The notes under the pieces: model-generated
Databases searched by the model: none
What the model saw: the letters and a program-made list of their open reading frames with translations, nothing else
What the model was told of the DNA's origin: nothing
IMG/VR virus record: IMGVR_UViG_3300008952_000006
Coordinates: 62,001 to 126,000 of that record
Reading direction: 5' to 3' (one strand)
DNA: 64,000 bases
Source: a virus
Position numbers and translations under genes: made by a program
Shown here: one piece after another, positions 1-64,000 of the stretch
Layout of the letters: every line of letters starts with the position of its first letter
How positions within the stretch are numbered: position 1 is the stretch's first letter

Positions 1-263
1 TGGATGGTGATGCGCGTTTAATAGCAGCGGCCCCCGATATGCTCGCCGCCCTGAAGGCGCTAGACACTGTATGCATGGATGGTTTGGTTTCCGTATGCCC
101 ACGTACAGGGCTTAGAAAGGAGCTTCACCTCCGAGAGATAATAGATGCAGCTATCAATAAAGCGGAAGGTGAGTGCGAACATGGTCATCCCCCTCAGAAT
201 TGTATTCTGTGTGAGGATGAACAAGAAAGGGAGGTGAGTAATGTCAGCGTTAATAACGTGTGA
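1..263 (+). CDS. Ea22-like phage protein, C-terminal part (cut by left edge)
   Basis: The frame is open from the left edge and reads DGDARLIAAAPDMLAALKAL before the first visible ATG at 39. That ATG is therefore internal and the gene starts outside the window. The ARLIAAAP(D/E)(M/L)L..ALK block followed by a helix ending near AINKAEGE is the usual C-terminal signature of the Ea22/ead-like family of small phage proteins, whose function is not established. The tail has clustered Cys/His residues (CEHGHPPQNCILC), which could bind zinc. Its last 23 bases overlap the next gene, so translation is probably coupled. Family assignment rests on recognised pattern only. Confidence 0.6.
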   Translation, partial: DGDARLIAAAPDMLAALKALDTVCMDGLVSVCPRTGLRKELHLREIIDAAINKAEGECEHGHPPQNCILCEDEQEREVSNVSVNNV

Positions 264-654
264 AACGTGTATGAAAGACCAAAATGCCGTAGTAACCGCC
301 CTGAAAAAATTGGGCATACCAGAAGAGTTAATCTTAATAGCCGAACCTGGGGAGCTTTTACAGCTCTCCGGGTATAGTCGCCAAAGCGCCCAAGTAGAGA
401 TCTTAATAAAGAAGTCTTACTACGGTGGCTACGGTGACGTTGGGTTTGCTAAAGACAATAAGGGCAACTACAAAATATACGTAGATGACCTAGACGATGG
501 TGGAGCCCTTGGGGCAAAAGTCGGGGGTAAATTCTCGTCTGGTGTCAGTCAATGGTACGCTGCCTGTGTGGCGCAGAAGGCCCTCAAAAAGCAGGGGCTC
601 GTGACTAAAGTTAAGAAAAAGGGTAATAAGATTGTAGTTACTGCATCGGGGTAG
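241..654 (+). CDS. DUF1257-like protein
   Basis: 137 residues. The layout matches the DUF1257 (Ycf35-like) family: an N-terminal region about residue numbering of aligned units, then residues 40-80 with GYSRQSAQVEILIKK and a DVGFAKDNKGNYKIYVDD strand pair (family form: DIGF..n.dG.Yel..D), then an aromatic helix (QWYAACVAQKALKKQG) and a final strand pair. The family has no firmly known activity and is frequent in phages and cyanobacteria. The start ATG is preceded by a strong AGGGAGGTGAG ribosome site. A terminator follows 23 bases after the stop, so this closes its transcript. Confidence 0.6.
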   Translation: MSALITCETCMKDQNAVVTALKKLGIPEELILIAEPGELLQLSGYSRQSAQVEILIKKSYYGGYGDVGFAKDNKGNYKIYVDDLDDGGALGAKVGGKFSSGVSQWYAACVAQKALKKQGLVTKVKKKGNKIVVTASG

Positions 655-677
655 CCACTGTGCAGTAGCAACATTGT

Positions 678-704
678 GTGGGCGCTAACGCGCCCCCACT
701 TTTT
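678..704 (+). terminator. intrinsic terminator
   Basis: GTGGGCGC (678-685), loop TAAC, then GCGCC plus CCCAC (690-699) with unpaired Cs, followed by TTTTT (700-704). It ends the transcript of the DUF1257-like gene. The next gene starts 16 bases later, so that gene needs its own promoter or read-through. Confidence 0.75.
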
Positions 705-719
705 ATCTAGGAGGTAAGC

Positions 720-1097
720 ATGTTTTGGTTAGGTTTATGGGAGAGTATAAAGTCGGGGTCGAAGAAAGCCTGGGCAGCAATTAAAAAGCTGCCCCATTGG
801 GCAATGATAGCGTTCTTTGTGTTGATCGCTTTGGTCTGGTGGATCTTTCAGCAGTACGTCGGCATCAAAAGAAAAGCCGCTGTAAGAACACAGCAGCTAG
901 AGATCGAAAAGGAATACGCAAGAAAGGTCGCAGAGATCGAAGGGAATAACAAAGTCGAAGAAGAACGGCTTAGGAACGAATTCGAAGAAGGCAAGAAGAA
1001 GCTAGACGCCGTTAGCCTAGAGATTGACGAAGCAGCCAAGATGGGGCCTGTGGGTATCGCTAACGCTTGGGCGGACTTCCTTGGAGGGAACAAATGA
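720..1097 (+). CDS. single-span membrane protein with coiled coil (i-spanin-like candidate)
   Basis: 125 residues. A short amphipathic N-terminus with Lys is followed by one membrane span at about residues 27-47 (HWAMIAFFVLIALVWWIF). A long charged coiled coil follows (about 52-105, rich in E and K). One span plus a periplasmic coiled coil is the architecture of Rz-type inner-membrane spanins, but no sequence signature proves it. The start has AGGAGGTAAGC just upstream. The stop overlaps the start of the next gene (ATGA), which also encodes an exported protein, as expected for a lysis pair. Function is inference. Confidence 0.6.
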   Translation: MFWLGLWESIKSGSKKAWAAIKKLPHWAMIAFFVLIALVWWIFQQYVGIKRKAAVRTQQLEIEKEYARKVAEIEGNNKVEEERLRNEFEEGKKKLDAVSLEIDEAAKMGPVGIANAWADFLGGNK

Positions 1098-1516
1098 GAC
1101 ACGCTCTTATTACATATCTATCAGTGGGGTTAATAATCCTAACTACCCCCGCAATCGCTTCTGCGGAGCCTACAGACTGTATAGTGCCCCAAGCGATTAC
1201 TACCCCCTGTTCAGGAGTTCTGCTCCCCACAGACGCCGCTGAGGCTGGTTTACGTTGCTTAAGAGTGGACGTCCCCCGACTAACCCTAGAACTCGAGTAC
1301 CAGAAGAACCTATTTGAGTCCCAAAAGAATTATTACACGCTTATATTGAGCGCAGAGCAAAAGAGATCAGCGGGCTTATCTGCACAGATAGACGTGCTAA
1401 TAGCTAAGCCGTTACCAAAGAAGTCTGCGTTTGATAGTCCAGCGTTCTGGACTGTTTTGGGGATGTTTGTTGGCGCGGGTGCAGCTATAGGGATCGCCCA
1501 TTCGCTGCCCCGGTAG
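1094..1516 (+). CDS. exported protein with signal peptide and C-terminal membrane span
   Basis: 140 residues from ATG 1094, chosen over the longer frame at 1067 because a GGAGGGA ribosome site lies just upstream and the start overlaps the preceding stop. Residues 1-25 form a signal peptide (hydrophobic LSVGLIILTTPAIASA, then Glu), probably cut after ASA. There is no lipobox Cys at the cut site, so it is not a classical outer-membrane spanin. The middle is helical with Cys pairs. The C-terminus has a membrane span (AFWTVLGMFVGAGAAIGIA). With the preceding gene it may form a lysis or envelope module. It converges on the minus-strand block with a 2-base gap. Confidence 0.6.
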   Translation: MRHALITYLSVGLIILTTPAIASAEPTDCIVPQAITTPCSGVLLPTDAAEAGLRCLRVDVPRLTLELEYQKNLFESQKNYYTLILSAEQKRSAGLSAQIDVLIAKPLPKKSAFDSPAFWTVLGMFVGAGAAIGIAHSLPR

Positions 1517-1518
1517 CG

Positions 1519-2514
1519 CTATTGCTGCATCTTGCGAGCTATGGAGATAAGCTTATCCGAAACACTGCCCGGATAGAAATCCGGCTTGCCGCTTAGTCTG
1601 CGTATCTCACGAGCCGTTCTTCTTGGGACAGATATAGCGCCCTCGTTTCGCATAATGTCGTAAGCGCCTTTCCCGTACATTTTCTCTATAGGCTTTCGCC
1701 ATTTTTCAGGAAACTTGGTTGGTGGAAGGAAGAAGCCCCCAAGAGGGTGGCCGCCCTTCTTAGGCTGAAGATTCCTTAGGTCTTGCTTCATTAGCTTTCT
1801 TAACGCCCTCTCACCTAGCCTCCCAAGAAGAGGTGTGTCAGCCAGACCTCTGGTAAGCTTACGATGCGCATATTGCATAGGGATTCCCGACGCCAGACCT
1901 GTAGCTCCACGCGACGAGAAGGTAAGACCGAGCGTGTCCATCAATGGGCTCTGTGGACTCTGTCCCTTGGCCGCCAAATACGAACGATGTGACGCGGTTA
2001 GTCCGCCTCCCAAAGCCGCTCCGCTGACGCGTCCCGCCGCGCCCGACAGATAGGTCATGTACGCGTAGCCTAAGTCTCTTCGCGCTTTCCTGTAGGCCCT
2101 CGGGCTAATCCTTCGAAATTTACGTAGAGCTTTTAAGCCATGGTAAGAAGCCAGAAACTCCTCTATAAGCCTCGGGGCCTCACCGGCAGCCTGCAGCCCT
2201 GCGGACTGTAGAGCAACCGCCCCCGGTGCCCTTGATTTCCCCACCCCTTTAGCGGCCCCATAAGCTCGGAGCGTGCTCGCCCCGGTCCCATACATTGGGC
2301 CCTTACCATACAAGTGCATCCTAAGTTTTCGAACTCCGGGCGAGGAGCCCATCAACGTCTTAGCGTGACCGTATTCGTGAGCCAGGATAGAAGCAGGCGA
2401 CTGAGAAGCCACAGCCCTGGTGGTCCTCTCAAGTGAGTGCCCCAGGGCTTGAATTAGTTTTGACTTAGCCGCTTCTTTAGATAGCTCGCCATGGGAGCGA
2501 ATCGGCAATGGCAT
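1519..2514 (-). CDS. HExxH metallopeptidase-like virion protein
   Basis: 331 residues. ILAHEYGHA (H46, E47, H50) is a zinc-peptidase HExxH core. About 70 residues on, LIEEFLASYHG (E118/E119) fits the third ligand of gluzincin-type enzymes. The rest is rich in Gly, Ala, Arg and Lys, with glycine-rich hydrophobic stretches such as GAAGRVSGAALGGGL. It resembles the other Gly/Ala-rich proteins of this block. The motif LSKEA at residues 11-15 matches the short motif found near the N-terminus of many virion proteins here. It may be a virion peptidase or a membrane-active ejection protein. Substrate and role are unknown, and activity is inferred from motifs only. Confidence 0.6.
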   Translation of the reverse strand: MPLPIRSHGELSKEAAKSKLIQALGHSLERTTRAVASQSPASILAHEYGHAKTLMGSSPGVRKLRMHLYGKGPMYGTGASTLRAYGAAKGVGKSRAPGAVALQSAGLQAAGEAPRLIEEFLASYHGLKALRKFRRISPRAYRKARRDLGYAYMTYLSGAAGRVSGAALGGGLTASHRSYLAAKGQSPQSPLMDTLGLTFSSRGATGLASGIPMQYAHRKLTRGLADTPLLGRLGERALRKLMKQDLRNLQPKKGGHPLGGFFLPPTKFPEKWRKPIEKMYGKGAYDIMRNEGAISVPRRTAREIRRLSGKPDFYPGSVSDKLISIARKMQQ

Positions 2515-2526
2515 CTCAGGCCTCTC

Positions 2527-2664
2527 TTAATTCCCCTTGAGTTTATCCAAGGCTTGGCTTGCTTTGCCGCTAAGGTAAGCCCAAGTTCTACCGGCCACAT
2601 GTAAAGTACCGGCGAAATAGGCAATTGGTGTACAGATAGCTGCTGTCCAGAGAATGGTGTCCAT
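2527..2664 (-). CDS. 45-residue small membrane-like protein
   Basis: A short gene fills the gap between its neighbours. It begins MDTILWTAAICTPIAYFA, then HVAGRTWAYLSGKASQALDK and ends KGN. Residues 4-18 are hydrophobic enough for a short membrane helix and the C-terminal half is amphipathic. AGGAG lies 5-6 bases before the ATG and overlaps the stop of the upstream gene, so the two are translationally coupled. It follows a multi-span membrane protein that could be a holin. Function is unknown. Confidence 0.55.
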   Translation of the reverse strand: MDTILWTAAICTPIAYFAGTLHVAGRTWAYLSGKASQALDKLKGN

Positions 2665-2672
2665 AGGTGCTC

Positions 2673-3032
2673 CTATTGATTTAGTGGATTGAATTTCTTA
2701 ATGATCGACGTAGTTTGTCGATACAGAAGCACATTAAGAATTGCCCCCGACAAACCAATTGAGACGCCCCACGGCCATTCAATAAAAGCTGAACCAGCAG
2801 CCGCGCCTATAATTAGTGGTAATATTCTAAACGCAAATTGCCACCAGACAGGATCTGATTCGCTTATTTCCAGATCTGCTCCGATGACTTTGCGAAAAGG
2901 TATCTTAAGAACCTGTGTGACGCCGTATGAAATAACGCCACAAAGGAATAAAACAGTTATCAAAGTTGTGTACGAAGGCATAGCACTAAACATGCTAACT
3001 GCCTCCGCAGCTTCAGGAATTGTGCTATCCAT
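2673..3032 (-). CDS. multi-span membrane protein, holin candidate
   Basis: 119 residues with hydrophobic spans at about 20-42 (YTTLITVLFLCGVISYGVTQ), 66-84 (FAFRILPLIIGAAAGSAF) and 88-106 (WGVSIGLSGAILNVLLY), and a basic C-terminus. Size and number of spans fit class I/II holins, but no family motif is visible. The start codon overlaps the stop of the preceding gene by one base (TAATG). The following 45-residue gene is coupled to it. A position at the end of the late virion operon suits a lysis role. This is inference. Confidence 0.5.
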   Translation of the reverse strand: MDSTIPEAAEAVSMFSAMPSYTTLITVLFLCGVISYGVTQVLKIPFRKVIGADLEISESDPVWWQFAFRILPLIIGAAAGSAFIEWPWGVSIGLSGAILNVLLYRQTTSIIKKFNPLNQ

Positions 3033-3796
3033 TAGGAACCCGAGGATGTGTCTGTAGCAGAAGAAAAGCCGCCAGTCTCATCAGCGAACACACCATTCAA
3101 AAGAGAAAGTTGTGTCATCTTGATCGGCTGCATTCTCTCATATTGAATACCAACAGACTCTTGAACGATCAGACCTTGCGCGTCAACCGCGATTGAATGC
3201 TGCGGAATATAGCACTGGTCTAGATAGACAGAAGCCACTGTATTCTTCTCATTGTCCTTGAAGATCAACAGCAGGCCCATCGGCTGGCTGAACAAGTCCG
3301 AGGCAAGGTTCAAGAACATATCTCCATACCCAGGCGGAATGCGAACAGCGTGTAGACTATCTTTGTACCCGCCAGTGCCGCCTGTGAACCTAGGCATTGC
3401 TGTGGTGGGCGGGACTGTTCCTGTTAGGGAATCAATTGAGTAGGAGCCAGGGTCTGTGCCGTCAGTGGAGTAGTACGCGTACATTGCTCGCAGCAATGAA
3501 GGGCCATGGTAAACAACACGACCGAGAGACAACTGACCAACGCTTCGTCCGGTAATAAAGTAACTTCTGTCCGAACCAATTTCAAAGATCCGGCTGATAG
3601 CTTTATTCTGGGACAGGGCAATATTCTGAGTCAGGCCGATAGGGAATACCAGCATATTATCAGGGTCAGGGTCAAGGTCTGTGTAGTGCGGGGGACCCGC
3701 ACAGATTAAAATAAACTGCCCGTTAAGGAAGTTCCCTTCGCGCAGACCGCCTTGGACGTGGGATTTGTATGGCGACCAGCCTGTTAAATCGGGCAT
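3032..3796 (-). CDS. putative tail tube protein
   Basis: 254 residues. The block IFEIGSDRSYFITGRSVGQ (about 68-86) and the C-terminal part DQCYIPQHSIAVDAQG..IVQESVGIQYERMQPI resemble myovirus tube-type proteins, where a chain begins with an identity strand and ends in a beta-barrel strand with a conserved E..(I/V)..RI.PI. It lies directly downstream of the tail sheath, which is the usual sheath-tube order. GGAGG precedes the ATG. Assignment rests on pattern and position. A baseplate or other virion protein remains possible. Confidence 0.5.
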   Translation of the reverse strand: MPDLTGWSPYKSHVQGGLREGNFLNGQFILICAGPPHYTDLDPDPDNMLVFPIGLTQNIALSQNKAISRIFEIGSDRSYFITGRSVGQLSLGRVVYHGPSLLRAMYAYYSTDGTDPGSYSIDSLTGTVPPTTAMPRFTGGTGGYKDSLHAVRIPPGYGDMFLNLASDLFSQPMGLLLIFKDNEKNTVASVYLDQCYIPQHSIAVDAQGLIVQESVGIQYERMQPIKMTQLSLLNGVFADETGGFSSATDTSSGS

Positions 3797-3814
3797 TTTC
3801 TAACCTCCGCTCTA

Positions 3815-6800
3815 TTAGATGACGATTGTGATCTTTATTCTATTTGCAGGATAGTAAGGAACAAGCGAGACAGTTGCCAAGATCTCGTCCGGACTATCCG
3901 AGGACTGTGATAAGGCATCCAGGGTAGCTTCCGCAACTACGGACCCTGCCACACGATTAAGTGCTGCCTGAATTGAAAGGCTAATGGTTTCCAGAAGCTG
4001 GATGGTAATATTGTTTCTACCAATATACCGTCGCACCATAGACCGAATCATTTTTGCTGTGTAGTCAACAGCTTTCAGGATTGAAAGCTCTCTAGTCTTA
4101 AGAGAGGAAACATCCGTAGTAAGCTGGTGCCTAGAGACAAGTGGGGCTCCCGGGGAATCTTGAATAACCCAGTAGATGCCCCCAGCCGCAGCCGTTGCCA
4201 TCTGGTTTTCACTAAAGATATCACTAGAACCAGAAGGTCTCGTGTAGCCAACCATAGGCAAATTAGTGAAAGGCTGTGATGGGTTCTGCTGTCCAACCAT
4301 GCCTGCAATGCCTGCACAGAGGTAGTAACCAGGAACCAAGACCTCCAAACCGTCAACCGTTGCGCCAACACTTTCTGGTTGTACCATTACCATTCGACGA
4401 TTCTGGAACCCTGATGGACCGCCAGCAATCTCTGCCAGAGTCTCACAAGCCTTCAGTTTTCCAGCCGTAGTGCTTGTATCCACTGCTGCTTGTCGGACTT
4501 TAATCGTGCACAGTTCTCCGTCAGCCTCAAAAGTTGAGAGGCTGCTCAAAGCTCCAGAGCCGACGTTGTAGTAGCTGTCGTCATTGCCGCCAGTGGCTGG
4601 GCCAAACTCACCAGGAATAAACACATCACTGGTCTCAATTGTAACCGTGTCTGCCGAGGGCGTTCCAACAATCAAATAACGGAAAGCGTCTCCTGCGCGG
4701 TCAATGTAGAGACCGTCTGAGGGGAGGTAGGACATTCCGTTCCCGCCAGCCAGAGAGCTACCGCCAGCGTTTAGCAATCCATTAATGGCCATAGGGATGT
4801 TAAAGGCCGCAGCTGCCGCTTCATCAGCAATGGTAAGCTCAAACTTTCCTCCACCGATGTCAGTAATCATAAAGTCAGCGGAGCCCACCAAGGTAGATGC
4901 CTCCTCAGTCGGAAGCGTTGGACAACAAAGAACCATGCGCTCTTTCTTACCTGCGGGCTCAGACATGGAGCTAACATGGAGATTAAACTTCTTAAACACT
5001 TCCATGTCATGCGTCATTGGGGCCAGGGAGTACACTTCGTGCAACTCGAGGAAATCAAGGGCTGTGGAGTAAGCCTCCAAAGTTCCTTGAGGGGCGTCAG
5101 CAGATACGTCACCCACACCAAGACCAGCCACAGAGATATTAGTGGTGTTCAGGAATGCTTGAAACAAGCCCATCGCCAAGGGGTTGTCAGGGTCGATTGG
5201 GCCGACCAAGTCAATAACCTCTTGGATCCCAGAGAACACCAGAAGTCCCGGGTTCGCGGTATCTGCCGACACGTCTTTTCGTAGCGCTTTAATCTGCGCG
5301 TAGACAGGGGCGGTAGAGTTCGCAATAGCAATCCCTGCGGAGTTTCTGTTCACGTTAGGCTTGATTGAGTAGACCTGCATTAAGTCGCTAAATGCCGCCT
5401 CGGGCTCTGGGCGGATGTTCCCACCCGCGTCATCCCCAGCGCCAGCAATCAAGTTTTCTGCTTGTACATACCAGTCTGTTAGGGATGTTCCCCCGGTAAC
5501 CGCAAATTCGGAAATAACCAACTGCGCCCCAGGAAAGGTTAGAGCGTCTAAAGACCACCCTTCAATCCCGACCACGCGACCTTGCACGGAGCCATTGTTC
5601 CAAACAGTGTCACCGGTCATAACTTGGTTGCTACGGCCATGAAAAACACGACTAGTGTACGTGTCAGGGGATGGACCATAAATAGATGGCCAGACCTTGG
5701 TGTACGTAATTACCATGGGGCTTATCGTGGTTGTCGCAAACGTGGTCGCAAAAGCCCCTGTCGGAACGCCCGAAAGAGAATCCCCTGCGGTGCAGATGCC
5801 CACAGTCCCAGTAGAGTAATCAACAAGGCAGTCGTCAATCCCGCGATTTAACATCGCTCCCAGAGTAGAGCCACCCAGGAAGTACTCAGTCAATGTCCCA
5901 ATAGTGGTTGGTGCGGCCAACGGTACAGGGCATGCCTGAGCGAGTGTTGATGTGCAGCCAGTTACGCGTAGGGAGTTATTAGCACCTTGGTCGTCAATAG
6001 TGATTGAGCAAGGCTCCTCGGAAGCCGTAATACTTAGCGCGGGCAGCCCCATAGCATCTTCCAGATCTTGGTCTGTGCCTCCTGCGTTATTTGCAACAAG
6101 GAGAGATGAATTAGTGGTTGCCAAGCCAGTAGTGAGATCTAGCCTGGAGAAACAAAGCGCACCATCTGCCTCATAAGAGATAACGAGGAAAGCGAGAGCC
6201 CCCGCCTGAATCTGGCTGTTAATCTCTGCTGCTAGGTCTGCCAGGAGCAAGAAGGGTCCGCCGCCGTTACCTGTAGCAAGGTCAAGTGTCAGCGTTTGTG
6301 AGAGGGCCCCCTCAACGGTAATAACCAGAGCGCCACCGTCACTCCAGGTGCCACCACCGTTCTGGGAAGCAATCTGCGCCTCCGTACAAGCAGTCCGAAT
6401 GGTCGGGATAGCTATGCCGTCAAGTGTGCAAGAGAGCGTTCCAGGAACGATACTCAATTGATTACGAGACATGGCAAGCATGTTGTACTCAGCGCCGCCC
6501 TGAATCTCGCAGTACCGTCCTTGTCCAACGCCAGCAAACGCGCCGGGGTTAGCAGCGCTTACGTTTGGAACACTTTCTGTTTCTGTTTTAGAACCAGTGA
6601 GCAGACGTTCGATAACAAGCGAATTCGATGCGCTCAAAGAAATAGTCGAGTCATGTCCGAGGGTAGAAGCTGTATTGATTTGTATTGGGTTACCAAGCTC
6701 GCCAAGAGCATTTGGAATCGTAGTAGGAGCACAAGTCCCCAAAGCGCCTAAGGCATTATCAATAGAGACTGTAACTGGAGTTCCCCCTGCCAAAGTGACC

Positions 6801-8272
6801 TCGATTGGAGCGCCGCCATCGATAGAAATATTGAGAATTTCACCACCGATACCAAGCTGCGTAGCTGTTGAGGCACCAACCTCAGTTGCTCCGCATACCC
6901 AGGCTTGCCGTTCATCGCCACTGGGCGCGCCGGGGTCACCATTAAGTGTGAAGTCAACGGGGTCCGTGCCGCCCGTGAGGTTGAATACAGCAGCTCCCGC
7001 AGCCCATGGGGCCGGGGAATCACCGGGAGCAAATCCTCGACAAGGAGATGCGGCATCTGCGGGATCAAACTGAAGATTGATGGATACTTCTCCATTAATA
7101 GAGGAGATCAGTGCGGGATCCGAAAGGGCAGTCTCTAGCTCAGCAAAAGTTGTTGCGTCAGTCATTTGGATCGTAAGAACGTTGGGAGCCCACGAGGCCA
7201 TAGTGGCTCCGTTAGCAAAAACAACAGTAATAAGATTGCCCGCGAAACCAATGTGGGGGCCGATGTCTGCAGGGTTGCCTGTAGCAGCGTAGGTGGCCAA
7301 ACCATTTGCTGTAACCGTAAGGCTATTAGATCCACCAACATCAGGCCAAGCAACTACAGAGGGGTTCACACCCGTGTATTGCGCGCTAGATGTGTGCGCT
7401 AGAGGGATTACTGCACTCGCGTCAGAACCAAGATTGCAGAGCCTGTTGGTCTTTCCAGCGCCCGTTGAGCGAGCCCAGAGAACACTGCTACCGGCACTGA
7501 CAGCGGGCATGTGTCCGTTAGACACGGGAGCCCCCAACCCAGTGAGGGTGATATTTTTAGTGAACTTGTTCCAGCCACAAGCACTATCGGTGGAAAGCTC
7601 ATAGAGGCTGTTCGCAAAGAATCTATAAAGAGTAATATCTGCACCAGCCCAGACACAATCATCAGCATCTGCCATGGGAGAAGGCAGGCTAGTGTAAGGG
7701 ATATCATAAGCAATATTAGTGTAGTTCGTCTGACCAGCGATATTGAGTCCTTCAAGAGCATTCATTTGGACAATGTCGTCACCCCCTGCGCCGTGGGCGG
7801 AGTTACCCGGAACAGCGTTGGTGGTGAGCACAATGCTTGCGGTAGGACCTTTATTAGTGGTTCTAATGATAAGGCGGCTCGGTTGTGCCACCCCATCCAC
7901 CACACCAGGACTAATTTCAGCAATAGCGCCAGTAAGGCCTGCATTAAGTGTGTTAACAATCAGCGCAAAACTCATATCAAAATCACCACCAACAGCGGCG
8001 GGCATAGTGATAGTTTGCGGATTGCCATTAATCGTGAGGGTAAACTCACGACCACGCAGGGCAAGGGGCTCTGTCAGATCCGCCGTGCTAACAGCACGGG
8101 CAGCTATCGAGACAGAAGCCTGGGGGTTAAGTGCGCCGTCATCATCAATCGGGTTAACGATCTGGAAACAAGCGCCCACGATACAAGGCACCAAGGCTGG
8201 TGTTAAAACGGTTGGCGATTCTGTAACAATTTCCTGGGAAATCTCTACGCCGGGACGTGGAAGCGTTGCCAT
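3815..8272 (-). CDS. giant contractile tail sheath protein
   Basis: 1485 residues from ATG 8272, chosen because AGGAG sits 8 bases upstream; an upstream GTG at 8281 overlaps that site. The N-terminus (ATLPRPGVEISQEI) and C-terminus (about the last 250 residues, with RELSILKAVDYTAKMIRSMV and a terminal strand ending in KITIVI) match the core domains of contractile sheath proteins. Usual sheaths are about 400-700 residues. The extra length lies in the middle and includes several similar beta units of the form L-x-(I/V)-x-(I/V)-x-G...T-x-(T/S/D), then an IN-x-x-L helix and a G-x-x-(S/A)-x-(I/L) strand. Such domains normally decorate the sheath surface. Confidence 0.85.
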   Translation of the reverse strand: MATLPRPGVEISQEIVTESPTVLTPALVPCIVGACFQIVNPIDDDGALNPQASVSIAARAVSTADLTEPLALRGREFTLTINGNPQTITMPAAVGGDFDMSFALIVNTLNAGLTGAIAEISPGVVDGVAQPSRLIIRTTNKGPTASIVLTTNAVPGNSAHGAGGDDIVQMNALEGLNIAGQTNYTNIAYDIPYTSLPSPMADADDCVWAGADITLYRFFANSLYELSTDSACGWNKFTKNITLTGLGAPVSNGHMPAVSAGSSVLWARSTGAGKTNRLCNLGSDASAVIPLAHTSSAQYTGVNPSVVAWPDVGGSNSLTVTANGLATYAATGNPADIGPHIGFAGNLITVVFANGATMASWAPNVLTIQMTDATTFAELETALSDPALISSINGEVSINLQFDPADAASPCRGFAPGDSPAPWAAGAAVFNLTGGTDPVDFTLNGDPGAPSGDERQAWVCGATEVGASTATQLGIGGEILNISIDGGAPIEVTLAGGTPVTVSIDNALGALGTCAPTTIPNALGELGNPIQINTASTLGHDSTISLSASNSLVIERLLTGSKTETESVPNVSAANPGAFAGVGQGRYCEIQGGAEYNMLAMSRNQLSIVPGTLSCTLDGIAIPTIRTACTEAQIASQNGGGTWSDGGALVITVEGALSQTLTLDLATGNGGGPFLLLADLAAEINSQIQAGALAFLVISYEADGALCFSRLDLTTGLATTNSSLLVANNAGGTDQDLEDAMGLPALSITASEEPCSITIDDQGANNSLRVTGCTSTLAQACPVPLAAPTTIGTLTEYFLGGSTLGAMLNRGIDDCLVDYSTGTVGICTAGDSLSGVPTGAFATTFATTTISPMVITYTKVWPSIYGPSPDTYTSRVFHGRSNQVMTGDTVWNNGSVQGRVVGIEGWSLDALTFPGAQLVISEFAVTGGTSLTDWYVQAENLIAGAGDDAGGNIRPEPEAAFSDLMQVYSIKPNVNRNSAGIAIANSTAPVYAQIKALRKDVSADTANPGLLVFSGIQEVIDLVGPIDPDNPLAMGLFQAFLNTTNISVAGLGVGDVSADAPQGTLEAYSTALDFLELHEVYSLAPMTHDMEVFKKFNLHVSSMSEPAGKKERMVLCCPTLPTEEASTLVGSADFMITDIGGGKFELTIADEAAAAAFNIPMAINGLLNAGGSSLAGGNGMSYLPSDGLYIDRAGDAFRYLIVGTPSADTVTIETSDVFIPGEFGPATGGNDDSYYNVGSGALSSLSTFEADGELCTIKVRQAAVDTSTTAGKLKACETLAEIAGGPSGFQNRRMVMVQPESVGATVDGLEVLVPGYYLCAGIAGMVGQQNPSQPFTNLPMVGYTRPSGSSDIFSENQMATAAAGGIYWVIQDSPGAPLVSRHQLTTDVSSLKTRELSILKAVDYTAKMIRSMVRRYIGRNNITIQLLETISLSIQAALNRVAGSVVAEATLDALSQSSDSPDEILATVSLVPYYPANRIKITIVI

Positions 8273-8294
8273 ATTTGTCACTCCTGTGGGGTCT

Positions 8295-8930
8295 CTATTC
8301 CAAACCCATATGTAGATTAACAGCTCTCATTAGCGAGTAGAAGTCCTTCTCGTCTGCGGTTACCACATCCTGTATGTAGAACGGGATAATTACTTGCACC
8401 ATCTTCCACTCAGGGGAAGATGAACCAGGGACAAGAGCGCCCTGCTGGCTTTCTTGTGTGATGGTTATATTATTACTTATCGCGTGCATTTTTCCTAGCC
8501 GCATAATAGAACTTTTGAACACCGGGATCATCCGAAAGATAAAATACGCGATATTCTGTGCTTCAAGGCCCTCTCTCGCTATTATACTCAATGTCATAGA
8601 TGTACCGATAATATCGGTATAGGTAGTTCTAGGTGATGCCAGATCGTGTTGGATGGACTGCCCCATGGACGTTCCGGCCCATGTAGCTGCGCCTCTAGCG
8701 GTAGCAACGATAGGACGAATGTTCGTCTTTTCAACTTTATCTGGGTTTTGGTCAGTAATAATAATTTCCGTTTCATCCATGCTAGAATCCCAACGATAAT
8801 AACCGCTAGGCCTAGTCCGGAACAACCCCTGTAACCAAATAAGCCAAGCTCGTGTCGCAAGATGCAAACAGTCATCTGGAACACTGAATGGGCTTGGGTC
8901 TGGTAGTAGGGATGGTACGGCGGATGTCAT
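8295..8930 (-). CDS. putative tail terminator or neck protein
   Basis: 211 residues, mixed alpha-beta. It lies upstream of the sheath and downstream of a connector-type gene. Hallmarks that can be seen are an aromatic N-terminal helix (LHLATRAWLIWLQGLF), a strand pair around TDIIGTSMTLSIIAREG, and a helix NIAYFIFRMIPVFKSSIMR, then a strand-rich C-terminus. That order resembles tail-completion proteins that stop sheath and tube polymerisation. The start overlaps the upstream stop (ATGA) and its ribosome site is weak, so it is probably translated by coupling. Assignment is by position and fold impression. Confidence 0.45.
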   Translation of the reverse strand: MTSAVPSLLPDPSPFSVPDDCLHLATRAWLIWLQGLFRTRPSGYYRWDSSMDETEIIITDQNPDKVEKTNIRPIVATARGAATWAGTSMGQSIQHDLASPRTTYTDIIGTSMTLSIIAREGLEAQNIAYFIFRMIPVFKSSIMRLGKMHAISNNITITQESQQGALVPGSSSPEWKMVQVIIPFYIQDVVTADEKDFYSLMRAVNLHMGLE

Positions 8931-9847
8931 AATTGCTCTTGCCCTATTAATTGGGGGGCCCCGCTAAAAACATTATCAAGCACATTTGTTAATTTTGCGC
9001 TCTCGAGCGTTTGAGGGTTGGTGTAATTTCGCTCTGGTGAGGCGACCAAGTTCTTGATTTCCTCTTCTGATAAATTAAGCGGTATACGATATTCAATATC
9101 CCCTGTAGGGATTCTGTGCAAAGCAACTTGTTGTCTAATAAGCGCGCGTGATTTTTTTATCTTAGAAATCGTTGAAGCAACGCGCCATCGTACGTTTTCT
9201 GCCTCAATAATTAAATCACCCTCAGAGACCTCGGGATAATTACCAAGTAATAGTGTCGTGTTTTCGCTCTGCACGTCACCAAAATTAGCATGGATAGTTT
9301 GTTCGTTGGGGGAGATAAGCATACCGTGCGTCTGAACAGGGGCGTGGTATCCACCAACCCAGCTAGTATCATGGCAAGTCGGGCAACCAGATCTCATCTT
9401 TCGTTGGGAGACCTCATCCCAGCATACGCCGCAGCGCTGCCCAGACTGGCGTCTTGGGAATACCCAAAGTTTCCTACCAGAGAATTCTTTTAACCTTAGG
9501 TTATTAAGCCTAGCCATTTCCAATGCGGCCAAGTCTGGTAGGGCGGCCAGTTTGACACCGCCGACCTTAGGCCAGATCTCTTGCTCGGAAGACCCACGCT
9601 TCTGAACCCTGATCCGATAGTATATTTTGTTGTAATAATTGAAGTACCCCGTAACCGTTGTATCTCGGACGTGGTACTGATCAACCATTGGGACAGTTAA
9701 GTCAAAGTAAGGCCCAAACTCGTTATCAGATTTCTCCAAAACGAATTCGTAATCGAGCGCGCTCTCAAAGCTTGGTTCTAGATCCCAATAGACATCTAGG
9801 TATCCCAAGTCAAAGCTTCTCACCCGTATGTTTGTAACCTTAATCAA
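8927..9847 (-). CDS. neck or connector protein with zinc knuckle
   Basis: 306 residues, starting at TTG 9847 because no in-frame ATG occurs before residue 50 and GGATGG lies about 8 bases upstream. Residues 1-100 look like a fibronectin type III beta-sandwich (VYWDLEPSFESALDYEFVLE..., then YYRIRVQKRG). Around residues 140-160 two Cys pairs (CGVC and CPTC) form a four-Cys zinc site. The C-terminal half is beta-rich and ends in a helical tail. The combination is unusual for known neck proteins. Position between capsid and sheath genes supports a connector role; exact role is unknown. Confidence 0.5.
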   Translation of the reverse strand: MIKVTNIRVRSFDLGYLDVYWDLEPSFESALDYEFVLEKSDNEFGPYFDLTVPMVDQYHVRDTTVTGYFNYYNKIYYRIRVQKRGSSEQEIWPKVGGVKLAALPDLAALEMARLNNLRLKEFSGRKLWVFPRRQSGQRCGVCWDEVSQRKMRSGCPTCHDTSWVGGYHAPVQTHGMLISPNEQTIHANFGDVQSENTTLLLGNYPEVSEGDLIIEAENVRWRVASTISKIKKSRALIRQQVALHRIPTGDIEYRIPLNLSEEEIKNLVASPERNYTNPQTLESAKLTNVLDNVFSGAPQLIGQEQL

Positions 9848-9850
9848 TTC

Positions 9851-11071
9851 TTAAACCATCCTCACGGGCATGGGTTGTGGCTGCTTCGATTTTTTATTAG
9901 CTCTAATTAATCCAAATGCGCCAAGACCGGCTGCGCCTCCACCAAGCATCAACATTTGGTTATGCTTCTTGGCTGCCGCTTTTGATGCCTGGGCCGCACG
10001 TATCGCACCAACGCCGCCTACACCGAGACCCATGAGGTGCTCTGGGTTAGTAAGCCCTAGCCCTTCAAGCCCTTTGTAGATGCTGGAGGGGGATATTTTC
10101 CCGTCTGGGTCACGAATCGCTCTACCAATATCGCCCATAAGTACCGGAACACCGGACACGGCGCTGCCGCCCTTCCTGCCAGCAACCCCGGCCATGTATT
10201 GATCCTGGTGGCCTTTAAGTTTTTTGGTCCACTCCGCAAGCTCAGTGGCGTCTGTGGGTTTTGGGGTCTTCATTTTCGCGAGCGCGTGCTCATAAGCCCT
10301 TTTATTGACAGCGTTCCATTCGGCTCCCTTGGCTGTATTTGATATCTGGGTTTTAAGCTTTTTCCCACTCTCAGCAAGGGTGCGGCCCGTCTCCCGCAAA
10401 TAGGCTCCCGACCCTGGCGCGACAGCCTCTGCAACGCCTGCGACACCCCTGCCCGTAGCTCTCGCCGCCCCGCCTACTCCGCCCTTTGTGAGATTCCAGG
10501 CTTGTCGGAAATAGCTGGGTGTTGCGGGGGTAGCATCCATCATGCCCTTGGTGTACGAGCTTGCGTCGTCTATCCCAGAGCCGACAAACTTTGCTGCCTC
10601 ATCAACAGCACCTTTAGCTTTTGGTGCAGCGTGTCTGCCAAGCCAAGTAAACGGCTTCATGGCAGTTTTCTCCATGCGGAGAGCCTCTATTAGAGCAGCT
10701 TTTTTATCTTCAGGGCTTGCTGTCTTTACTTTTGGAAGTTTCTTATTTTTAGGGATCTTGATCTTTGGGAGGGCGTCTTTCTTAGCCGTTGTGACTGGCA
10801 CCTTCTTTACTTGTAACTTTTTAAGCTTAGCAAGCTGGCCTACGCCACCTTTTGCGCCACCTTTGGGCTTAATGTCAGGCTGTGGCAACGGCTTCAGGGA
10901 AACAGACTTTCCTTGCTGTTGCGAGATGAGTTCTTTTGTTTTATCACGAGCAACTTGCCGTACCTTTAGCTTGGCCCCGGCGGTCTTCAGTCCAGTAAAG
11001 AATTCAGCAGCCGCTTGGTGTTTTTCAGCGGAGTCTGTTTCTTTTTTTGCTAATGCCTCAAAAGGGTCCAT
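9851..11071 (-). CDS. Lys/Ala/Gly-rich internal virion protein
   Basis: 406 residues from ATG 11071, selected because GGAG is 8 bases upstream; the longer frame overlaps the previous gene. The first 150 residues are lysine-rich and probably disordered or DNA-binding. The remainder is helical, and the C-terminus has a glycine-rich hydrophobic stretch (LMLGGGAAGLGAFGLI) followed by basic residues. The short motif occurs at GLKTA (27-31), VKTAS and MEKTA, so it may be cut during head maturation. It belongs with other Gly/Ala-rich genes of the block, which look like internal or ejection proteins. No enzyme motif is visible. Confidence 0.55.
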   Translation of the reverse strand: MDPFEALAKKETDSAEKHQAAAEFFTGLKTAGAKLKVRQVARDKTKELISQQQGKSVSLKPLPQPDIKPKGGAKGGVGQLAKLKKLQVKKVPVTTAKKDALPKIKIPKNKKLPKVKTASPEDKKAALIEALRMEKTAMKPFTWLGRHAAPKAKGAVDEAAKFVGSGIDDASSYTKGMMDATPATPSYFRQAWNLTKGGVGGAARATGRGVAGVAEAVAPGSGAYLRETGRTLAESGKKLKTQISNTAKGAEWNAVNKRAYEHALAKMKTPKPTDATELAEWTKKLKGHQDQYMAGVAGRKGGSAVSGVPVLMGDIGRAIRDPDGKISPSSIYKGLEGLGLTNPEHLMGLGVGGVGAIRAAQASKAAAKKHNQMLMLGGGAAGLGAFGLIRANKKSKQPQPMPVRMV

Positions 11072-11081
11072 TTGAAAACTC

Positions 11082-11486
11082 CTATGCCCGCCCTGTGGAT
11101 GTTCTTTGTACATGGCCAAACAGGACAAAGGAAATATTTACAACTAAGCTCCCGCCGCCACCAGCGGTCACAGTAAGCTCTAAATCGCGCCCAAGCGGAA
11201 CACCCAGGTCAATAATATTTGTTACACCCTTGGCTGGCTTAAGCGCTCCCGGCATTTGGCCTTCCCACCTAGCTAGAGGCGCTGGCCCCACCGCTGCTCC
11301 AGCGGTCGTGGCCCCAGGGACCGAGCCTTTTAAAATGTACGAGGTCGGGGTAGTGTTTGCGTGATCAGGAAGCGTCAAGCCTAATTTTATGTACTTACCA
11401 CTACCTGGAATAACAAAAGTTTCAGATTGCCCAGCAGCGACGTCTACTTCGATTGTTCCATAAATTGGGTCTCTAGCTTGTGCCAT
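11082..11486 (-). CDS. small beta-rich virion protein
   Basis: 134 residues, almost all predicted strand, with a Gly-rich loop (TAGGGGSLVVNISF) near the C-terminus. The layout (short N-terminal strand, central Ala/Pro linker, Greek-key-like strands) fits a decoration or head-completion protein. GGAG precedes the ATG. No family is recognised. It is the only clearly all-beta gene between two connector-type genes. Confidence 0.5.
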   Translation of the reverse strand: MAQARDPIYGTIEVDVAAGQSETFVIPGSGKYIKLGLTLPDHANTTPTSYILKGSVPGATTAGAAVGPAPLARWEGQMPGALKPAKGVTNIIDLGVPLGRDLELTVTAGGGGSLVVNISFVLFGHVQRTSTGRA

Positions 11487-11495
11487 ACTTGTCTC

Positions 11496-12035
11496 CTACG
11501 CGTCCAAGTCTGAAAAGTAACCGTTAATAAACGCGTACTCAGAGGGGACTGCTGAACCATTTAATGCGTTCCCAAGATTGATCGCTTGCTTCAAACGAAA
11601 CTTCTTCTGCTCGTAATTCTGGGTGAACAGGTTCATCCAATTCATAAGTTGCGGTGCTTTATCGGACACACTCACCTGGATGCCCTGCCCGTCAGAATAA
11701 GACATGTGGTTCCGCGTCTGTAACAGCCCTACAGAAGTAAGGATGTGTATTATCGAACCGTTTATTAGTAGTGATACTGACGGAAAGCTTTCCAAGGTGA
11801 ACTGTCCCAGCAAAGGCGGAGTCATATTGAAGTCGTCTATACACTCCATTATCGCAAATGCGATCTCCCTGTCGGAGGTCTCTCGGCCAGCAATCAGTCT
11901 ATTAAGTTCTGGGTAGTCGCGGAGCTTGGCGCGAATCAACGCAATGAGGTTGACTAGTTTTTTTGGCAGCGCCTTAGAAACGGATACCGCTGGACCCACC
12001 GCATTGCTATTCGGATTTTGGGGGTCGTTCGGCAT
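11496..12035 (-). CDS. head-tail connector or neck protein
   Basis: 179 residues from ATG 12035 (a GTG at 12038 is an alternative; the GGAG site fits the ATG better). The pattern RDYPELNRLI, then E.SDREIAFAIMECIDDFN..PP, then RNHMSYSDGQGIQVS and a helix with EQKKFRLKQAINLGNAL is typical of neck or completion proteins of myoviruses: a helical half followed by a short beta region around the 'RN..(S/Y)D' element. It sits between capsid-region genes and the sheath, the expected place. Partner proteins are probably portal and tail terminator. Confidence 0.55.
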   Translation of the reverse strand: MPNDPQNPNSNAVGPAVSVSKALPKKLVNLIALIRAKLRDYPELNRLIAGRETSDREIAFAIMECIDDFNMTPPLLGQFTLESFPSVSLLINGSIIHILTSVGLLQTRNHMSYSDGQGIQVSVSDKAPQLMNWMNLFTQNYEQKKFRLKQAINLGNALNGSAVPSEYAFINGYFSDLDA

Positions 12036-12037
12036 CA

Positions 12038-12457
12038 CTATTCTCCACGGGCTTCTTTGATCTGCTTAATCAAAACCGTCTTTGTCTCGCTCCCGCTCAG
12101 GGGCAACTTTAAGCTTTTGGCAAGAGAGACCAGTTGGGCTTTTCTTAGTGAGTTTATATTAGTCGGAGCCTGCCCACCAACCCATGCTTCATCGACATCA
12201 GGCGTTGATTTGTCGTCCGCAATAAATTCCCCGTCCTCAGTTCTTGCTCGAGTAGGCTTCTTTTTTGGCACGGGGCCCTTAGCGTCCTTACGGGCTTTTC
12301 GTGCTGCGGCAGCATCTCTCTCATGTAAAGACAGCAGCCCTCGATCAACAAGCGGCTTAAGCTGCGCAAGTAGGTCGTCGGATACTTCCACCGTGTCCCC
12401 TACTTTTACGTAGTCCCCACCAATACGGAGGGGATATTTTTCGCAGCGGATAAACAT
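12038..12457 (-). CDS. virion-block protein with C-terminal HeH/SAP-like domain
   Basis: 139 residues. Residues 1-45 form a small beta domain (YPLRIGGDYVKVGDTVEVSD). The middle is charged and low in complexity. Residues 105-139 (SLRKAQLVSLAKSLKLPLSG then KTVLIKQIKEA) form a helix-extension-helix element like HeH, LEM or Rho N-terminal domains, which bind nucleic acid or proteins. Such domains occur in head-completion proteins near the capsid genes of other phages. The ATG overlaps the upstream stop (TAATG). Confidence 0.55.
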   Translation of the reverse strand: MFIRCEKYPLRIGGDYVKVGDTVEVSDDLLAQLKPLVDRGLLSLHERDAAAARKARKDAKGPVPKKKPTRARTEDGEFIADDKSTPDVDEAWVGGQAPTNINSLRKAQLVSLAKSLKLPLSGSETKTVLIKQIKEARGE

Positions 12458-12945
12458 TAGTTGCTATCCCCTGGCTTGCTTTTTTTATCTTTCTTGGACG
12501 CCTTCTTTTTAGCAGGTTCCTTTTTAGGGGCCTCCGCCTTAGAAGCAGTCTTTGAAATAACCGCACCCTTACCAGACTCTTTTGCGCTCACCGGTGACGC
12601 CTCGGGAGTACTCGCTTTTTTATCAGTGGAGTCCTCTTTTGTTGGTAAAGATGCGGGCGGCTTAGGAGAAGAGGCCTTCTTGGGAGACGGGGTCTCTACC
12701 TGCGCGGGTGCTCCACCAATCGCCAGCAATTCGATAACGCCATGAGCAGCGTACTTGTCAATTAAATCTTTGTTGGCTTTATATGCGGCATCACCGATGG
12801 TGATCTTGCCACCAGTCTTAATGCGCCACGTGCCAATCGCAATACGGCCAACTGCGGAAGCTTTTCTCACCACAGGGTCTTTCTTATAGGCCGCCTTAGC
12901 TGGACCTTTCCGGCTATCTAATACATTTGTAATTTGATAAGGCAT
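12457..12945 (-). CDS. basic, lysine-rich C-terminal tail protein
   Basis: 162 residues from ATG 12945, chosen because GGAG is 7 bases upstream; the longer open frame runs back into the capsid gene. Residues 1-90 are a compact alpha-beta domain (MPYQITNVLDSRKGPAKAAY, then IGTWRIKTGGKITIG). Residues 95-162 are low-complexity Lys, Ala, Ser and Pro, ending SKKDKKSKPGDSN, and carry the motif ISKTA. The tail could contact DNA or be trimmed. No family is recognised. It lies directly after the capsid gene, behind a GC-rich hairpin. Confidence 0.55.
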   Translation of the reverse strand: MPYQITNVLDSRKGPAKAAYKKDPVVRKASAVGRIAIGTWRIKTGGKITIGDAAYKANKDLIDKYAAHGVIELLAIGGAPAQVETPSPKKASSPKPPASLPTKEDSTDKKASTPEASPVSAKESGKGAVISKTASKAEAPKKEPAKKKASKKDKKSKPGDSN

Positions 12946-12972
12946 TACTTTCTCCTGAACAATAAAGAGGCA

Positions 12973-12993
12973 CCCCCCAGGAAGCCTGGGGGG
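12973..12993 (-). terminator. perfect 9-bp GC hairpin after the major capsid gene
   Basis: CCCCCCAGG (12973-12981), loop AAG, CCTGGGGGG (12985-12993). In the minus-strand transcript it is followed by a weak T-rich run (CTCTTTATTG). It lies 20 bases past the capsid stop. It may reduce read-through or protect the capsid mRNA 3' end. A full intrinsic terminator is less likely because the T-run is poor. Confidence 0.55.
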
Positions 12994-13012
12994 ATACCTA
13001 AAATAACACGAC

Positions 13013-14233
13013 TTAGAACTGCGTAACCTGCGGGAAGGTCTGGCCTTCATCCACAAGGTGGTTACGAGCGCCGAGATCTTCCTCAGCGACAGGCAATCGG
13101 TCACGCTGCGTAGCTGCGTTGTTAGCGGGGGTAGTAAGCGGGTCAACAGAACCAGCATACAGCTCCAACTTACGAACACCGGCAACATTACCAATGTACA
13201 TGCCAATGTCTTCCCAAGCCTCAAACGAGATTCGGTTACGCTCTTTGTCAGCGTAGAACTTCGTCTTGTTGAGGAGCAAGAAGCCACCCAGATATTCAGG
13301 CGCTGTGAACGCATAAATATTACCTGGACGGAGGATGTCAGTTTTCAAAGTACGAACAAACTTACGGCCAATGACCGTGCTGTGCTTGTACCCGTCAACC
13401 ACATTCTCAGCAATGATCTTGTCGCCAAGGTCATTGTGCAACCACGCATTGATATCCTCGAAGTCAGTGTCGGTCAGCAGAAACTGATCGCACCGCATAC
13501 GAGAACCGCGAGTACCTGCGCCAACAGCGCTGCTACCCGTGAACGTTTGGAACAACGCAATCAGGTCCGCTTTGTCAACCGGTACAATTACCGCCTCATC
13601 GCAACCTGCGGCAGCGCCACCAACTGTCGATGGGAACAACGCAGCAGCTTTCACCTTGCCTACTTGAGCGGTAATGGTACCACCACCAGCGGGGTCAAGG
13701 TTAAACGCCGTGAACGCATCAGCGTCAGCATAGGTAGCACCGAACACAAGGCCCTGCGCATCCTGCTGCAATGACTGACAAGCCGACTCGACATGGGTCA
13801 AGAAGACACGGTCTTCAATCTCCTGAATGTCGTTGACGATATTACGCTTAATAATCTGCGTGATTGGCATCACATAGGCCATAAGCTCTTGTTCAGTTTG
13901 TTCAAAACGCTGCGAGCCAACCGTATGGAATGGTACTTCAAAGCGCGGGCCAGTGTAGTATCGAACCGTGGGTTGACCACGGAAAGACATACTCATAGCA
14001 CGGCTTGTTGGTTCCACTTCAACGATCTTAACAAGCGTATCGTGGTTTACACTGACCTGAAGGTCAGATCGGCTTACCGACTTCGGGGGGAGTACTTTGC
14101 GAGCAAAGCTTTCCTCACGCAGACGGTCTCGGATGTAATCGCCACCCAGGGCAGCAATTTTTTCTTTTCCAGCCTCGGTATCGAGCTTACTTACGAAAAG
14201 CTCGTTGAGGACGTCACTAGGTACACTAGACAT
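13013..14233 (-). CDS. major capsid protein, HK97 fold
   Basis: 406 residues. The order fits HK97-type coat proteins: an N-terminal helical arm with RDRLREESFARKVLPP, an E-loop region with strand pairs (VRYYTGPRFEVPFHTVGS), a long spine helix around residues 115-150 (IIKRNIVNDIQEIEDRVFL), and a P/A-domain ending with the strand set YLGGFLLLNKTKFYADKE and EAWEDIGMYIGNVAGVRKLE. The length is typical. GGAGG precedes the ATG. It lacks the KTA-type motif. A hairpin follows the gene, which may help its transcript accumulate. Confidence 0.8.
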   Translation of the reverse strand: MSSVPSDVLNELFVSKLDTEAGKEKIAALGGDYIRDRLREESFARKVLPPKSVSRSDLQVSVNHDTLVKIVEVEPTSRAMSMSFRGQPTVRYYTGPRFEVPFHTVGSQRFEQTEQELMAYVMPITQIIKRNIVNDIQEIEDRVFLTHVESACQSLQQDAQGLVFGATYADADAFTAFNLDPAGGGTITAQVGKVKAAALFPSTVGGAAAGCDEAVIVPVDKADLIALFQTFTGSSAVGAGTRGSRMRCDQFLLTDTDFEDINAWLHNDLGDKIIAENVVDGYKHSTVIGRKFVRTLKTDILRPGNIYAFTAPEYLGGFLLLNKTKFYADKERNRISFEAWEDIGMYIGNVAGVRKLELYAGSVDPLTTPANNAATQRDRLPVAEEDLGARNHLVDEGQTFPQVTQF

Positions 14234-14247
14234 AATATCCTCCTTCC

Positions 14248-14832
14248 TTAGCTAAGTTGACCGACGAATCGGGGTTTTTCGTACAAATGTACTTTGATTG
14301 GACGATCATCGGCGGGAGCCAAAGCCCCATTTCCGTTATGACCAACGACATATCCAACAGACCAACCATGCAGCATATCAGCTACGGCAGGGCCAGTCGC
14401 CTTCATAGACGCCAAGACAAGACGCCCAGTTGCGCCAGCAACGGCTGTTGTCGATTGAATGACACTCACTGAAGACCCGATAGGGAACTCAGCTGCAATT
14501 GTACCAGCCGTAGCTTCGTACAGAGCGCAATCAACCTCAATTTCACCGTGTGCTAACGTGGCGACACGAGTGTCCCCAAGTGCTTGACGATCCGAACGTA
14601 ATGCTGATCCCCACACCATTGCCAAACTAGAGGCATTGGCGTCGAGGGCCGTAACATTGGCTAGGACCGCGTCATGATAGATGAGGGCCTGAGGGTCCCC
14701 ATCCTGCGGAACAAATTCACCATCTTCAGGCGCTGCAGTCATTCCACTACAATCTACGTCGCGAGTTTGCACTTTTAATGTAGACGAAGTTGGGCTGACG
14801 TTACGCCTTCGGACTGCGCTAAATGTTGCCAT
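14248..14832 (-). CDS. capsid-associated protein, decoration candidate
   Basis: 194 residues, mostly beta with Ala/Gly turns. It lies immediately upstream of the capsid gene in the transcript. Visible blocks are DAVLANVTALDANASSLAMV and a strand near GRLVLASMKATGPAVADM. A beta-rich protein of this size next to the coat gene is commonly a decoration or stabilising protein, but no family is recognised. GGAG is 8 bases before the ATG. Role is inference from position. Confidence 0.5.
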   Translation of the reverse strand: MATFSAVRRRNVSPTSSTLKVQTRDVDCSGMTAAPEDGEFVPQDGDPQALIYHDAVLANVTALDANASSLAMVWGSALRSDRQALGDTRVATLAHGEIEVDCALYEATAGTIAAEFPIGSSVSVIQSTTAVAGATGRLVLASMKATGPAVADMLHGWSVGYVVGHNGNGALAPADDRPIKVHLYEKPRFVGQLS

Positions 14833-14857
14833 TTTAACTCTCCTTAGTTGTTAACGT

Positions 14858-15205
14858 TTATTCACTTCCGAGAAGAAAATTCTCGAAAGCACTAGCTGCA
14901 TCAGCTTCAGGCACATCTGAAATTGACGCGAAAGACAGATCAGGTGGGGATAGGGCCAACGCCTCTTTAACAATCCGCAAGTCCTTTTTAGAAGCCAGCA
15001 ATGCAGCTACCTTCTGCTTAAAAGGAACAGAATTATCAGAGAAACCTCGAGCATCCATCATAGATACAACCTCTTCCGCCTCATCTCGTTTTTGGTACTC
15101 TTGCAGAGCACTTGCCAACTTTTGATTTTCCTCCACCAATTTACGCAGAGTCTGCGGAACTTGGCTGAGGACTTCTTGAGCTGAGTTTTTGTCGATTGAA
15201 CTCAT
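14858..15205 (-). CDS. coiled-coil protein, scaffold-associated candidate
   Basis: 115 residues. A coiled coil spans about 12-45 (LSQVPQTLRKLVEENQKLAS then ALQEYQKRDEAEE). A helical domain follows (FKQKVAALLASKKDLRIVKE), then an acidic C-terminus. It sits between the candidate scaffold and the capsid neighbour. The GGAGG site is 8 bases upstream of the ATG. Its charge, helicity and position suggest assembly scaffolding. Family not recognised. Confidence 0.5.
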   Translation of the reverse strand: MSSIDKNSAQEVLSQVPQTLRKLVEENQKLASALQEYQKRDEAEEVVSMMDARGFSDNSVPFKQKVAALLASKKDLRIVKEALALSPPDLSFASISDVPEADAASAFENFLLGSE

Positions 15206-15207
15206 GA

Positions 15208-16026
15208 TTATGCCTCCTTACCAATCTGGGCCATCAACTTTCTTTTCAGATTGTCAGTGGCCTGTTTACGAGCCATGGGCCCTTCGCTACCGTGAACCTC
15301 GCCGGTCTCCGCACCTTGTAGGGTACTCTCGCCAAATTGCTCATCAGAGCTGAGTGCTGCATTCAACACATCAGCAAGGCTTTGGCCAGCACTAGCTGCC
15401 TTCACCGCCGCCTCACCATCAGCTTCATTTGAAGCTGGCTCTTCTGGTTCGTCGGGTGCAGTTTTCCCGACGTTAAAGATGTCCTCTTCAGACACAGGGT
15501 CTTCGGAGGTACTGCTGTAAAAAGTGTCAGACTCAGATTTGTCTGCCTCATCCGAATCACTTTCGTCGGACTTCAGATTTCTGAGCTTACCTAAAACGTT
15601 TTGGAACATTTCTTCTTTGGCCTCATCGGCCTTACTTTCCTGTTCCTTCTCTTCTTCTACGACTTCCTGCTTGGCAGAAATTCGTGACCGTAGACCCTCC
15701 CGTAACCGACTAGAAACGTCCGCAAGATTAACTACGTTATCTTCCGCAACTGTTTGTGGCTCTTCTTTGGGTGCGTCTGAGGTGAACCTCCCTGTTACGG
15801 GGTCCCTCCCAACGGCTTCTTTGCTAAGTTCTTGGTCAGCGCTTGTGTCAGCAGGGGCTGAAACAGCGTCTAAATTATCGATAATAAAATCTACCGCCGA
15901 GGCTAACTTTTCTACGTATACCGGATCTGTCAAACCAACACTGTTTTCGTTAGGTTTTTCAGATTCGACTACAGCAGAAGAACCGGCCCCAGCAAGCTTA
16001 TCTATTAGATTATTTAATGAAGACAT
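15208..16026 (-). CDS. acidic helical protein, scaffold or core candidate
   Basis: 272 residues, strongly acidic (long Glu/Asp/Ser runs at about 130-185) with a helical N-terminus and a Lys-rich C-terminal helix (MARKQATDNLKRKLMAQIGKEA). It contains VEKLA, LSKEA and a terminal IGKEA, versions of the recurring short motif. A disordered acidic body with a basic C-terminal capsid-binding helix is the usual design of scaffolding proteins. It precedes the capsid gene in the transcript. A GGAGG site is present. Direct proof of scaffolding is absent. Confidence 0.5.
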   Translation of the reverse strand: MSSLNNLIDKLAGAGSSAVVESEKPNENSVGLTDPVYVEKLASAVDFIIDNLDAVSAPADTSADQELSKEAVGRDPVTGRFTSDAPKEEPQTVAEDNVVNLADVSSRLREGLRSRISAKQEVVEEEKEQESKADEAKEEMFQNVLGKLRNLKSDESDSDEADKSESDTFYSSTSEDPVSEEDIFNVGKTAPDEPEEPASNEADGEAAVKAASAGQSLADVLNAALSSDEQFGESTLQGAETGEVHGSEGPMARKQATDNLKRKLMAQIGKEA

Positions 16027-16050
16027 TTAGTGGTTCCTCCTGTTAAGAGC

Positions 16051-16075
16051 GGCCCCACCCACAACGGGCGGGACC
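16051..16075 (-). other. strand-specific GC hairpin between virion genes
   Basis: In the minus-strand transcript, GGTCCCGCCC pairs with GGGTGGGGCC around loop GTTGT (10 pairs including two G-U). The same pairing is not possible on the plus strand because the wobbles would become A-C. It lies between the 60-residue gene and the scaffold candidate, just before the latter's AGGAGG site. It could tune expression or block RNA decay. Confidence 0.5.
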
Positions 16076-16080
16076 TCCCA

Positions 16081-16263
16081 TTAAACCTGTTTGCCGGTCT
16101 CGCTCTTCACCTTCTTCATAATACTAGCAGCTAGCAATGTGAACAAGGCAGCCTCTGCTGGTTTCTCTTTTAAAAGAGACCAGCTTTTGGACAAAGTTTC
16201 TTTTCCTACTTTATTAGCAGAGTGAAACTTCGCTTTTAGAGCTTTGACTGCAGCAGGCTTCAT
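16081..16263 (-). CDS. 60-residue basic helical protein
   Basis: 60 residues. A lysine-rich amphipathic N-terminal half (VKALKAKFHSANKVGKE) is followed by a hydrophobic stretch LLKEKPAEAALFTLLAASIM and a basic end. The (K/R)-x-x-P then hydrophobic run resembles segments in the neighbouring protease and internal proteins. The ribosome site is weak. It may be a small internal head or membrane-active virion protein. No family is recognised. Confidence 0.5.
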   Translation of the reverse strand: MKPAAVKALKAKFHSANKVGKETLSKSWSLLKEKPAEAALFTLLAASIMKKVKSETGKQV

Positions 16264-16273
16264 TCATGCACTC

Positions 16274-16903
16274 TTACTGCTGTAGATGCTGCGCAATAGC
16301 GTCAACGTCATAACCAGCTTCGGCAAGCATTTCGCCAGCGCGCTCAGTTACAGCGTTATCTAGTTGCTCATCATCAATAGCAGCGGAAGATTGCTTAACA
16401 GTTCCTGTGTCGAGGAAAGTCAGAATCTCTTGGGCGCGCTCCATAGAAGCTTGCTCAAAAGCCTGTGCAAACTCAGGATCGACTTCTTGGGTTGCCGCAG
16501 GCGCTTCTTCTTCGCTTGCAGTCTTCAAGAATCGATCACTGGGGCGACCAGAGGCGGTTTTTTCAGTACCACCCTGCTGAATCGAAGTGAGTTCGTCGTA
16601 GAAAGCGTGTGCCATCGTTCGGCCAAGAAAGTCAGCTTCTGCAAGCTTAACTTGGCTTTCATCTTCTTCACCTGCTTCAGGAGCAGCGTCAGCAGCAGCG
16701 GCAGTCTTTTCAACTTCTCCACCCATAGCTTCTTGCAAGATTTCAAGAATGTCATCATCATTAAACTCATTAAGATCAATACCTTCTGCGGCTGCGACCT
16801 TCTCGAGTTCTTCCAACAGTGCGGCCTCAGCAGTTTTTTCAACACCAGAATTGGTGTCAATGTTTCCCTGGGTACCATATGCTTGTGCTAGCAGTTCGTT
16901 CAT
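16274..16903 (-). CDS. acidic core-type protein with many repeated KTA motifs
   Basis: 209 residues from ATG 16903 (AGGAG upstream; a longer frame is less likely). Acidic and helical. It has the highest density of the recurring motif: VEKTA (21-25), LEKVA (33-37), VEKTA (64-68), QVKLA, TEKTA (113-117) and FLKTA (125-129). The block LGRTMAHAFYDEL (93-105) is a short conserved-looking helix. It lies directly after the prohead protease gene, so it may be a protease substrate, such as a core or internal protein cut into peptides during maturation. Cleavage is inference. Confidence 0.6.
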   Translation of the reverse strand: MNELLAQAYGTQGNIDTNSGVEKTAEAALLEELEKVAAAEGIDLNEFNDDDILEILQEAMGGEVEKTAAAADAAPEAGEEDESQVKLAEADFLGRTMAHAFYDELTSIQQGGTEKTASGRPSDRFLKTASEEEAPAATQEVDPEFAQAFEQASMERAQEILTFLDTGTVKQSSAAIDDEQLDNAVTERAGEMLAEAGYDVDAIAQHLQQ

Positions 16904-16985
16904 TTTAATTCTCCTTAAGAATTTTCGGTTTTGACTGCGTCCCAGCATCGTCTCTGATAAAAAATTTCATCTAGATACCCCTGGA

Positions 16986-18674
16986 CTAAGAAAACTTGAC
17001 CGCAAGATTGTTCAACGACTTGTCAAACATACCCGAACTTTTAAAGCCCATACCCAAACGGGTAAGACCTACAAAGACCGATGTGGCCAAGATTGGATGC
17101 CTCTCGATAAACCTATCAAGCGGACCAGTTTTCTGGTGAGTACGCCGTCTTTTGCCTCTTACGTGCGCACCGTAAAGATAAGCCATGGGCAAAACACCAA
17201 CCAACGCTAAAGGCAGCTTAGCTGTTTTTGTTAGTTGAGAACCCATCATAAACTCATCTTCCAGACCTGGGCCGTTAATGGCCGAGAGTAATCCTATATC
17301 ATCACTTGTAATATGAGCAACAATGGAACCTATTTTGTCCATCAATTGCTCACGATAACCATTGTATCCTGCTGCAATACCTTTAAGAAGGATCTTTTCG
17401 TCAGGACTAATATCAATATTGCTCACTTGCCCCTCTTTGTGCAGGCTAAGCATACCCGGAGATAGCTGGCTTGTGGAAGGTGGGGAAGTTCTAATAATCA
17501 TTATACGCCTTGTAATAACAGGGCCAAACATACTACGTTTTGGTATAATGTCCATAAGCATATCTTTAATTGGGCACGAGAACTGGCTACGATTCCCAAT
17601 CTGGATACTTCTGTCTACATCTCCGGACGGCGCAAACGTATGATTTGCCGCAGACAGCCTGTCGGCCAAAGGCTTCTTACCAATCCTTATGAGGATAATC
17701 CTCTGAAACTCTTTTGGCTTGAGAACTATCCCTGCTGACGCGGAGGTTGTCAGCGCTTTCTCAATGGGGCTTTTTGCCATCCTATCCAAAATATTACTAG
17801 AAATATCAGGCTCATGGCGTTCTATGTGGGGCATAACTCGTGCAGAGAGCGCTGGTACCTCTTTAAGAATAGTTGATATTTTACTCCGCGCAGCCATCTT
17901 CTCCTTCAGAACTTGTACCGCGTACCCGTCTCGGATGCCTGCGTCTTCTGCTGCAGCTGCGGAGGAGGTGCCGTAGATGGAAGCCACTTTTGCCATCGCA
18001 TAGCTAGTGCGGTCAGCACCAATAACAACAAAGCTAAGGTCGAAAAACTTAGGCTTTGGGTTGTAGACAAAGACTTTGCGGCCATCCGGGAATGTTTTGC
18101 CCATCATGGTCTTTGTATGAGCGCAGTAGTCCGCCCGGGTCTTGGACTTATGGCCACAGATAGAGCAGATATCATATTTAACGCGACAACCCATACTAAC
18201 TGCAGGGTTTTCGCCAGCGTCTAATTTTCGCACAAGGTCCCCGTGGCCTTCAGCCTCAGCCTTGGCTCTGTCAATCATCAAGATTAACTCAACCCGGTGC
18301 ATCACAGGATTATAAATAGTATGGACCACTTTGCCGACAGAGCGCTCTATGTCTTTGTTTTTGTGGTGTCGGTATATACCCGCGTCGGTAAATGTTTTGT
18401 GCCCAGAATTACAGGTAGGGTCTGTGGGGTTTAGCTCCTTCTCCTCAAAATAATCACCGTTAATATTACTGCCATAATACTCACCGGCCCCTAGAGCGTT
18501 TACTAGAACGTACAGATGGCCGTCACTGGGTTTAATATCATCGATGTATGAAGAAATTTGGGGATGTAGGCTGCTGCAAAAAGCCGTCTTAACAAATCCA
18601 ATTGACGGATTAATGGCCTGTACAAAGATGTTTCCATCTTCATCGGAGCCTGGGAATGTAAGTAACTTAAGCAT
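16986..18674 (-). CDS. prohead maturation serine protease
   Basis: 562 residues. An assemblin-like protease fold is suggested by SNINGDYFEEKEL (69-81), a His pair in GIYRHHKN (H103/H104), the strand block SVGKVVHTIYNP and MHRVELILMIDRAKAE, then NPAVSMGCRV with S160 as the likely nucleophile, and KFFDLSFVVIGADRTS (209-224). This order (His, then Ser in VS(M/I)G) fits the gp21/HK97-type prohead protease group. A Cys4-like insert (C170, C173, C184 and nearby His) may bind zinc. Residues after 230 form an extra domain of unknown role ending in a hydrophobic HPILATSVFVGL stretch. It carries FVKTA, AKVAS and TKTA motifs itself, possibly self-cleavage sites. Confidence 0.7.
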   Translation of the reverse strand: MLKLLTFPGSDEDGNIFVQAINPSIGFVKTAFCSSLHPQISSYIDDIKPSDGHLYVLVNALGAGEYYGSNINGDYFEEKELNPTDPTCNSGHKTFTDAGIYRHHKNKDIERSVGKVVHTIYNPVMHRVELILMIDRAKAEAEGHGDLVRKLDAGENPAVSMGCRVKYDICSICGHKSKTRADYCAHTKTMMGKTFPDGRKVFVYNPKPKFFDLSFVVIGADRTSYAMAKVASIYGTSSAAAAEDAGIRDGYAVQVLKEKMAARSKISTILKEVPALSARVMPHIERHEPDISSNILDRMAKSPIEKALTTSASAGIVLKPKEFQRIILIRIGKKPLADRLSAANHTFAPSGDVDRSIQIGNRSQFSCPIKDMLMDIIPKRSMFGPVITRRIMIIRTSPPSTSQLSPGMLSLHKEGQVSNIDISPDEKILLKGIAAGYNGYREQLMDKIGSIVAHITSDDIGLLSAINGPGLEDEFMMGSQLTKTAKLPLALVGVLPMAYLYGAHVRGKRRRTHQKTGPLDRFIERHPILATSVFVGLTRLGMGFKSSGMFDKSLNNLAVKFS

Positions 18675-18704
18675 ATTTGTCGCGACCTTCTACCTTTGTA
18701 TATA

Positions 18705-19325
18705 TTACCTGCTTTGGTTCCTGCGTTGAAGGATATTAACAAGTCTTTTTTCACTACGCGTGAGTTTATCACCTTTTCGTATCCTACCGGCAAGTGCGCG
18801 GGCCCAAATAGGCCTAGTCAGCGCAGTCCCTAAAGCCCCAGTGGCTCCCTCTGTCAGAGCCCCTGTTGGGCCGCCAGTCAATAGACCGATTGCTGCACGA
18901 CCCAGGGCATGAGTACTTGGGCTTATGTATGCCTCCGAAAGGCTGCCCACCCCGCCGGTACCTTTCTTCGGGGCGCTGCCCCTTATTAGCTTGGACATCT
19001 CCTGCCCCACAAAGCCACCACGACCAGACTTTAACTTATTAACAAGCCCCCGCGCATATATCTCACGTTCAGGGTAGGCGATAATCCCCGCCAAGGCTCC
19101 TGAGAGCCCTGCAGTTGTCGCTATTTGCTTGTTAGTCGCACCCTTCCCTAAAGTATTCTTAACCCCTAACCTAGTAAAAAACCGCTTCGAGGCCTCCGTT
19201 CCCAGGGCCTTCCTGATAGCCAACATCACTAAGGCAGTGGAGCCCGCACCAGACACGAACTTGCCAACAGGATTGGTGGCCATCCTGGACAGGGGGAAGC
19301 TGCTTTCGGCTTTCGGCTCGGGCAT
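18705..19325 (-). CDS. Gly/Ala-rich internal virion protein
   Basis: 206 residues, basic, with glycine-rich hydrophobic helices (FVSGAGSTALVMLAIRKAL; TTAGLSGALAGIIAYPE; GLLTGGPTGALTEGATGALG). The helices look like membrane-insertion or glycine-zipper segments. The start overlaps closely with the upstream gene. No catalytic motif is visible. It lies in a run of four similar genes between the protease and terminase, a place where internal or ejection proteins would fit. Family not recognised. Confidence 0.5.
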   Translation of the reverse strand: MPEPKAESSFPLSRMATNPVGKFVSGAGSTALVMLAIRKALGTEASKRFFTRLGVKNTLGKGATNKQIATTAGLSGALAGIIAYPEREIYARGLVNKLKSGRGGFVGQEMSKLIRGSAPKKGTGGVGSLSEAYISPSTHALGRAAIGLLTGGPTGALTEGATGALGTALTRPIWARALAGRIRKGDKLTRSEKRLVNILQRRNQSR

Positions 19326-19328
19326 AGG

Positions 19329-20240
19329 TTAACCCGCGTAGCTTAGAAGCTCGGCACCAGTGCCCGCAAAAGCACCTCGAAGAAGGCTGTCCTTCCTCTT
19401 TGAGTCACTCAAGTGCTTCGAGACCTCTGTAAGAGTTTTTATATCGATTGGTTGGATGCCCTCATCTTTGAACTGTAAGGATCTTTTTAGGAAGGAGCCC
19501 GCTACAAGAGGATCACTAGCCATTACTGGGTTAAACTTATAGAGGGTTCTAAAAATCTTGGAAACATCCCCTGGACGCTCTTTTTTTAGACCAGGATTCT
19601 CGTCCATCATCTTGTTAAAGTATTTCTTCTTCTTCAGAGGCTCCGCTATTAGCTCTTGCATCCCCTCTACGCCTTTGATCCCTCCAGCGAGAGCGGCACC
19701 GCCAGCACCAAACATTAAGGCTTTTCTGCCAACGGTATCTTTACCTATCAGCTCTTGGATAAGAGTTTTCTTGGGGGCTCGCTTTGCCATCGCCGCAGTG
19801 GCGAGTGCCCCTCCGCCAAGCAAAACACCTTTACCCAAAGCACTTCGGATGCTTTTAGCAACATCATCAGCATTAACAGCCTTGCCCCCCACATCTTTGA
19901 AATAGTTCAATATCTTTTTCAGATTGTCACTCTTGGGTGCTGATGCGGGCGGTGGCGTCTTGGGACTGGGTGAGCCCTTGGGAGACGCGCCCATATCTTT
20001 GTCGGCGTTGGGAAACATCCCCTTGATAGCTTTATCAAGGCGCGGGTCATTCTCTAAGCTCTTAAACTTATATTTTGACTTTGGGGGCGTGCTTGCCGAG
20101 TAGCTTGGCTTTCGTGATTTCCGCCGAGTACCAACATTATAAGATTCGACACTCCCTGCATCGATCTTCTTGCCCGTGCCACCAGCGTACGTATAAGCGG
20201 CTAATTTAGTTAGTAATCGTATTCTTCGTTCTAAATCCAT
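19329..20240 (-). CDS. basic Gly/Ala-rich internal virion protein
   Basis: 303 residues from ATG 20240 (GGGGT about 6 bases upstream; ATG 20252 is an alternative). The N-terminus is MDLERRIRLLTKLAAYTYAG with the motif LTKLA at 10-14. The middle is Lys/Pro/Ser-rich and probably disordered. A glycine-rich hydrophobic stretch (GVLLGGGALATAAMAKR; ALMFGAGGAALAGGIKG) lies around residues 155-205. The C-terminus is helical. Stop and start spacing to both neighbours is a few bases, so it is co-translated with them. No enzyme motif; an internal or ejection role is inferred. Confidence 0.5.
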   Translation of the reverse strand: MDLERRIRLLTKLAAYTYAGGTGKKIDAGSVESYNVGTRRKSRKPSYSASTPPKSKYKFKSLENDPRLDKAIKGMFPNADKDMGASPKGSPSPKTPPPASAPKSDNLKKILNYFKDVGGKAVNADDVAKSIRSALGKGVLLGGGALATAAMAKRAPKKTLIQELIGKDTVGRKALMFGAGGAALAGGIKGVEGMQELIAEPLKKKKYFNKMMDENPGLKKERPGDVSKIFRTLYKFNPVMASDPLVAGSFLKRSLQFKDEGIQPIDIKTLTEVSKHLSDSKRKDSLLRGAFAGTGAELLSYAG

Positions 20241-20242
20241 GT

Positions 20243-20782
20243 TTAACCCCATGCCCTTCTCTGGAAGGGATTTTCTACATCCGGTGAGCGCCACTGGCGA
20301 ATAGTCTCTGGTGAAATATCTGTATTAGGGCGCGGGGCTACGCTAGCCGCCACCTGCCTCATGTCAGGATTTTTCGCTAAGTAGTAAGCTAGAAGGGCAC
20401 CGCCACCAGTCAAGATTGGGTGGTTCCGAGCAAATCCCACCACACCCCCGGGCACGAACTTCCGCTTGTAATACTGTGGAAGGGTATGCCCTTCCATGGT
20501 GGCCTTATATGCCTTACCGGGCTTCATCCCAGCTTTAATCTCCGCATACTCCCCCCGGGTAATAGGATCTAAGCCCCGTTGGCCAGGAACCTCTTTTAAC
20601 CGCTTCCCGTACATGGGGTGCATGGGGTTCCACTGTTTAGGGCCAAACATGAGCCCGCCAACCCCACCGGAAACAAGATCACCAGGGACCCTGGCTACAC
20701 GTGCCATCGGGCCATAAATTATGTCCCCAAGGCTTGCGGCAAGCTTTGCTTTTGCGGCTCTTTTTTCAAGGGGGGTCATCAT
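20243..20782 (-). CDS. small internal virion protein with HPIL membrane-like segment
   Basis: 179 residues. The N-terminus MMTPLEKRAAKAKLAAS carries LEKRA (5-9) and KAKLA. A Gly-rich hydrophobic segment FARNHPILTGGGALLAYYLA (about 120-140) is similar to the HPILATSVFVGL segment of the protease C-terminus. The C-terminus is acidic and hydrophilic. GGAG is 8 bases before the ATG. It overlaps closely with neighbours. It may be an internal protein released by cleavage or an ejection protein. Function unknown. Confidence 0.5.
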   Translation of the reverse strand: MMTPLEKRAAKAKLAASLGDIIYGPMARVARVPGDLVSGGVGGLMFGPKQWNPMHPMYGKRLKEVPGQRGLDPITRGEYAEIKAGMKPGKAYKATMEGHTLPQYYKRKFVPGGVVGFARNHPILTGGGALLAYYLAKNPDMRQVAASVAPRPNTDISPETIRQWRSPDVENPFQRRAWG

Positions 20783-20784
20783 GA

Positions 20785-21978
20785 TTAAACGACTCCTGGT
20801 CCTTGGGGCCCCTGGGGTCCGGGAGATCCCGGGGGCGCTGCGGCAGGTGGGCCCGCCATGCCCGGGCCAACAGGTGCGGGTGCGCCTGCAGGGGGTTGCG
20901 CGCCTTGCGGCGGCATCGCTCCCTCAGGCCCGGGCGGTGGCGGCGGTTGGGGAGCGCCAAATAATTGGGCTGCTGAAGATGACATATCGGGGCCTTTCAG
21001 GATAGCCAAAAGCTCCTGCATGCCCATCTGTGTTCTGACAACAGCCGCCTGTGCCATTTGAAGTTTCCCCGAGACGCTCTCAAGCTCTTGGGTTAGACCC
21101 GTAACTGGGTTTGACATCAGCATGCCCATCCCAAGCTTCTTAAGCTCCTCACCGTGCCCAAATTCAACTAAGCTTCCAACATGCTCACCAATAACGTTTA
21201 GTAGCCCTTCGGAAGCACCGCCAGCCTCAATTGCATAACCAATAATACCTGCGCTATTCCCGGCCCGAGAAGCCTCTTTGCACAGGTCCTTAAGAGCTGC
21301 CAGCTTGATGCAGAAGTGGTCGCCAAGAACTTCTTTTTCAGATTCAGCGTTTTTGTTCTCTGCGTGTAGGTCCAAAAATTCACGTGCGGCGTCCCTGGTG
21401 CCGGGGTTAACGTGAGGCTCGATACCAGCCTTCTTTTCTAGCGAGGCCCCGTAAGTGTTGAGGAATCCCTGAACCTGCTCTGGCGTGTAGTCTGGGTATG
21501 CCTGCTTTACGGCGTCCCTGGCTGCCACCCCCTGCTTAATAAGCGTGCGCACGGCGCTGACATTAGCGGTTTTTTCCATACCTGATCCAGTAAACACGTC
21601 CTCCAAATCAATGGCCTCTTGGCCAGCGATATACCGAAAGTGGCTAGGCACAGCAGGCCTGTTCACAGAGGCCGTCTTCTCTTTTGTGGGGGACAGGCTT
21701 TGAGCCACTGCTGTGGCCTCCGCCATGGGGAAAGTGATATTTTTATCGAAGCCAAGCTTAAACATGGTCGAAAAAGTATCATTATTTGCATACTCGGAGA
21801 CACGTTTAATCTGCTCGAGATTCAACCCAGACTCTTTGGCAAACTCTAGAATGGTGTCATTCAGCGGAGTCTTGTTCTGAACATACCGTACAGCAGCCTG
21901 CTTCCCCATGTGCCTAAGCTCCGAAGAAGAGAGACCAGCGTCTTCCTTGGTTAACAAATACTTTTCTAGTTCGTTCAT
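20785..21978 (-). CDS. helical virion protein with proline/glycine-rich tail
   Basis: 397 residues. Residues 1-320 are helical and contain MGKQA, KEKTA, MEKTA, LEKKA and IKLAA, all versions of the recurring motif. Residues 335-397 form a Pro/Gly/Ala-rich tail (PQPPPPPGPEGAMPPQG and later GSPGPQGPQGPG), which resembles collagen-like or disordered spacers. It is the gene right after terminase in the transcript, and its ATG overlaps the terminase stop (TAATG). It may be an internal head or portal-associated protein. No enzyme motif is visible. Confidence 0.5.
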   Translation of the reverse strand: MNELEKYLLTKEDAGLSSSELRHMGKQAAVRYVQNKTPLNDTILEFAKESGLNLEQIKRVSEYANNDTFSTMFKLGFDKNITFPMAEATAVAQSLSPTKEKTASVNRPAVPSHFRYIAGQEAIDLEDVFTGSGMEKTANVSAVRTLIKQGVAARDAVKQAYPDYTPEQVQGFLNTYGASLEKKAGIEPHVNPGTRDAAREFLDLHAENKNAESEKEVLGDHFCIKLAALKDLCKEASRAGNSAGIIGYAIEAGGASEGLLNVIGEHVGSLVEFGHGEELKKLGMGMLMSNPVTGLTQELESVSGKLQMAQAAVVRTQMGMQELLAILKGPDMSSSAAQLFGAPQPPPPPGPEGAMPPQGAQPPAGAPAPVGPGMAGPPAAAPPGSPGPQGPQGPGVV

Positions 21979-23615
21979 TAGTATCTCCGCTTCTTATTAT
22001 CTTCTTTGTCCCCTATAGGACTGATAATATCAGGTCTTGGGTGCTGCATCATAGAGGCCAAAAAACAATACGTTAGCGAATGAAGGGTATCATCCGTGGT
22101 ACCAGGGGTCCTCTGAACAACTGTGGTTCTCCTAGATTCATTATACTCCGTAAATACAGATAACATATCACTACCAAAGGGTTGTTCAATCTCTTCCCAT
22201 TTCGGAAAAGCAAATTCATTTTTTCGATTGAGTGCGTTAATAATCGCCATTAATGCCTCTGTTCGGTTCACCATGAATCTACTAAGGCTCTTATCAAAAT
22301 AGAGCTTTTTAGTGTTTACGTACTGATACCGCGCGATCCTTCGGATGCCAAATGTTCTAATTAGCTTATCATTTCTGTCAAACCCACCACCGTAGTCTAC
22401 ACCAACTACTGCTATATTAAAACGATCAATATAACCACTAATAACGCGCATTAAATTCTCAGGCTCGGCCTCCTCGCCCTCAAAGCGCTTCATAAGCAGG
22501 ATATTAAAGCGGTCCTTAATATAGCAACCTATAGTCATTACCGTGTAGGAATTCTCAGCGGTTCCCCAATCTATCCCCATAAACATTTTACTGCGTCCCC
22601 TGAACTTATCGGCGTCTGCCATGCTCCGGTCGGTGCAGTTCGCTATTAGGGTGTCTCTAGTCAGAGGCTTGCTACCAGAGTCAAATGGGAGCCCGAGCAC
22701 CTCGTTGTAAAACTGGGCTCTGCTGTAGCGTTTCTTCTTATCTAAAATTTCGTGCCAATTCACCCAAGGCGTAATCACCTGAGGAATTCTATACCCCTCG
22801 AAGGGCTCCTTGATTGGTGGGTTCTCCAGCCAGTGGGGGGACCTCATAGAGGCCCACTGGGCCTTCTCGTGGCTAGGGTTTATCTGCTTGTTGCACTTGT
22901 CACACATCAAGAAGTCGGGACCAATATTATCGATCCCTATCTTATTCCAAGCGTTACACCCGTCGCAAGGGATTACCCACTCGTTCTGGGTAGAGAACTG
23001 ACTCCAGTAGTAACTTATTGTATTATCGACGCTTTTGGGGGTTCCTGAATATCGCAGGATCTTGAGGGGGGAGTGTGCTAGAGCCTCTTCGATTACGGGG
23101 ATAACTTCCGTTAGAATGTCTTGGATCTCATCAAGAAGCAACATATCAGCCGAGATGCCACGGACACGATCAGCATGCAGGAAAGCATAGCGCATAGTTA
23201 GATCAGACCCAGTTATGAACTTCTTATACAGAACGTTATTCTTGGTGTTCTCTCCCCTGGAGAACACCTGTAGGTGGGGAGACATCTCGATAGGGGTAGC
23301 GATACGGTCTCTTGAAAACGTCTCAGTCTGCTGCTGGGTGGGGCTTACAAACAGCGCGCGAAAATGGCGTCGGAGCAGTGTATATGTAAGAATAATATTC
23401 CCGAGTGTGGTACTCTTCTCTACCTGCCGCCCACAGAGCAACAAAACTCTACGAGCGGGGGTATCATATATAGGGAGAAGGTATTCACGCCCTTTGAAGG
23501 AAAACTTATTGAGATCACCCCCTGTAGCAATATTCATAAAAGAACCCACAAACTCGGTAGGAAACATCTCCAGCGATTGCTGTATGGTTTCCTCTGTCTC
23601 GTGAACTCGAATCAT
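21978..23615 (-). CDS. terL: terminase large subunit
   Basis: 545 residues. The motor packages DNA into the prohead and cuts it. ATPase: Walker A-like LLLCGRQVEKSTTLGN (K67; the usual Gly before Lys is Glu66) and Walker B with DMLLLDEIQDI. Nuclease: GIDWGTAEN, VGVDYGGGFD and a final DDTLHSLTYC give the acidic metal ligands. An insert with CDGC and CDKC makes a four-Cys zinc ribbon near residue 220-245, also seen in GpA-type terminases. Length is typical. Its start codon overlaps, on the opposite strand, the start of a small plus-strand frame. Confidence 0.85.
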   Translation of the reverse strand: MIRVHETEETIQQSLEMFPTEFVGSFMNIATGGDLNKFSFKGREYLLPIYDTPARRVLLLCGRQVEKSTTLGNIILTYTLLRRHFRALFVSPTQQQTETFSRDRIATPIEMSPHLQVFSRGENTKNNVLYKKFITGSDLTMRYAFLHADRVRGISADMLLLDEIQDILTEVIPVIEEALAHSPLKILRYSGTPKSVDNTISYYWSQFSTQNEWVIPCDGCNAWNKIGIDNIGPDFLMCDKCNKQINPSHEKAQWASMRSPHWLENPPIKEPFEGYRIPQVITPWVNWHEILDKKKRYSRAQFYNEVLGLPFDSGSKPLTRDTLIANCTDRSMADADKFRGRSKMFMGIDWGTAENSYTVMTIGCYIKDRFNILLMKRFEGEEAEPENLMRVISGYIDRFNIAVVGVDYGGGFDRNDKLIRTFGIRRIARYQYVNTKKLYFDKSLSRFMVNRTEALMAIINALNRKNEFAFPKWEEIEQPFGSDMLSVFTEYNESRRTTVVQRTPGTTDDTLHSLTYCFLASMMQHPRPDIISPIGDKEDNKKRRY

Positions 23616-23844
23616 GAATGAAGAATCCCTTAAAAGAATTGTTGCGTCTCTTTCCAGAGCGATTGGTAATGACCTATTGGCCTATGAGAAAAAGGAAGAC
23701 TCTTGGGAGTTATCCATATGGTCACCCATTCTACCGAGTGAAAAGAAACTTCTCAACGACTTCATTAGAAGCTCCTTGGGGCCACGGGTCAAGGTAAGGA
23801 TTAACTCGAAAAGAGGAAAAATAGTAATATCTAAAAAGAAGTAG
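23614..23844 (+). CDS. small lysine-rich protein on the opposite strand to its neighbours
   Basis: 76 residues reading MNEESLKRIVASLSRAIGND then WELSIWSPILPSEKKLLNDF and ending in a Lys-rich strand (VKVRINSKRGKIVISKKK). The protein has plausible helices and strands and fills the only 230-base gap between two minus-strand genes. Its ATG overlaps the terminase ATG on the other strand by two bases, and it has no clear ribosome site, so expression is uncertain. If real it is the only plus-strand gene inside the virion block. A chance frame remains possible. Confidence 0.45.
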   Translation: MNEESLKRIVASLSRAIGNDLLAYEKKEDSWELSIWSPILPSEKKLLNDFIRSSLGPRVKVRINSKRGKIVISKKK

Positions 23845-23845
23845 G

Positions 23846-24115
23846 TCATTTCTCGCCCCCTACATCCGAAAAATCATTGCAGACAAAGTCAGATCTAACC
23901 GGAGACTGGGCGTACCTTGAGCACCAACCGTCACCCTTCCAAGACCTACCAGCAGTGTAGGTAAAGTTCTCACAGCTTCCACAGGACGCATAATCCTTAG
24001 ACACTCTGAGGTTGGGTGGGTTGGCCTGGGCTAGCTTTTGCCGAATTCCTTCCAAAGAATCTGGAGAAAAGGCCAGGAGACTTCTTTTGGGTTGTGGGTT
24101 TTTTGGCGTAGACAT
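23846..24115 (-). CDS. four-cysteine small protein, iron-sulfur or zinc-like
   Basis: 89 residues from ATG 24115. The open frame is longer upstream but that part overlaps the helicase gene, whose stop lies 119 bases inside this gene. The core CGSC, then GDGWCSRY and FVCNDF, places four Cys in a C-x2-C...C...C pattern like small HiPIP-type or zinc-binding phage proteins. The N-terminus is basic and disordered. A ribosome site is not obvious, so translation may be coupled. Ligand and role are unknown. Confidence 0.55.
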   Translation of the reverse strand: MSTPKNPQPKRSLLAFSPDSLEGIRQKLAQANPPNLRVSKDYASCGSCENFTYTAGRSWKGDGWCSRYAQSPVRSDFVCNDFSDVGGEK

Positions 24116-25772
24116 AGCGGGTCTTCCCTTGCGAATCTGTATATTTGTACAGGTGCTTTTTGTTCTTATAAGCCTTATAAAATTGCTTTTGCTGCGTAAA
24201 CTTTCCTCGCGCAACACTATCCATCCATTGGTCAGTTGTTCTGGGGGTTGTCTTGCCAAACATTCTTCCAATGACACCCGGCTTTGCGCTTTCCGGCGCA
24301 ACGCTCTGATACCTCCGGACATTGACAACACGCTCTTCTTCGGGGCGATGCTTCTGACCACCCAGCCTTCTAGCGCGGCCCTCGGCCTGCAAGACTCGCT
24401 GAGGGTTGAAGTGGCCGTCAAGAGAGTAAAACGCAGTGGAGTTTCTAAGGTCCAAGCCTTCAGCGCCCGCCCCACTCAGCACGATAACTCGCTTCTTACC
24501 CTCTTTGTAGTCTTTGACCCCAGCCTGTCTCGAAACGCCGGTAACCTTATCACCACCAACGGTGGTGCCCTTGCCCACAAATACTGCGTGAGAGATACCT
24601 AGGTCTTTTAGGCCAGCAGAGATAACGTCTATGCCGCCGCGCACAAGGTTTGAATAGAGGACCACTTTATTATCTGGCGCTTCTGCCAAATGCTGTTTAG
24701 TGTCCTGCAGTAACTTGCTAACTTTGGGGGTTCTCTTTGCGGACTGCGCAAGCGTTATATCGCTCCGCCCAGCCTCAAGAGAGTTCGAGAGTTGACGCGC
24801 CTGGGATATCTGCGCGAAGAGCATCTTGGCGTCTTTTACAGTTATATTAGGGTCTTTCTTCGTGATGTACTTTTTTATGGGGCCCAGTTTATCTAGAGAC
24901 AATTGGTACAGCCTGTACTGCTCCTTAGACATAGGGACTTCAACAACCTTGGTTTCCTTCCGAGGCATTGACTTGCCTTTCAGGCTCTTAGTCTCTACGT
25001 AGTCTATTTTTGTGCCTGTCCGCTCCCGTAACTCTGCGACATTCCGCATGCCGACAACTTTCTTCTTCGAATCGTTAAACCCCTTAGTAAACCCAATTGT
25101 CTCGGTGTACCTCCGCTTAAACTGCTTAGGGGTCATATCCCGAGTCCCCTCGGACAGGGTAAGCAACGTGGCTAACTCAGAAGGTCTATTATTAATCATA
25201 GACGCGGTGAGGCCCATAAAATTAGTAGCTAATTGCCGTGCCGCCTGGAGCGCCTTGTAGGTGCTCGCGCTCTCATTACGTGTCTTGTGAAACTCATCCG
25301 CAATGATGGTGTCTGCGCCCGTTCTCTTCATAAAGCCAATAGGGTCACGGCGAAACATCGCGTAGCTTACAATTGTATAGTCCTTGTCGGACTCCTCCCC
25401 GGGGCGGATGTACCCAGACTTTTTTGACTTCTCTGAGGAAGACCCAATTGCCTGCCATGTACTATTAGTGAACTTCTCAACACCGTTTGTTGCGAAGTTG
25501 TCTCGAAGGCCCGAGGGAACAATGACAATAGCCTTTCTGGCCTTGCCCTCATGCTTCATTTTCTCAAAGCCGTAGATGCTGGTGACAGTCTTCCCTGTGC
25601 CCATCTCATGGGCGAGGATCATCTTGCCCTTATTAGCGAAAAGCCTATCAATGGCCGCCGCCTGATGTTCATAGGGCTTAAACCACTCTTTCAAGGAAGG
25701 AATCCCTGTCCCGTGGGCAGGTTTATCCACTTTCTCAGCAGCCTTCTTTATTAAGTAGTCACCTAAGGGCAC
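23997..25772 (-). CDS. SNF2-like superfamily 2 helicase in the virion block
   Basis: 591 residues from GTG 25772 (AGG at 8 bases upstream). Two RecA-like domains: Walker A-type MGTGKT (57-62), DEFH motif II (159-162), SAT-like GLTASMINNRP, and motif VI QAEGRARRLGGQ near residue 460. These are hallmarks of SNF2/DEAD-like helicases that move on DNA or remove bound proteins. The N-terminus carries LIKKA (7-11), a version of the motif that marks head proteins here, and the C-terminal 100 residues are basic. It lies between terminase and internal-protein genes, so it may be packaged and act on host or phage DNA early. Packaging is inference. Confidence 0.75.
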   Translation of the reverse strand: MPLGDYLIKKAAEKVDKPAHGTGIPSLKEWFKPYEHQAAAIDRLFANKGKMILAHEMGTGKTVTSIYGFEKMKHEGKARKAIVIVPSGLRDNFATNGVEKFTNSTWQAIGSSSEKSKKSGYIRPGEESDKDYTIVSYAMFRRDPIGFMKRTGADTIIADEFHKTRNESASTYKALQAARQLATNFMGLTASMINNRPSELATLLTLSEGTRDMTPKQFKRRYTETIGFTKGFNDSKKKVVGMRNVAELRERTGTKIDYVETKSLKGKSMPRKETKVVEVPMSKEQYRLYQLSLDKLGPIKKYITKKDPNITVKDAKMLFAQISQARQLSNSLEAGRSDITLAQSAKRTPKVSKLLQDTKQHLAEAPDNKVVLYSNLVRGGIDVISAGLKDLGISHAVFVGKGTTVGGDKVTGVSRQAGVKDYKEGKKRVIVLSGAGAEGLDLRNSTAFYSLDGHFNPQRVLQAEGRARRLGGQKHRPEEERVVNVRRYQSVAPESAKPGVIGRMFGKTTPRTTDQWMDSVARGKFTQQKQFYKAYKNKKHLYKYTDSQGKTRYVYAKKPTTQKKSPGLFSRFFGRNSAKASPGQPTQPQSV

Positions 25773-25833
25773 GTGATAACCTCAACTTCTACGGCTTGTA
25801 GACTTACGCCACGCATGGTTTTCTTCCATCATA

Positions 25834-27729
25834 TTATCGCCTCGTTGCCAATGCTGCACCAGCCCCCGCAAGCATTGGAACTGCTGCGGCCTCCGAAAAG
25901 GTTAATCTAGCAGGGGTAACCCCTCGGTTTAGTAACTGCTGCCCCTTACCAGACATTGCTCCCCTGCCCATCTCCGCAACCCGCCTCGCGGCCCCGCCAA
26001 CTGTGCGAGAAAAGTCTCTAGAGGCGGGGGAAATTCCGTAATCCATACCCAGCTCTAGCGCTGTTGTTGCGCGAGATTTCCGCATCCCCGGCAAGAACGC
26101 CTCACGGACACCCTGCCCAGCAGACTCCAAAGCTTTATCCTGTATTGTTTTCGATTTGGTCCCCAGCCCCTTAAGGGCATTAACTCCTAAGTGAGCGCCA
26201 CCAAAACCAGCTAAACCTGCCGCAACATGGGCGGGTATGGTAGCACCGCCGCTAAGAAGCGCTGACGCGCCTAGTGCGCCGAGGCCCGCACCGCCCACAA
26301 TTAGATCGGGCAAGGCCGAGTTTTTCTTAGGGTCCTGAGCTAACGTTTTAGGGAGACCGCGTACTGCGCGCCCTTCCTGAGACAATGCGCCTCTGCCGCT
26401 GTGAAGCATTGCTTGGTAAGCCTTTTGAATGCTTGCGCCACCCGGAACGCGGCCCATAACCATTCCGGTTGCGAAGGGAGACTTGCCGCCTTTACCTATA
26501 GCTTTATCAATAGCTTCCGGTAATTGGTTCCAGACAGGGGTGGGTTCCCCACGCTTGCTTGTTTTCATTACGGGAGTGATACCTTTCTTGAAAATCTCCA
26601 AGGCTTGCTCTCTGTAGCCAGGGGGCACTCCGCGTAGAAGCTTGCCAAATTCGATCCCCATCTGCCTATTGTACTTCAATGACGGGAGAGCCACTCCTAG
26701 GGCAACGCCGGATCGTAACCCCGGATTTGTCCGACCTGCCAAACCCTCGCGGATGCCGATAGCCAACTGGTCTACCTTATGGCGCTGCATCCACTCCTGG
26801 GTTTTAGGCCCCCCGGGCATGCGTCGGAGCAAAGCCCCAGGTTTTCCGTAGCCCATCATCGCCTTTTCAGCGCCATGGAAAATAGGGAGAGCCGCAACGC
26901 CCACCGCAAGATGGTGCGCCGCTGCACCAGCCAACCCCATGCTGAGGGGGCCAATGGCTTCTTTCGTTATAGAGCTATTCTTTTCCATGGCCTTTAGGGC
27001 ACCATCGACTGCGGCAGACAAGACAAGCCCGCCGAGAAGCCCGCCAGCCGCGCCACCACCAGCCGCTGACGTAGCCTTCCTAAACACCTGATTGAGTCCT
27101 TTTCGGCCACCTGGGCCCATGCCGCCCACGGCCACGCTTTCCGCGCCCCGTGCTAACGCGCCCATTGCAGCACCAGACAACGCAGGCAACATGTACTTTT
27201 TATATGTAGAGGTTGTGCCGTCTTTTTTCTTTTTTCTTCCCGCAGCGATGCTTAACCCCATAGCAAGTGCGGCGGGGGTTTTATAACTAATTCGTGTAGC
27301 GCCAAGACGTAAACCGTGTCGAGCCGCAGCGGACCCAGTGACGCCCTTACTTTTAGCCCTGGCAGCCCTGTACCCTTCTACAAATCCTTTTTGCCCCTGA
27401 TAGATAGCTGCGGTCGAGCCTAAAAGAGCTAGGCCTTTCATCTGGGTGGATTTGTCTTTGGAAGAGACATTTTTCAATCCCTGAAGAAAGATGGGGGCTG
27501 TAAGAATGCCGATACCAGCGCCGATAGCGCGCCCAGAGCCTCGACCCTTAAACCCTTGTTGCAGCAAACTTTTTGTGGTCTTTTTAGACCCGAGAAGTTT
27601 GGATTCTACGGTGTGTTCGATGGTCCCCTTGGGGAGATCACCAATAATAGCCTTGGCCCCAAAAGCCGGTGCTGCCAGAGCTACCGATTTCAAGTAACCG
27701 TGTCCGGTGTCTTTTTTATTGCTGCCCAT
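25834..27729 (-). CDS. large Gly/Ala-rich glycine-zipper virion protein
   Basis: 631 residues, basic, with at least eight glycine-rich hydrophobic helices (for example GSGRAIGAGIGILTAPIFL, LPALSGAAMGALARGAESV, AAGGGAAGGLLGGLVLSAAV, LIVGGAGLGALGASALLSGG). Such glycine zippers suggest membrane insertion, as in ejection or channel-forming virion proteins. It contains ITKEA. No enzymatic motif is visible. Its start overlaps the end of the upstream gene. An internal virion protein that helps DNA cross the envelope is a reasonable inference. Confidence 0.5.
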   Translation of the reverse strand: MGSNKKDTGHGYLKSVALAAPAFGAKAIIGDLPKGTIEHTVESKLLGSKKTTKSLLQQGFKGRGSGRAIGAGIGILTAPIFLQGLKNVSSKDKSTQMKGLALLGSTAAIYQGQKGFVEGYRAARAKSKGVTGSAAARHGLRLGATRISYKTPAALAMGLSIAAGRKKKKDGTTSTYKKYMLPALSGAAMGALARGAESVAVGGMGPGGRKGLNQVFRKATSAAGGGAAGGLLGGLVLSAAVDGALKAMEKNSSITKEAIGPLSMGLAGAAAHHLAVGVAALPIFHGAEKAMMGYGKPGALLRRMPGGPKTQEWMQRHKVDQLAIGIREGLAGRTNPGLRSGVALGVALPSLKYNRQMGIEFGKLLRGVPPGYREQALEIFKKGITPVMKTSKRGEPTPVWNQLPEAIDKAIGKGGKSPFATGMVMGRVPGGASIQKAYQAMLHSGRGALSQEGRAVRGLPKTLAQDPKKNSALPDLIVGGAGLGALGASALLSGGATIPAHVAAGLAGFGGAHLGVNALKGLGTKSKTIQDKALESAGQGVREAFLPGMRKSRATTALELGMDYGISPASRDFSRTVGGAARRVAEMGRGAMSGKGQQLLNRGVTPARLTFSEAAAVPMLAGAGAALATRR

Positions 27730-28039
27730 TAGTCTGTACCGCCTTCGAGATTTTTTCGACCATCCGCTCTATTAGGCCCTCATTTAGGATAGATAATTCT
27801 TTGACCTCACCATACCAGCTATCAACCTCTGGTACGTACTCTACGATAACGTTGTCCTTGGGGAAAGCTGAAAAGGCGGAGGTAAGTGAGTCCCCAAAAT
27901 CTTTAGGAAACTCGGGTTCTCCCCAAAAGTGGAATTTAACGCCTGTGTCATACTTGTAGTATTCGGTCTTGACACCAGGAACGACCGTCTTGGCTAAAAC
28001 AAAAATAACAGGTTCAATTTTAAAACTGGTGTTAAACAT
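27716..28039 (-). CDS. small virion-block protein of unknown function
   Basis: 107 residues, beta-rich N-terminal half (SFKIEPVIFVLAKTVVPG) and a helical C-terminus (LIERMVEKISKAVQ). It lies between the large Gly/Ala-rich gene (14-base overlap) and a helical gene. A short AGG site precedes the ATG. No family is recognised. The overlap and spacing show it is part of the same operon. Confidence 0.45.
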   Translation of the reverse strand: MFNTSFKIEPVIFVLAKTVVPGVKTEYYKYDTGVKFHFWGEPEFPKDFGDSLTSAFSAFPKDNVIVEYVPEVDSWYGEVKELSILNEGLIERMVEKISKAVQTNGQQ

Positions 28040-28041
28040 AC

Positions 28042-28833
28042 CTAATCCTCGCCCCTCTTCAAGCTTTCCAAGCTTGTAATATCACGCTTGCCCAGTTTAA
28101 TGGCAACACTTCTCAGTTCTTCTAGAACTTGTTGAACCTCATCCCCGGTTCTATTTAATTCTTCTGTAGCCTTAAAGATGTTTTCAGCCCACATTTTGGC
28201 TGTCATGGCCGTATCTCTATTATTGGGAGACGCAGTAGTTTCGAAAAACCGCATGGCTGACTCGTGAAACACGCTCCGGATAACGTCCTTCTGGGGCAGG
28301 TCTACACGGTACCCTGTGCGCCATAGAGCATATTCAATGCCCTGCTTATAGCATTGCTGGAGCATCTTCCCGTCTGGGTACTTATCGAGGTATGCGAACC
28401 ATTCACGCCCAGACAATAGCTCCCGATTCCAGAAGTAATGTCTATACATATCGATGGTCTTTTGGGCCACCTTTTGACCACCGATCTCCAAAATATAACT
28501 GCTAATATCCTCTAAAGAAGCATCACTCAGTATTAGGGCTTCCAGCAGGGGCCTTATTTTTGTGTCCCCAAGCAGGTCCCTTGCGCGCAGAGCGTGCCTC
28601 TGCTCCGTAGCCATGGACATGATGCGTTGGCGTCTGACCCACGCTTTTGTGGGGCTGTTTGTAATATCGAATCTGGCGGGTTTTGTTTCTCTAAGCTTTG
28701 CGTTAATCCCTCTGAGGTACTCGCTCGACGGCTCTGGCATGCGGTACATACACGCAGCCGCAGCAATTTGCCCCTGGTTCAGACCAGAGAACAAAAGCAT
28801 GTATTTTAGCCAGTACTCATTGGGTTGTTTCAT
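28042..28833 (-). CDS. helical DNA-binding-like protein, small-terminase candidate
   Basis: 263 residues, nearly all helical. A helix-turn-helix-like stretch (SLEDISSYILEIGGQKVAQK then IDMYRHYFWNRELL) is visible around residues 105-140. Small terminase subunits are helical DNA-binding proteins placed near terL, and no other TerS-like gene is seen in the window. It is about 5 kb from terL, so this is only a candidate. AGGAAG precedes the ATG. The lower-level function is not determined. Confidence 0.35.
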   Translation of the reverse strand: MKQPNEYWLKYMLLFSGLNQGQIAAAACMYRMPEPSSEYLRGINAKLRETKPARFDITNSPTKAWVRRQRIMSMATEQRHALRARDLLGDTKIRPLLEALILSDASLEDISSYILEIGGQKVAQKTIDMYRHYFWNRELLSGREWFAYLDKYPDGKMLQQCYKQGIEYALWRTGYRVDLPQKDVIRSVFHESAMRFFETTASPNNRDTAMTAKMWAENIFKATEELNRTGDEVQQVLEELRSVAIKLGKRDITSLESLKRGED

Positions 28834-28856
28834 AACTTCCTATTTATAAGTTCACC

Positions 28857-30845
28857 TTACAAAGAAACGTCTGCCCTAATCTGAAGCTTCTTTAATCCTT
28901 GCGAGGCGCGCTCAATACCCTTTAAAGCGGAAGATACCGCGCTTTCGGGAACATCAGAAAGGCCTAGGCGGATACCCACTAGCAACTCTGCGAGCTTGGA
29001 AGCCGCCTCCTCCAGAGTAGGGATCGCATCCACATACCCCTGGATGTTTTCAGGGGTAACAAAATTCAAAGAAAGGACGGAGTCCACGGTGTTCGGGTTT
29101 GTCAGGGCGGCAGCCTCTTTTACCAAGTCAATATGGATGACTTCTGCCAGCTTCACGGCCTCGCTAGAAACAGTGGGACTTTCCTCGGGAAGCCCAAAGC
29201 TGTTCTTAGCAACAAAGGAAAAGGCTCCTTGTTTGGTGGCAGCAGCCAGTTTTTTCATAGCTCCTGCCGGTGTATCCCCAAGGACCCCAAGGAACAGTAA
29301 TGCGTCTGCAGCGTTAAGCTTAGCGTTGGCGGTTTTGTCCAAGATGGCCACAGGCCGCCCACTAAAGGAGAACTCGGAGCCATCCGAACGGAGACAAACC
29401 TCCATCATTCGGTCCTGACTGGAGGCAATTTTGTCTACACCAACAGTATCGGAAGCGTAGCGGCCTCCGAAGGCAAGAGGAACGAACACAGCGCTATCGG
29501 GAAAAAGGTAGTCATTGCCCTTGATAAGAACTGGCTGGGTTACACTTGCTAATTTCAAAGCGCCACGACCGCGCAAAGGATGATCATATAGATAGGAAGT
29601 CTCCCCATCAAACTCAACCTTATTGAGGACTTTTATAGGCTCTGTGACCGCAGCGGTCTTCAGAACAAAGACGCCATCACCGAGGGGCTCCCCGCCTGAC
29701 AGCGCCGCCAGATTCAGATCTCCACAACGAACACCGGCCACTTTTTCCTGCAACGAGGCTCCGGACTCACCAACTACCAGGCAAAGGTCCATGTCGTGGC
29801 CGTCGAAAGACACAAGGTTGCTAATCACAGCGGCGCGCTGCGCCCGACCCGTTTTAGTCATAACTGAGTACACGCCATCAGCCTTAACGGTCTTTAGATT
29901 GGCTGTTTTCTCCACCGGGACAAGCTCTTTGTTCTCAGCGGAAACAAGCAACGTGTGACCATTATTGATAACGCCCTGCCGGATCTCAACAGGGATTTCT
30001 TGCCCTTCTACATTGTTTAGGAAAATCTCCTGCGAGACCCCATCGACAGAAGCCATCTTAAGCTTGTAGCCGCCACCAACCTTGGACACAACTGTTGCGT
30101 CAAAGTCATCCATTGATTTGTGTTCCTCAACAGCGTCTTCCTTTTCGCCCATTCTCTCTGCCAGCTTCACCACAGCCGCACTAAAAGCCTCATTAAGAAC
30201 AACGGCATCCTTCAAAGATTGGTCACCAGCAACCTTTTCCAGAAAAGAGGCTACCGCTTGCGTGTCAATTCCTTTGCCAAGCGCGTCTAGGACAGATGCT
30301 TGCTTCACTGTAGTATTGACCGCAGTGGCTCCGCCACCAGTCATGGCTGCTGGATCTTGGGGCCCAAAGTTCTGAGCACCCGCAGAGGTGGCTGGTGACA
30401 TTGCGGGCGCAACAACATAGGGGCTCATGTCAAACAACGCTGCGGAGACCCTCTCCTCATTTAGTGGCAGGAAACGCCCATCGGGGGAAATGAAAACATC
30501 AAACGAGTAAGCCTTCTTGTTTTCAACAATAATAGGAATCCTAAGGGCTCGTTCATCTTGCGGGGTTTCCTTTTCGGGGGAACGGATCATCTCGCCCATC
30601 CGCGCCGCACCCGCAGGAGAAGGCATATCGGGAGCCTGGGTAACCTTGAAAACCCCGTACATATACCCAAGGCTCTGGTCTTGCCCCTCAATAGACATAT
30701 TGACCTGATACTTTCCAAGATAGGAATGCTGCTTATACAGGTGTGCCAACAGCTCACTTGGATAAGTGCTAGGGTTATCGCCAAGGATGAACTTGGATGC
30801 CGTTTTCTCAAAAGTTGGCGTTCGAAGTTTTCTAATAAGATCCAT
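28857..30845 (-). CDS. virion protein with dense recurring KxA motifs
   Basis: 662 residues from ATG 30845 (AGGT site 7 bases upstream; the longer frame overlaps the next gene). The N-terminus has FEKTA at 12-16. A beta-rich first third (VNMSIEGQDQSLGYMYGVFK) is followed by a long mixed region with about 15 copies of the K-x-A motif, such as VEKTA, QEKVA, VLKTA, VDKIA and LDKTA. It may be a structural or internal protein, cut by the prohead protease at some of these sites. No family is recognised. Function is unknown. Confidence 0.5.
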   Translation of the reverse strand: MDLIRKLRTPTFEKTASKFILGDNPSTYPSELLAHLYKQHSYLGKYQVNMSIEGQDQSLGYMYGVFKVTQAPDMPSPAGAARMGEMIRSPEKETPQDERALRIPIIVENKKAYSFDVFISPDGRFLPLNEERVSAALFDMSPYVVAPAMSPATSAGAQNFGPQDPAAMTGGGATAVNTTVKQASVLDALGKGIDTQAVASFLEKVAGDQSLKDAVVLNEAFSAAVVKLAERMGEKEDAVEEHKSMDDFDATVVSKVGGGYKLKMASVDGVSQEIFLNNVEGQEIPVEIRQGVINNGHTLLVSAENKELVPVEKTANLKTVKADGVYSVMTKTGRAQRAAVISNLVSFDGHDMDLCLVVGESGASLQEKVAGVRCGDLNLAALSGGEPLGDGVFVLKTAAVTEPIKVLNKVEFDGETSYLYDHPLRGRGALKLASVTQPVLIKGNDYLFPDSAVFVPLAFGGRYASDTVGVDKIASSQDRMMEVCLRSDGSEFSFSGRPVAILDKTANAKLNAADALLFLGVLGDTPAGAMKKLAAATKQGAFSFVAKNSFGLPEESPTVSSEAVKLAEVIHIDLVKEAAALTNPNTVDSVLSLNFVTPENIQGYVDAIPTLEEAASKLAELLVGIRLGLSDVPESAVSSALKGIERASQGLKKLQIRADVSL

Positions 30846-30856
30846 TTTATTACCTC

Positions 30857-31339
30857 TTAGACCCAGGGGATTGGTGGTGACCCTGGTGTAGTTTGCGTTC
30901 CGGATGCTGCCCACAATGATAATACCCCGTTTAGGACTATTGTTGAAGGCATAGTAGTAGCTGAAGGTGGCAATGTTGCCAAAATAATTAAATTTAAGGG
31001 GACCACAGGGGGTGCGTGAACAACCGGTGCGGGTGGCGTTACGTTCCCCGGGGCCGCGCACATTGTGGCGAATACGGTAAACCCCGCCGCCAAAGTTTCG
31101 TGTGATAGAATATTAACAGCGCCCCCCTGGGCGGCTTTAACAGTCGTAATAAATAGTTCCTCTCCTGCGTCTAAGCCGAGCGGGGTCCATTTAGGTATTT
31201 CACCGTTCTTAAAAAAAGCTCGAGCCACCTTTGCCCAACCGGAGACACAGTCCATATCTTCAGCCCCGGCAGCCAGTGCACCAGATACAGCAAGCTGGAT
31301 TGCCTCATCTACGTCTGCAATGGCTGTGGCGTAAGGCAT
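30857..31339 (-). CDS. small virion protein with hydrophobic Pro-rich C-terminus
   Basis: 160 residues from ATG 31339, chosen for its AGGTGA site 9 bases upstream. Residues 1-50 are helical (MPYATAIADVDEAIQLAVSG, then an acidic patch). The second half is Ala/Val-rich with Pro-rich spacers (VTPPAPVVHAPPVVPLNL). Its start overlaps the spike gene stop by one base. No family is recognised. Its place next to the spike candidate suggests a baseplate or tail-tip partner. Confidence 0.45.
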   Translation of the reverse strand: MPYATAIADVDEAIQLAVSGALAAGAEDMDCVSGWAKVARAFFKNGEIPKWTPLGLDAGEELFITTVKAAQGGAVNILSHETLAAGFTVFATMCAAPGNVTPPAPVVHAPPVVPLNLIILATLPPSATTMPSTIVLNGVLSLWAASGTQTTPGSPPIPWV

Positions 31340-32754
31340 TATTTCTTCACCTTTACTGTAGATGACCCAACCTTGTTCCAGGCGGGGGGCTGCGCAGGCG
31401 TTATTTGAATCATCCCGGGACTCGTCGGTCCCCAAGCAGTCAGTACCTGAAGCTGTGTTTTCATGTAGAGATCTAGGTCCGAAAATCTAACGACGCCCGT
31501 GTCAGCCGAATCACCAAGATCAATAGTTGTGGCATTAATATCCACGTGCGGAGACTTAATCTCAACGCTGTCTAGGACGTCCATTACGACTTTCTTGCAC
31601 GCCATTTCGAATTCATTACTCTTGAGAAACTCCATGTAGGCGCTTCCGTCCGCATCCTTTGCTCCCTCACCCCAGTCAAGTCGGGCTGAGCCGTGGACTG
31701 CCGCATAGAAGTCTTTCTCTATTTCGTGACGGATGCTGCCCTTTGTAAAAACAAAGTTGTCCCCATCACGGTTTAGCTGAAACGCATAGGTTACTTTGTC
31801 TTTATTATTACCGTCATCGTGATTATAAATAGTAATACTTATAACGCCCTTCTCCTCTGCGGTAATGCCCTCCTCTGGCGGACTGCCCTTGCCCTGCTTC
31901 AGATCCGCATTTGCAAATATATGCTCTGCGTCCACCTCAGTGTCTAAAGTTTCGTCCGTAAGTCTGCCTACACGCATCTCTACCGTATACTTACCTTTGG
32001 ATACATCTTCCTGCGTTAGGTCCTTAATATTATAACGCACCAATACGGGAGTTTCTTCAGCAGTTTTGAGCGCGTTCTTCTGATTCTCGTCTAAAAAATA
32101 ATTTGAGCTTGGTACGCTCCCAGTGCCTCCGGAGGGGGTTTCTCCATATGCCAGGACGGCATGACCCCATTCAATCTCTCCTACAGGGCTGTATGCCTGA
32201 TATTTTTGGAAGTAGTCCCTAACAACATTTTCGACAGGGATGTAAATTCTCTGCGCCAAACCTGTGGAGCCAATTTGCACTATCCCGCCCCTTCGGACCA
32301 CAATTTGGTTTTCGTCTGCTGTGCCGAGGTAGATGTCCCCGGGCTCTAGCGGGTGACGAAATCCGCGCCAACTGGGGTCTGTGTCCGTTTCATCAATGGT
32401 GGCGTATCTTTCCAGGCTTCCCGAACTAGAGCCCTCCAACCGCTCAGCAAGCGCCTCAGATTCAGTGGGCGCTACCGTGGTGGGGTTCAAAACAAAGCCT
32501 AAAATAAAGTGTGTCCCGTCCCCACAGGTACACACATAACAAGTAGAATCAATCTCAGGCATGAAGTGTACGCCGCCGCCATGATCTCGGTGGCAGTAAG
32601 GGGTTGCAAACGGGATAGGGCCCAATGGTCTAAGGGAGAAAACGGTTTCAAGATCCACAGTCCAATTCTCAAAGTTAACCGCAGTGACTCTAGCCAACGT
32701 TATATTTGCAGGCCCATTAGCATCGGAAACAGTCTTTGCGTACGGATCAGGCAT
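31339..32754 (-). CDS. baseplate spike-like protein (gpV/gp5 OB-fold)
   Basis: 471 residues. The N-terminal OB-fold is visible at about 15-90: ITLARVTAVNFENWTVDLET, then PYCHRDHGGGVHFMPEID and VCTCGDGTHFILGFVLN. This order of strands with the 'G...P..G..V.V...dg....ilG' feel is typical of gpV/gp5 type hub or spike proteins. Residues 150-390 form a middle domain, and the C-terminal part has repeating beta strands (VEIKSPHVDINATTIDLG) as in triple-stranded spikes. It follows the RNA polymerase gene by a TAATG overlap. Role in tail tip or membrane puncture is inference. Confidence 0.6.
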   Translation of the reverse strand: MPDPYAKTVSDANGPANITLARVTAVNFENWTVDLETVFSLRPLGPIPFATPYCHRDHGGGVHFMPEIDSTCYVCTCGDGTHFILGFVLNPTTVAPTESEALAERLEGSSSGSLERYATIDETDTDPSWRGFRHPLEPGDIYLGTADENQIVVRRGGIVQIGSTGLAQRIYIPVENVVRDYFQKYQAYSPVGEIEWGHAVLAYGETPSGGTGSVPSSNYFLDENQKNALKTAEETPVLVRYNIKDLTQEDVSKGKYTVEMRVGRLTDETLDTEVDAEHIFANADLKQGKGSPPEEGITAEEKGVISITIYNHDDGNNKDKVTYAFQLNRDGDNFVFTKGSIRHEIEKDFYAAVHGSARLDWGEGAKDADGSAYMEFLKSNEFEMACKKVVMDVLDSVEIKSPHVDINATTIDLGDSADTGVVRFSDLDLYMKTQLQVLTAWGPTSPGMIQITPAQPPAWNKVGSSTVKVKK

Positions 32755-35700
32755 TAATACGGCCCCTTTGTAAGCTTATCCTTCTTGCCAAATTCCGCAG
32801 AGAACGCAAGTCCGGGCGCTGGGTGCAGCCCGTGGATATCAGACTCCCAGCCCTCGTTTGCCGCACGGATGAATGTTTCTTTTAACTTCCTGTACTGAAG
32901 TCTGGCAAGCCAATCTGTTGTTTGGTCAAGCGGTAGTGTTTCTACACCGCGCAACATCGGCTCAGTCTTTATTGGATTTTTCATAGCCTTGTTCAAAGAG
33001 TTCGCATGTGACAAGGAGATGTAGTCCCCACGGATAAACTTGCTGGAATCGCCGGGGTCTGTGACCTTTCCAAGGTTAGTTAAAGCTTTCGTGACCACCT
33101 CAACATTTCTCTTCTTAATGCCCTCCTTCTCGTAGACTTTATGTATCTCGTCTGCGAGGTATCTCTGGACTGTTTCGATATTTGTTTTCTCTAAAAGCTC
33201 GTGCGGGTTTATGATCCCACCAGTCAGCGACTGACCGCGCCTAACCTTTGCGCCGCTCTTAACGGAGACCTCTAGGTTGCCCGGTACGTAGACTTCCTGA
33301 TTACCAATAGTAATGTCATGTCCACCGATTGGGCTTACCTTTACAGAAGATATGGTGCCAGTTGCAGGCGAAAGAATAGCGGAATTAGCAAGCTTTTCTG
33401 GCATTTTTAATAATTGTGAAACACGATGAATCCCGCTAACTACGGAGCTTCCGCCTCCCGCAACGCCACCGGTATGGAATGCCTTCATGGATAGCTGAGT
33501 GCCCCGCTCACCGATAGAGGTCCCAGCAATAAGACCTATATTGACCCCCTTAGCAATTGGGTTGCCATTGTCCGCAATACCGTAACACTTGGAACACAGG
33601 CCCTTGGAAAGCTCACATTTTAGAGGCGACCGGACGAGGACCTTGTCAACTTTTGATGACCTAAGTCTAGAGAGCATATTAGGGGTAATAAGTGACCCAC
33701 TCGGTATTTTTAATCCAGGTGCGGACACGGGCTTCGCAAGGTACCGGTCTACAATGTCTGAGTCAGCAGCCGCCAACGCAATGCCTCTTGTTGTTTTGCA
33801 GTCATCCCCAGCTATAACGTAAGATATAGTAGTATTAGCAATTTGCTTGTTCAAAGCTCCCGGAAGCTGGACGGACTGCACCTTTTTTATCAGGCCTGCT
33901 CGAGCACCAGAAGTGGTAACCCAGTAGTCCGACGATTGGAGTCCCTCAGCATATGACCTAGATACGGGGACCGGTATTACCCGACCTTTTGCGTTCTCAA
34001 CAAGCATTGGCGAAAGCAGCATTTGTTGAAGTTGCGCCCAAGAAGGTTTTACGCCAGCACTCTCCATAGCTTTTAACTTATTGCCACTCTTATCGAGGAG
34101 TTTTTTGGCCTCCACGCTCATGGCTTTAGATGCGGCAGTGTAGAGATCAACAAGCTTGGCGTCTCCCGCCTCCCTCGAAATCATGTTCAGGCCTACCTGT
34201 TTTTGTATCACAGATTCTTGCTTACGAGCGACCGCCATATGCTTTTCTCGGATATCCCTTAGAGACTTGAAATCGTCAAGACCAAAGGAGAAACCAATAT
34301 TGTATGCGTGACCAAACCCTAACTCTTTTATCTTATCAGCAGTATCCGCAAACTCTGCTGGTGTCTTCGTCGCGATGTCATGTAGTATATTTTGTAGTAG
34401 TTTTTTATCCACAACAGCGGTTGGATCTGTCAGGTAGCGGTCTGACTGAACTTTCTTAGGTAGCTTGCTATTAAAAATAATACGGCCTGCGGTCGTTTTG
34501 GACGCTCCGACCTGGACAACATCGCTCATGCTGATGTTTCCTTCTTTTGCGTCTTTAAGGGCATCTTTCGAGTTTCGGTATGACTTTTTCACATCCTTGC
34601 CCCACTTAGTAAGCAGGTAGAGTCCAAGCTGTCCCTCCAGGGTAGGTTGGTACATTACCCGCCCTGTTGCGGGGTTAAACAAGTTCTTAGATGGCATCAT
34701 CTTGTAAGACTCGTCTACTGCCTCCTGCGAAACCGGAACAAACACAGCCATAGTATCCCCGTCAAAATCAGCATTAAACCCACCCACCACAAGAGGGTGG
34801 ATATGAATTGCTGACTCTTTATGGAGACGTGGCTTAAAAGCCATAATCCCAAACTTATGGAGGACGGGGTCTCTTTTGAAGAGAACAGGACGCTTACTGA
34901 CTGCAACATCCAGCGCTTTGTTTGCTAGGGTGGTGTTCTTCTCCACCTCTTCCCGTGCCTTCAGAGGGGAGTACCCCATCTTCACAAGCTCTTTGACCAC
35001 GAAGGGCCGGTAAATCTTCATGGCCCCTTTTCTGGGTAGGCCCATCTCATCCAGGTGTAAGTTCATGTCAGGAACGATGACAGAGCGCATACTGATGTCT
35101 TGCCGTCTATCTACGAGCCTCTGTAGAAAGAAACTCTGCTTAGGGCTGGATCTCCCTGAGAGTATATGGAGTATGCCTGGGGGAGCGGGCTGCCCGTCAA
35201 CCGTGACGCTACCCTGGGTGGCTGTTTGAACCCCCATCAAGGCCTCTGTGGCCTCGTACAAGTCACTCCGCAAACCGGCCACCGCGCTCTCTGGAAGAAC
35301 TCCTTTGGCTTCATCAAGCTTCTTGTTTAGCAGGGCGATATCTCGGTAGAGCATGTTAACGCCGTCGATGTTTAGGTCCCCGCCCTCCATTGCCGTGATC
35401 GGCCTAAACAGGGGCGGTAGTACGGGCACGTTATCTATTACGTAAGCTTCCTCAGCGCTCAGCTTGTTTTTCTGTAGCATCAAGAGGTATTTAATCTTCT
35501 TGTTTACGCGGTCCAGGTCACTGCGCCGAGCTGTCTTAATCTGCTCTTTAGCGGCGGCCAGATCCCCTTCTATATCTACAGAAGACAACCTTAGAGCAAG
35601 GGCGGACGGTCCAGACGCAGTGTCTTCTGTGGCCTCAACCAGATTGCCCTCGGAGTCGAAGCCAAGCTTGCTTGCTATAATCGCGTCATACTCCTTGCCA

Positions 35701-38700
35701 GTCAGCCCTAAGAGAGACCGAATACCTTTTTCAAACACAGGGTTTGGTAGGGACGAGGCAAGCGCTATGTGGGACCAGTTTTTCCCCCCAGGCCCACCAG
35801 TGATATCCTCATCAAAAAGACCCCCCTTTTCAGGCTTTAGATCCTTTCCTCGGATAACGCGACTGCCATCCTTTATCTCACCGCTAGACATAGCCACAAT
35901 CTGCTTGTCTGTAAGAGGTGAAACAATGAGACCGTTTCCATCCTTCTCAACGTTCAACCCAAGAGCATTCATGTACGCTAGGAACTTCTCATAGGCAAAT
36001 GACGGCTTTGGCGACGGCAATATGGCACCAGTCTGGATCGCGGTCCAAACCTCGTCTTGGGCCTTGTCTCCCTTGTATGTAAGAGCATCTCTGATATTGG
36101 CCGTTGCGCCATGAGCAAGCATAGCGTAGAGGCCAAGCTCACCAAACCTTTGGGCCCCACCAGTTTTACCGCCGCTCTTAGGCACAAGATTGGCATCGTA
36201 GTCATAGCCATAACCATGAGACCTAGCGCTTAACTTCTTGTCCACTTGGTGCATCAGCTTAAGAAAGTACTGGTGACCAACCAAAACCGTGCCAAGACTT
36301 TTCCCTGTTTCGGGGTCAAAAAGTTCACGGGTCTCCGAGAGCCCCGCACCCTTCAGAGCAGCGTCTACCGCATCACGGTAACCCAACTCACGCTCATGCT
36401 CCTTAACCTCTACCTTCTTGGGGCCTGACTTTGTCTGTATGGTCCGAGTGTGTGCTTTAACACGGATTACCTTCTTTCGGTCATCTGACTGAAAGTTCTC
36501 AACCGCGTAGGGCTCACCGTTAGCAGCGGCAACATTCCCTAAAGCAGTCTCTAAAACTTGGCCTGGGTTGATCCGGCCAGGAACCCCAGAAGGGTTTAGG
36601 GCGATCTGGAGGGCGTTCCCATCAGAATCTTTGGGCATCTCCTCATCCGGTATTACAGCCGTGATGACCCCTTTATTCCCGTGGCGGCCAGATAATTTAT
36701 CACCAATGTCTGCGGGTTCTTCTGTCTTGACATGCACCAAGACCTCTCGCCCATTGCGAACGACGTCAGTAACCTCGCCACGATAGGGTTTATCCCAAAC
36801 AACTGACTTGTTCTTATAGGGACGCACCAATGACTTGTGTATGCCACGTAGAAGTAACTGTTCCTTGGAGGGCTCAACCTTCTGCAGGACTGTTGTGATT
36901 ACGTCCCCAGGGTTGACGATCTCACCCTTCTTGATGACTCCGTCAGCATCTAGCTTGGTGGCGTTTTCCTCTGAGATCGAACCTGGGTAATGCGCACGAA
37001 ACTTCTTAAGGCCCAGAAGCATGGTTTTGTCTACATAGGCGCGTTCTTTGTGCAGGTGGACACTTGTTAATTTCTCTGACGCAGACTCACTAATAACTAT
37101 ACCATCCTCAAACACCAGCCCCTTGTATGGTAAGTAGCCCACCCGCAAGTTCGTTCCCAAGGCCAAGGTTCCATTATTAGTGAAATTAGTATCAGCAATG
37201 ATTTGGCCCTCGGAAACCCTATCGCCCTTCTTAACTAAGGAGTTGCTGGTAATAAAGGCCTTCTTGTCATTAAGGGGGAAGTTATCGTATAGCTGCACGT
37301 CATGTTTCTTCCCGTCTGCGCTTTTTATGATGACCTTCGAGGAAGATACAGAAGACACAAAGCCGGAAACAGGTGATGAGTGCGACGTAAACCGACCCAC
37401 AATCTTCTCCCAAGTAGAGTAATCCTCATGCTTGTTACCAGACACAACCTGCACCAGTGGCTGCTCTGGGTTTTTTAAAGAGATAGACTGTGAAAGATGC
37501 CGAGTGGCCATGCCTGCCCGGTTTGCTTGATCCGAGGGTAAAAAAGGAACCAGATTAGCAGTAATAGAAAACATCTGCTTGGGTGACTCTAGTACATAGT
37601 CAACTTGGTCTGCCGCGACCTTGCTGGGGTCTTCACCGCCAGCAGGAATGACCACCACGTGATCGCTCTTCGGAGTGAGCGATTTGTTGGGGCCCTTTGA
37701 GTACTGATCCGAGAAGGCCACGTTCCCTACCGACAGCTCAGATGGGGACTTCTCGACGTATTTTCCCGCGTTAACATCGAATACCCTTATCCGTGGCGTT
37801 ACGCCCTTTTTACGGACCCCAAGGGAAAGGTGCCCACTAATGCCTGACCGTTTTCCTTCCGGGGTGTGTACTGGGTCGATAAACCCTAGAAAACTTGAGT
37901 CAATAAGCTTGGCCTCTTCCGAGATTGCTGCATCGCTCTGGATCCCCCCAGTACCCATAATGGTAGTTCGTAAGAAGCCGCCCATCATATCTACGGGGTT
38001 AACTTGGGATGTTTGTTGGGATAAGGACGTTGATGTAAAGAAAGCCTTGATGGGTACGTTAAAGATGTCGGGCGTCACAATGGCCCTGACGTTATCTTTA
38101 CGGTCCAGATTGTTCATCATCTTGTACGTGATTCTTCTCTTGGAATTCTGGATACGCTCAGGGATATGATTGTCAATTGACCAAAGCTCTTTAAATTGCA
38201 GCGAGTCGCGATTATCAACTTGAGCAGTGCCTTTGTTTATATCTACTAATTTCTGAGAAGATGCTAGAAGGGCCCCGCCTGTTACCGAGCTAAAGGCTTG
38301 GCCTAGCGTAACGGCAGTCGTGTCCTCTCGCAGACCCGTGTCCTTGAGCACCTCTTGTATGACGGGGGTTGCTTCCGCATCAGTTTTTACAGGCACGTTC
38401 CTGGCTAGGGCTCTGGATAGCTTAACAAGCTCGCCTCTTTTCTTTGCAGCCACAGCGCTCGTATACAGCTCTGGGCCCCAGGAAGACCGTATCGTATCGT
38501 CATCTACGCCCAGGGCCTGCAAGACTGGGAGGAGTTGGACATTTGTTGAGCCGTAAGACATCAAAAATCTTCGTTTGGTTGGGTCAAAACCAAGCCGGAA
38601 ACCGCGCCCTTTAGTTAAGTTGAACTGGGACTCGAGGTCACCGTTTGCCTTACGTCTGGCATAAACACCGGACTTCAAGCGCCACTGGTTGTCCGCTTGA

Positions 38701-39029
38701 TATTCTGTCCCGTCTATGATGTAGCTATATCTGCGTGTGATCTTTGGGAGGTTTAGTACCTTGAGTTTTTTATTGGAACTGACGACCTTCCCTGTCGCGT
38801 TGTCAACAAGAGAAAAATCACCAAAGATACCTTGCGCCCAGGTGCGGCCTCGGAGACGCGCCTTCTTCTGGCTTGCGATGTCGTCCTCATCCACAGGGTC
38901 ACCAACGTATATTTCCTTGGCCACAAGTGTGTGCTTCTTCCCTACCAAGGGAAAGAACCGTTTAATTTCTTCTATCGTCCCGTCTTCAAGGGTTTTCATC
39001 ACCCTCTGGGGATCGAGCACATTAGACAT
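32754..39029 (-). CDS. rpoBC: single-chain RNA polymerase, fused beta and beta' halves
   Basis: 2091 residues with no internal stop. Beta half: FIDPVHTPEGKRSGISGHL near 380, VPFLPSDQANRAGMATRHL, NLRVGYLPYKGLVFEDGIV, DIGDKLSGRHGNKGVI near 774 and GGAQRFGELGLYAMLAHGA near 955. Beta' half: LKPEKGGLFDEDITGGPGG then IALASSLPNPVFE; VLPPLFRPITAMEGGDLN; a rudder-lid region; VDRRQDISMRSVIVP near 1300; NADFDGD at 1419-1425 (the three catalytic Asp); trigger-loop region ending TTSGARAGLIKK; and a zinc site with CELSKGLCSKCYG. The N-terminal zinc-binding domain of beta' is missing. E. coli beta plus beta' total about 2750 residues, so this chain is compact. No alpha, omega or sigma is seen here. Position in the virion block leaves open whether it is packaged. 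Confidence 0.93.
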   Translation of the reverse strand: MSNVLDPQRVMKTLEDGTIEEIKRFFPLVGKKHTLVAKEIYVGDPVDEDDIASQKKARLRGRTWAQGIFGDFSLVDNATGKVVSSNKKLKVLNLPKITRRYSYIIDGTEYQADNQWRLKSGVYARRKANGDLESQFNLTKGRGFRLGFDPTKRRFLMSYGSTNVQLLPVLQALGVDDDTIRSSWGPELYTSAVAAKKRGELVKLSRALARNVPVKTDAEATPVIQEVLKDTGLREDTTAVTLGQAFSSVTGGALLASSQKLVDINKGTAQVDNRDSLQFKELWSIDNHIPERIQNSKRRITYKMMNNLDRKDNVRAIVTPDIFNVPIKAFFTSTSLSQQTSQVNPVDMMGGFLRTTIMGTGGIQSDAAISEEAKLIDSSFLGFIDPVHTPEGKRSGISGHLSLGVRKKGVTPRIRVFDVNAGKYVEKSPSELSVGNVAFSDQYSKGPNKSLTPKSDHVVVIPAGGEDPSKVAADQVDYVLESPKQMFSITANLVPFLPSDQANRAGMATRHLSQSISLKNPEQPLVQVVSGNKHEDYSTWEKIVGRFTSHSSPVSGFVSSVSSSKVIIKSADGKKHDVQLYDNFPLNDKKAFITSNSLVKKGDRVSEGQIIADTNFTNNGTLALGTNLRVGYLPYKGLVFEDGIVISESASEKLTSVHLHKERAYVDKTMLLGLKKFRAHYPGSISEENATKLDADGVIKKGEIVNPGDVITTVLQKVEPSKEQLLLRGIHKSLVRPYKNKSVVWDKPYRGEVTDVVRNGREVLVHVKTEEPADIGDKLSGRHGNKGVITAVIPDEEMPKDSDGNALQIALNPSGVPGRINPGQVLETALGNVAAANGEPYAVENFQSDDRKKVIRVKAHTRTIQTKSGPKKVEVKEHERELGYRDAVDAALKGAGLSETRELFDPETGKSLGTVLVGHQYFLKLMHQVDKKLSARSHGYGYDYDANLVPKSGGKTGGAQRFGELGLYAMLAHGATANIRDALTYKGDKAQDEVWTAIQTGAILPSPKPSFAYEKFLAYMNALGLNVEKDGNGLIVSPLTDKQIVAMSSGEIKDGSRVIRGKDLKPEKGGLFDEDITGGPGGKNWSHIALASSLPNPVFEKGIRSLLGLTGKEYDAIIASKLGFDSEGNLVEATEDTASGPSALALRLSSVDIEGDLAAAKEQIKTARRSDLDRVNKKIKYLLMLQKNKLSAEEAYVIDNVPVLPPLFRPITAMEGGDLNIDGVNMLYRDIALLNKKLDEAKGVLPESAVAGLRSDLYEATEALMGVQTATQGSVTVDGQPAPPGILHILSGRSSPKQSFFLQRLVDRRQDISMRSVIVPDMNLHLDEMGLPRKGAMKIYRPFVVKELVKMGYSPLKAREEVEKNTTLANKALDVAVSKRPVLFKRDPVLHKFGIMAFKPRLHKESAIHIHPLVVGGFNADFDGDTMAVFVPVSQEAVDESYKMMPSKNLFNPATGRVMYQPTLEGQLGLYLLTKWGKDVKKSYRNSKDALKDAKEGNISMSDVVQVGASKTTAGRIIFNSKLPKKVQSDRYLTDPTAVVDKKLLQNILHDIATKTPAEFADTADKIKELGFGHAYNIGFSFGLDDFKSLRDIREKHMAVARKQESVIQKQVGLNMISREAGDAKLVDLYTAASKAMSVEAKKLLDKSGNKLKAMESAGVKPSWAQLQQMLLSPMLVENAKGRVIPVPVSRSYAEGLQSSDYWVTTSGARAGLIKKVQSVQLPGALNKQIANTTISYVIAGDDCKTTRGIALAAADSDIVDRYLAKPVSAPGLKIPSGSLITPNMLSRLRSSKVDKVLVRSPLKCELSKGLCSKCYGIADNGNPIAKGVNIGLIAGTSIGERGTQLSMKAFHTGGVAGGGSSVVSGIHRVSQLLKMPEKLANSAILSPATGTISSVKVSPIGGHDITIGNQEVYVPGNLEVSVKSGAKVRRGQSLTGGIINPHELLEKTNIETVQRYLADEIHKVYEKEGIKKRNVEVVTKALTNLGKVTDPGDSSKFIRGDYISLSHANSLNKAMKNPIKTEPMLRGVETLPLDQTTDWLARLQYRKLKETFIRAANEGWESDIHGLHPAPGLAFSAEFGKKDKLTKGPY

Positions 39030-39113
39030 CCGTCCCTCCGTGCTAACACGGTGCGTTAGTTAGGTATAAGAACTATGGGCAATATAGCCCTCATAAGAAA
39101 AGGAGTACTGTTG
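39030..39113 (+). promoter_or_regulatory. divergent regulatory gap with GGTATAAG motif (39063-39070)
   Basis: This 84-base gap separates the RNA polymerase start (minus) from a small plus-strand gene. GGTATAAG ends 43 bases before the plus-strand ATG at 39114. The same 8-mer at the same spacing occurs before 43127. A near-palindrome (CTAACACGGTGCGTTAG, 39041-39057 region) could be an operator. On the minus strand, TATATT lies upstream of the GGAGGGACGG ribosome site of the polymerase gene. Confidence 0.45.
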
Positions 39114-39197
39114 ATGAGAGAAGCAAGCAAAACCACGCAAGCCTCGACAACCGAGGATCTGGCAGACGCAGTCGAAAAATCCCTGAGCGGTAAGTAA
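39114..39197 (+). CDS. 27-residue peptide
   Basis: Reads MREASKTTQASTTEDLADAV then EKSLSGK. AGGAG lies 8 bases before the ATG. The peptide is hydrophilic with a short helical part. It starts the two-gene plus-strand island between the polymerase and portal genes and ends 3 bases before the TTG of the next gene. Being so short, it could be a leader peptide for that gene or an independent small protein. Confidence 0.45.
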   Translation: MREASKTTQASTTEDLADAVEKSLSGK

Positions 39198-39200
39198 AAG

Positions 39201-39416
39201 TTGAAGACTGTAAAAAAGATCCAGTGCTTTATAAAGAGTGGTTGGTGCCGAACGCCAGCCAACTGTGGCGAATGCGAGTACTTTCTGGACCATAAAATAA
39301 ACCGTTGGGTTTGCGTCAAATGTCTTAAACATAACGATGCAACCTCCAGCTTTTTCCAGAAGGGGCGGTGTGACCGCTGCGAAAAGTCATCAGCGATATT
39401 GGTTTGTGTAGGTTAA
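39201..39416 (+). CDS. small zinc-ribbon protein
   Basis: 71 residues from TTG 39201 (no in-frame ATG before the Cys cluster). Three C-x2-C pairs (CGEC, CVKC, CDRC) plus Cys 9, 16 and 69 would bind two zinc ions in ribbon form, typical of proteins that touch nucleic acid or RNA polymerase. It sits beside the phage RNA polymerase gene on the opposite strand, which suggests a possible transcription accessory factor. Its stop shares TTAA with the portal stop. Role is inference. Confidence 0.5.
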   Translation: MKTVKKIQCFIKSGWCRTPANCGECEYFLDHKINRWVCVKCLKHNDATSSFFQKGRCDRCEKSSAILVCVG

Positions 39417-41380
39417 ATCTGTGCACTACCGGGTCCTGATCTAGGTGGTAACTTGTCTGGTAGTGGTTGCATGGGAGCCATGCCCCCTCCAGACAAAGCG
39501 TTATTCACCAGCATATACAAATCCGGGTTCGCGGCACGTAACTGTGCCAGAACCCGGTACCTTTCCACTTCATTCATCTTTTTTAGCTCGGAGGTCATTT
39601 TGCGAGCCTGGGCAAAAAGATCAACCATGGGGCTCTGTGTGGCCTGGACCGGACTCTGCGCTACGCCTTGGACCACGCCCCCCGCTGCCTCTTGCCCCTG
39701 CGCCTGCTCTGGAGCAGGTTGTTGTTGTTGCTCTGCCCCAGCCTGCTGCTCTGCCCCAGCCTGTTGTTGATCGGGGGAGCCGCCTTGCTGTTCTGCCCCG
39801 GGCGGAGGGCCGTACTGTTGCTGCATTTTTGCTTGGTTTTCTTGTTGCATGTTCTGGGATTGGATCTGATACCGAGTCTGGATAAGCATGGCTTCGCCCT
39901 GCGCCTCTGTTTGCTTAATCTGCTGCTCGCGTTGGGTGAGGTTAAGTCGTTGGGATTCCTTGTTTATGAGATCCTGCTCAGTGTCAAAGTTGTAGTCCCT
40001 AGATTGCAAGAAGGTTCTACGACTAATCATCCCCGCGTTAGCAAGGTTCATATCAAAAGAGGCCCGCTGAATATCATCAGCCATCTTGAAGGGCTTGAAT
40101 TTTAAACCGATCTTAGGGAGATTCAAAAACTGAGAAACGCGGTCTCGGATAAACTCAACACACCGAAGCATGTCTTGCCTATTGCCCAGGAACTCGTTTT
40201 CCAGGGCACGCAAGTTTACCGAAGCGCCCGAGTACTGGGCCTCGCCATAAAAGAAGCCCGTAGGGACACCCATCCCCGCGATGATTTGGTCGGAGTAAAC
40301 CCGTAGCTCTTGGTGCAGCAGGAGACTCCTGCCTTGACCACCAATCATTTGGTACCCGATAGGGACGGGCATAACAGGGATATGGTTATTGTCTTGCCGC
40401 CAGCGCTTTATCTGATGCTGAACTTCCTTCTGCCAGTCCGCTAAGTTGATTTGGGCATAAGGATTATTACCATCAGTCGATACCTGCGGAAACATAACCC
40501 GCATAGGGACAATATGCTCCAGGGCCACAGCTTCCTGGGCTTTTCGTAGTATCTGTAGAAAGAAGATGTCCTTTAGAACCGGAAGGATAAGGGGTGCTCC
40601 CCAACCGCTATCGGAGGGCTCACGAGAAATAGACGGCCTGCGACTGTGGAAGATCTTGGAGCTGTCTAGAAGGACAGACCTTTTCTTCCGTAAGGAGTCA
40701 ATAAAAGCTTGGGGAATCGTCTCCAACACATCAGGCTTGCCGAGGGTGATGTCGTTCTTCAATGTCCGGGGCATTTTATAGTAATAGAGGTAACGGCCAG
40801 TTATCTCATTGTATTTTATAGTAATATGCTTTGGGTTCCAGCGGATAAGGCGTATTTTAACAGCTGCCTTAACGGGCTCATCAACCACTTTCGCGGGTCC
40901 GTGGTGGTTGCATTGGGGGCAGTCAAAATGGAACTGGTAACCCTTCCACTTGTAGCCAGCTTTTTTAGCGGGCGCGCTGTGCCCGCAAGAGGTGCAGTGA
41001 AGAACTTTTGTGAACGGAAACGCCACAGAGACAAAAGAATTTCCATATGTATATCGATCAAGATTGACTTCAATCAAAAATGACCGCAGCAGAAACTGCT
41101 TCTCAAACAAGTCCTTATACGCCCCCACTAGACCAACATTATCATCTTCGTAAACCAAGTCCGTGATCGGATAAGTTGCTAATTTCTGGGTTACTGCATT
41201 TATAAGCGGATTGGTAAGCTGGTAGTAATGGCACCAGTCAAAGGTATCTTTGATGGTTTTAGGTATGTAATTTTTGGCAACGTCAAAGAACGGGCTAGGG
41301 TAAAAGGACTCCGGGCGGCCAACAGACTTTGCTCGAGAACTTGCGGAAGATAGGCCATACCTCTGTGATCCGTAATCCAT
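39413..41380 (-). CDS. portal protein
   Basis: 655 residues. Portal proteins form the dodecameric DNA gate of the head. Recognised elements: YTYGNSFVSVAFPF in the stem/wing region, the crown/stem block SGWGAPLILPVLKDIFFLQ, and a typical helix set GYQMIGGQGRSLLLHQELR then VPTGFFYGEAQYSGASVN. An insert at about 125-160 with CTSCGHS and CPQCNHH makes a four-Cys zinc ribbon. Residues 500-590 are Gln/Ala-rich and low in complexity. The tail is Pro/Gly rich. Gene order and length (typical 450-700) support the call. Confidence 0.75.
   Translation of the reverse strand: MDYGSQRYGLSSASSRAKSVGRPESFYPSPFFDVAKNYIPKTIKDTFDWCHYYQLTNPLINAVTQKLATYPITDLVYEDDNVGLVGAYKDLFEKQFLLRSFLIEVNLDRYTYGNSFVSVAFPFTKVLHCTSCGHSAPAKKAGYKWKGYQFHFDCPQCNHHGPAKVVDEPVKAAVKIRLIRWNPKHITIKYNEITGRYLYYYKMPRTLKNDITLGKPDVLETIPQAFIDSLRKKRSVLLDSSKIFHSRRPSISREPSDSGWGAPLILPVLKDIFFLQILRKAQEAVALEHIVPMRVMFPQVSTDGNNPYAQINLADWQKEVQHQIKRWRQDNNHIPVMPVPIGYQMIGGQGRSLLLHQELRVYSDQIIAGMGVPTGFFYGEAQYSGASVNLRALENEFLGNRQDMLRCVEFIRDRVSQFLNLPKIGLKFKPFKMADDIQRASFDMNLANAGMISRRTFLQSRDYNFDTEQDLINKESQRLNLTQREQQIKQTEAQGEAMLIQTRYQIQSQNMQQENQAKMQQQYGPPPGAEQQGGSPDQQQAGAEQQAGAEQQQQPAPEQAQGQEAAGGVVQGVAQSPVQATQSPMVDLFAQARKMTSELKKMNEVERYRVLAQLRAANPDLYMLVNNALSGGGMAPMQPLPDKLPPRSGPGSAQI
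39712..39800. repeat. tandem Gln/Ala-coding repeat in the portal C-terminus
   Basis: Imperfect repeats of a roughly 18-base unit around CTGCCCCAGCCTG encode the AEQQAGAEQQ-type stretch. The region expands the disordered portal tail. Its exact copy number may vary between relatives. Confidence 0.6.
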
Positions 41381-41391
41381 CTATACACCCC

Positions 41392-42063
41392 TCATGGAAG
41401 CAGCTTCTTAATTTGTACAAGAAGAGATCCAGAGGCCGCTTCTAGGAAATCTTTAACAGAGGTAGACTTCATAATTTGAACGTCGTCCTCATTTTTTCCA
41501 TTAAACATGGGCTTCCTTTTCATGTCTAATGCTCTTTTTACTTTATCTTGCTGGGAAGAATTAATAAATTCTACAAGATATGGGTTACTTGGTTCAAGCG
41601 ATCCCGGCCCGTAAGAGAGGCCGTAGTCTAGCATAACGGCAGCAACGTACTTGTAAACCTCCGAAGAAATTTCTGCATCTTCACGCAATTGGGACATTAT
41701 ATCTAGGGCTAAGGCTGCTCTATGGGGGGTAGGTCTTTGTACGATATCGAACTTGGGAGTTAATCCCACAAACCCCAGGACCACTTTTTCAAAGATCTCC
41801 CAGCGATTATACGGGGAGTCTGAGACATGGCAGGTCCTGATAGCCTGTATTTTGTTCCGGTTTACCTCAGAAATGGTTGTTCCCCAGGACCGTCCAATCT
41901 CGAGCCAGCACGTTTCCGGTTCCCAGCCAAGATATTCGGACCCAAACTCCCGAAGGAGCATTAGGTTGAGAACAAGTGGATGAGTCTCGCGATTCGTAAA
42001 AGCTTGCCTGGGAGTTTGCGGCCCCGTGCTGGCAACAAGATGTGGATTAGTAGTTATGGTCAT
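41392..42063 (-). CDS. unknown head-block protein, upstream of portal
   Basis: 223 residues, mixed helix and strand. Landmarks are LREFGSEYLGWEPETCWLEI near residue 35 and YKYVAAVMLDYGLSYGPGSL near residue 140. It lies between the portal gene (downstream) and a KxA-motif head protein (17-base overlap). It lacks the KTA motif. GGATGATAG precedes the ATG. No family is recognised. It may be a portal-associated or head-completion protein. Confidence 0.45.
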   Translation of the reverse strand: MTITTNPHLVASTGPQTPRQAFTNRETHPLVLNLMLLREFGSEYLGWEPETCWLEIGRSWGTTISEVNRNKIQAIRTCHVSDSPYNRWEIFEKVVLGFVGLTPKFDIVQRPTPHRAALALDIMSQLREDAEISSEVYKYVAAVMLDYGLSYGPGSLEPSNPYLVEFINSSQQDKVKRALDMKRKPMFNGKNEDDVQIMKSTSVKDFLEAASGSLLVQIKKLLP

Positions 42064-43045
42064 CTATCATCCGCGCAATCGCTTGCTTGTGTGTTACAGG
42101 CAAGCTGGAGAGCACAGATGCAGGATCTGCTGAGAATTGCTCTGAAAAGCCCTCCCCAAACGAATCTGTTAATCGCTCAGAGCCCCCATTCTGGGTCCAG
42201 TGAGCCACGGTGTCGGCTGTGTATTCGCGGCCATTGATTTCAAAAGGCTGGTCCGCAGACGCATTTTTTTCGACCGATGTCCCAAATACTGTCTGGTAAG
42301 GGTCTGGTATTACCTTATTATATAGGCCAGTAATGCCGTGGCGGATGTCAAAGTCAGCGATATCTTCGGCCAACTGGTCAACGTCTGCAGACGCGGACTT
42401 AACCAGAAGAGCCTCAAGCTCAGCAATTCCATCGGCCTCCATAACCGCTAGTTTCCTGGTATCGATACCTAAAGAAAAGTCACTCCCAAGCTCAGCGCGG
42501 GAGTAGTCTGCCATATCATCCGAAAAAAGGTCGTTAAAAACCCCGGCCTCTTTTACCTGCAGCATCAACCGTCGCTTACCCCTTGGGCTACACGCGGTGA
42601 AGGCATCTTTAACAACCTCGTACTGGTCGTTTTCGGTCACACCAAAAAGCTCTTCCAAGCTTCGGTCCTGAGCCTCTCCGCTATAGCCAAGATCTAAGGC
42701 TGCGGTTTTGCACAGAGTTTCTGGTGGAGTAAACCCAAAAGCGGTCAGAGCGGTGCTCAGTTTCTGGGCCGCCTCTTTTTGAAGCTCCTCGGGCAGGGCG
42801 TCTCCGTGAGCCGAAAAGTACATCGCGGAAGCAATAGTGTTACCAGCATCGACAATGGGTAGCTTATGGGCTTTTCCTCGCCCCGTGTCCACCACTAGAG
42901 CGTAATCCCCGTCTTTAGGGGTCGTGTTCTGGGATAGATCAGCGGCCACCTTAACAATAGGGGGAATTCCTTTTTCGGAAAACTCTTTTCGGAGGAGGAG
43001 GCCTCCATCATCGTAGTGATCTAGCACTGCTGGTAATTCTTTCAT
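42047..43045 (-). CDS. head-block protein with KxA motifs
   Basis: 332 residues from ATG 43045 (GGGAG five bases upstream; an upstream GTG overlaps that site). A compact alpha-beta domain (DYALVVDTGRGKAHKLPIVD) is followed by helical stretches. Motifs IVKVA (30-34), LQKEA, LCKTA, QVKEA, VKSA and VEKNA are spread along it. It opens the minus-strand portal operon. It may be an internal or core protein that is processed. No enzyme motif is visible. Confidence 0.5.
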   Translation of the reverse strand: MKELPAVLDHYDDGGLLLRKEFSEKGIPPIVKVAADLSQNTTPKDGDYALVVDTGRGKAHKLPIVDAGNTIASAMYFSAHGDALPEELQKEAAQKLSTALTAFGFTPPETLCKTAALDLGYSGEAQDRSLEELFGVTENDQYEVVKDAFTACSPRGKRRLMLQVKEAGVFNDLFSDDMADYSRAELGSDFSLGIDTRKLAVMEADGIAELEALLVKSASADVDQLAEDIADFDIRHGITGLYNKVIPDPYQTVFGTSVEKNASADQPFEINGREYTADTVAHWTQNGGSERLTDSFGEGFSEQFSADPASVLSSLPVTHKQAIARMIDDHNY

Positions 43046-43075
43046 GTTCTCTCCCACAAGGGCTTGGATGTTTTT

Positions 43076-43083
43076 GGTATAAG
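43076..43083 (+). promoter_or_regulatory. GGTATAAG promoter-like motif before the replication block
   Basis: GGTATAAG lies in the divergent gap between the portal operon and the plus-strand replication operon. It ends 43 bases before the ATG at 43127, the same distance as the copy at 39063-39070. Identical motif and spacing at two independent divergent gaps suggests a phage-type promoter for plus-strand units. Confidence 0.45.
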
Positions 43084-43126
43084 CAAACCGGAAGCCCCAA
43101 ATTTGTAATTCAACCCGGAGGGTCTA

Positions 43127-43426
43127 ATGGACACCAATGACAATAATAAAAGATGCACCGTTCGCGTGGAAGTACCACGTAAAAAGCCAGAACTTAAAGA
43201 TGTAATAATTGATGCAGGCATACAGGGTCTCAAAGAAGCGGCGCAGGCATTGGCGCGGAGCTTAACACATAATGATGATAACAGCCCCGCGTTTGCCTTG
43301 ACAATCGATGTTCCAAAAATACAGGCGTATTCTTCTAGTAACATACAAACCGATACCGCACTAAAAGATATACAGCAAGAAAAAGAAGATGAAAATTGCG
43401 AGGAAAATCGCGATGAAATCGAGTAG
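43127..43426 (+). CDS. small unknown protein opening the replication operon
   Basis: 99 residues. The first part is basic (MDTNDNNKRCTVRVEVPRKK), followed by a helix (KDVIIDAGIQGLKEAAQALAR), and the C-terminus is acidic and disordered. GGAGGG precedes the ATG. It is the first gene after the promoter-like motif, so it should be made early in that unit. Overlaps the regulator gene by 14 bases. Function unknown. Confidence 0.5.
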   Translation: MDTNDNNKRCTVRVEVPRKKPELKDVIIDAGIQGLKEAAQALARSLTHNDDNSPAFALTIDVPKIQAYSSSNIQTDTALKDIQQEKEDENCEENRDEIE

Positions 43427-43880
43427 TACGGAGCAAGAGCCCCTAGAGGCCGCCTATCGGTTTGGGGCGGTGCTAAAACGATTACGGATCTCTGCCGGAT
43501 TTCTATCCGGCAGGGACTTCGCAAAAGCCTGTAAACTATCTAGAGAAACAGTTAGAAACTACGAAGCCGGGAGAACGCTCCCATCCAATGAGTCTCTATT
43601 ACAGATATTAAAGGCTCTCAAAGAGCCTCCGGAGTCTAACGGCGCAAAAGAGGTTATTGCCTCTCTTTATGAAGCCAGACGCAATAGAACACCGAAAGGA
43701 AAAAGGTCATACGGGGCAGCAGCAAATTATGAGCTTAGCAGATACCTGAAAAATTCAGACGTCTCGGAAGAAAAGGTCGAACTTCTTGTTGCGTTATTCG
43801 TTGAGTATATCAACCCCGATAGACAAAATGATAGTCTTATACATTTCCTACGGCAACGTATAACGAAGATATTGGAGTAA
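43413..43880 (+). CDS. XRE-family helix-turn-helix regulator
   Basis: 155 residues from ATG 43413 (GAGG nine bases upstream; ATG 43389 is an alternative). Residues 16-70 hold the HTH: FGAVLKRLRISAGFLSGRDF, then the recognition helix region SRETVRNYEAGRTLPSNESL and LQILKAL. This layout is that of the XRE/Cro family, which binds operators as dimers. The C-terminal half is helical and could dimerise. Position near the promoter-like motif suggests control of the replication or portal operons. The operator was not identified. Confidence 0.7.
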   Translation: MKSSSTEQEPLEAAYRFGAVLKRLRISAGFLSGRDFAKACKLSRETVRNYEAGRTLPSNESLLQILKALKEPPESNGAKEVIASLYEARRNRTPKGKRSYGAAANYELSRYLKNSDVSEEKVELLVALFVEYINPDRQNDSLIHFLRQRITKILE

Positions 43881-43882
43881 AT

Positions 43883-45286
43883 ATGCTTTATCTCCCCGAA
43901 AAAGACAGCGGAGAACTTATAATAGATGAAGCCTTCTCTTCTGCAAGTATGTGGGTACCAAACTCAGCAGTAAAAAATAAAGAGATGTTTCTGAGGGCAG
44001 CGAGAATCCGCACGGAGAACTCGAGAACAGGCGAAGTGAAAACAATCTCCCTGGCGCACAGGGAGATGTACCACCTAGTAGTGGCTAGACACCTATTCTC
44101 TGAGGAGGAATGGGAGCAGCGGCTAGGTAACTGGACGATCCCGGCGCTAGAGCTATGTTGGGAAAGCGTTGATTTTGGGTCCAAAATAACCCCGAGGGAT
44201 GCTGCGCAAAAAGAAGCCTGGGAGGCATTTGCAGCAGCAGACCACGGAGTATTAAATCTGGCCTGCGGGAAGGGCAAAACAGTTCTGGCCCTCAATAAAA
44301 TAGCAGATCGCGGAGTCCCCGCTATAGTAATTGTGAATAACGCGGGACTTATGGAGCAGTGGAAGGACCGTGCTAGTGAATTTTTGCAGCTACGTGAAGA
44401 AGACATTGGTATTGTCCAGGGCCCTAAAGCAGAGTGGGACAAGCCTCTTGTATTAGCAATGATACACTCGCTGGCAAACCACGCAAGTCGTGGGCTCGAT
44501 TTAGACATACGGACCAGATTTGGCACCGTAATCTTTGATGAGGTTCACCATCTTAGCGCAGCCAAATTCAGCCTAACCGCTGATTTATTTCTTGGTAACA
44601 GATTTGGGCTGACGGCCACGCCGCGCAGGGAGGACGGGCTCGAGGATGTTTACTACGCACATATTGGTGGAATCTTCCACTCAGACCTTGTGGGGGACTT
44701 GTCCGCAAAAATCTTCTTTGTAAAACTCGTAACAGATACACCTGTAAACGAGTCCATCCTAAGGGATAGGACCGGTGAGTTTTCCGCACCAAAAATGTAC
44801 CACTACCTTGCAATGCAGGAGGACCGTAATCGTAAGATACTAAAACTTGTAACAAACGCGCTCAGCAAAGGCAGGAAGATCCTTGCCCTGGGGCACTCTA
44901 AAGCGCACCCTGAACTGCTTAACAAGATGTTTCTAGACAATCCGCGTATGAAAAGATATACAAGCGGGGTCGTCACGGGGGCTACTGCAGGAGAGGACCG
45001 CACACGTATTATTGAAGAGTCTGACGTGACTTTCGCCACATTCCAGATCGCAAAAGAAGGCCTGGATGTTGCCGAGCTAGACACGTTAATATTCTGCACT
45101 CCTTTTAAGTCGTGGGGTGCGTTCCAACAAGGCAAAGGCCGGGTAGAACGACAGGCTAAAAATAAAAAAGAACCAATTGTTTTGGTTGTTGATGACATAT
45201 ACCTAGGCCCATCGAATAGTATGTGCCGCGCTCTTAGAAGGAAAATCGTGGGTCATGGACTATCATTTAAAACCGTCGAAGGATGA
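43883..45286 (+). CDS. UvsW/XPB-like superfamily 2 helicase
   Basis: 467 residues. Residues 1-105 form an N-terminal domain. Two RecA-like domains follow: Walker A CGKGKT (128-133), motif II DEVH (219-222), motif III-like GLTATPRR (about 240), and motif VI GRVERQ near residue 425. The layout resembles T4 UvsW and archaeal XPB-type helicases that remodel forks, R-loops and recombination intermediates. A TTGGAGT site precedes the ATG. It belongs with the recombination genes of this block and probably helps replication restart. Confidence 0.75.
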   Translation: MLYLPEKDSGELIIDEAFSSASMWVPNSAVKNKEMFLRAARIRTENSRTGEVKTISLAHREMYHLVVARHLFSEEEWEQRLGNWTIPALELCWESVDFGSKITPRDAAQKEAWEAFAAADHGVLNLACGKGKTVLALNKIADRGVPAIVIVNNAGLMEQWKDRASEFLQLREEDIGIVQGPKAEWDKPLVLAMIHSLANHASRGLDLDIRTRFGTVIFDEVHHLSAAKFSLTADLFLGNRFGLTATPRREDGLEDVYYAHIGGIFHSDLVGDLSAKIFFVKLVTDTPVNESILRDRTGEFSAPKMYHYLAMQEDRNRKILKLVTNALSKGRKILALGHSKAHPELLNKMFLDNPRMKRYTSGVVTGATAGEDRTRIIEESDVTFATFQIAKEGLDVAELDTLIFCTPFKSWGAFQQGKGRVERQAKNKKEPIVLVVDDIYLGPSNSMCRALRRKIVGHGLSFKTVEG

Positions 45287-45920
45287 CCTGAAATCCTTCC
45301 TATATACTTTCAGAGACTGCGCAGAATGCGGGCTCCATAAGAATAGAAAAACCCCCGTATCCGGCAGGGGCAGTGTAGACGCTTCGGTGGTTATACTCCT
45401 AGACCGAGTAAGTGCCGGGGCGGGCTATAGCGGTGATATTATGTCTGGTGGGGAGGGGAAAACACTCCAACGAGTGCTTAAGTTTGTTGCCGAGTATTAC
45501 CCAGTAATAAGGGATAACTTCCTATGGGTCACTCCCGTAACCATTTGTCCAACAAGGAGAGGCGGTAAACAGGAGATGCTCCCCGCCCCCTCAGCCAAAG
45601 AACAGGCGGCATGTTCCCCCCGCCTTTATGGGGAGATCCACCGGATACAACCAGAGATTATAGTGGCTTGTGGCGCATCTGCCTACAAAGCCCTAACCCC
45701 CGCCAGAAGCGCTGCACACGCGGACACTATTGGCAGGGTTATAGACGGGTATGTGCAGGGGAGCGTCGGAGCTTACCCAATACCTACAATGGTCACGTAC
45801 TCGATGAACCAGCTGTACCGAGACCCCACACAAACTAAGCGGGGTATTTGGAATAAGACAATTGGTCACTTTAAACAGGCGGTTAGCATCGCCACAATAT
45901 TAGCAGAAAAAAGGAGGTAG
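45255..45920 (+). CDS. family 4 uracil-DNA-glycosylase-like iron-sulfur protein
   Basis: 221 residues. Four Cys expected to hold a 4Fe-4S cluster: C22 and C25 (CAECGLHKNRK), C98 (VTICPT) and C120 (EQAACSPRL). The stretch QPEIIVACGASAYKAL matches the family 4 UDG core. However, the catalytic GEAPG motif is replaced at residues 47-53 (ILLDRVS) and the HPS..LR motif by TYSMNQLYRDP. The enzyme may be inactive on uracil or act on a different base, or serve as a DNA sensor. It overlaps the helicase gene by 32 bases. Base-excision role is uncertain. Confidence 0.65.
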   Translation: MDYHLKPSKDDLKSFLYTFRDCAECGLHKNRKTPVSGRGSVDASVVILLDRVSAGAGYSGDIMSGGEGKTLQRVLKFVAEYYPVIRDNFLWVTPVTICPTRRGGKQEMLPAPSAKEQAACSPRLYGEIHRIQPEIIVACGASAYKALTPARSAAHADTIGRVIDGYVQGSVGAYPIPTMVTYSMNQLYRDPTQTKRGIWNKTIGHFKQAVSIATILAEKRR

Positions 45921-45921
45921 C

Positions 45922-46353
45922 ATGGGCTACGAATCTAAATCAGAAGAAGCGCGAAAAGCAGTCAGAGACTTCGAAGTAGCTAGGGAAGACATCAAGGAGT
46001 TCTTCAGAGAGCACCCTGAGTTTATGGATAACTTCATACCAATGGTTGAGCGGTATAACAAACTTCTGACCGAAGCAAAGAACCAAGTCAGAGGTTTGGA
46101 CGGGGATGACAAAATCTCAGTAGGACCGTTCACGCGCACCGCCAGACCCAAGAGCACCACATACGATGCAACAAAGGTGAACCCTGAAGTCCTCACTATG
46201 GAGGGCGTTGTTAAGAAAATCGACGGGGCCAGGATAAACGACCTCATTGTATCTGGTAAGATATCGCATTCCGATGTCGAAGATGGGCAGTCGGTAAGCT
46301 ACGGGACGGCTAGAGTAAACGCCCCCGGATTAATTGTAATAAAAGTAGTTTAA
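45922..46353 (+). CDS. unknown replication-block protein
   Basis: 143 residues. Helical N-terminus (EEARKAVRDFEVAREDIKEF) and a more strand-rich C-terminus (SVSYGTARVNAPGLIVIKVV). A strong AAAAGGAGG site precedes the ATG. The gene follows the UDG-like gene by one base, so they are co-translated. No family is recognised. It may partner with neighbouring replication genes. Confidence 0.5.
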   Translation: MGYESKSEEARKAVRDFEVAREDIKEFFREHPEFMDNFIPMVERYNKLLTEAKNQVRGLDGDDKISVGPFTRTARPKSTTYDATKVNPEVLTMEGVVKKIDGARINDLIVSGKISHSDVEDGQSVSYGTARVNAPGLIVIKVV

Positions 46354-46382
46354 CGCCATGTTTGGTGGTGGACCAAAGACAG

Positions 46383-46400
46383 GGGAGGCTTACGCCTCCC
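46383..46400 (+). terminator. 7-bp GC hairpin, possible terminator
   Basis: GGGAGGC (46383-46389), loop TTAC, GCCTCCC (46394-46400), then TTCGTCTTAC. It follows the 46353 stop by 29 bases. The T-run is poor, so termination may be partial or factor dependent. It splits the replication operon into two parts. Confidence 0.5.
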
Positions 46401-46462
46401 TTCGTCTTACTACAGTTAAAGCTTGGGGATACAAGGCAAACCGACAAACTAGGAGTGAAAGA

Positions 46463-46786
46463 ATGGAACAGCAAATACCAATTGACTCTCTATGGACAGA
46501 TGAGAGTCTACCGGAGGCATCGGTCACAGCCAGTGTGGCCACAAAAGTTTCAGACGCCGTTTATTACGGTTCTGGTGAGTGGGACAAAATACCGTTCCAC
46601 GTTGAGATCTTCTCAAGTGTTACGCTGAAATGTAGCCAAGAGGAGGGGTCGATCCGAAAGGCGCACAACTGTGCTTACGACTTGGCCTGGGAAGCGTCGA
46701 GAGAGCACATTATAAAAGCAGTTGCTGGACACATGATTGACATTAAGGAGCGTTTGTGTTCTGGATCTTTCCAGGAGGAAGACTAA
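46463..46786 (+). CDS. small unknown protein
   Basis: 107 residues from ATG 46463, chosen because AGGAG lies 8 bases upstream; the longer frame has no ribosome site and includes the hairpin. The body is alpha-beta (FHVEIFSSVTLKCSQEEG, then ...SIRKAHNCAYDLAWEASREH). The pattern, with a conserved Cys and an aromatic helix, is like small phage proteins of unknown role. It precedes the 98-residue gene by one base. Function unknown. Confidence 0.45.
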   Translation: MEQQIPIDSLWTDESLPEASVTASVATKVSDAVYYGSGEWDKIPFHVEIFSSVTLKCSQEEGSIRKAHNCAYDLAWEASREHIIKAVAGHMIDIKERLCSGSFQEED

Positions 46787-46787
46787 G

Positions 46788-47084
46788 ATGGCAGACATAA
46801 TGAAATGCTCAATAGACTCCCTCCACGCGCATAACATTGAAATAATCAACCCGGAGACGCAGAAAGAGTTCTACGTCATTTCGGCAAAGATTGGTTATGG
46901 CGTCGGAGGGAAGGCCGTTGGCGAAGTGGTCGTGAACGGTCTTGAGATGCACAAAGAAGTACAAGAGGCCACTAAGCTTCTAATAGAGGCTATAGAGAAG
47001 GCGTTTGCGCCTACCATCGGGGTACTGTCTGACGACGAGAAGACCCTGAAAGGGGAGTTGCCTTCAGGGCTAATCAATATCTAA
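46788..47084 (+). CDS. small unknown protein preceding DnaB-type helicase
   Basis: 98 residues from ATG 46788 (GGAGG site upstream). A beta hairpin (EFYVISAKIGYGVGGKAVGE) is followed by a helical region (EATKLLIEAIEKAF). It lies between a small gene and the helicase. No family is recognised. It could be a helicase or recombination accessory, but no evidence supports this beyond position. Confidence 0.45.
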   Translation: MADIMKCSIDSLHAHNIEIINPETQKEFYVISAKIGYGVGGKAVGEVVVNGLEMHKEVQEATKLLIEAIEKAFAPTIGVLSDDEKTLKGELPSGLINI

Positions 47085-47125
47085 ATAACAGCTAACATTT
47101 ATGCAAGAACAAGGAGGAGCACGGA

Positions 47126-48556
47126 ATGGCAAACTGGGAGCTACAGTTAATAAGTGCAATCGTCGGAGCGGAAGAGCCCGGTGATATTTTTGAGACCGCA
47201 CAAAGGGAGGGAATAAACTTCCGAATATTCGGTGGCATGGAGGCAAAGAACCTCTGGGCAACCATTGACGCGCACTATAGGAGACCGCAAAACTTCGGGC
47301 ACGTTCCAAGCGAACAAACACTGCTGGAACAATTTCCCTCTCTAGACCTGCCAGCGCCAGTAGAGAACTTTCAAGACCTATGCGAGAAGGTAAAAGATAG
47401 CCATCTCAGGAGGGAGGCCGAAAGCGCTGTGAGTAAGTATCTGGCCGATGTCGAGCCAAGCAACGGATTGACGATCATCGCACATCTGCACCGTAAAATA
47501 GGGGAGCTTCTAGAAACAAACTCTGCGGACAACGATGTATGCTTTTCTCAGGTAGCGCTACAGGAATGCGCTGCTGAGCTTCGGAGAATCGAAGATACAG
47601 ATGGTATGACTGGCTACCCGTGGCCGTGGCCTAGATTGAACATTGCAACCCAGGGCATACAGCCCGGTGACTTCATCATGGTTTGGGCCCTGCCGAAGTC
47701 CATGAAAACATGGTTTGGTTTGGTGGTAGCGGCTCATATGTTAGCTACGGGGAGGCGTGTTCTTATCTACTCAAAGGAGATGACATGGCCCGCCGTTAGA
47801 CGTCGATTGGCTTGCATCTTGGCTCGAGTAGACTACACGCGCCTAAAAGAAGGAAACCTATCAACTGCTGAAGAAACCCAGTACCTCCAAAAGCTAGAGG
47901 AGATCTGCGACCCAGAATTTCCTGGTGACGTTTGGTTTACTTCGGCTGACTGTGCGGATGGGAGTCCTGGGGGACCAGACGAGATACGGAGAAAGATCGA
48001 TATCTTCAGGCCGCATTTCGTGTTGCTTGACTCAGCCTACATGCTGGAGCTACCGGGTTCTGGGAGCAGCGCTTTGGACTGGAAGCAACTGTCGCTTGTA
48101 AATAGGCGTATTAAACAGATAGCCAAAACAACAGGTATACCAATTATGGCGATCCTCCAAGAAAATGAGAGGAGTGCGCTTAAGTATGCAAAGTCACGTG
48201 GGACGGCATCATTAGCCATGAACACGGGCGCTGTTATGGACTGCGATGTTGGTATACGTCTAGTCTATCATAAAAATCGTAGAGAGCTGTCTATCCACCT
48301 CCCTGCTGCCAGGGAGACAACCTGTGAGGGCTTCACAATTAACGCCTTGGCGGCAGAGAATTTCTCCTACGCTCACGATGGACTTCATTCCTTATCGGAT
48401 ATTTACGATGAAGAAGCTGCTGAATCCGCCAATCTGCCAGAGCAGATGAACGGTCAAGGAGAAGAGGTTCGCGCAGTCGTAAGCCCTTTAATGGTTAGCA
48501 GCAGAGAGACCCCACAGGTCCCTCGCGATGAAATTGATGATGATTTAGGGATCTAA
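47126..48556 (+). CDS. DnaB-type replicative helicase
   Basis: 476 residues. Residues 1-145 resemble the DnaB N-terminal helical domain. The RecA-like domain begins around 150, with a Walker A-like loop ALPKSMKTW (188-196), where the usual Gly before Lys194 is Met. Walker B-type DSAYMLEL is near residue 300 and an R-finger region is close to RGTASLAMNTG. This helicase would unwind DNA at the fork together with the primase gene that follows one base after its stop. AAGGAGGAGC precedes the ATG. The C-terminus is acidic. Confidence 0.75.
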   Translation: MANWELQLISAIVGAEEPGDIFETAQREGINFRIFGGMEAKNLWATIDAHYRRPQNFGHVPSEQTLLEQFPSLDLPAPVENFQDLCEKVKDSHLRREAESAVSKYLADVEPSNGLTIIAHLHRKIGELLETNSADNDVCFSQVALQECAAELRRIEDTDGMTGYPWPWPRLNIATQGIQPGDFIMVWALPKSMKTWFGLVVAAHMLATGRRVLIYSKEMTWPAVRRRLACILARVDYTRLKEGNLSTAEETQYLQKLEEICDPEFPGDVWFTSADCADGSPGGPDEIRRKIDIFRPHFVLLDSAYMLELPGSGSSALDWKQLSLVNRRIKQIAKTTGIPIMAILQENERSALKYAKSRGTASLAMNTGAVMDCDVGIRLVYHKNRRELSIHLPAARETTCEGFTINALAAENFSYAHDGLHSLSDIYDEEAAESANLPEQMNGQGEEVRAVVSPLMVSSRETPQVPRDEIDDDLGI

Positions 48557-48557
48557 A

Positions 48558-49553
48558 TTGGAGCAGAACGACTTACTGTCTGTGCTGCGACCATACATAT
48601 CCATAGCAGAGCATCAGGCTTCATCATCGTATAATGTAGCCGCTTACTGCCCCTTCCATAAAGGGGGTAGAGAATCTAAACCCTCATTTTATATCTATGT
48701 TGGTCCGCCAACGAGTGGCAAGAGGCCGGGAGCGGCCTTCTGCCACACCTGTAATGAGGGTTGGAGTTTTACGGGGCTACTTAAAAAGCTCGCAGTCCCC
48801 AACAAGATAATAGACAGCATAAGACAGCATGTTGACTATTCCGCACCGGAACCAAAAACACCACTTAAAATGGTGTTCTCGTGGGACGTATTACCGGAAG
48901 CTATTCTCGGTACGTTTTCTTACCTGCCAAAGAAGCTTATAGATGATGGGTTCACCACCGATACTCTCCTGAATTATGAGATAGGATTTGACCGTTCGCG
49001 GAAGAGAATCATATTCCCAATCCGGAATCATCACGGTGAACTCGTCGCTATCAGCGGGCGGACAATTTCTGGTCGGTGGCCGAGGTATAAGATCTATAAG
49101 AGCGAATTGGAGGAAGTTATTAACAACTATTCCTTTGATAAGAAAACTGTACTTTGGGGGTTAGAGAAATTCTACGAAACACGCATGTATACAGATACAA
49201 AGATTGACACACCTGTGGTAGTGTGTGAAGGTTTCAAGGCCGCGCTCTGGGTTGTGCAAAGTGGATACCCACACACAGTCGCACTGTTGGGCTCTTACCT
49301 GAGCAAGGAGCAGGAGATGTTGCTCTCTAGGGTTACAAACAACGTGGTGTTGTTCCTAGATAACGACGAGGCTGGCTGCAAGGCCACAGAGAAAATAGCG
49401 GATAACCAACTAGGAGGTGTCAGCATAAAGATAGCAAAATATAAGGACAACGATAAAAATAAATCGCCGGATGATTTGAATGAGCTTCAAGTAAAAGAAG
49501 CCATAACATCCGCAATAACACTAATAAACTGGAGGAGATCCTGTGAGTATTGA
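48558..49553 (+). CDS. DnaG-type primase
   Basis: 331 residues from TTG 48558, the only start near the Cys motif. Zinc site: CPFH (C31, H34) and CHTC (C62, C65), as in the DnaG N-terminal domain. TOPRIM core: VVVCEGFKAAL with E224 and LFLDNDEAG with D268 and D270. It lacks the long C-terminal helicase-binding domain of E. coli DnaG, a common phage form. An AGGGATC site precedes the start. It synthesises RNA primers next to the DnaB-type helicase, and the two genes are adjacent. Confidence 0.75.
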   Translation: MEQNDLLSVLRPYISIAEHQASSSYNVAAYCPFHKGGRESKPSFYIYVGPPTSGKRPGAAFCHTCNEGWSFTGLLKKLAVPNKIIDSIRQHVDYSAPEPKTPLKMVFSWDVLPEAILGTFSYLPKKLIDDGFTTDTLLNYEIGFDRSRKRIIFPIRNHHGELVAISGRTISGRWPRYKIYKSELEEVINNYSFDKKTVLWGLEKFYETRMYTDTKIDTPVVVCEGFKAALWVVQSGYPHTVALLGSYLSKEQEMLLSRVTNNVVLFLDNDEAGCKATEKIADNQLGGVSIKIAKYKDNDKNKSPDDLNELQVKEAITSAITLINWRRSCEY

Positions 49554-50673
49554 TTACGAAGAGTTTAAAAAATTACAAGCATCAAAACGAAGAAACCTAA
49601 TGAGTAAAGTGGGCAAAACCGGAAAGTCATCCGGTGGCGGCCAAGGCGGTGGGAGCAAGTACGAAACCCCACCATGGAAGCTCAGGCGAGAATATTTCAA
49701 GCCATCGATAGAGCAACCGACCAAGATTAGGATTATCCCTCAAAGCAATGGTGAGATTTGGTACCCATTTATGAGTAAGTGGGTTTCAACGGCCAAGGGA
49801 AAGCGACAAATTATCTCAAACGCCTGGAACGGGGAACGAGATATGCCCTGCGTTCTCTACTACTACGCCCTTGAGGAATCTAAAGCGGACTTTCTCGCGT
49901 CGGAGCAAGTGGCAACAACCGTGTTGGTCTTAGAGGATTTTTACAAAGTTCCCAAGGTGTCAGCCAAGGGTACCGAGTATCACCTTTTCGAGCGCAGCCT
50001 CGGGGTTGATAAACATGGTCGTAGCTTGGACCACGTGTCAAGACAAGACCAGGAAAAAGTATTCGGTCGAAAGCTGCACTGGTCCATGTGGCCTACGCAG
50101 CAAAGAAACCTGATGACCACCCTCCAAGGGCTCACTGAGAAGTGTGCTCATTGTGGTGAAGGTGAGATTAGCGTCTACGCGTACCAATGTACGGACTGTG
50201 GCGAAATGATCGCCAATCATAAGGAAGAGCCAATCGACCGGAACTCCGAGCAAGTACTACAGAATGAGTCTGTGGCCTGCCCGGGTTGTGACACTCGTAT
50301 GATCGCTAAGCAAATATATGAGTGTGTTAAGCAGGACGGTTACAAAGGTAACTGGGTGCATGGTTGCGACAACCCCTTGAAGGTGTCGCTGAATGAGCCC
50401 TTAGACCTTGTAATACGTGCTGTGCCCGCCGGTAAGTCAACCGCCATAGAGGTGCTCAGTTTCGCACCGGCTGACATGCAAGCCACCGAGTCACTGCCTA
50501 ACTTCTTGACGGCTCCATTCGAATTCGATCAATTTTTCGGAAAGATGGACCTAGAAGAACAAGCAACTTCGATGGGTGTAGAGATGCCATTTGGCGCAGG
50601 GGATCAGCAGATCATTGATGACTTCTTCACGGCTAGTCCGAACGACGAAGACGAAGATAGCATCCCCTTTTAG
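49543..50673 (+). CDS. ssb: single-stranded DNA-binding protein with zinc sites
   Basis: 376 residues from GTG 49543 (GGAGGAGATCCT upstream). The acidic C-terminus ends DEDEDSIPF, the SSB-type tip that recruits other replication proteins. The N-terminal region is basic and Gly-rich (SSGGGQGGGS). An OB-like beta region lies at about 55-190. Two four-Cys sites follow: C201-C204/C216-C219 and C246-C249 with later Cys. Zinc sites are found in gp32-like SSBs such as T4 gp32. It overlaps the primase gene by 11 bases, so the replication genes are tightly coupled. Confidence 0.7.
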   Translation: MSIDYEEFKKLQASKRRNLMSKVGKTGKSSGGGQGGGSKYETPPWKLRREYFKPSIEQPTKIRIIPQSNGEIWYPFMSKWVSTAKGKRQIISNAWNGERDMPCVLYYYALEESKADFLASEQVATTVLVLEDFYKVPKVSAKGTEYHLFERSLGVDKHGRSLDHVSRQDQEKVFGRKLHWSMWPTQQRNLMTTLQGLTEKCAHCGEGEISVYAYQCTDCGEMIANHKEEPIDRNSEQVLQNESVACPGCDTRMIAKQIYECVKQDGYKGNWVHGCDNPLKVSLNEPLDLVIRAVPAGKSTAIEVLSFAPADMQATESLPNFLTAPFEFDQFFGKMDLEEQATSMGVEMPFGAGDQQIIDDFFTASPNDEDEDSIPF

Positions 50674-50686
50674 ATAGCTTGAACCC

Positions 50687-50822
50687 TTAGGTGAGGGGGA
50701 AGCGCCAGTCTCCGGTCCCAGGATTTCCTGCGAGGTATGCGAGCCTCGACTTTTACTGGGAAAGGTAAAAATTAACTCTATCTAGTCAGCAGAGTTGATG
50801 GGCAGGCGCTCCCCCCACCTAA
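50687..50822 (+). ncRNA. structured RNA with closing stem and four hairpins
   Basis: P1: 50687-50706 pairs with 50805-50822, 18 base pairs with only two single-A bulges (50694 and 50701). Inside lie H1 (50719-50730, loop AUUU), H2 (50731-50748, stem CGAGG/CCTCG), H3 (50751-50770, stem TTTTAC/GTAAAA) and H4 (50772-50798, stem TTAACTCT/AGAGTTGA). The loop TGGGA of H3 (50757-50761) can pair with TCCCA (50716-50720), giving a pseudoknot. One T-G pair in H4 fits plus-strand RNA only. It lies between the SSB and DNA polymerase genes, 10 bases before the polymerase ribosome site. It could be a riboswitch-like leader or a small RNA. No known family is recognised. Confidence 0.7.
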
Positions 50823-50840
50823 TTTATTACAAAAGGAGAG

Positions 50841-52733
50841 ATGATGGGAATGTTTACAGCGCTCCCTGTGCCAGTTTGTGTAAGAACACCAGAGCAGGCA
50901 CAGGTAGTATTAGAGGAGTATAAAGATACAAGCATCTTAGCATTCGATACAGAGACAACTGGTCTCGACAGGCCAAGGGACAGAGCAGTTGTTCTGGCCC
51001 TTAGCGACGGAAAAACAAGATATGCAATCTACGCGGAAGTTATACCCTACTTCAAAGAATTCTTAGAGAACCCAGAATTAAAATTAATCGCGCACAACGC
51101 TAACTATGACTGCTGGATGCTGTTAAACGTTGGCATAGACGTTAATAGATACTCGTTACGAACACATTACCGTGTTCTCGATACTATGGTCATGCACGCG
51201 CTAGTGGACGACACTAAGTCACACAAGCTAAAGTCCCTCGCAAAAGAGTACCTAGGCATTGACATGGTCTCCTTCAAGAGCGTGTTCGGCTCACAGATGC
51301 GTAAACGGACACTGCACGACCTGCTGCTTGATCCTGAAAATGAGGATATTGTGACCAACTACGCATCACTAGATGCTTACGCCACATTCAAACTATTCCT
51401 TGCGCTTAGAGAAGAATTAAAGGAGATGGAGACAGGCCTGGAAGAATACCCAACCCTCTGGGAATACTTCTACAAAACCGAAGTCCCCTTCACCAGAATA
51501 CTCTGGGAGATGGAGCGTAATGGGGTGCGGATAGACGAGGAGGCCCTCCTTGAGCAAGCCCCCCTTATAGAGAGTGAACTTCTCGGCATACAGAAATGGT
51601 TCGGTCGGACCATGAATAAACTATACGTTAATCTCAACTCTGGTAAGGAGATGGGTGCATTTTTCTTCACCCAGCTGGGCTACAAGCCCGTGTCTTATAC
51701 GGAGAAGGGAAGCCCCCAGCTAAATGCACCAACCCTTGAGCGCTGGGCTAGGGGTGGTTGTGAGTACTCGGAGAAGCTCTTGCGTTATCGTGACCAAGAC
51801 AAGAAGCTATCCACGTATATAACCAACCTCCTTAAACGCATCCACGTAGATAAGCGTATCCACGCCACCTTCAATCAAACGGGGGCGCGAACCGGAAGGC
51901 TGAGTTCATCGGAGCCAAACCTGCAGAATCAGCCCCCCTACATACGGGGAGCATACATTGCAGAGGGGCGGTCACGCCTACTGGCTAGGGACTTTGCACA
52001 ATTGGAGATGCGCATCCTAGCGCATTTCTCAGGAGACTCGTCGTTAATCACAGCGATTAAAAGCGGACAAGATGTCCACTCAAGTACCGCATCAAAAATG
52101 TTCAAGGTTCCGTATGAGGATATTATGGAGGCTAGAAGAAAAGACGATGCGGATGAACCAGTAAGCCCCTACGAGAAAAAGCTCCTTACCCATCGGAAAG
52201 GTGCCAAAGCCATTAACTTTGGCTTGATGTATGGGCAGGGCTCTGGGAGGCTGTCGGCTACACTTGGGTGTTCTTTAGACGAAGCCAAGCTTCTAATAAA
52301 GCAGTACTTCGCAGCATTCCCTAAAATCACAAAGTACTTCCGTCAAGCTATCAAGGAAGCAACCGCAGACGGCTACTGCGCCACGATATTGGGTCGGCGC
52401 AGACAAGTGCCGGGGCTCAGGTCAAATATTAGTAGTGATAGAGGAGACGCTGAACGGAAGGTGAAGAACTCGCCTATTCAGGGCAGTGCTGCGGATATTA
52501 CTAAGATGGCCATGATCCGACTTTGGGAAGACCCGCTTGTCGAGGCATCTGGGGCCAAGATGGCCATCCAGGTTCACGATGAAATCGTTTTCGAGGTGCC
52601 TGAAGAGTTTGTGGACGACGAAGAATTTAATACGCGCATTGAGGAATTGATGGCGCACCCCTTCTCTTTTGAGTTGGCGGTTCCGCTAGAGACGTCAGGG
52701 AAGTACGGGAGCAACTGGGCGGAGTGTAAGTAA
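50841..52733 (+). CDS. polA: family A DNA polymerase with 3'-5' exonuclease
   Basis: 630 residues. Exonuclease: DTETTG (D36, E38), HNANYDCWML and YASLDAYATFK. Polymerase: motif A RDFAQLEMRILAH with D384, motif B RKGAKAINFGLMYGQG (452-467), motif C QVHDEIVFE with H579 and D580. The 5'-nuclease domain of bacterial Pol I is missing, as in T7-like phage polymerases. The residue after KAIN is Phe, as in E. coli Pol I, which usually means strong discrimination against dideoxynucleotides. A clean AAAAGGAGAG site lies just downstream of the structured RNA. Probably the phage's main replicative polymerase. Confidence 0.88.
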   Translation: MMGMFTALPVPVCVRTPEQAQVVLEEYKDTSILAFDTETTGLDRPRDRAVVLALSDGKTRYAIYAEVIPYFKEFLENPELKLIAHNANYDCWMLLNVGIDVNRYSLRTHYRVLDTMVMHALVDDTKSHKLKSLAKEYLGIDMVSFKSVFGSQMRKRTLHDLLLDPENEDIVTNYASLDAYATFKLFLALREELKEMETGLEEYPTLWEYFYKTEVPFTRILWEMERNGVRIDEEALLEQAPLIESELLGIQKWFGRTMNKLYVNLNSGKEMGAFFFTQLGYKPVSYTEKGSPQLNAPTLERWARGGCEYSEKLLRYRDQDKKLSTYITNLLKRIHVDKRIHATFNQTGARTGRLSSSEPNLQNQPPYIRGAYIAEGRSRLLARDFAQLEMRILAHFSGDSSLITAIKSGQDVHSSTASKMFKVPYEDIMEARRKDDADEPVSPYEKKLLTHRKGAKAINFGLMYGQGSGRLSATLGCSLDEAKLLIKQYFAAFPKITKYFRQAIKEATADGYCATILGRRRQVPGLRSNISSDRGDAERKVKNSPIQGSAADITKMAMIRLWEDPLVEASGAKMAIQVHDEIVFEVPEEFVDDEEFNTRIEELMAHPFSFELAVPLETSGKYGSNWAECK

Positions 52734-52804
52734 TAAAAGGAATGCCTTTACCCAGAAAGCGCTGACCTTTATAAAAAGCGGACACACTAATAAAGGGGAG
52801 CCAT

Positions 52805-52981
52805 ATGGAGGACACAGAAGAAGCGATGCCAGATAGTTGCTACAGGGAATTAGACGAGAACGAAGAAAAGGAGTTCAGGAAATGGGCCAGGGACAACTAT
52901 ATTTCAGGAGACCCAGTAAAAGCCGTTTGGCACCCAGTGGTGCGAAACGAGTGCTCTATTATAGATAATGAATCGACGTAA
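52805..52981 (+). CDS. 58-residue small acidic protein
   Basis: Starts MEDTEEAMPDSCYRELDENE, then EKEFRKWARDNYISGDPVKA and ends NESTstop. GGGGAG lies 4-5 bases upstream. It has an acidic first half and a WARDNY-type aromatic patch. It overlaps the next gene by 14 bases. A short hairpin (AAAGGAATGCCTTT) precedes it at about 52737. No family is recognised. Confidence 0.5.
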   Translation: MEDTEEAMPDSCYRELDENEEKEFRKWARDNYISGDPVKAVWHPVVRNECSIIDNEST

Positions 52982-53234
52982 ACCATGGTTTTTCTACGTA
53001 GTAGAATGCTCTGATCAGTCTCTCTATGCCGGTATTACTACTAATATAGAGAGACGGGTCAGCGAGCATAACAAGAGTCCGCGCGGGGCCAAGTATACAA
53101 GAAGCCGCAGACCTGTCCACCTAGTGATGTCCAGAAAATTCCCAAGTAAATCGGGAGCCCTAAAACATGAATACAAATTCAAGCGGCTTACTAAAAAAGG
53201 TAAATTGGCCGAAATTCGGAGACAGCATGGATGA
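52968..53234 (+). CDS. GIY-YIG nuclease-like protein (UPF0213 type)
   Basis: 88 residues. FFYVVECSDQSLYAGITTN then IERRVSEHN matches the UPF0213/YhbQ form of GIY-YIG domain: (Y/F)YVLxCxDGSLYxGxTxxLxxRxxxHN. The residues that follow are R-rich (YTRSRRPVHLV). GIY-YIG domains are DNA nucleases or related proteins. The catalytic Tyr and Gly/Arg pattern is recognisable but activity is uncertain. It overlaps genes on both sides, so it is a compact part of the operon. Confidence 0.75.
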   Translation: MNRRKPWFFYVVECSDQSLYAGITTNIERRVSEHNKSPRGAKYTRSRRPVHLVMSRKFPSKSGALKHEYKFKRLTKKGKLAEIRRQHG

Positions 53235-53955
53235 TAACCAAAGAAAAATTACCAACCTAGGGTTGGTGACCCTAACCAACCTAATTATGCAAAAGGTTGT
53301 AGACAACCTTGTAGGCCCTGTGGAGTTTAAAGAGGGGTTCGACGGAAACTTTGCCATTGAGCTACGCGACATGGAAAAGGCAGCATATGGTTGGACTCCT
53401 TTTGTGGCGGCAGCCCCACTGAACACAGGAAACCTGGGAATAGATACGAAAGAGGTCTGGGTAAACTGCTGCTATCAAGTCTACGCGTACTACCGAGAAT
53501 TCGAGGGTATGCCATTCTCCATACTCAATCTTAGCCTCAAAACAAATGACAGAGCCCCTGTAAGAGATTGGCGAGACCTACAAAGAATCAAGAATGAATT
53601 ATGTGGAACACTTTGTGAGGCGGTAGAGATGTATCCTGCCGAGTACAGGCTGGTGGACACGTCCAACCAATACCATTTGTGGGTCCTGCCCCCAGGCAGG
53701 ATATTCCCGTTTGGTTACAATGGGGGAAGGGTCGTAACAAGTGACGCACCAACCAAGGAACGTCTAGAAAAACACATGAAGAAGAATTACAAATTTGGTG
53801 AGGACGAGAAAGCCGTACAGCGGCCCTTCGAAAAGCACCATACGGCAGACGACTGCCCACCAATCGGCCCACTCTGGGCAGCCAAAGGATATTCATTCAA
53901 CGAGGAAGCCGAACGGATTCTTCTGAATGGTAAAGAAGTAAAGGAGTTACGATGA
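53227..53955 (+). CDS. DUF7694-like protein
   Basis: 242 residues from ATG 53227, chosen because GGAGACAGC lies just upstream; the longer frame overlaps the GIY-YIG gene for 68 bases. A central block (RDWRDLQRIKNELCG, then EAVEMYPAEYRLVDTSNQYH and LWVLPPGRIFPFGYNGGRVV) is a recurring phage domain of unknown function. The C-terminal half is charged. It overlaps the next gene by 4 bases (ATGA). Role is not known; the domain name is from recall. Confidence 0.5.
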   Translation: MDDNQRKITNLGLVTLTNLIMQKVVDNLVGPVEFKEGFDGNFAIELRDMEKAAYGWTPFVAAAPLNTGNLGIDTKEVWVNCCYQVYAYYREFEGMPFSILNLSLKTNDRAPVRDWRDLQRIKNELCGTLCEAVEMYPAEYRLVDTSNQYHLWVLPPGRIFPFGYNGGRVVTSDAPTKERLEKHMKKNYKFGEDEKAVQRPFEKHHTADDCPPIGPLWAAKGYSFNEEAERILLNGKEVKELR

Positions 53956-54224
53956 AGGTAAAATACGCAGTCCCACAGCGCCTGGTAAGCGATCTGATCG
54001 CTTCTGGCCTCGCAAGCGGGGAAGAAGACGCAATGACTAAAGTCGCCTCTGGTGAGGGCCTGGACGCCCTCTGGGCAGACAAAAATAAAAAATTAATAGA
54101 ACTCGAAATAGCATTCCAGTCAAACGGCGGACGGGGTGTTGACCTTGCGGAAGAGATCGACCTGCTGCGTGGAAGCATTGAGGAGATAGACGAGCTTATT
54201 AAAACTCGAGACGGGGAGAAGTAA
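53952..54224 (+). CDS. small helical protein upstream of recombinase
   Basis: 90 residues, nearly all helix and acidic. It contains TKVAS and coiled-coil-like stretches (LIELEIAFQSNGGRGVDLAE). AAGGAG precedes the ATG, and its stop overlaps the recombinase start by one base. It may be a recombinase or SSB-binding partner, but this is only suggested by position. Confidence 0.45.
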   Translation: MKVKYAVPQRLVSDLIASGLASGEEDAMTKVASGEGLDALWADKNKKLIELEIAFQSNGGRGVDLAEEIDLLRGSIEEIDELIKTRDGEK

Positions 54225-55282
54225 TGACCAAGAAAGACAACTTGGCTGGTCTGATCAAGGGTATCCAGAAAGACCTTGGAGGGGCAGCAAGAATTACCCG
54301 CCTCTCCGAGGTGGTCGCGCCATTCCAGACCAGACTGCCTACAGGTATTCTGAGTTTAGACTTGGCGCTTAGAGGTGGGTTCCCTGCGGGGTCCATGCAC
54401 CAATTATTTGGGCCAGATGGGGCGGGCAAAGACTATTTGTCCAATCTACTCATGGCGCAGACCCAAAGAACATACGGCGAAAAGACTAATATCGCCTGGA
54501 TGTCCTTTGGCTACAAACCCGACATCCCCTTCATGGAGATGTGTGGGATCGACACCGAAGTCGGCAACCTAATGTTTATTGACGTTGGAAATGAAGAAGC
54601 GCTTGACCAACCAGCCGAGTCGCTCCTTACAGCCATGTTGAACCTTATTAGGTCTAATAAATTCCAGTTAATGATTATTAACGAGCTTGGTTCAGGAGAA
54701 ACTAAGGACAACGTAAAGAAAGGACTCCATGAAGACGCAAAGATTGCTACATGGGCGTCTCTTATGGCTACCTTCTGCCAAAAGTTTTATAGTGCTATGC
54801 GGAATACGGATGAAGAAACAGGTCCAAACAAGACCTGTGTTATCATGATAAATCCCGTAAGGGCCAATATAGACGCTAGGTCGGCAAAGTACTTCCCCTA
54901 TTCACAAGGTGGTGGCTACGCGCTCAAGCATGCAAAGGCAGTTGACCTACATCTAAGAATTGGTAGCTCAATAAAATCTGGTGGTAAAAAGGTGGGAAAA
55001 GAAATCAAATGGAAGATAAGCAAGGGCAAACATGGAATCTCTGAAGGCGCGGAGGGCGGCTATAGCTTCATCTTCAACCAAGGAGTTGACTTAACAGAGG
55101 ACCTCGCAAATACCGCCAAAGCCATGGGGCTCATCAGAAGCTCAGGCCCTGTGTATTATATATTAGACTACGAAGATAAGGTTAAGGGCGGATTGGCCGG
55201 TGTCGTAGACATCCTAAGAAAATCCCCCGCGCTCTGCGAAGAAGTTCGCGCAGCTGTATTAGAGAAAGCAAAGAATGGCTAA
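54224..55282 (+). CDS. RecA/UvsX-like strand-exchange recombinase
   Basis: 352 residues. LPTGILSLDLALRGGFPAGS leads to the P-loop GPDGAGKDYL (63-72), where the usual Thr after Lys69 is Asp70. The Walker B-like strand is LMIINELGSG (about 155-160). The stretch GGGYALKHAKAVDLHLRIG near residue 230-250 matches the RecA L2-type region. The C-terminus is helical. This is the recombinase expected next to a resolvase, exonuclease and helicase. GGGGAGAAGT precedes the ATG. Activity is likely, but the unusual Asp could change ATP handling. Confidence 0.8.
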   Translation: MTKKDNLAGLIKGIQKDLGGAARITRLSEVVAPFQTRLPTGILSLDLALRGGFPAGSMHQLFGPDGAGKDYLSNLLMAQTQRTYGEKTNIAWMSFGYKPDIPFMEMCGIDTEVGNLMFIDVGNEEALDQPAESLLTAMLNLIRSNKFQLMIINELGSGETKDNVKKGLHEDAKIATWASLMATFCQKFYSAMRNTDEETGPNKTCVIMINPVRANIDARSAKYFPYSQGGGYALKHAKAVDLHLRIGSSIKSGGKKVGKEIKWKISKGKHGISEGAEGGYSFIFNQGVDLTEDLANTAKAMGLIRSSGPVYYILDYEDKVKGGLAGVVDILRKSPALCEEVRAAVLEKAKNG

Positions 55283-56036
55283 AGTCTACGTAAAGATTGG
55301 ACCCAAGGTCGTTGAACACGCGGTTGACGGACTCCCGTTTCTCCCAGGGCTTTGTATGCACAAAGTCCCGTATAGCGGGAAGTCCAGCAGCGTATACAAC
55401 ATAACGCACACACAAAGCGGCCTTGCGGTCCTATCTAAAGTAGATGAAGCCAACTTAGAGCTTATCAGAATGATCCTAGGGCGGATGCTGTGGGACAAAA
55501 CAACAGACATTATCTTTGATGAAAGTAAGTACTACAGTCTAGTCAAAGAAGCGGAGGCCGTATTGTCCAATCATAAAGAAAGCGAGAAGCAGGAAAAGAG
55601 AATCGCTAAGGATATAAAGGGAAAACGACAGCCCGCCTCTGGATCAAGATGGGGCAGCAAGAGGGACGTTATTACACCAGATCTGTTGATCGAGGCTAAA
55701 ACAACAAAATCCTCCAGACAGAGTGTGTCGATAAAAGACCTCCATTTCCTAACGAGGCAGGCATACCAACAAGGTAAAGTCCCTGCGTATATTATAGAGT
55801 TTGCGAGAAGGTGGGAGGTTGTCCTTGTGCCTGTACAAGAACTTGCAGAAAGTACCCTGGAAGAATTTGAAGAAACCAGGAACCTAGACTATAAAAAGAG
55901 GAAGTCGTTTTCCGTTAGCACGGGATTGGCTGACTGGGTTTCATCCGAAAATTGCGCCCTGATTGAGACATCGGAAACAACCTATGCACTAATAAGCTAT
56001 TGCTCCTTTCTGGAAATAGCTAAGAGGGGAATATGA
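55275..56036 (+). CDS. PD-(D/E)xK nuclease, Holliday-junction-resolvase-like
   Basis: 253 residues. SRWGSKRDVITPDLLIEAKTT carries the metal site: D131 (after R130), D136, E140 and K142 in the form D..(D/E)-x-K. The order fits archaeal Hjc-like and other PD-(D/E)xK nucleases that cut DNA junctions. The N-terminal 110 residues form an extra helical-strand domain. It overlaps the recombinase gene by 8 bases and the next nuclease gene by 4. Its target is inferred, not shown. Confidence 0.7.
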   Translation: MAKVYVKIGPKVVEHAVDGLPFLPGLCMHKVPYSGKSSSVYNITHTQSGLAVLSKVDEANLELIRMILGRMLWDKTTDIIFDESKYYSLVKEAEAVLSNHKESEKQEKRIAKDIKGKRQPASGSRWGSKRDVITPDLLIEAKTTKSSRQSVSIKDLHFLTRQAYQQGKVPAYIIEFARRWEVVLVPVQELAESTLEEFEETRNLDYKKRKSFSVSTGLADWVSSENCALIETSETTYALISYCSFLEIAKRGI

Positions 56037-56734
56037 AGAGAGATAAAACAAGCATGCCCCTTCGGTGTTTCCGCGAGGAGCAACCTAAGAACGACAGGAA
56101 CTTCAACATTGCTCGAGAGTTTGAGTACTTGCTGGAGAAGGAGAACGCTAAGCCGTGGACACGGAAAATAGGGCATTACCACCCATCCTCAATACGGGGG
56201 TGTAAACGGGCAATGTATTACGATAGGATTGGGGCTGATCCCAAACCTAGAATACACGCAGATCTACGTATGCTGTTTGACATGGGCCACGCTCTCCATG
56301 GCATGGTTCAGGAATACCTAGCACAAATAGAAGGCTTCGAGCCAGAAGTAGCGATTGAGTTCGAACCGCTAAACTTGTACGGCCACTGTGACGGTGTGTT
56401 TAGAGCACAGGACTGGGTCTTGGAAATTAAGACTGTGGGTGAGTCAGTTTACAGAACACTGGTTCAACCTAAAATTGATCACATCTGGCAAATTCATTGC
56501 TATATGTTTGCTCTAGACATCCCAAGAACACAGCTGCTCTATGTTAACAGAGCAACCGGAGCAACCCGCTTATTCAAGGTTACTTTTTCAAATGACATAT
56601 GGGACCAGATAGTAAGTATTATTAATTATGTAGAGGGATTTGTTAAAAAAGAGACACCTCCCCCGCAAGAGATAAGCAAGTGGACCTGCCGATCCTGCAA
56701 GTTTTATCATATATGCGAACCAAGTTTTGACTAA
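56033..56734 (+). CDS. Cas4/RecB-like iron-sulfur exonuclease
   Basis: 233 residues. Four Cys for a 4Fe-4S cluster: C57 (RGCKRAMYYDR), C219, C222 and C228 (CRSCKFYHIC). Nuclease site: H86 (GHALHG), D120 (GHCDGVF), E131 and K133 (LEIKTVGE), and Q153/Y157. This is the Cas4/AddB-type PD-(D/E)xK layout, which resects DNA ends. No Cas genes are nearby, so this is a phage recombination exonuclease, not a CRISPR part. The start overlaps the upstream gene (ATGA). It sits between the resolvase and a helical gene. Confidence 0.8.
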   Translation: MKRDKTSMPLRCFREEQPKNDRNFNIAREFEYLLEKENAKPWTRKIGHYHPSSIRGCKRAMYYDRIGADPKPRIHADLRMLFDMGHALHGMVQEYLAQIEGFEPEVAIEFEPLNLYGHCDGVFRAQDWVLEIKTVGESVYRTLVQPKIDHIWQIHCYMFALDIPRTQLLYVNRATGATRLFKVTFSNDIWDQIVSIINYVEGFVKKETPPPQEISKWTCRSCKFYHICEPSFD

Positions 56735-56743
56735 GGAAGAATA

Positions 56744-57307
56744 ATGACACAGGAAAAGAAAGATCTTTTTCTGGCACTTCGGGACACCTTGGAGGAAGAC
56801 CTCAAAAGAACAGGCTTTAATCCTGACACCAATCCTCCAGGACGTGAACCCAGGATTAGGGGTTCCGTCGCCGCCCTAAAGGCACCAGAATTAAAGGAAA
56901 TGTACGACGAGTTCTTAGCATTTTACGACTACATCACAGACCAGATAGTTACAGACATAGGCTTTGAAGTAGTCAGCAAAGCAAGGCTTGAGCATGTGCA
57001 GGCATCGGTGACCCTCAAGGCTCACGCAGACTCCTCACTTAAAAATGCCGAACAGCGGAAAGCATTTGTATATAACGACCCGGCCTATCTTGGAGCAAAG
57101 AGAGACTACACCTACTTCAAGGGGAAGCTCGCCATGCAACAAGAAAGAAGGGATAAGTATAAACGGGCTATGGACCGCATCGGACGAGAGTTGTGGCTTA
57201 GAACACAGGATGATAATCCGCAGGAATTCTTTAAGCCAAATAAACGAATTAAACTACCGGAGCCAGCTTACCAATCAACCTATAAGCGTATTAAAGATGA
57301 AGGGTAG
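56744..57307 (+). CDS. helical protein of unknown function in nuclease cluster
   Basis: 187 residues, almost entirely helical. A long coiled-coil helix (AYLGAKRDYTYFKGKLAM, then ...ERRDKYKRAMDRIGREL) lies in the second half. The charge pattern fits an adaptor that holds nucleases or SSB together. AAGGAAGAAT precedes the ATG. It lies between two nuclease genes. No family is recognised. Confidence 0.45.
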   Translation: MTQEKKDLFLALRDTLEEDLKRTGFNPDTNPPGREPRIRGSVAALKAPELKEMYDEFLAFYDYITDQIVTDIGFEVVSKARLEHVQASVTLKAHADSSLKNAEQRKAFVYNDPAYLGAKRDYTYFKGKLAMQQERRDKYKRAMDRIGRELWLRTQDDNPQEFFKPNKRIKLPEPAYQSTYKRIKDEG

Positions 57308-57311
57308 CTGT

Positions 57312-57731
57312 GTGTTCGAAGCAAAAATAACAGTGCTGCCGCCGTCTGTTAATAAAATGTACGTCTATACAAAGTGGGGCCCCCGACCATCGTCGGCAAT
57401 GAAAAAGTTCAAAGCAAAGGCAATGGCAGAGCTGGTAAAACAGGTGCCGTTCGACTCAGAGCCCTTAGATAAAAACTTACCCTACAGACTTAGCTTGGAG
57501 TTCTACCTGCCAGCCCTTATAAACAAAGGCTGGCCGGGTAAGGCAAAAACTAGATACAAAAGAAGAGATGTTTCAAATCTTGTCAAGGTAGTTGAGGATG
57601 TTCTTGCCCAATGCCTGGGCGTAGATGATTCATGCTTCCTCGAAGAGGAGCTGAAGAAGCTTGATGGCGGGATTCATGGGTTTGTGGGGATCAAAATCAA
57701 GGTATACGAGCTAATCCAAGAGGATACATAA
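57312..57731 (+). CDS. rusA: RusA-like Holliday junction resolvase
   Basis: 139 residues from GTG 57312, chosen because GAAGGG ends 7 bases upstream (ATG 57297 is an alternative with a weak site). A core of YKRRDVSNLVKVVEDVLAQC, then LGVDDSCFLEEELKK, matches RusA: K-D-(V/L)-(S/D)-N-L-x-K and a V-D-D-(S/T) element with acidic metal ligands. RusA-type enzymes cut recombination junctions. It is the third nuclease in this cluster, together with the PD-(D/E)xK and Cas4-like proteins. Confidence 0.75.
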   Translation: MFEAKITVLPPSVNKMYVYTKWGPRPSSAMKKFKAKAMAELVKQVPFDSEPLDKNLPYRLSLEFYLPALINKGWPGKAKTRYKRRDVSNLVKVVEDVLAQCLGVDDSCFLEEELKKLDGGIHGFVGIKIKVYELIQEDT

Positions 57732-57732
57732 A

Positions 57733-58020
57733 ATGACCAATAATAAATTAACCCCCCTAGAGCTTCAGCATATAGTCTGGACAGAGCATGGAAGGCGGAT
57801 CGCTATCCATCCAAACCCAGAGCAAATACAGGCCCTTTTACCGTATAAGGTAGACGAAGCTAAAGAGAACCAGTTTAACCATATGCGTGATGAAATCATG
57901 CTTTACATAAAGGAACACGAGAATATGTTGTCTTTACCTTGCAATGGTGATTGTTATCAACACACAGACGGTGTAGTGGTGTTTTGCCACCAACAACTTA
58001 TGGAGGATCAGTCAGAATGA
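57733..58020 (+). CDS. small unknown protein
   Basis: 95 residues. An acidic helical stretch in the middle (DEAKENQFNHMRDEIMLYIK) precedes a Cys/His-rich tail (CNGDCYQHTDGVVVFCH). The tail may bind metal. AAGAGGATAC precedes the ATG. Its stop and the next start overlap (ATGA). Function unknown. Confidence 0.45.
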   Translation: MTNNKLTPLELQHIVWTEHGRRIAIHPNPEQIQALLPYKVDEAKENQFNHMRDEIMLYIKEHENMLSLPCNGDCYQHTDGVVVFCHQQLMEDQSE

Positions 58021-58928
58021 CCGCAGCAACAAAAGTGAAAGTAAAAAAGAAAATGTTTGAGAACCTGGATAGGGCAGAGATTAGAAATCTAGCCATTTTC
58101 GGGATGAAGCTATCCCCGCACCAAGCCTATCACCTAGACTCTAAGCAATTAGTTACCTGGGTGCATGACCGCGCTCTCGAAGTACCGGCAGAAGAAGTCA
58201 CTGGAGACCGTGGCGTAGACACGAGGTCGTTCTTAGACGCAGACCTGGAAGCGGTAATCGCTCGACAACGAGAAGAGCGAGAAACTTTTAGGGAAGGCGT
58301 TCTGGATTACATCTCTAGACTACGAGAGTTTGTCAGGGGTGAATCCGAGAAGGAGCCCGGGTGGCCGCCGATTAAAGATGGCACAGAAGAGGTTGTTGTT
58401 AAAGACGCAACCCCGCCAAAGGAAAAAGAGCCCGTAAAGCGACGACGTGGACGACCTCGCAAGACAGAGACCGTCAACAACAAGACGCCGCAAAAGGCTG
58501 CCCCGAAAGCTAAGGTGACCCCTAAAGTTGCCCCTGCTCCTGCGGCTACGGCGAAGCCAAAGAAGAAGATCAAGAAAACAAAGTTCGGTACAAAGGCGGA
58601 GCCAACGGTTGTCGCGCAAGTAAGTGAATCGAACCAAACAGAAGTATTAGAGGCTATTAAAGTTCTCGAGACCCAAGTAACAGAAATCACACAAACCATT
58701 AAAGACATCAGTGCCTTTACCGATGGTTTGGCTAGTGGAATTAAAGACGGGTTTGAGAGAATGAACGAGCAAGTAACTGCTATTCGTGCGGAACAAACGG
58801 CAGCACATAACCTCCTGGGTAATGCGCTCTTGTTCTTGATGAATTCTGCTATATTCGAGCAAGGTGAGGAAAAGGCTGATCTGGCCGCGATACCTGAGCC
58901 GAGCGTCTATTTAGATATAGAAGAATAA
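58017..58928 (+). CDS. AT-hook-containing DNA-binding-like protein
   Basis: 303 residues from ATG 58017 (GGAGGATCA nine bases upstream). An acidic N-terminal half is followed by KRRRGRPRKTE around residue 143, a core AT-hook (RGRP) flanked by basic residues. A Lys/Ala/Pro-rich linker and a coiled-coil region (QTEVLEAIKVLETQVTEITQ) follow, then a short C-terminus. It may organise or mark phage DNA. A strong terminator follows it, closing the replication operon. Confidence 0.6.
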   Translation: MTAATKVKVKKKMFENLDRAEIRNLAIFGMKLSPHQAYHLDSKQLVTWVHDRALEVPAEEVTGDRGVDTRSFLDADLEAVIARQREERETFREGVLDYISRLREFVRGESEKEPGWPPIKDGTEEVVVKDATPPKEKEPVKRRRGRPRKTETVNNKTPQKAAPKAKVTPKVAPAPAATAKPKKKIKKTKFGTKAEPTVVAQVSESNQTEVLEAIKVLETQVTEITQTIKDISAFTDGLASGIKDGFERMNEQVTAIRAEQTAAHNLLGNALLFLMNSAIFEQGEEKADLAAIPEPSVYLDIEE

Positions 58929-58959
58929 CTGCCCGTACCCTCCTTCGGGCCAGCAGGTG

Positions 58960-59004
58960 ACCCCTTGTATGCGTATTACTACGCATATAGGGGGTCTTTT
59001 TTTA
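58960..59004 (+). terminator. strong intrinsic terminator of the replication operon
   Basis: Stem GACCCC..TATGCGTA (58960-58976), loop TTAC, TACGCATA..GGGGTC (58981-58997), then TTTTTTT (58998-59004). About 14 base pairs with an internal mismatch zone. A smaller hairpin (GCCCG/CGGGC, 58932-58951) comes first. It ends the long plus-strand operon. Confidence 0.9.
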
Positions 59005-59037
59005 CCCCCAAAAAGTGCAAAAATAGACCCCTTTTTA

Positions 59038-59045
59038 GGGATAAG
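59038..59045 (+). promoter_or_regulatory. GGGATAAG promoter-like element
   Basis: GGGATAAG differs by one base from the GGTATAAG elements at 39063 and 43076. It lies 71 bases before the small membrane gene, between a strong terminator and that gene, so a promoter is needed here. Spacing differs from the other two copies, so this is weaker evidence. Confidence 0.3.
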
Positions 59046-59061
59046 AATGATGAAGGAAGGG

Positions 59062-59103
59062 TTGTGTATCTCTCCCCCTTCACCTTTTCTCACAGATACA
59101 CAG
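59062..59103 (+). promoter_or_regulatory. leader hairpin before the small membrane gene
   Basis: GTGTATCT (59064-59071) pairs with AGATACAC (59094-59101), extended by T-A and T-G on the outside, around a 22-base C/T-rich loop. It ends just before the AGGGAGAAAC ribosome site of the following gene, so it may affect mRNA stability or translation. Confidence 0.55.
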
Positions 59104-59116
59104 GGAGAAACTAAAA

Positions 59117-59332
59117 ATGGCTATTTCAATTTTCAAAAAGCAGACCAAAAAACCAAACCAGATTGAACAATTCGGGAAGGCAGTGGGGGGCCAAGTAGCG
59201 GTGATGATCGCCGCTAGCGCGGTATTGACACTGATCGATACAGGGGTGTCCTTCGCTAGCCAAAAGGTAAACGACCTTAGGGCGAAGCGAGCGGCGGCTA
59301 AGGCCGAAGAGGCTGCTCCGACTGCTGCGTAA
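59117..59332 (+). CDS. small single-span membrane protein in its own transcription unit
   Basis: 71 residues. A basic N-terminus (FKKQTKKPNQ) is followed by a span at about residues 22-42 (GGQVAVMIAASAVLTLIDTG) and a charged Ala-rich C-terminal helix (LRAKRAAAKAEEAAPTAA). AGGGAG precedes the ATG. The gene is flanked by terminators on both sides, with a promoter-like element and leader hairpin, so it is expressed alone. Role is unknown. It may be a membrane-acting early or lysis-related factor. Confidence 0.6.
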   Translation: MAISIFKKQTKKPNQIEQFGKAVGGQVAVMIAASAVLTLIDTGVSFASQKVNDLRAKRAAAKAEEAAPTAA

Positions 59333-59349
59333 GCAGCAAGTCGAGAAAG

Positions 59350-59381
59350 TAGGGGACGCGAAAGCGTACCCCTATTTTTTT
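59350..59381. terminator. GAAA-tetraloop terminator between convergent genes
   Basis: TAGGGG-ACGC (59350-59359), loop GAAA, then GCGT and CCCCTA (59364-59374), followed by seven Ts. It ends the plus-strand unit. The T-run overlaps the stop codon of the minus-strand fibre gene. On the minus strand the T-run is weak, so it may act mostly in one direction. Confidence 0.85.
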
Positions 59382-62300
59382 AGCTAAGGTTGAGCCAATG
59401 ACTGGTTGGGCCAACTACCGGAAAGGCAGTCTCGTTGTGGTAACCAGTTCCAGTTCCAGCGCCGCCAGTGATAGCATCTATATAACCACCACCTACTTCG
59501 GAAGAGATAGCCTCATTTAACAAGCCCATAGCGGCGACATACCTTTCAGGACTGTCTGGGACTCCGGCCCAACCTGCACCGTTGAAAACGGTAAGCTGAG
59601 TCCAGTGGCTTCCGCCACCGAAGAAAAGAGGCTTGCCCCCTAGCTCACCAATCAAAGTCAGACCGCTATACCCTTCTGGTTGGCTAAACGCCCACGAAAG
59701 AGCTATCCCCGGTGGGCTCCAAGATACACCAAAGTCCTGTCCGCCGCGAGAGAGGTCTTCGCTATAATTCCCTGGAAGGTCGTGCTTCGTGTAGAAACCG
59801 TGCACCTCGCCAGCGGGGCCTGTCCACGACTCATCACCGTCTGTAGCGTACATGGAGTAGTTATTTCCAGTAAAGACGGCACCACCACCGCTGACCTTGG
59901 GCCTCGCGAGGCCTCCCTTAAATTGGTTAGCCGAGACAACAGCGTAAGCCCCACGAGCAGTAAAGGGCTGAATAATCCCCCCCTGATCCGTGCCCTGCTT
60001 ACCAATTGCAGCGCCAGTGTACGAAATATTACTTGTATAAATTATTCCGGTAGTAAACGCCCTAAACCACGTGATACCCCTGTAGAGGCCGCTTAAGTCA
60101 GCCAATTGGTCATAGTCTTCTAACCGGCCCTCATACCATTTATTGGCATAAACCATGTTCCCTGTGACGATTGGATTCTGGATGTCGGGATACTCCTCAG
60201 TTGAGTGATCCCAGAACGTACTCACAAGAGTATTGTTCGCTAGACGAAGGCTATCAATGTCTAAGGGTAGTAGATTTCCGTCTTCATGATGGGCGTTGTT
60301 GTAGAAGATGCTCCCACTCCAACCCTCCATCCATACGCCCTTCATAAGGCCCAGGTTCTCACCCCAGACACCTACGTTCTCGAAGTTTGCCGATAACTGC
60401 CCATCGTCGCCCGCCCGCTCAGGGAAGTAACCCCACTCAAACGGATCAACAAAGGGTCTCTGATCGGGCTGGTAGGGGATTGTAGAGTTATTCCCCGCTG
60501 CCCCGTTAGCCAAAGGCAACTGGTTGACGTTATAAGTAAACTTCTGATCGTACCCAGCACTGTCGTCAGGATCATACGCCCGTTCCCAAATAAGCTTATT
60601 GCCCTCGATAATGGCCCCAGTCATAAGTCCGAATAGTTCCATGTGGCCACCGTAGCCAAAGGTAAACCCGTGCCCACCATTCCAGTGCTCTCGACCATTC
60701 GCCATATCGTTATTTGTAATTCTTAAGCCTTGACAATCTTGCGCAACAATAAGGCGAACACCTTGGTTGCCATCAATTGTTGATTGGTGCGCCCTATTTA
60801 GGGCAATCATCGGTCCCCAGTGCTCCAACGGACTGTCGGTACTACTCGTGCTGTAGTTCTCCATCGCATTAGCAGCGACTCCGCTGTATGGGTCAACTAT
60901 CGCGTACGAATTCTTATTAGCGAACTGGTTGTTTTTTATCTGTGTGTGGGACCCTCCTGCTATCGCATTGGAGGTCAAGCCGATCCAGCCCGAAAAATCA
61001 ATGCGTCTGGTTACGCCAATCTTCCAGTGGTAGAGACCGTTACCGCTCATATCCGCACTGGTATTGGAACGTCCTGTGGGGCCGCCAAGCAGTTCATCAT
61101 ATACGGTTGCGTTATGGAAAATGCCGCCGACAGCTGTGTTGCCCGTGATGTCAAACATCCAACCAGCAGTCTTAATGACAGATCCTTGCATGTTATTACC
61201 GCTAATGGTGCAATTGTTGGGGCCGCCTATCAAGGGCTCACCCACGCCACCGTCAGGGCCGACCTCGTCATCTTTCTTGCCAAACCCTACCTGGATCCCA
61301 CCCTCTTCATTATTTATGGCTGCACCTACGTGGTTATCGCTTATGATGCAGTGCATCGGAGTGCCGCCAAAACGGATACGGCCCCCAGAATAAAGACCGT
61401 AACGACCGACAAACTGTGAGTTCCATGTACCAGCATTTGGGATCAGGGTGTGCGTTAGATCATTACCAGACACGGTCACGTTATGGTACATGGAGTACCC
61501 GCCGTGTGGGTCTATGTCAGACCCAACCATGATGTTTCCACCATTGGTCCGATTATTGGTGATACGCACATTGTTCAAGCCTTGGAAGGCTCCGCCGTAC
61601 CCATTGTAGTCTAAAATAATCGAACCACCCATCTTGGTAACGGGCAACATGAAATCATCAAACCACTTGTCATCCTTTTGGTGGAGCGCTGTATTGAGAG
61701 GATTAGCGGCAAAATTGTTATCACTAATAGTGTGTCCTGTAGAGTCTAAACCCTCACCGCTAAAGATAATATCTAGGCCGTTAAAATTATTCCCTTGGGT
61801 TACCCCGTCTATCGACTCGCATTGACCGGCAACAGCAGAGCCGGTACCCCCACCATCCGTAGTGAAAAAACGATACATGTAGTCGGGCCAAGCGCCCCAA
61901 ATATTATTTGTGACCCGGACGCGGGTGTTTGTTGTAGTTGGCGCATTACCCTGAGTTCCGATGAGCGGCTTGCAGGCAAAGACATTCCCATCAATGTTTA
62001 CATCGTGTAGGTCATACCCATGAACAGAATAGTCCGTGAACCGAAACCCATTCGGATAATGTTTTGCAGGGGCGGGGGTTGCGCCGCTGTTCTGCCGCTC
62101 AACGGCATCCTCTGTGTTGCCAGAAACTACTGACGCTGCAGCGTGGAACAACCTCAAGAAGCTATGACCTGCCACACAAGACGTTGAGTTGTCGGTAATT
62201 ATAATATTGTTACCTACGTCATCATCTAAAAAGTACATTGGGGCCCCGAAATGGTTCGGAGAAAGTATCCTACCAGCGCCCCAACAATCAATGACATGAT

Positions 62301-64000
62301 GAGGATACTCTTCCGAAGACGGGTTGGCTTGGTTCCAGTTTGGTCCATGATCTACACGGACAAACTTATTGCCTTTGATAAGAGTGTCTGCGCCAACAGT
62401 CTGAATGGCAGGCGCAGCACCATACCGGGTGATTAGGGCCATAGTGTCCTGCGGCTCCCACACATCTTTGTATGGTGCCGATTGTTCAATACGATCAACA
62501 GCCCACTCCTTAAACACACAGTCTGTAATGGTTATCCCGCCCCACTGCCTGCCTATGTTAATGGGTGCCCAGTCGCTGATAGAGTGCCAAATAATCCCCT
62601 GGCGGTACTGTTTAGTAAAAGTAGAGTTGGCAATAGTGCCAAAGCTAGGTTGGAGGCCATCCACACCTGCTGGCATCACGCCGCCAAAATAGGCGGGGAG
62701 GTTTGCGGGGAAGCCGTTTACCCAGCACTCCCTTGTGTACCACCAGTCTTGGTGGCGGGCGCAAACCCCTGTGAGGAACCCCTGCACCATGCAGTTATCA
62801 ACTTTAAAGTTAGCGCAGCCTGTCAAATGGATGGCATTAGAGAACTTATACTCGATACTATAATCAGGAGAGCCATCCAAATTGTCGCGAGACGATGCAA
62901 AACAGTCCTCAATAACCACATTAGTGTGGTACCCCGGCGAAGTGAGTCCAGAGCCATCTAGCCGGTCTGCAGAGACAGACTCTATCGTAACAAACGTATT
63001 TGATATATGGGTAGCAGAACAATCACGGATGGTGAGATTATCAAAATTAGGATAATCAACGTGGAAGAGAAAACCAGAACCGCCTGTTAAATGGACATTC
63101 TCAATCAAGATGTTTCTGCTAGAGTTAGAACGGAAGATGGTCTCTGGAAATGTATTCTCTGCCGCGTACCAAAAAGCCAAGCCAGGACGGTCGCCATCCT
63201 CTAAGGGCCCACCTGCTATGTAGTCCTCTGGTGTAGCCGTTCTATTGATAAATAGGTTACACCCAGGCATGTTTGCATACCACGTAGTTGGATCACCATA
63301 ATCGTAAGCAATATCCCTGTTTATTGCGATATTTTGTGCCGCAGTGAGGTTGCTGCCAAGCCACGTAAAAGAGAGGTCGCGAAAAACCAACCCACTCTTA
63401 CCGTTGAGATCGATAAGGTTTTGCTCCGGTGACCCCGAAGCGTCCGACCAGCCAGAGCCCCCACCTTCCCCAGTGCCAATGTCGGGATTTCCCCACATAA
63501 CTATAGGGTACTGGTTCGTATCGTCAGGTCTCGGGGCTTGGGCCCGCCCAATGACCGTAAGACCGTTTGCGGGAACCCTGAAGGGGTACGAGAGCCCTCT
63601 CTTTGCGGCGTCGGCCATCGTAAACCCTGCGACCCAATCACTGGGCCACTCGAACGTGTGGCTAATAACCTCAATGGTCCAGTAGCGCTGCAGGATCTCC
63701 ACATCATTTTTAATCACGCTGTCTCTTAGGGTTTCCCAAACCCCTATAGCGGCGAAGGCTTCGCCAAGGGTCTCGAAGTGCACAATCTGATTTGGGTAGT
63801 CTCCTGCAGCGGTTTGGCCAGCAGGAAAGGGATGGTAGTCGCCAGTTCTCCCGACGTAAATATTACCACGAGTGTCCTCTCTCGAAATCCGCTGACGGCA
63901 ATCAATGACGGTCTCAATCGTTGTCGCCGCAGCGTTGTAAACAACCTGACAGACAGGGACGGTCCATGGGTTATCCCAAATGTTCCATCCAGCGGGAACA
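59380..64000 (-). CDS. giant beta-helix tail fibre or spike (5' end beyond right edge)
   Basis: At least 1538 codons. Reading back from 63783, the GTG there is an internal Val: the frame stays open to the right edge and is protein-like (GNIYVGRTGDYHPFPAGQ and similar). So the start is outside the window. Repeating short strands with N and G turns (for example ITDNSTSC, VTNNIWG, ITNNRTNGGNIM, ISGNNMQG) indicate a right-handed parallel beta-helix, typical of tailspikes that bind or degrade surface sugars. The C-terminal part is shorter and ends FPVVGPTSHWLNLS. A terminator shared with the plus-strand gene follows its stop. Confidence 0.8.
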   Translation of the reverse strand, partial: VPAGWNIWDNPWTVPVCQVVYNAAATTIETVIDCRQRISREDTRGNIYVGRTGDYHPFPAGQTAAGDYPNQIVHFETLGEAFAAIGVWETLRDSVIKNDVEILQRYWTIEVISHTFEWPSDWVAGFTMADAAKRGLSYPFRVPANGLTVIGRAQAPRPDDTNQYPIVMWGNPDIGTGEGGGSGWSDASGSPEQNLIDLNGKSGLVFRDLSFTWLGSNLTAAQNIAINRDIAYDYGDPTTWYANMPGCNLFINRTATPEDYIAGGPLEDGDRPGLAFWYAAENTFPETIFRSNSSRNILIENVHLTGGSGFLFHVDYPNFDNLTIRDCSATHISNTFVTIESVSADRLDGSGLTSPGYHTNVVIEDCFASSRDNLDGSPDYSIEYKFSNAIHLTGCANFKVDNCMVQGFLTGVCARHQDWWYTRECWVNGFPANLPAYFGGVMPAGVDGLQPSFGTIANSTFTKQYRQGIIWHSISDWAPINIGRQWGGITITDCVFKEWAVDRIEQSAPYKDVWEPQDTMALITRYGAAPAIQTVGADTLIKGNKFVRVDHGPNWNQANPSSEEYPHHVIDCWGAGRILSPNHFGAPMYFLDDDVGNNIIITDNSTSCVAGHSFLRLFHAAASVVSGNTEDAVERQNSGATPAPAKHYPNGFRFTDYSVHGYDLHDVNIDGNVFACKPLIGTQGNAPTTTNTRVRVTNNIWGAWPDYMYRFFTTDGGGTGSAVAGQCESIDGVTQGNNFNGLDIIFSGEGLDSTGHTISDNNFAANPLNTALHQKDDKWFDDFMLPVTKMGGSIILDYNGYGGAFQGLNNVRITNNRTNGGNIMVGSDIDPHGGYSMYHNVTVSGNDLTHTLIPNAGTWNSQFVGRYGLYSGGRIRFGGTPMHCIISDNHVGAAINNEEGGIQVGFGKKDDEVGPDGGVGEPLIGGPNNCTISGNNMQGSVIKTAGWMFDITGNTAVGGIFHNATVYDELLGGPTGRSNTSADMSGNGLYHWKIGVTRRIDFSGWIGLTSNAIAGGSHTQIKNNQFANKNSYAIVDPYSGVAANAMENYSTSSTDSPLEHWGPMIALNRAHQSTIDGNQGVRLIVAQDCQGLRITNNDMANGREHWNGGHGFTFGYGGHMELFGLMTGAIIEGNKLIWERAYDPDDSAGYDQKFTYNVNQLPLANGAAGNNSTIPYQPDQRPFVDPFEWGYFPERAGDDGQLSANFENVGVWGENLGLMKGVWMEGWSGSIFYNNAHHEDGNLLPLDIDSLRLANNTLVSTFWDHSTEEYPDIQNPIVTGNMVYANKWYEGRLEDYDQLADLSGLYRGITWFRAFTTGIIYTSNISYTGAAIGKQGTDQGGIIQPFTARGAYAVVSANQFKGGLARPKVSGGGAVFTGNNYSMYATDGDESWTGPAGEVHGFYTKHDLPGNYSEDLSRGGQDFGVSWSPPGIALSWAFSQPEGYSGLTLIGELGGKPLFFGGGSHWTQLTVFNGAGWAGVPDSPERYVAAMGLLNEAISSEVGGGYIDAITGGAGTGTGYHNETAFPVVGPTSHWLNLS

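Follow-up and report, generated by a model that had tools for sequence, protein, structure and literature searches.

The window, a stretch of 64,000 bases comprising bases 62001-126000 of the 173,034-base virus record IMGVR_UViG_3300008952_000006, contains a minus-strand block encoding the capsid, protease, terminase, portal, sheath, and a fused RNA polymerase, as well as a plus-strand block of replication genes. An earlier note on this DNA had proposed that a recurring pentapeptide, namely a hydrophobic residue (h) followed by x-K-(T/L/V/E/I)-A and here generalized as hxKxA, marks virion proteins and probably represents protease or packaging sites. The protease and the copies in other minus-strand proteins are as follows.

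16986-18674, minus strand: prohead (head maturation) protease, 562 aa, assigned from PHROG 18299 and an AF2 model
16274-16948, minus strand: core-type protein adjoining the protease, with VEKTA, LEKVA, VEKTA, and FLKTA; K and A identical in 11 of 11 orthologues at the four sites
15208-16026, minus strand: acidic scaffold-like protein with five sites (IDKLA, VEKLA, LSKEA, VGKTA, and IGKEA)
28857-31061, minus strand: head protein of 734 aa that carries nine or more sites; FEKTA lies at residue 84 from this start and at 12 from the orthologue start
42047-43057, minus strand: 336-aa protein with six sites, at residues 34, 92, 115, 148, 218, and 262
20785-21978, minus strand: 397-aa protein with sites at residues 24, 134, 180, and 232; a mobile module of ~50 aa lies between two of its sites
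9851-11128, minus strand: head-type protein with MEKTA at residues 152-156
20199-20213, minus strand: LTKLA near the N-terminus of the 19329-20294 protein
25740-25754, minus strand: LIKKA, residues 7-11 of a SNF2-type helicase that may be packaged; 60% of 15 orthologues keep the full motif
14153-14167, minus strand: KEKIA, residues 23-27 of the major capsid protein, a possible end of an N-terminal propeptide

Excess of the motif and its restriction to head proteins

EKTA was observed 8 times in the 35 minus-strand proteins of the window, against 0.27 expected from shuffles that preserve the composition of each protein (annotation-like ORFs), and its distribution was that given in the earlier note: one copy in the 9851-11128 protein, three in the 16274-16948 protein, and two each in the 20785-21978 and 28857-31061 proteins. 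Similarly, [AILMVFYW]xKTA was observed 15 times against 2.0 expected, and neither pattern occurred in the 23 plus-strand proteins, in agreement with the claimed absence from replication proteins. The N-terminal copies that had been listed do exist; ORF starts were mechanical, their residue numbers depend on the start codon chosen, and one of them, GLKTA, lacks a hydrophobic first residue.

A profile scan yielded 79 loci encoding a protease with 30-100% identity to that of the window. Close relatives (protease 65-80% identical) include records of 155-181 kb, and annotated phages with a homologous protease (32-42% identity) include Vibrio phage D69, Salmonella phage Arash, and Bacillus phage G. 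Among the same-strand neighbors of 54 dereplicated loci (138,063 aa), EKTA was observed 89 times where 3.7 copies were expected, and hxKxA 764 times against 219.5, with each of the 54 loci above expectation, whereas the near-miss patterns hxRxA, hxKxG, hxKA, and hxxKA showed no excess (observed/expected of 1.10, 1.06, 0.96, and 0.69, respectively). Because these loci share ancestry, z values overstate their independence, and the argument from the survey rests on per-locus consistency and on the near-miss controls.

Phage G was also enriched in hxKxA. In the T4 control, hxKxA was at chance, and the T4 virion block was enriched in [LI]xE, the pattern of T4 itself (z 3.7); in a 50-kb block of SPN3US, a stricter hxKxA form was found 11 times against 5.8 expected (z 2.3), which is at most marginal; and mycobacteriophage Alice, a distant protease relative, showed no clear K or R version of the motif. 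An Arg-for-Lys motif in mycobacteriophages was rejected, as its z value of 4.7 with six-frame ORFs was only 2.4, equal to that of a control pattern, with annotated genes. In a motif-blind scan of three-residue patterns, EKxA came first after zinc-finger patterns in two genomes, the window's (G000) and G002, and was close to the top in G001. LxKxA ranked high in the structural blocks of Arash and D69, which was not so in an Arash block whose genes are mostly nonstructural. Moreover, each of four genomes contained 9-23 copies of hEKxA in N-terminal 50-residue segments, against ~1 expected.

Within the virion, the motif is a mark of head proteins rather than of virion proteins in general. In Arash, annotated structural genes contained 58 copies of hxKxA against 26.3 expected, and other genes 32 against 32.6. 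When the genes were split by their order around the capsid gene, the Arash head block contained 38 copies against 5.7 expected and its tail block 7 against 6.3; the corresponding counts in D69 were 36 against 5.5 and 2 against 2.3. The head-type proteins of the window contained 38 copies against 8.7 expected, but this set was picked with the motif already known, several of its members being labeled as head proteins by gene position and motif, so that Arash and D69 provide the fair tests. The sheath, tube, and connector (tail) proteins of the window contained none against 2.4 expected, and its portal and terminase are likewise without a copy. The claim about virion proteins thus holds for head proteins, which reach 6-7 times expectation in Arash and D69, and fails for the tail blocks of the window, Arash, and D69, all at chance.

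As T4 would lead one to expect (PMC9026906), the sites are laid out as many copies in the core-like proteins by the protease (four, five, and nine or more in those of the window, eight and nine in those of Arash), single copies near the N-termini of other proteins, and copies in the protease itself and at the capsid N-terminus. The earlier note, which noticed no copy in the capsid, needs a correction here: the capsid protein has KEKIA, a weaker match because its first position is Lys, and six capsid proteins of the lineage share it without change. Arash and D69, unlike the window, have a hydrophobic-first capsid site (LVKEA and LTKEA, respectively, at residues 25-29), from which KEKIA is two residues away, overlapping it in a mafft alignment.

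Composition, a helix-forming habit, or shared ancestry might make such a pattern, as several of the proteins are rich in K, A, and E and the survey loci are related to each other. Against this stand the shuffled expectation for EKTA, the near-miss patterns hxRxA, hxKxG, and hxKA at 0.96-1.10 of expectation, the tail and replication proteins of the same phages at chance, and the phages with unrelated head proteases, of which T4 has no excess and SPN3US a marginal one at most. The flanks also vary while K and A stay: across 47 window sites with orthologues, K was kept in 0.74 and A in 0.70 of orthologues, compared with 0.51 for the flanks (p 2e-6), and in LTKLA of the 19329-20294 protein both are identical in 5 of 5 orthologues, the second residue never being so and the flanks averaging 0.24. 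We regard this explanation as barely credible.

A prohead protease with motif copies at its domain borders

The window protease matches PHROG 18299 (head maturation protease; E 1e-11). An AF2 model of residues 1-255, built with a 50-sequence alignment, had a pLDDT of 73.5, with approximately residues 34-217 (the catalytic domain) well folded and segments 18-33 and 218-243 below 50; a first model, of all 562 aa with 10 close sequences, was poor (pLDDT 48) and was set aside. Foldseek matched the model to 5jbl (E 1.4e-4), and VIA-align superposed it on T4 gp21 with a Z of 13.0 (rmsd 2.6, 149 residues), well above the next rows. Several herpesvirus proteases aligned with Z values of 5.0-6.0, which is in the range of common arrangements and unconvincing alone. 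Among the candidate catalytic residues, Ser160 and His104 are invariant, and His103 and Asp108 nearly so, in the 50-sequence alignment. On this modeling, the window protease is predicted to have the gp21/herpesvirus protease fold. In sequence comparisons, hhalign with a 10-sequence alignment found no match to T4 gp21 or SPN3US gp245, a PDB sequence search found none to the window protease, and no Pfam or NCBIfam model covers it. The gene order protease, multi-site protein(s), capsid is common to the window, Arash, and D69.

The protease itself contains three copies of the motif.

18582-18596, minus strand: N-side site FVKTA, residues 27-31; predicted cut releasing a 31-residue propeptide; hxKxA in 53 of 55 proteases
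17982-17996, minus strand: C-side site MAKVA, residues 227-231; putative release-site analogue before the C-terminal half; 42 of 55 proteases
17220-17234, minus strand: LTKTA, residues 481-485, a third copy within the C-terminal half; 82% of orthologues have the full motif

The N-side site, often FEKTA in the 55 divergent proteases, is kept without conservation of its surroundings, and in the 50-sequence alignment Lys29 and Ala31 hardly vary, unlike most of residues 1-50; the C-side site is missing in 13. FVKTA and MAKVA fall in the two low-confidence, predicted-disordered linkers of the model, the former in residues 18-33 and the latter in residues 218-243, just past the modeled catalytic domain. 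The homologous proteases phage G gp19, Arash gp222, and D69 VPHD69_0270, from phages with enriched head blocks, also have hxKxA at both domain borders: LVKTA, ending at residue 45 of gp19, and LEKVA, ending at residue 250, align with FVKTA and MAKVA, and the N-side copies of Arash and D69 are LTKQA and LEKSA. Aligned copies are present in L080 as well. The phage G portal also has a copy, MAKQA, ending at residue 20.

Anatomy of the sites and the proposed cleavage

Over the 54 loci, the motif extends to h-E-K-[TVLE]-A-[SA]-A. Compared with positions after other alanines, the residue after the motif is enriched for Ser (3.3-fold) and Ala (1.7-fold) and strongly depleted for Ile, Trp, Pro, and Val. 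The residues past the motif thus look like a P1'/P2' preference, and the Ser/Ala that follows makes the bond after the motif alanine the most likely putative cut. Proline was depleted at +1, +3, and +5 alike; the exact bond is therefore inferred rather than fixed, and proline depletion, being present at +1 and +3 too, was dropped as proof of the scissile bond.

We propose, with a probability of roughly 0.86, that hxKxA is the recognition sequence at which the gp21-fold prohead protease is predicted to cut, with Lys-x-Ala in place of Glu; SGVEKTAEAALL is an example of a peptide with the predicted recognition sequence. This is the reading that the earlier note had anticipated, and the sites at both ends of the catalytic domain, the restriction to head proteins, and the P1'/P2'-like preference support it. 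Counting against it are the 13 of 55 proteases that lack the C-side copy, the portal and terminase of the window with no copy, the imperfect match in the capsid, and the result for mycobacteriophage Alice. In its initial form, the protease would include an N-terminal propeptide and a C-terminal half; self-cleavage at the two copies on either side of the catalytic domain would release it, and inside the prohead it would then cut core and scaffold proteins many times.

A cut after the lysine (between K and TA in hxKTA), or one made by a host protease, is an unlikely alternative, in whose favor serine proteases often have lysine at P1 and proline is depleted directly after the lysine too. However, the conserved Ala, followed by Ser/Ala and then Ala, places the strongest small-residue steps at P1, P1', and P2' of an alanine cut, and herpesvirus proteases, members of the wider fold, have Ala at P1 and Ser at P1'. 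A host protease, moreover, would leave unexplained the co-occurrence of the motif with this protease family and its head-only use.

Cleavage after the motif alanine would set this protease apart from all characterized gp21-fold relatives, which cut after Glu (PMC9026906, PMC5694885, PMC10052503, PMC13282480), so that the Lys-x-Ala specificity, if true, is a real departure. The window protease resembles T4 gp21 in its predicted fold, in the position of its gene beside core and capsid genes, and in having sites in core proteins, near N-termini, and near its own ends; T4 gp21, however, recognizes L/I-x-E and cuts after Glu (PMC9026906), whereas here Lys would occupy P3 and Ala P1, with no P1 Glu. 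phiKZ gp175 and SPN3US gp245 are likewise from large phages with N-terminal propeptides, and their C-termini are autocleaved (PMC10052503, PMC5694885), autocleavage being a proposal here; Ser is favored at P1' by gp245 (PMC10052503, PMC5694885), as it appears to be here. Yet these two proteases recognize S/A/G-x-E and A-x-E, and the SPN3US block has no comparable hxKxA excess. Herpesvirus assemblin (pUL26) frees itself from its C-terminal part at a release site past the catalytic domain (PMC4498786), to which MAKVA, just after the modeled domain, would correspond; the structural similarity is weak (Z 5-6), however, the spacing of basic residues differs, and a scaffold role for the phage C-terminal half is putative.

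A shared N-terminal leader and its meaning

A leader of the form MNALEKYAAKK..L starts 24 proteins that fall into 20 body clusters (blastp past residue 40) and are scattered through G000, G001, G002, and other records. By eye, these proteins are mostly small and basic. The leader often contains a second hxKxA ~10 residues on. In an exact degenerate-DNA scan, 11 viral stretches matched it, almost all of them belonging to this lineage's records; its 9 matches in bacterial and archaeal genomes were chance-like and were discounted, and it was not seen on proteins of phage G, Arash, or D69. Two leader-type N-termini of the window were the following.

20756-20770, minus strand: leader-type N-terminus MTPLEKRAAKAKL of the 20243-20782 protein; motif in 83% of 12 orthologues
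2470-2484, minus strand: leader-type LSKEAAKSKL, from a HEYGH-containing protein that may be a packaged metallopeptidase

A G002 protein with a matching HELGH segment starts with MNALEKYAAKSAL; Pfam Zn_peptidase_2 hit the HEYGH protein at only E 0.007, which falls short of the cut-off. An assignment of the 7476-8042 leader protein as an ADP-ribosyltransferase was rejected, as Pfam did not support it.

A 10-residue leader common to the T4 internal proteins directs them into the head and is later removed (PMC9026906). The leader described here has the same general character, being short and common to otherwise unrelated putative head proteins, and it carries the predicted cut motif of the prohead protease (LEKYA, with the putative bond before the next A), much as the T4 capsid-targeting sequence (CTS) of IPI-III and Alt ends in a cut motif (PMC9026906). 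It differs in its unrelated sequence, its ~20 body clusters, and its frequent second motif copy; the likeness to the T4 CTS is thus likely one of function, not sequence. By this analogy, the leader probably steers its many unrelated small basic proteins into the prohead, and the protease would remove such N-terminal leaders from packaged proteins. The parallel drawn earlier with T4 gp21 and capsid targeting gains support from the gp21-fold model and from a motif-bearing leader on unrelated proteins.

The same leader could suggest that the motif is a docking or scaffold-binding signal, bringing proteins into the prohead core, and not a cut site, as a common leader on unrelated proteins and a head-only distribution fit targeting equally. 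One T4 leader of 10 residues, furthermore, both targets and is cut (PMC9026906). Docking would nevertheless leave unexplained the copies at both borders of the protease catalytic domain, the nine or more copies per core protein, and the S/A-A preference after the motif, and we consider it improbable as a substitute for cleavage.

The motif finding is real and broader than the earlier note stated, and the phage lineage that carries it is widespread; searches of open-access papers found no earlier report of a K-x-A prohead protease motif. It is rather probable that a widespread lineage of ~120-190-kb phages, with phage G as a relative, uses a gp21-fold protease that cuts after Lys-x-Ala and before Ser/Ala, and that MNALEKYAAKK is a second, independently evolved capsid-targeting tag on dozens of mobile cargo proteins. 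If true, Lys-x-Ala would be a new specificity among prohead proteases, resembling the cut between Ala and Ser of herpesvirus proteases, and sequence alone would suffice, by way of the motif, to predict which proteins are in the head and which are ejected. Uncharacterized genes of large uncultured phages could then be given testable predictions as to whether their products sit in the head, where these are cut, and whether they are probably ejected into the host, and the leader may serve as a tag by which foreign proteins are packaged in heads of this kind.

Helical module and protease insertion

Proteins that otherwise differ share a mobile helical module, roughly 50 aa long (..VKALMAKGMGxKEAIKAAYPDYTPEQV..), which is bordered by hydrophobic-x-K-x-A motif copies and lies internally or at the N-terminal start:
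window 20785-21978, residues 133-187
related virus record G002, 17865-18446
related virus record G007, 151610-153082

The prohead protease homologue of locus L080 (4267-6993), like that of locus L079, is interrupted by an insertion that resembles an intein, is several hundred residues long and lies right after SMG of the presumed active-site serine motif and ahead of C (SMG-[C...HN]-C).

Leader-type and very large proteins

In a leader-bearing protein of the source record G000 (7476-8042; L019), LEKIA is followed by GTYYHGAPSAVEEKILREGL. Judged by eye, this stretch looks like the beginning of an ADP-ribosyltransferase such as T4 Alt; the protein showed no match to Pfam. The window 1519-2514 protein has a leader-type N-terminus followed by HEYGH and is possibly a zinc metallopeptidase carried in the head; its Pfam match was under the cut-off.

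The tail sheath protein (window 3815-8281) comprises 1488 aa, with the sheath match confined to the last 200 residues (phrog_2839, phrog_279). A 2560-aa protein (window 59380-63783, continuing to record position 129062) begins with MSYKYFGKLA, and its motif copy at residues 6-10 is also present in the G002 counterpart (2579 aa).

Fused RNA polymerase in the virion gene block

Window 32754-39029 encodes one 2091-aa protein that matches bacterial RNA polymerase beta over residues about 250-1030 and beta' over residues about 1140-2070. Judged by these matches, it is a fused beta/beta' polymerase inside the virion gene block. In Salmonella phage Arash, two genes carry the annotation RNA polymerase beta. 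Four motif copies fall within residues 1-232 of the G007 orthologue and a further one at residue 829, so this protein may be packaged and trimmed.

Follow-up and report, generated by a model that had tools for sequence, protein, structure and literature searches.

A fused beta-beta' RNA polymerase in a widespread lineage of tailed phages, with a candidate sigma partner and promoter motif

Introduction

Bacterial rpoB-rpoC fusions, such as those of Helicobacter and Wolbachia, give one chain with beta followed by beta', and they are cellular enzymes with all the bacterial elements. Reviews describe phage RNA polymerases either as divided among several polypeptides or as one divergent chain. Those of phiKZ and AR9 are phage-encoded two-barrel enzymes, one of which is packaged; each phage has two of them, the core is divided into four or five pieces and is far more divergent than the polymerase described here, and the nvRNAP of phiKZ has a sigma-like specificity subunit, gp68 (PMC7598289, PMC13282480). 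Single chains that hold both barrels are found in crAss-like phage phi14:2 (gp66) and in Thermus phage P23-45, and virion enzymes are known among them (PMC10770324). These single chains are so divergent that the authors who described the mReC phages found no match to cellular profiles (PMC7481178).

The mReC phages themselves (Weinheimer and Aylward 2020), which among described groups come closest to the phages treated here, are tailed and encode alignable, cellular-type beta and beta' with the NADxDGD motif, which branch outside Bacteria. They were described from contigs over 200 kb as having beta and beta' subunits, a capsid protein of family PF07068 and a terminase of family PF03237, and fusion comes up in that paper for crAss-like phages only (PMC7481178). 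Lastly, the polymerase of Salmonella phage Arash was published as 'beta' and 'beta'' subunits, and the available part of that report does not remark on a fusion (PMC10585845).

Here we describe a phage polymerase in which beta-like and beta'-like parts of bacterial type are joined in one chain. The papers searched contained no description of such a beta-beta' fusion in a phage, although this does not prove that none exists.

Results

The window analysed here is a stretch of 64,000 nucleotides, bases 62001-126000 of a 173,034-bp IMG/VR record that may be incomplete. On its minus strand lies a single frame of 2,091 codons with an ATG start and no stop (Table 1); the plus-strand translation of the same interval contains many stops. 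An earlier note on this DNA, which left the strand unstated, had read the interval as one uninterrupted frame in which beta motifs precede beta' motifs, set in a phage virion block, and this reading is borne out: GRHGNKGV, NADFDGD and the zinc-ribbon cysteines could be located, the portal gene lies just upstream, and TerL and a weakly matched capsid gene are on the polymerase strand. Pfam matches run in the order Rpb2_3 (residues 340-403), Rpb2_6 (554-939, E=2e-56) and Rpb2_7 (958-997), followed after a short joint by the beta' domains Rpb1_1 (1154-1265), Rpb1_2 (1375-1445), Rpb1_3 and Rpb1_5. The chain matches bacterial beta' in the PDB with an E-value of about 1e-110 (phmmer), in contrast to the highly divergent single chains of phi14:2 and P23-45. 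The polymerase is one chain and its locus gives the only PF04997 match in the record; neither the split core nor the pair of enzymes typical of phiKZ was found, with the proviso that a very divergent second enzyme could escape PF04997.

Table 1 Features of the window, with positions counted from its first base
Feature	Position	Strand	Basis or remark
Fused beta-beta' RNA polymerase, 2091 aa	32754..39029	-	Frame, Pfam, phmmer, 104 intact fused relatives
Beta-like part, residues 1 to about 1032	35934..39029	-	Junction from profile matches
Beta'-like part, residues about 1033-2091 (about 1059), N-terminal zinc ribbon missing	32757..35933	-	Profile matches, alignment
GRHGNKG, residues 781-787 (GRHGNKGV 781-788), beta active-site lysine region	36669..36689	-	Alignment
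NADFDGD catalytic motif, residues 1419-1425	34755..34775	-	Alignment
Second beta' zinc ribbon, complete, cysteines 1744, 1805, 1812 and 1815	33585..33800	-	Alignment
471-aa gene, start on last base before stop codon of polymerase; probably part of tail or baseplate	31339..32754	-	Conserved downstream neighbour
90-aa ORF between portal and polymerase	39060..39332	-	A single small gene likewise sits here in Arash and Vibrio phage D69
Portal protein, Arash Gp204 homologue	39413..41380	-	E=1e-93; conserved upstream neighbour
SNF2-type helicase, homologue of Arash virion protein Gp217	23997..25772	-	E=1e-37
Terminase large subunit (TerL)	21978..23615	-	
Weaker promoter-like site, -10 match GGTATAAG at 39063-39070	39041..39070	+	Beside polymerase start, opposite strand
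27-aa ORF downstream of the 39063 site	39114..39197	+	AAGGAG before ORF
Promoter-like motif GCAAA-N16-GGGATAAG	59017..59045	+	Exact family match
71-aa ORF downstream of the 59017 motif	59117..59332	+	

Alignment with E. coli shows that the catalytic elements are kept in both parts. In beta these are the acidic ED pair (FEDG) and the lysines of GDK...GRHGNKG; in beta' they are NADFDGD, the bridge and trigger helices and the four cysteines of the second zinc ribbon. The clamp coiled coil, the sigma-docking element in bacteria, is also kept. The earlier note had taken both halves to be nearly complete. The fusion is genuine and nearly complete, but the beta' half falls short of the bacterial set in two respects: the N-terminal beta' zinc ribbon (C70/C72/C85/C88 in E. 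coli) is deleted, and the large, lineage-specific flap and trigger-loop insertions are missing. By a cysteine-pattern test, all 12 bacteria and all 13 two-gene phages examined carry the CxC...CxxC of this first ribbon, whereas none of the 54 rows from fused or split phages does. The rifampicin-contact positions F514, D516, H526 and S531 (E. coli numbering) are Q, S, G and T in the polymerase. A structure model of residues 893-2091, which spans the joint and was built with 36 relatives, had a mean pLDDT of 87.6 and a pTM of 0.84, and its closest matches among solved structures are beta' chains of bacteria (TM 0.80). Altogether, the polymerase looks like an active, bacterial-like enzyme whose predicted active site is intact.

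Relatives were gathered by three profile scans of IMG/VR, which yielded 135 distinct sequences; a single-protein query (L015) matched only itself. The full fusion is intact in 104 of them. In 12 others the chain is cut inside beta', before the bridge helix, as in Arash; 18 are cut by a contig end or have the last part absent from the locus, and one (L169) reads through only if TGA encodes tryptophan. The single frame is kept in relatives of 60-87% identity. Not one of the 135 has a break at the beta/beta' junction or separate beta and beta' genes at the locus, and there is no stop or frameshift between the halves, the two findings that the earlier note had named as refuting a fusion. An assembly artefact is ruled out because 104 independent fusions are intact and none is cut at the junction. 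A fusion that is cleaved after translation into beta and beta' chains, giving a two-subunit enzyme in practice, would be compatible with the cleavage of virion proteins that phages do carry out and with the two-piece enzyme tolerated in the Arash lineage; the lack of any relative with a gene break at that junction argues against it, and we judge this very unlikely.

Trees were calculated from 67 and 37 rows over 1671 aligned columns, the second with a mixture model. The fused and split phage polymerases, including those of Arash and Vibrio phage D69, form one clade with SH-aLRT support of 99, and of 98 under the mixture model. Its deepest members (L203, L207 and L106) are of the fused form and all split forms fall together in one derived clade (support 94 and 99), which makes the fusion, on these trees, ancestral in the phage clade and the split of beta' derived. 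Bacteria form a separate clade at 100, with the polymerase outside. Some records labelled as phage (H4-H7, H9-H11, H13 and others) resemble host contamination, and two of these were used, as bacterial references only. We limit the claim to a position outside the sampled Bacteria and attach no age to it, because the searches were quick, the branches are long and a single archaeal row was included. The phage enzyme shares the beta-beta' order with the Helicobacter and Wolbachia fusions and differs from them in that those are cellular while the phage clade falls outside Bacteria. Recent capture of a bacterial rpoBC fusion is accordingly unsupported, within a test limited by long branches and by a tree without the Helicobacter and Wolbachia fused genes.

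To place the fused type relative to the mReC phages, we used as a stand-in the two-gene type that matches their published description, so that the comparison is with that description and not with the authors' own sequences. Starting from phages Carin-5 and GN1, a search retrieved 57 IMG/VR loci with a separate beta' gene (about 900 aa) followed by a beta gene (about 1000 aa). The Gp23 capsid protein (PF07068) is present in 11 of 25 two-gene genomes or records, including all of those over 200 kb, and in 0 of 35 fused-type records, that of the window included. Among the two-gene phages that have it are all seven tested IMG/VR records over 200 kb and three isolates. The PF03237 terminase match in the window's own record is weak (E=0.001, below the cut-off), and PF05876 fits better. 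Thus the two-gene, mReC-like type has separate genes, Gp23 and the first zinc ribbon, whereas the fused type lacks all three; NADxDGD and a clade apart from cellular enzymes are common to both and are not decisive. Metagenome 3300017989, the one given for mReC1 and mReC3, has two two-gene loci and also one fused locus (L162). Matched by description, beta' and beta are most likely encoded by separate genes in the mReC phages, and the fused lineage probably stands apart from most of them, with the qualification that some fused phages may be in the mReC set. We do not file the fused polymerase under mReC, because it lacks both Gp23 and the two-gene layout. The earlier note's remark that phages with multisubunit polymerases are known from metagenomes blurs these two types.

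The split form occurs in isolated phages, namely Arash and Vibrio phages D69, D148 and D181. Their polymerases are 32-34% identical to that of the window over beta and the first part of beta' and 25-26% identical over the rest, and differ by a break inside beta', ahead of the bridge helix, that leaves pieces of about 1525 and 606 aa; by our sequence comparison, Arash Gp206 comprises beta and the first part of beta'. These phages share with the window's phage an upstream portal, a Gp10-type sigma and an SNF2 helicase. In the window and in the examined loci of the split-form isolates, one small gene separates portal and polymerase, and a portal gene lies upstream of the polymerase in 24 of 29 relatives checked. 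A tRNA scan returned none.

Particles of Arash purified on sucrose gradients were reported to contain 116 proteins, among which Gp206 was the most detected (3516 spectra, 128 unique peptides), above the major capsid protein; Gp216 gave 1210 spectra, the helicase Gp217 1148 and the sigma Gp10 467, and the second Arash sigma, Gp196, is not listed among the virion proteins (PMC10585845). As a model, Arash is distant, has beta' in two pieces, and probably includes some carry-over among its 116 proteins. Its authors note that abundant intracellular proteins may carry over into particles (PMC10585845), and the preparation also yielded many metabolic enzymes. It could be that the fused polymerase is made after infection, serves middle or late transcription and has no place in the virion, its detection in Arash particles reflecting carry-over, an alternative that the Arash authors themselves raise. 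The rank of the Arash polymerase above the capsid protein, the company of sigma and helicase and the missing Gp196 speak against this, as does the position of the polymerase gene among virion genes and on their strand, with the promoter-like motif described below on the other; we consider a non-virion role unlikely. Packaging in the window's phage is suggested by analogy, from the presence of core, sigma and helicase homologues in the virions of a phage whose polymerase is 32-34% identical.

Pfam region-2 matches, mostly weak, led to a family of 240-330 aa sigma-like proteins in several fused phages, to which Arash Gp10 also belongs. A profile built from six family members of other genomes detected a homologue in the window's record, outside the window (record positions 160267-161190, minus strand; E=5e-102); a later profile with that sequence among its rows gave E=4e-116 at 160270-160998 on that strand. 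The Pfam models for sigma region 2 or 4 alone missed this gene, and only the family-specific profile found it. A weak region-4 match at 32470 was rejected, as it sits in an unrelated ORF. The homologue has sigma-70 regions 2 and 3 and a C-terminal helix-turn-helix, in that order; Sigma70_r3 is above the cut-off (E=1e-6) and region 2 is weak. Its structure model is confident per domain only (overall pTM 0.38), and the top Foldseek matches are sigma factors (E=4e-8). The gene sits among long virion-like genes.

Across 46 records, the Gp10-type sigma occurs in 29 of 35 of the fused type and in 0 of 11 two-gene phages (Fisher p about 1e-6, a value that ignores shared ancestry), and it is on the polymerase's strand in 28 of the 29. 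No homologue of the alpha subunit was found in 22 records, with the control found in 13 of 14 genomes.

When the regions upstream of genes in three related genomes were searched for words without bias, GGTATAAG emerged, with GCAAA at a fixed distance from it. The bipartite motif GCAAA-N14-16-GGNATAAG has 8, 7 and 5 sites in the three genomes versus 0-0.2 in shuffles, and nearly all GCAAA...G.ATAAG pairs have a spacer of 16-17 nt, as expected for a sigma-70-type site. The exact motif is found in 18 of 43 records, all of the fused type, and in 0 of 11 two-gene phages; a reversed-pattern control gave one site in the 43 records. It is absent from many fused-type records and from the split-type phages, except for one site in Arash. 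Of 57 sites, 53 are on the strand opposite the polymerase, and typically a ribosome-binding-like sequence and an ORF follow within 16-60 nt. The window has a complete unit at 58960-59381, composed of a hairpin with a T-run (from 58960), the motif, the 71-aa ORF and a second hairpin with a T-run (from 59352). The weaker site at 39063 faces away from the start of the polymerase gene; a relative (G001) has a comparable site next to its own polymerase start. For the virion strand, the word search gave no convincing shared motif.

These observations bear on the partners of the core. Its clamp and flap elements are bacterial-like and kept, which would suit a core that works with host alpha, omega or host sigma and that replaces or boosts the host RNA polymerase; the motif, for its part, could instead be used by the host RNA polymerase, guided by a factor from phage or host. 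A dedicated sigma family, however, accompanies the fused lineage, the motif hexamers differ from TTGACA/TATAAT, and a search for the consensus sigma-70 site, in the strict form tested, found none. The absence of a phage alpha points the same way, while alone it does not rule out host alpha. We regard a core dependent on these host subunits as improbable, more so than a non-virion role. The earlier suggestion that the enzyme transcribes phage genes is probably right, and the partners proposed with it (host alpha or sigma, or none) are not the best guess for a phage with its own sigma-70-like protein.

Discussion

The reading that we favour, and think likely on the whole, is that the single-chain polymerase is packaged, depends on the phage sigma and initiates early transcription. 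The core, the sigma factor and the SNF2 helicase would be expressed late, as the virion genes are, be taken up into the particle and enter the host along with the DNA. The sigma would then bind the core and direct it to promoters of the -35/-10 type (GCAAA, about 16-17 nt, NATAAG) on the non-virion strand, from which early genes would be transcribed without host alpha, omega or sigma. The term 'early' is taken from the strand of these sites, not from timing, and the temporal role is to that extent presumptive.

The fused form itself is real, widespread and so far poorly recognised among phage polymerases; the mechanism is plausible but unproven. Known packaged two-barrel phage polymerases are in pieces or too divergent to align with cellular enzymes, whereas this one is near-complete, readily alignable and in one chain. 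Since all four classic rifampicin contacts are changed, rifampicin-resistant early transcription is a simple prediction. The enzyme could also serve as a one-gene core for in vitro transcription.

With one chain, a sigma-type partner and a candidate promoter, the assembly and start of an alpha-less, sigma-dependent enzyme become directly testable, and so does the diversification of a bacterial-type polymerase in phages. For the family as a whole, we give about even weight to the view that tailed phages of a widespread lineage carry in their virions a complete, sigma-dependent transcription holoenzyme, consisting of a beta-beta' core that branches outside the sampled Bacteria, a sigma-70-type factor and an SNF2 helicase, which would use -35/-10 promoters of its own and allow these phages a host-independent start of transcription.

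Sequence variation in the fused polymerases

Among relatives of the single-chain beta-beta' RNA polymerase, the reading frames of five loci (L065, L094, L168, L172 and L209) carry insertions of 340-410 amino acids with C or NC at the start and, often, GN or HN at the end. The insertion sites lie in the trigger loop, in HGNKGVIT, in GDKL and near the beta C-terminus, and the insertions are probable inteins in active-site motifs. In another fused relative, L015, all zinc-ribbon cysteines are gone and NADFDGD is replaced by NADNDGD. The fused polymerase frame of L169, a 102 kb IMG/VR phage (L169:6984-12907), contains five in-frame TGA codons and terminates with TAA TAA. Because relatives have tryptophan at at least two of these TGA positions, TGA probably serves as a tryptophan codon in this phage.

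Compact fused two-barrel polymerases of ~1000-1550 amino acids (L111, L112-L122, L124-L126 and L129) are carried by contigs of bacterial MAGs, and form a clade of their own in our trees.

Helicases and sigma factors

The window encodes two different SF2-type helicases, on opposite strands.

SF2-type helicase genes in the window
Feature	Position	Strand	Block
SF2-type helicase	23997-25772	-	virion
SF2-type helicase	43883-45286	+	replication

Some fused-type or split-type phages (G012, G020, G026, G028, G029, W01 and W02) additionally encode a second sigma, a canonical sigma-70 region 2 protein. One such protein is Gp196 of the split-type Salmonella phage Arash, which is missing from the listed virion proteins. 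In the two-gene-type phage Carin-5, a sigma gene adjoins the separate beta' and beta genes.

Record labels and two-gene phage polymerases

Several records labelled as phage, including OR844998, OR846602, CAKLQH020000005, AFYI01000006 and similar ones, contain ordinary bacterial rpoB-rpoC; these genes are probably contaminating host DNA. L123, a two-gene phage polymerase, lies on a contig labelled as a Woesearchaeota MAG (G051), in which a match to the Gp23 capsid protein is also present; the contig is probably phage DNA binned with an archaeon. In the phages L212, L214 and L216-L271, beta' and beta are likewise separate genes, with beta' first, and the larger records encode the Gp23 capsid protein. 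They probably belong to the mReC group of metagenomic phages (Weinheimer and Aylward 2020).

Follow-up and report, generated by a model that had tools for sequence, protein, structure and literature searches.

The gap between the gene for an SSB-like protein and that for a family A DNA polymerase in the replication cluster of an uncultured phage holds an RNA hairpin that is a genuine, selected structure, ordinary in kind. Relatives conserve a strong hairpin shortly past the upstream stop codon, whatever its sequence, and this is the signature of an attenuator, a terminator or an mRNA 3′-end stabiliser. The element is probably (at roughly 0.7) an intercistronic stem-loop located in the 3′-flanking region of the SSB-like gene, which would hold the output of that gene above the output of the polymerase. 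A new class of RNA is not indicated, and the element most likely belongs to a known type of fixed hairpin control.

Genomic context

The window analyzed here is a stretch of 64,000 nucleotides that forms part of a virus record of 173,034 bases. At about 43 kb of the window begins a plus-strand replication cluster that encodes a DEAD/ResIII helicase, a DnaB-like helicase, a DnaG-type primase, the SSB-like protein, the family A DNA polymerase and a RecA/UvsX-like recombinase. The SSB-like gene (49543-50673, plus strand) is an open reading frame for a protein of 376 amino acids, with zinc-ribbon cysteines and the acidic C-terminus DEDEDSIPF. Its designation as a putative SSB is drawn from its position, its cysteine clusters and its acidic DxDSIPF tail. 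The cysteine clusters are invariant across an alignment of 19 relatives, most of which also have an acidic C-terminal tail whose final residue is aromatic, and searches of Pfam, PHROG and PDB gave no match. The protein possibly represents an undescribed SSB family.

Downstream, after a gap of 167 nt that contains the hairpin, lies the gene for the family A DNA polymerase with its 3′-5′ exonuclease domain (50841-52733, plus strand; Pfam DNA_pol_A 1e-101, exonuclease 4e-24). This reading frame begins MMGMF (50841-50846) and the aligned relatives begin MGMF, which suggests that translation may begin at the second ATG (50844); from its better spacing to the ribosome-binding site (RBS), this second ATG is the likelier start. 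The RBS itself, AAAAGGAG (50831-50838, plus strand), lies outside the hairpin. A scan for sigma-70 promoters located none in the gap, without any excess relative to shuffled sequences. Between the polymerase and recombinase genes is a small free-standing GIY-YIG endonuclease gene (52968-53234, plus strand; Pfam 1e-17). Elsewhere in the window, a stretch of 79% G+C on the minus strand (20785-20940) codes for the collagen-like, Gly/Pro/Ala/Gln-rich C-terminal tail of a minus-strand protein.

Fold of the element in the window

The RNA of 50687-50822 has a minimum free energy (MFE) of -65.6 kcal/mol, compared with -42.9 ± 3.75 kcal/mol for shuffled versions (z = -6.05), and none of 200 shuffles folded as well. 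An earlier note on this DNA had described an 18-bp closing stem with two bulged adenines, and the RNA fold returns precisely this stem as segments of 7, 6 and 5 bp interrupted by A50694 and A50701, with the 5′ arm at 50687-50706 and the 3′ arm at 50805-50822 of the plus strand. When this stretch is folded by itself the pairs run from 50688-50821, the outermost pair (50687-50822) appearing only when the whole gap is folded. The closing pairs all have probabilities of at least 0.95, save the one adjoining the second bulge, whose value of 0.498 reflects the interchangeability of A50700 and A50701. The stretch holds no credible gene, as the same note had said: no open reading frame of at least 40 amino acids lies within the hairpin, and a single 42-residue frame clips its 3′ end. 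The note's further claim that G-U pairs suit the plus strand alone has the direction right, the antisense RNA being less stable (-57.6 versus -65.6 kcal/mol), but it is too strong for an antisense z of -4.5. The element occurs once in its own genome. When the window was scanned in overlapping 140-nt segments at 25-base steps, the element ranked 16th at the off-register position sampled, and the stronger scores include terminators at 59301 and 58951.

The stem encloses a branched, lineage-specific apex of 98 nt (50707-50804, plus strand). Folded by itself the apex has a z of -1.76, with 27 of 500 shuffles as good (-1.64 on repeat); being non-significant alone, it leaves the closing stem as the striking part of the element. 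Four internal hairpins back to back had been proposed here. Two of them, H2 (CGAGGU AUGCGA GCCUCG, 50731-50748, plus strand) and H4 (50771-50799, plus strand), are well predicted, with pair probabilities of 0.96-1.0 and 0.93-1.0, respectively, whereas H1 (CAGGAUUUCCUG) and H3 (UUUUAC..GUAAAA) have probabilities of about 0.01. With the pseudoknot left out, this nested model is 10 kcal/mol worse than the MFE structure and has an ensemble probability of 3e-9. The strands of the suggested TGGGA/TCCCA pseudoknot are indeed complementary, but in the MFE structure they form an ordinary nested helix, UCCCAG/CUGGGA (50716-50721 with 50756-50761, plus strand), that encloses H2. The exact 19-mer of H3 was absent from the viral contigs searched. 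Among the relatives neither conservation nor covariation of the apex was detected, even in the closest (polymerase 83% identical), and the check for compensatory changes in the apex hairpins went against them, their sequence and shape turning over with no counterpart in L010, L014 and others. The branched apex is most simply viewed as a lineage-specific elongation of the loop without a function of its own.

The hairpin at the same gap in relatives

Relatives were gathered by searching viral contigs with the polymerase, both as a single sequence and as an alignment (42-83% identity), and the SSB-like query gave the same contigs. The sample comprises 18 relatives with 17 distinct gaps, which together with the window make 19 loci with a gap; the near-identical L016 and L018 were counted once, as were the duplicates L107/L108, L111/L112 and L012/L026, and the collections searched may omit very near relatives of the record. 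The boundary of the SSB-like and polymerase genes carries a strong hairpin in 18 of these 19 loci, the window included, and the structure occupies most of the gap; in L111 it is weak (z of -0.5 to -1.2). Free energies lie between about -28 and -66 kcal/mol, and most of the closing helices are 10-23 bp long, values that poorly describe the main hairpin of L111, L113 and L116, for which the automatic choice of domain took in flanking bases.

Typical gap z-scores in the relatives are -3 to -6. By comparison, 25 other same-strand gaps of 40-260 nt from the same loci have a median z of -0.56, and one of the 25 falls below -3. The crude gene caller used for this comparison recovered 14 of the gaps between the SSB-like and polymerase genes, most of them again with z of -3 to -6. 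The score of L003 in this set (-1.0) is an artefact of truncation by the caller; its full gap, listed as L012, scores -4.8. The gap of L109 has a z of only -1.6 because it is very GC-rich, yet it contains a perfect 12-bp stem.

The hairpin follows the upstream stop codon closely. By automatic measurement the spacing is 5-17 nt in 14 of the 19 loci and 48 nt in L016/L018, and the value of 0 in L111, L113 and L116 reflects the flanking bases drawn into their folds. From the end of the hairpin to the polymerase start there are usually about 20 nt, in the window as elsewhere, and the RBS is free in most loci. This placement near the upstream stop, with the RBS free, indicates a 3′ element of the upstream gene. 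Where the two genes abut or overlap, as in the more distant relatives L115, L117, L118 and L021, no hairpin was found. The polymerases of L118 and L119 (3001-5796) each carry an in-frame insert of about 280-300 amino acids after ARDYC in the polymerase domain; the insert matches Pfam Intein_splicing, Hint_2 and HNH_3 near the cut-off, and from these matches it resembles an intein that bears an HNH endonuclease motif.

The expectation that the element matches no known RNA family was borne out in Rfam, where no match reached the gathering threshold and those below it were at chance level. Among named phages, DNA similarity gave only two chance matches of 34 nt, and tblastn with the SSB-like protein gave none. 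Bacterial genome contigs searched with the polymerase alignment were likewise without a match.

Turnover of sequence and retention of pairing

The sequence, length and apex of the hairpin turn over completely among the relatives. Nucleotide identity of the gap in pairs with the window is 0.29-0.61, compared with 0.32-0.54 for shuffled sequences, and that of the flanking genes is 0.67-0.74. The closing stem could be compared in the three most alike loci, the window, L010 and L014, where the pairs were aligned by hand because the MAFFT alignment of the arms was out of structural register; the arms were checked by script against the sequences. In this alignment four compensated double changes (o5, o6, o9 and i3) preserve the stem, so that the check for compensatory changes came out in favor of the stem. 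At o5 and o6 the window has G-C where the others have U-A and A-U, pairs o9 and i3 are A-U in L014 and G-C in the other two, and o3 is mismatched or bulged in two of the three sequences. Over short times the element can be held fixed, as L016 and L018 indicate: their gaps differ at a single position out of 118 nt, which is not in the hairpin, and their genes differ by 6-7%. Across the sample the sense RNA is more stable than its complement in 15 of 18 gaps, by a mean of -6.2 kcal/mol over all 18 (one-sided sign test, ~0.004), a bias that points to RNA and not DNA.

U tracts and terminator likeness

In the window the closing stem is followed by the short U-rich tail UUUAUU (50823-50828, plus strand); five of the first 8 nt past the stem are U. 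This tail, which follows AA and the A-U-rich base of the stem, is a possible weak termination tract. U-rich tracts, which give the hairpin the look of a terminator, are present in about seven lineages (L011, L013, L015, L016/L018, L106, L116 and, displaced, L017) and missing in about nine. Since roughly half of the lineages are without them, termination alone cannot be the common mechanism. A terminator scan of the gap reported H2 only, as the long closing stem exceeds the loop limit of the scan.

The phage uses U-tract terminators elsewhere: two typical examples (58959-58996 and ~59345-59381, plus strand) end the plus-strand cluster before a convergent large minus-strand gene. On the minus strand, a strong hairpin of the type AGGTATCCCCCCAGG-CTT-CCTGGGGGGTGCCT followed by CTTTATTG (12968-12999) lies 13 nt past the stop codon of a gene at 13013-14233. 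Its tail is CUUUAUUG and its layout is the same as that of the hairpin before the polymerase gene. The gene that it follows is possibly that of the major capsid protein, a guess from its place with no family match. A terminator-like hairpin is also common after other phage genes that end in DDSIPF and whose downstream DNA is unrelated, for instance in the L069 and L092 groups, in a comparison where some of the other low z-values may lie in coding sequence. Both parallels lend support to the stem-loop reading of the element.

Function of the element

As an intercistronic stem-loop, the hairpin could act by either of two routes. It would block 3′-5′ exonucleases and thereby stabilise the upstream mRNA, and/or it would stop a fraction of RNA polymerases, which would suit the forms with a U tract. 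By either route a protein needed in stoichiometric amounts would be made in excess of the catalytic polymerase. The two genes are co-directional, the structure lies near the upstream stop codon, and both its position and its presence as a structure are kept in the relatives, L111 being weak; a stable stem is the property that they have in common, which fits protection of an mRNA 3′ end. Against this reading, the 98-nt apex is larger than a stabiliser needs, and L111 and the relatives with abutting genes depart from the pattern.

The hairpin may instead be a putative target of RNase III, at which the polycistronic message would be cut between the SSB-like and polymerase genes, as its long, near-perfect and sequence-independent duplex (12-23 bp, in many cases with small bulges inside) would allow. 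The length of the duplex is no more than compatible with such a site, and the short hairpins of L011, L015 and L116, with their tiny loops and U tracts, resemble terminators instead, which makes the proposal rather unlikely; it overlaps with the stem-loop reading in that hairpin-capped cut ends would also stabilise the upstream mRNA. Alternatively, the SSB-like protein or the polymerase may bind the structure as a translational operator and repress its own translation or that of the polymerase. The replication-gene context and the hairpin end about 20 nt before the polymerase start are in keeping with such control, and in T4 both gp43 and gp32 bind structures upstream of their own starts, the former a hairpin about 40 nt upstream and the latter a pseudoknot 67 nt upstream (PMC3014915). 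Given this autoregulation through leader RNA structures in T4, the leader suggested by the earlier note was a reasonable idea. The gp43 operators of T4 and RB69 nonetheless share their top 10 bases (PMC3014915), whereas the relatives here share neither loop nor stem sequence, the RBS is outside the structure, and the polymerase is of family A and not of the T4 type. An operator is consequently an unlikely explanation.

A new structured regulatory RNA, either a riboswitch-like leader or a free-standing sRNA, would draw on the branched apex and pseudoknot; it is consistent with the Rfam result, the large branched shape, the complementarity of UCCCA and UGGGA and the branched apices predicted also for L014 and L027. 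Taken alone, however, the apex does not go beyond shuffled sequences in the window (z of about -1.7), L010 (-0.44) or L027 (-0.92), with L014 (-2.1) and L017 (-2.7) as a partial exception somewhat beyond them, and its sequence and shape are not shared. With H1 and H3 at about 1% and several relatives having only a tiny loop, such an RNA is very unlikely. Of the earlier suggestion of a regulatory leader or stand-alone RNA, what stands is a selected sense-strand structure absent from Rfam; the ligand-binding leader and the free-standing RNA find no support in an apex that is unconserved and no better than chance. A riboswitch or conserved RNA family is likewise unsupported, Rfam being unmatched and the apex without conservation or covariation. 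It is a distinctly long shot that this position is a dedicated, fast-evolving control site where each lineage has settled on its own structure, whether terminator, plain hairpin or branched fold, and that here the branched apex, with its UCCCA/UGGGA contact, came to adjust the output of the polymerase by sensing, for instance, unbound SSB-like protein or polymerase. Finally, the inverted repeat lies close to replication genes, as would a DNA-level element (a cruciform or single-strand replication origin) that is merely read as RNA, but the greater stability of the sense RNA, the lack of a shared sequence for an initiator to bind and the short spacing to the upstream stop codon render this extremely improbable.

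For the intercistronic stem-loop, the pattern among relatives implies that selection retains the presence of a strong hairpin at this place and not any particular one, as neighbors with genes about 70% identical have unrelated hairpins in the gap. Such elements escape both sequence and covariance-model searches, and Rfam finds none of them; positional folding scans are therefore needed. If the stoichiometry reading is true, the element represents a simple, recurring way for phages to keep the SSB-like protein above the polymerase.

Comparison with known systems

Intrinsic (Rho-independent) terminators share with the element a GC-rich stem and, in about seven relatives, a U-rich tail, but about nine relatives have no real U tract and the window has only UUUAUU after AA. 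The operators of T4 genes 43 and 32 are similar in being RNA structures that precede the gene for a phage DNA polymerase or SSB; they differ in having a conserved loop sequence and in involving the RBS, neither of which was found here, where the polymerase is of family A. In the malE and Rhodobacter puf mRNAs an intergenic structure follows the upstream gene (PMC5927463). The stabilising stem-loops of malE-malF and puf are alike in requiring no U tract and in lying directly behind the upstream gene of an operon, the one needed in larger amounts (PMC5927463), whereas the present element stands among phage replication genes, has a larger, branched apex, and is a putative stabiliser of its upstream mRNA. 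In clostridial transporter operons internal terminators set the stoichiometry of the products (PMC9045158). These terminators and the stem-loops of selective RNA processing and stabilisation are likewise of varied type and U content, and across related operons they separate an abundant upstream product from its partners (PMC9045158; also PMC8219983 and PMC4423207). The clostridial operons are bacterial and their termination has been measured, in contrast to the phage element, which is known from sequence alone.
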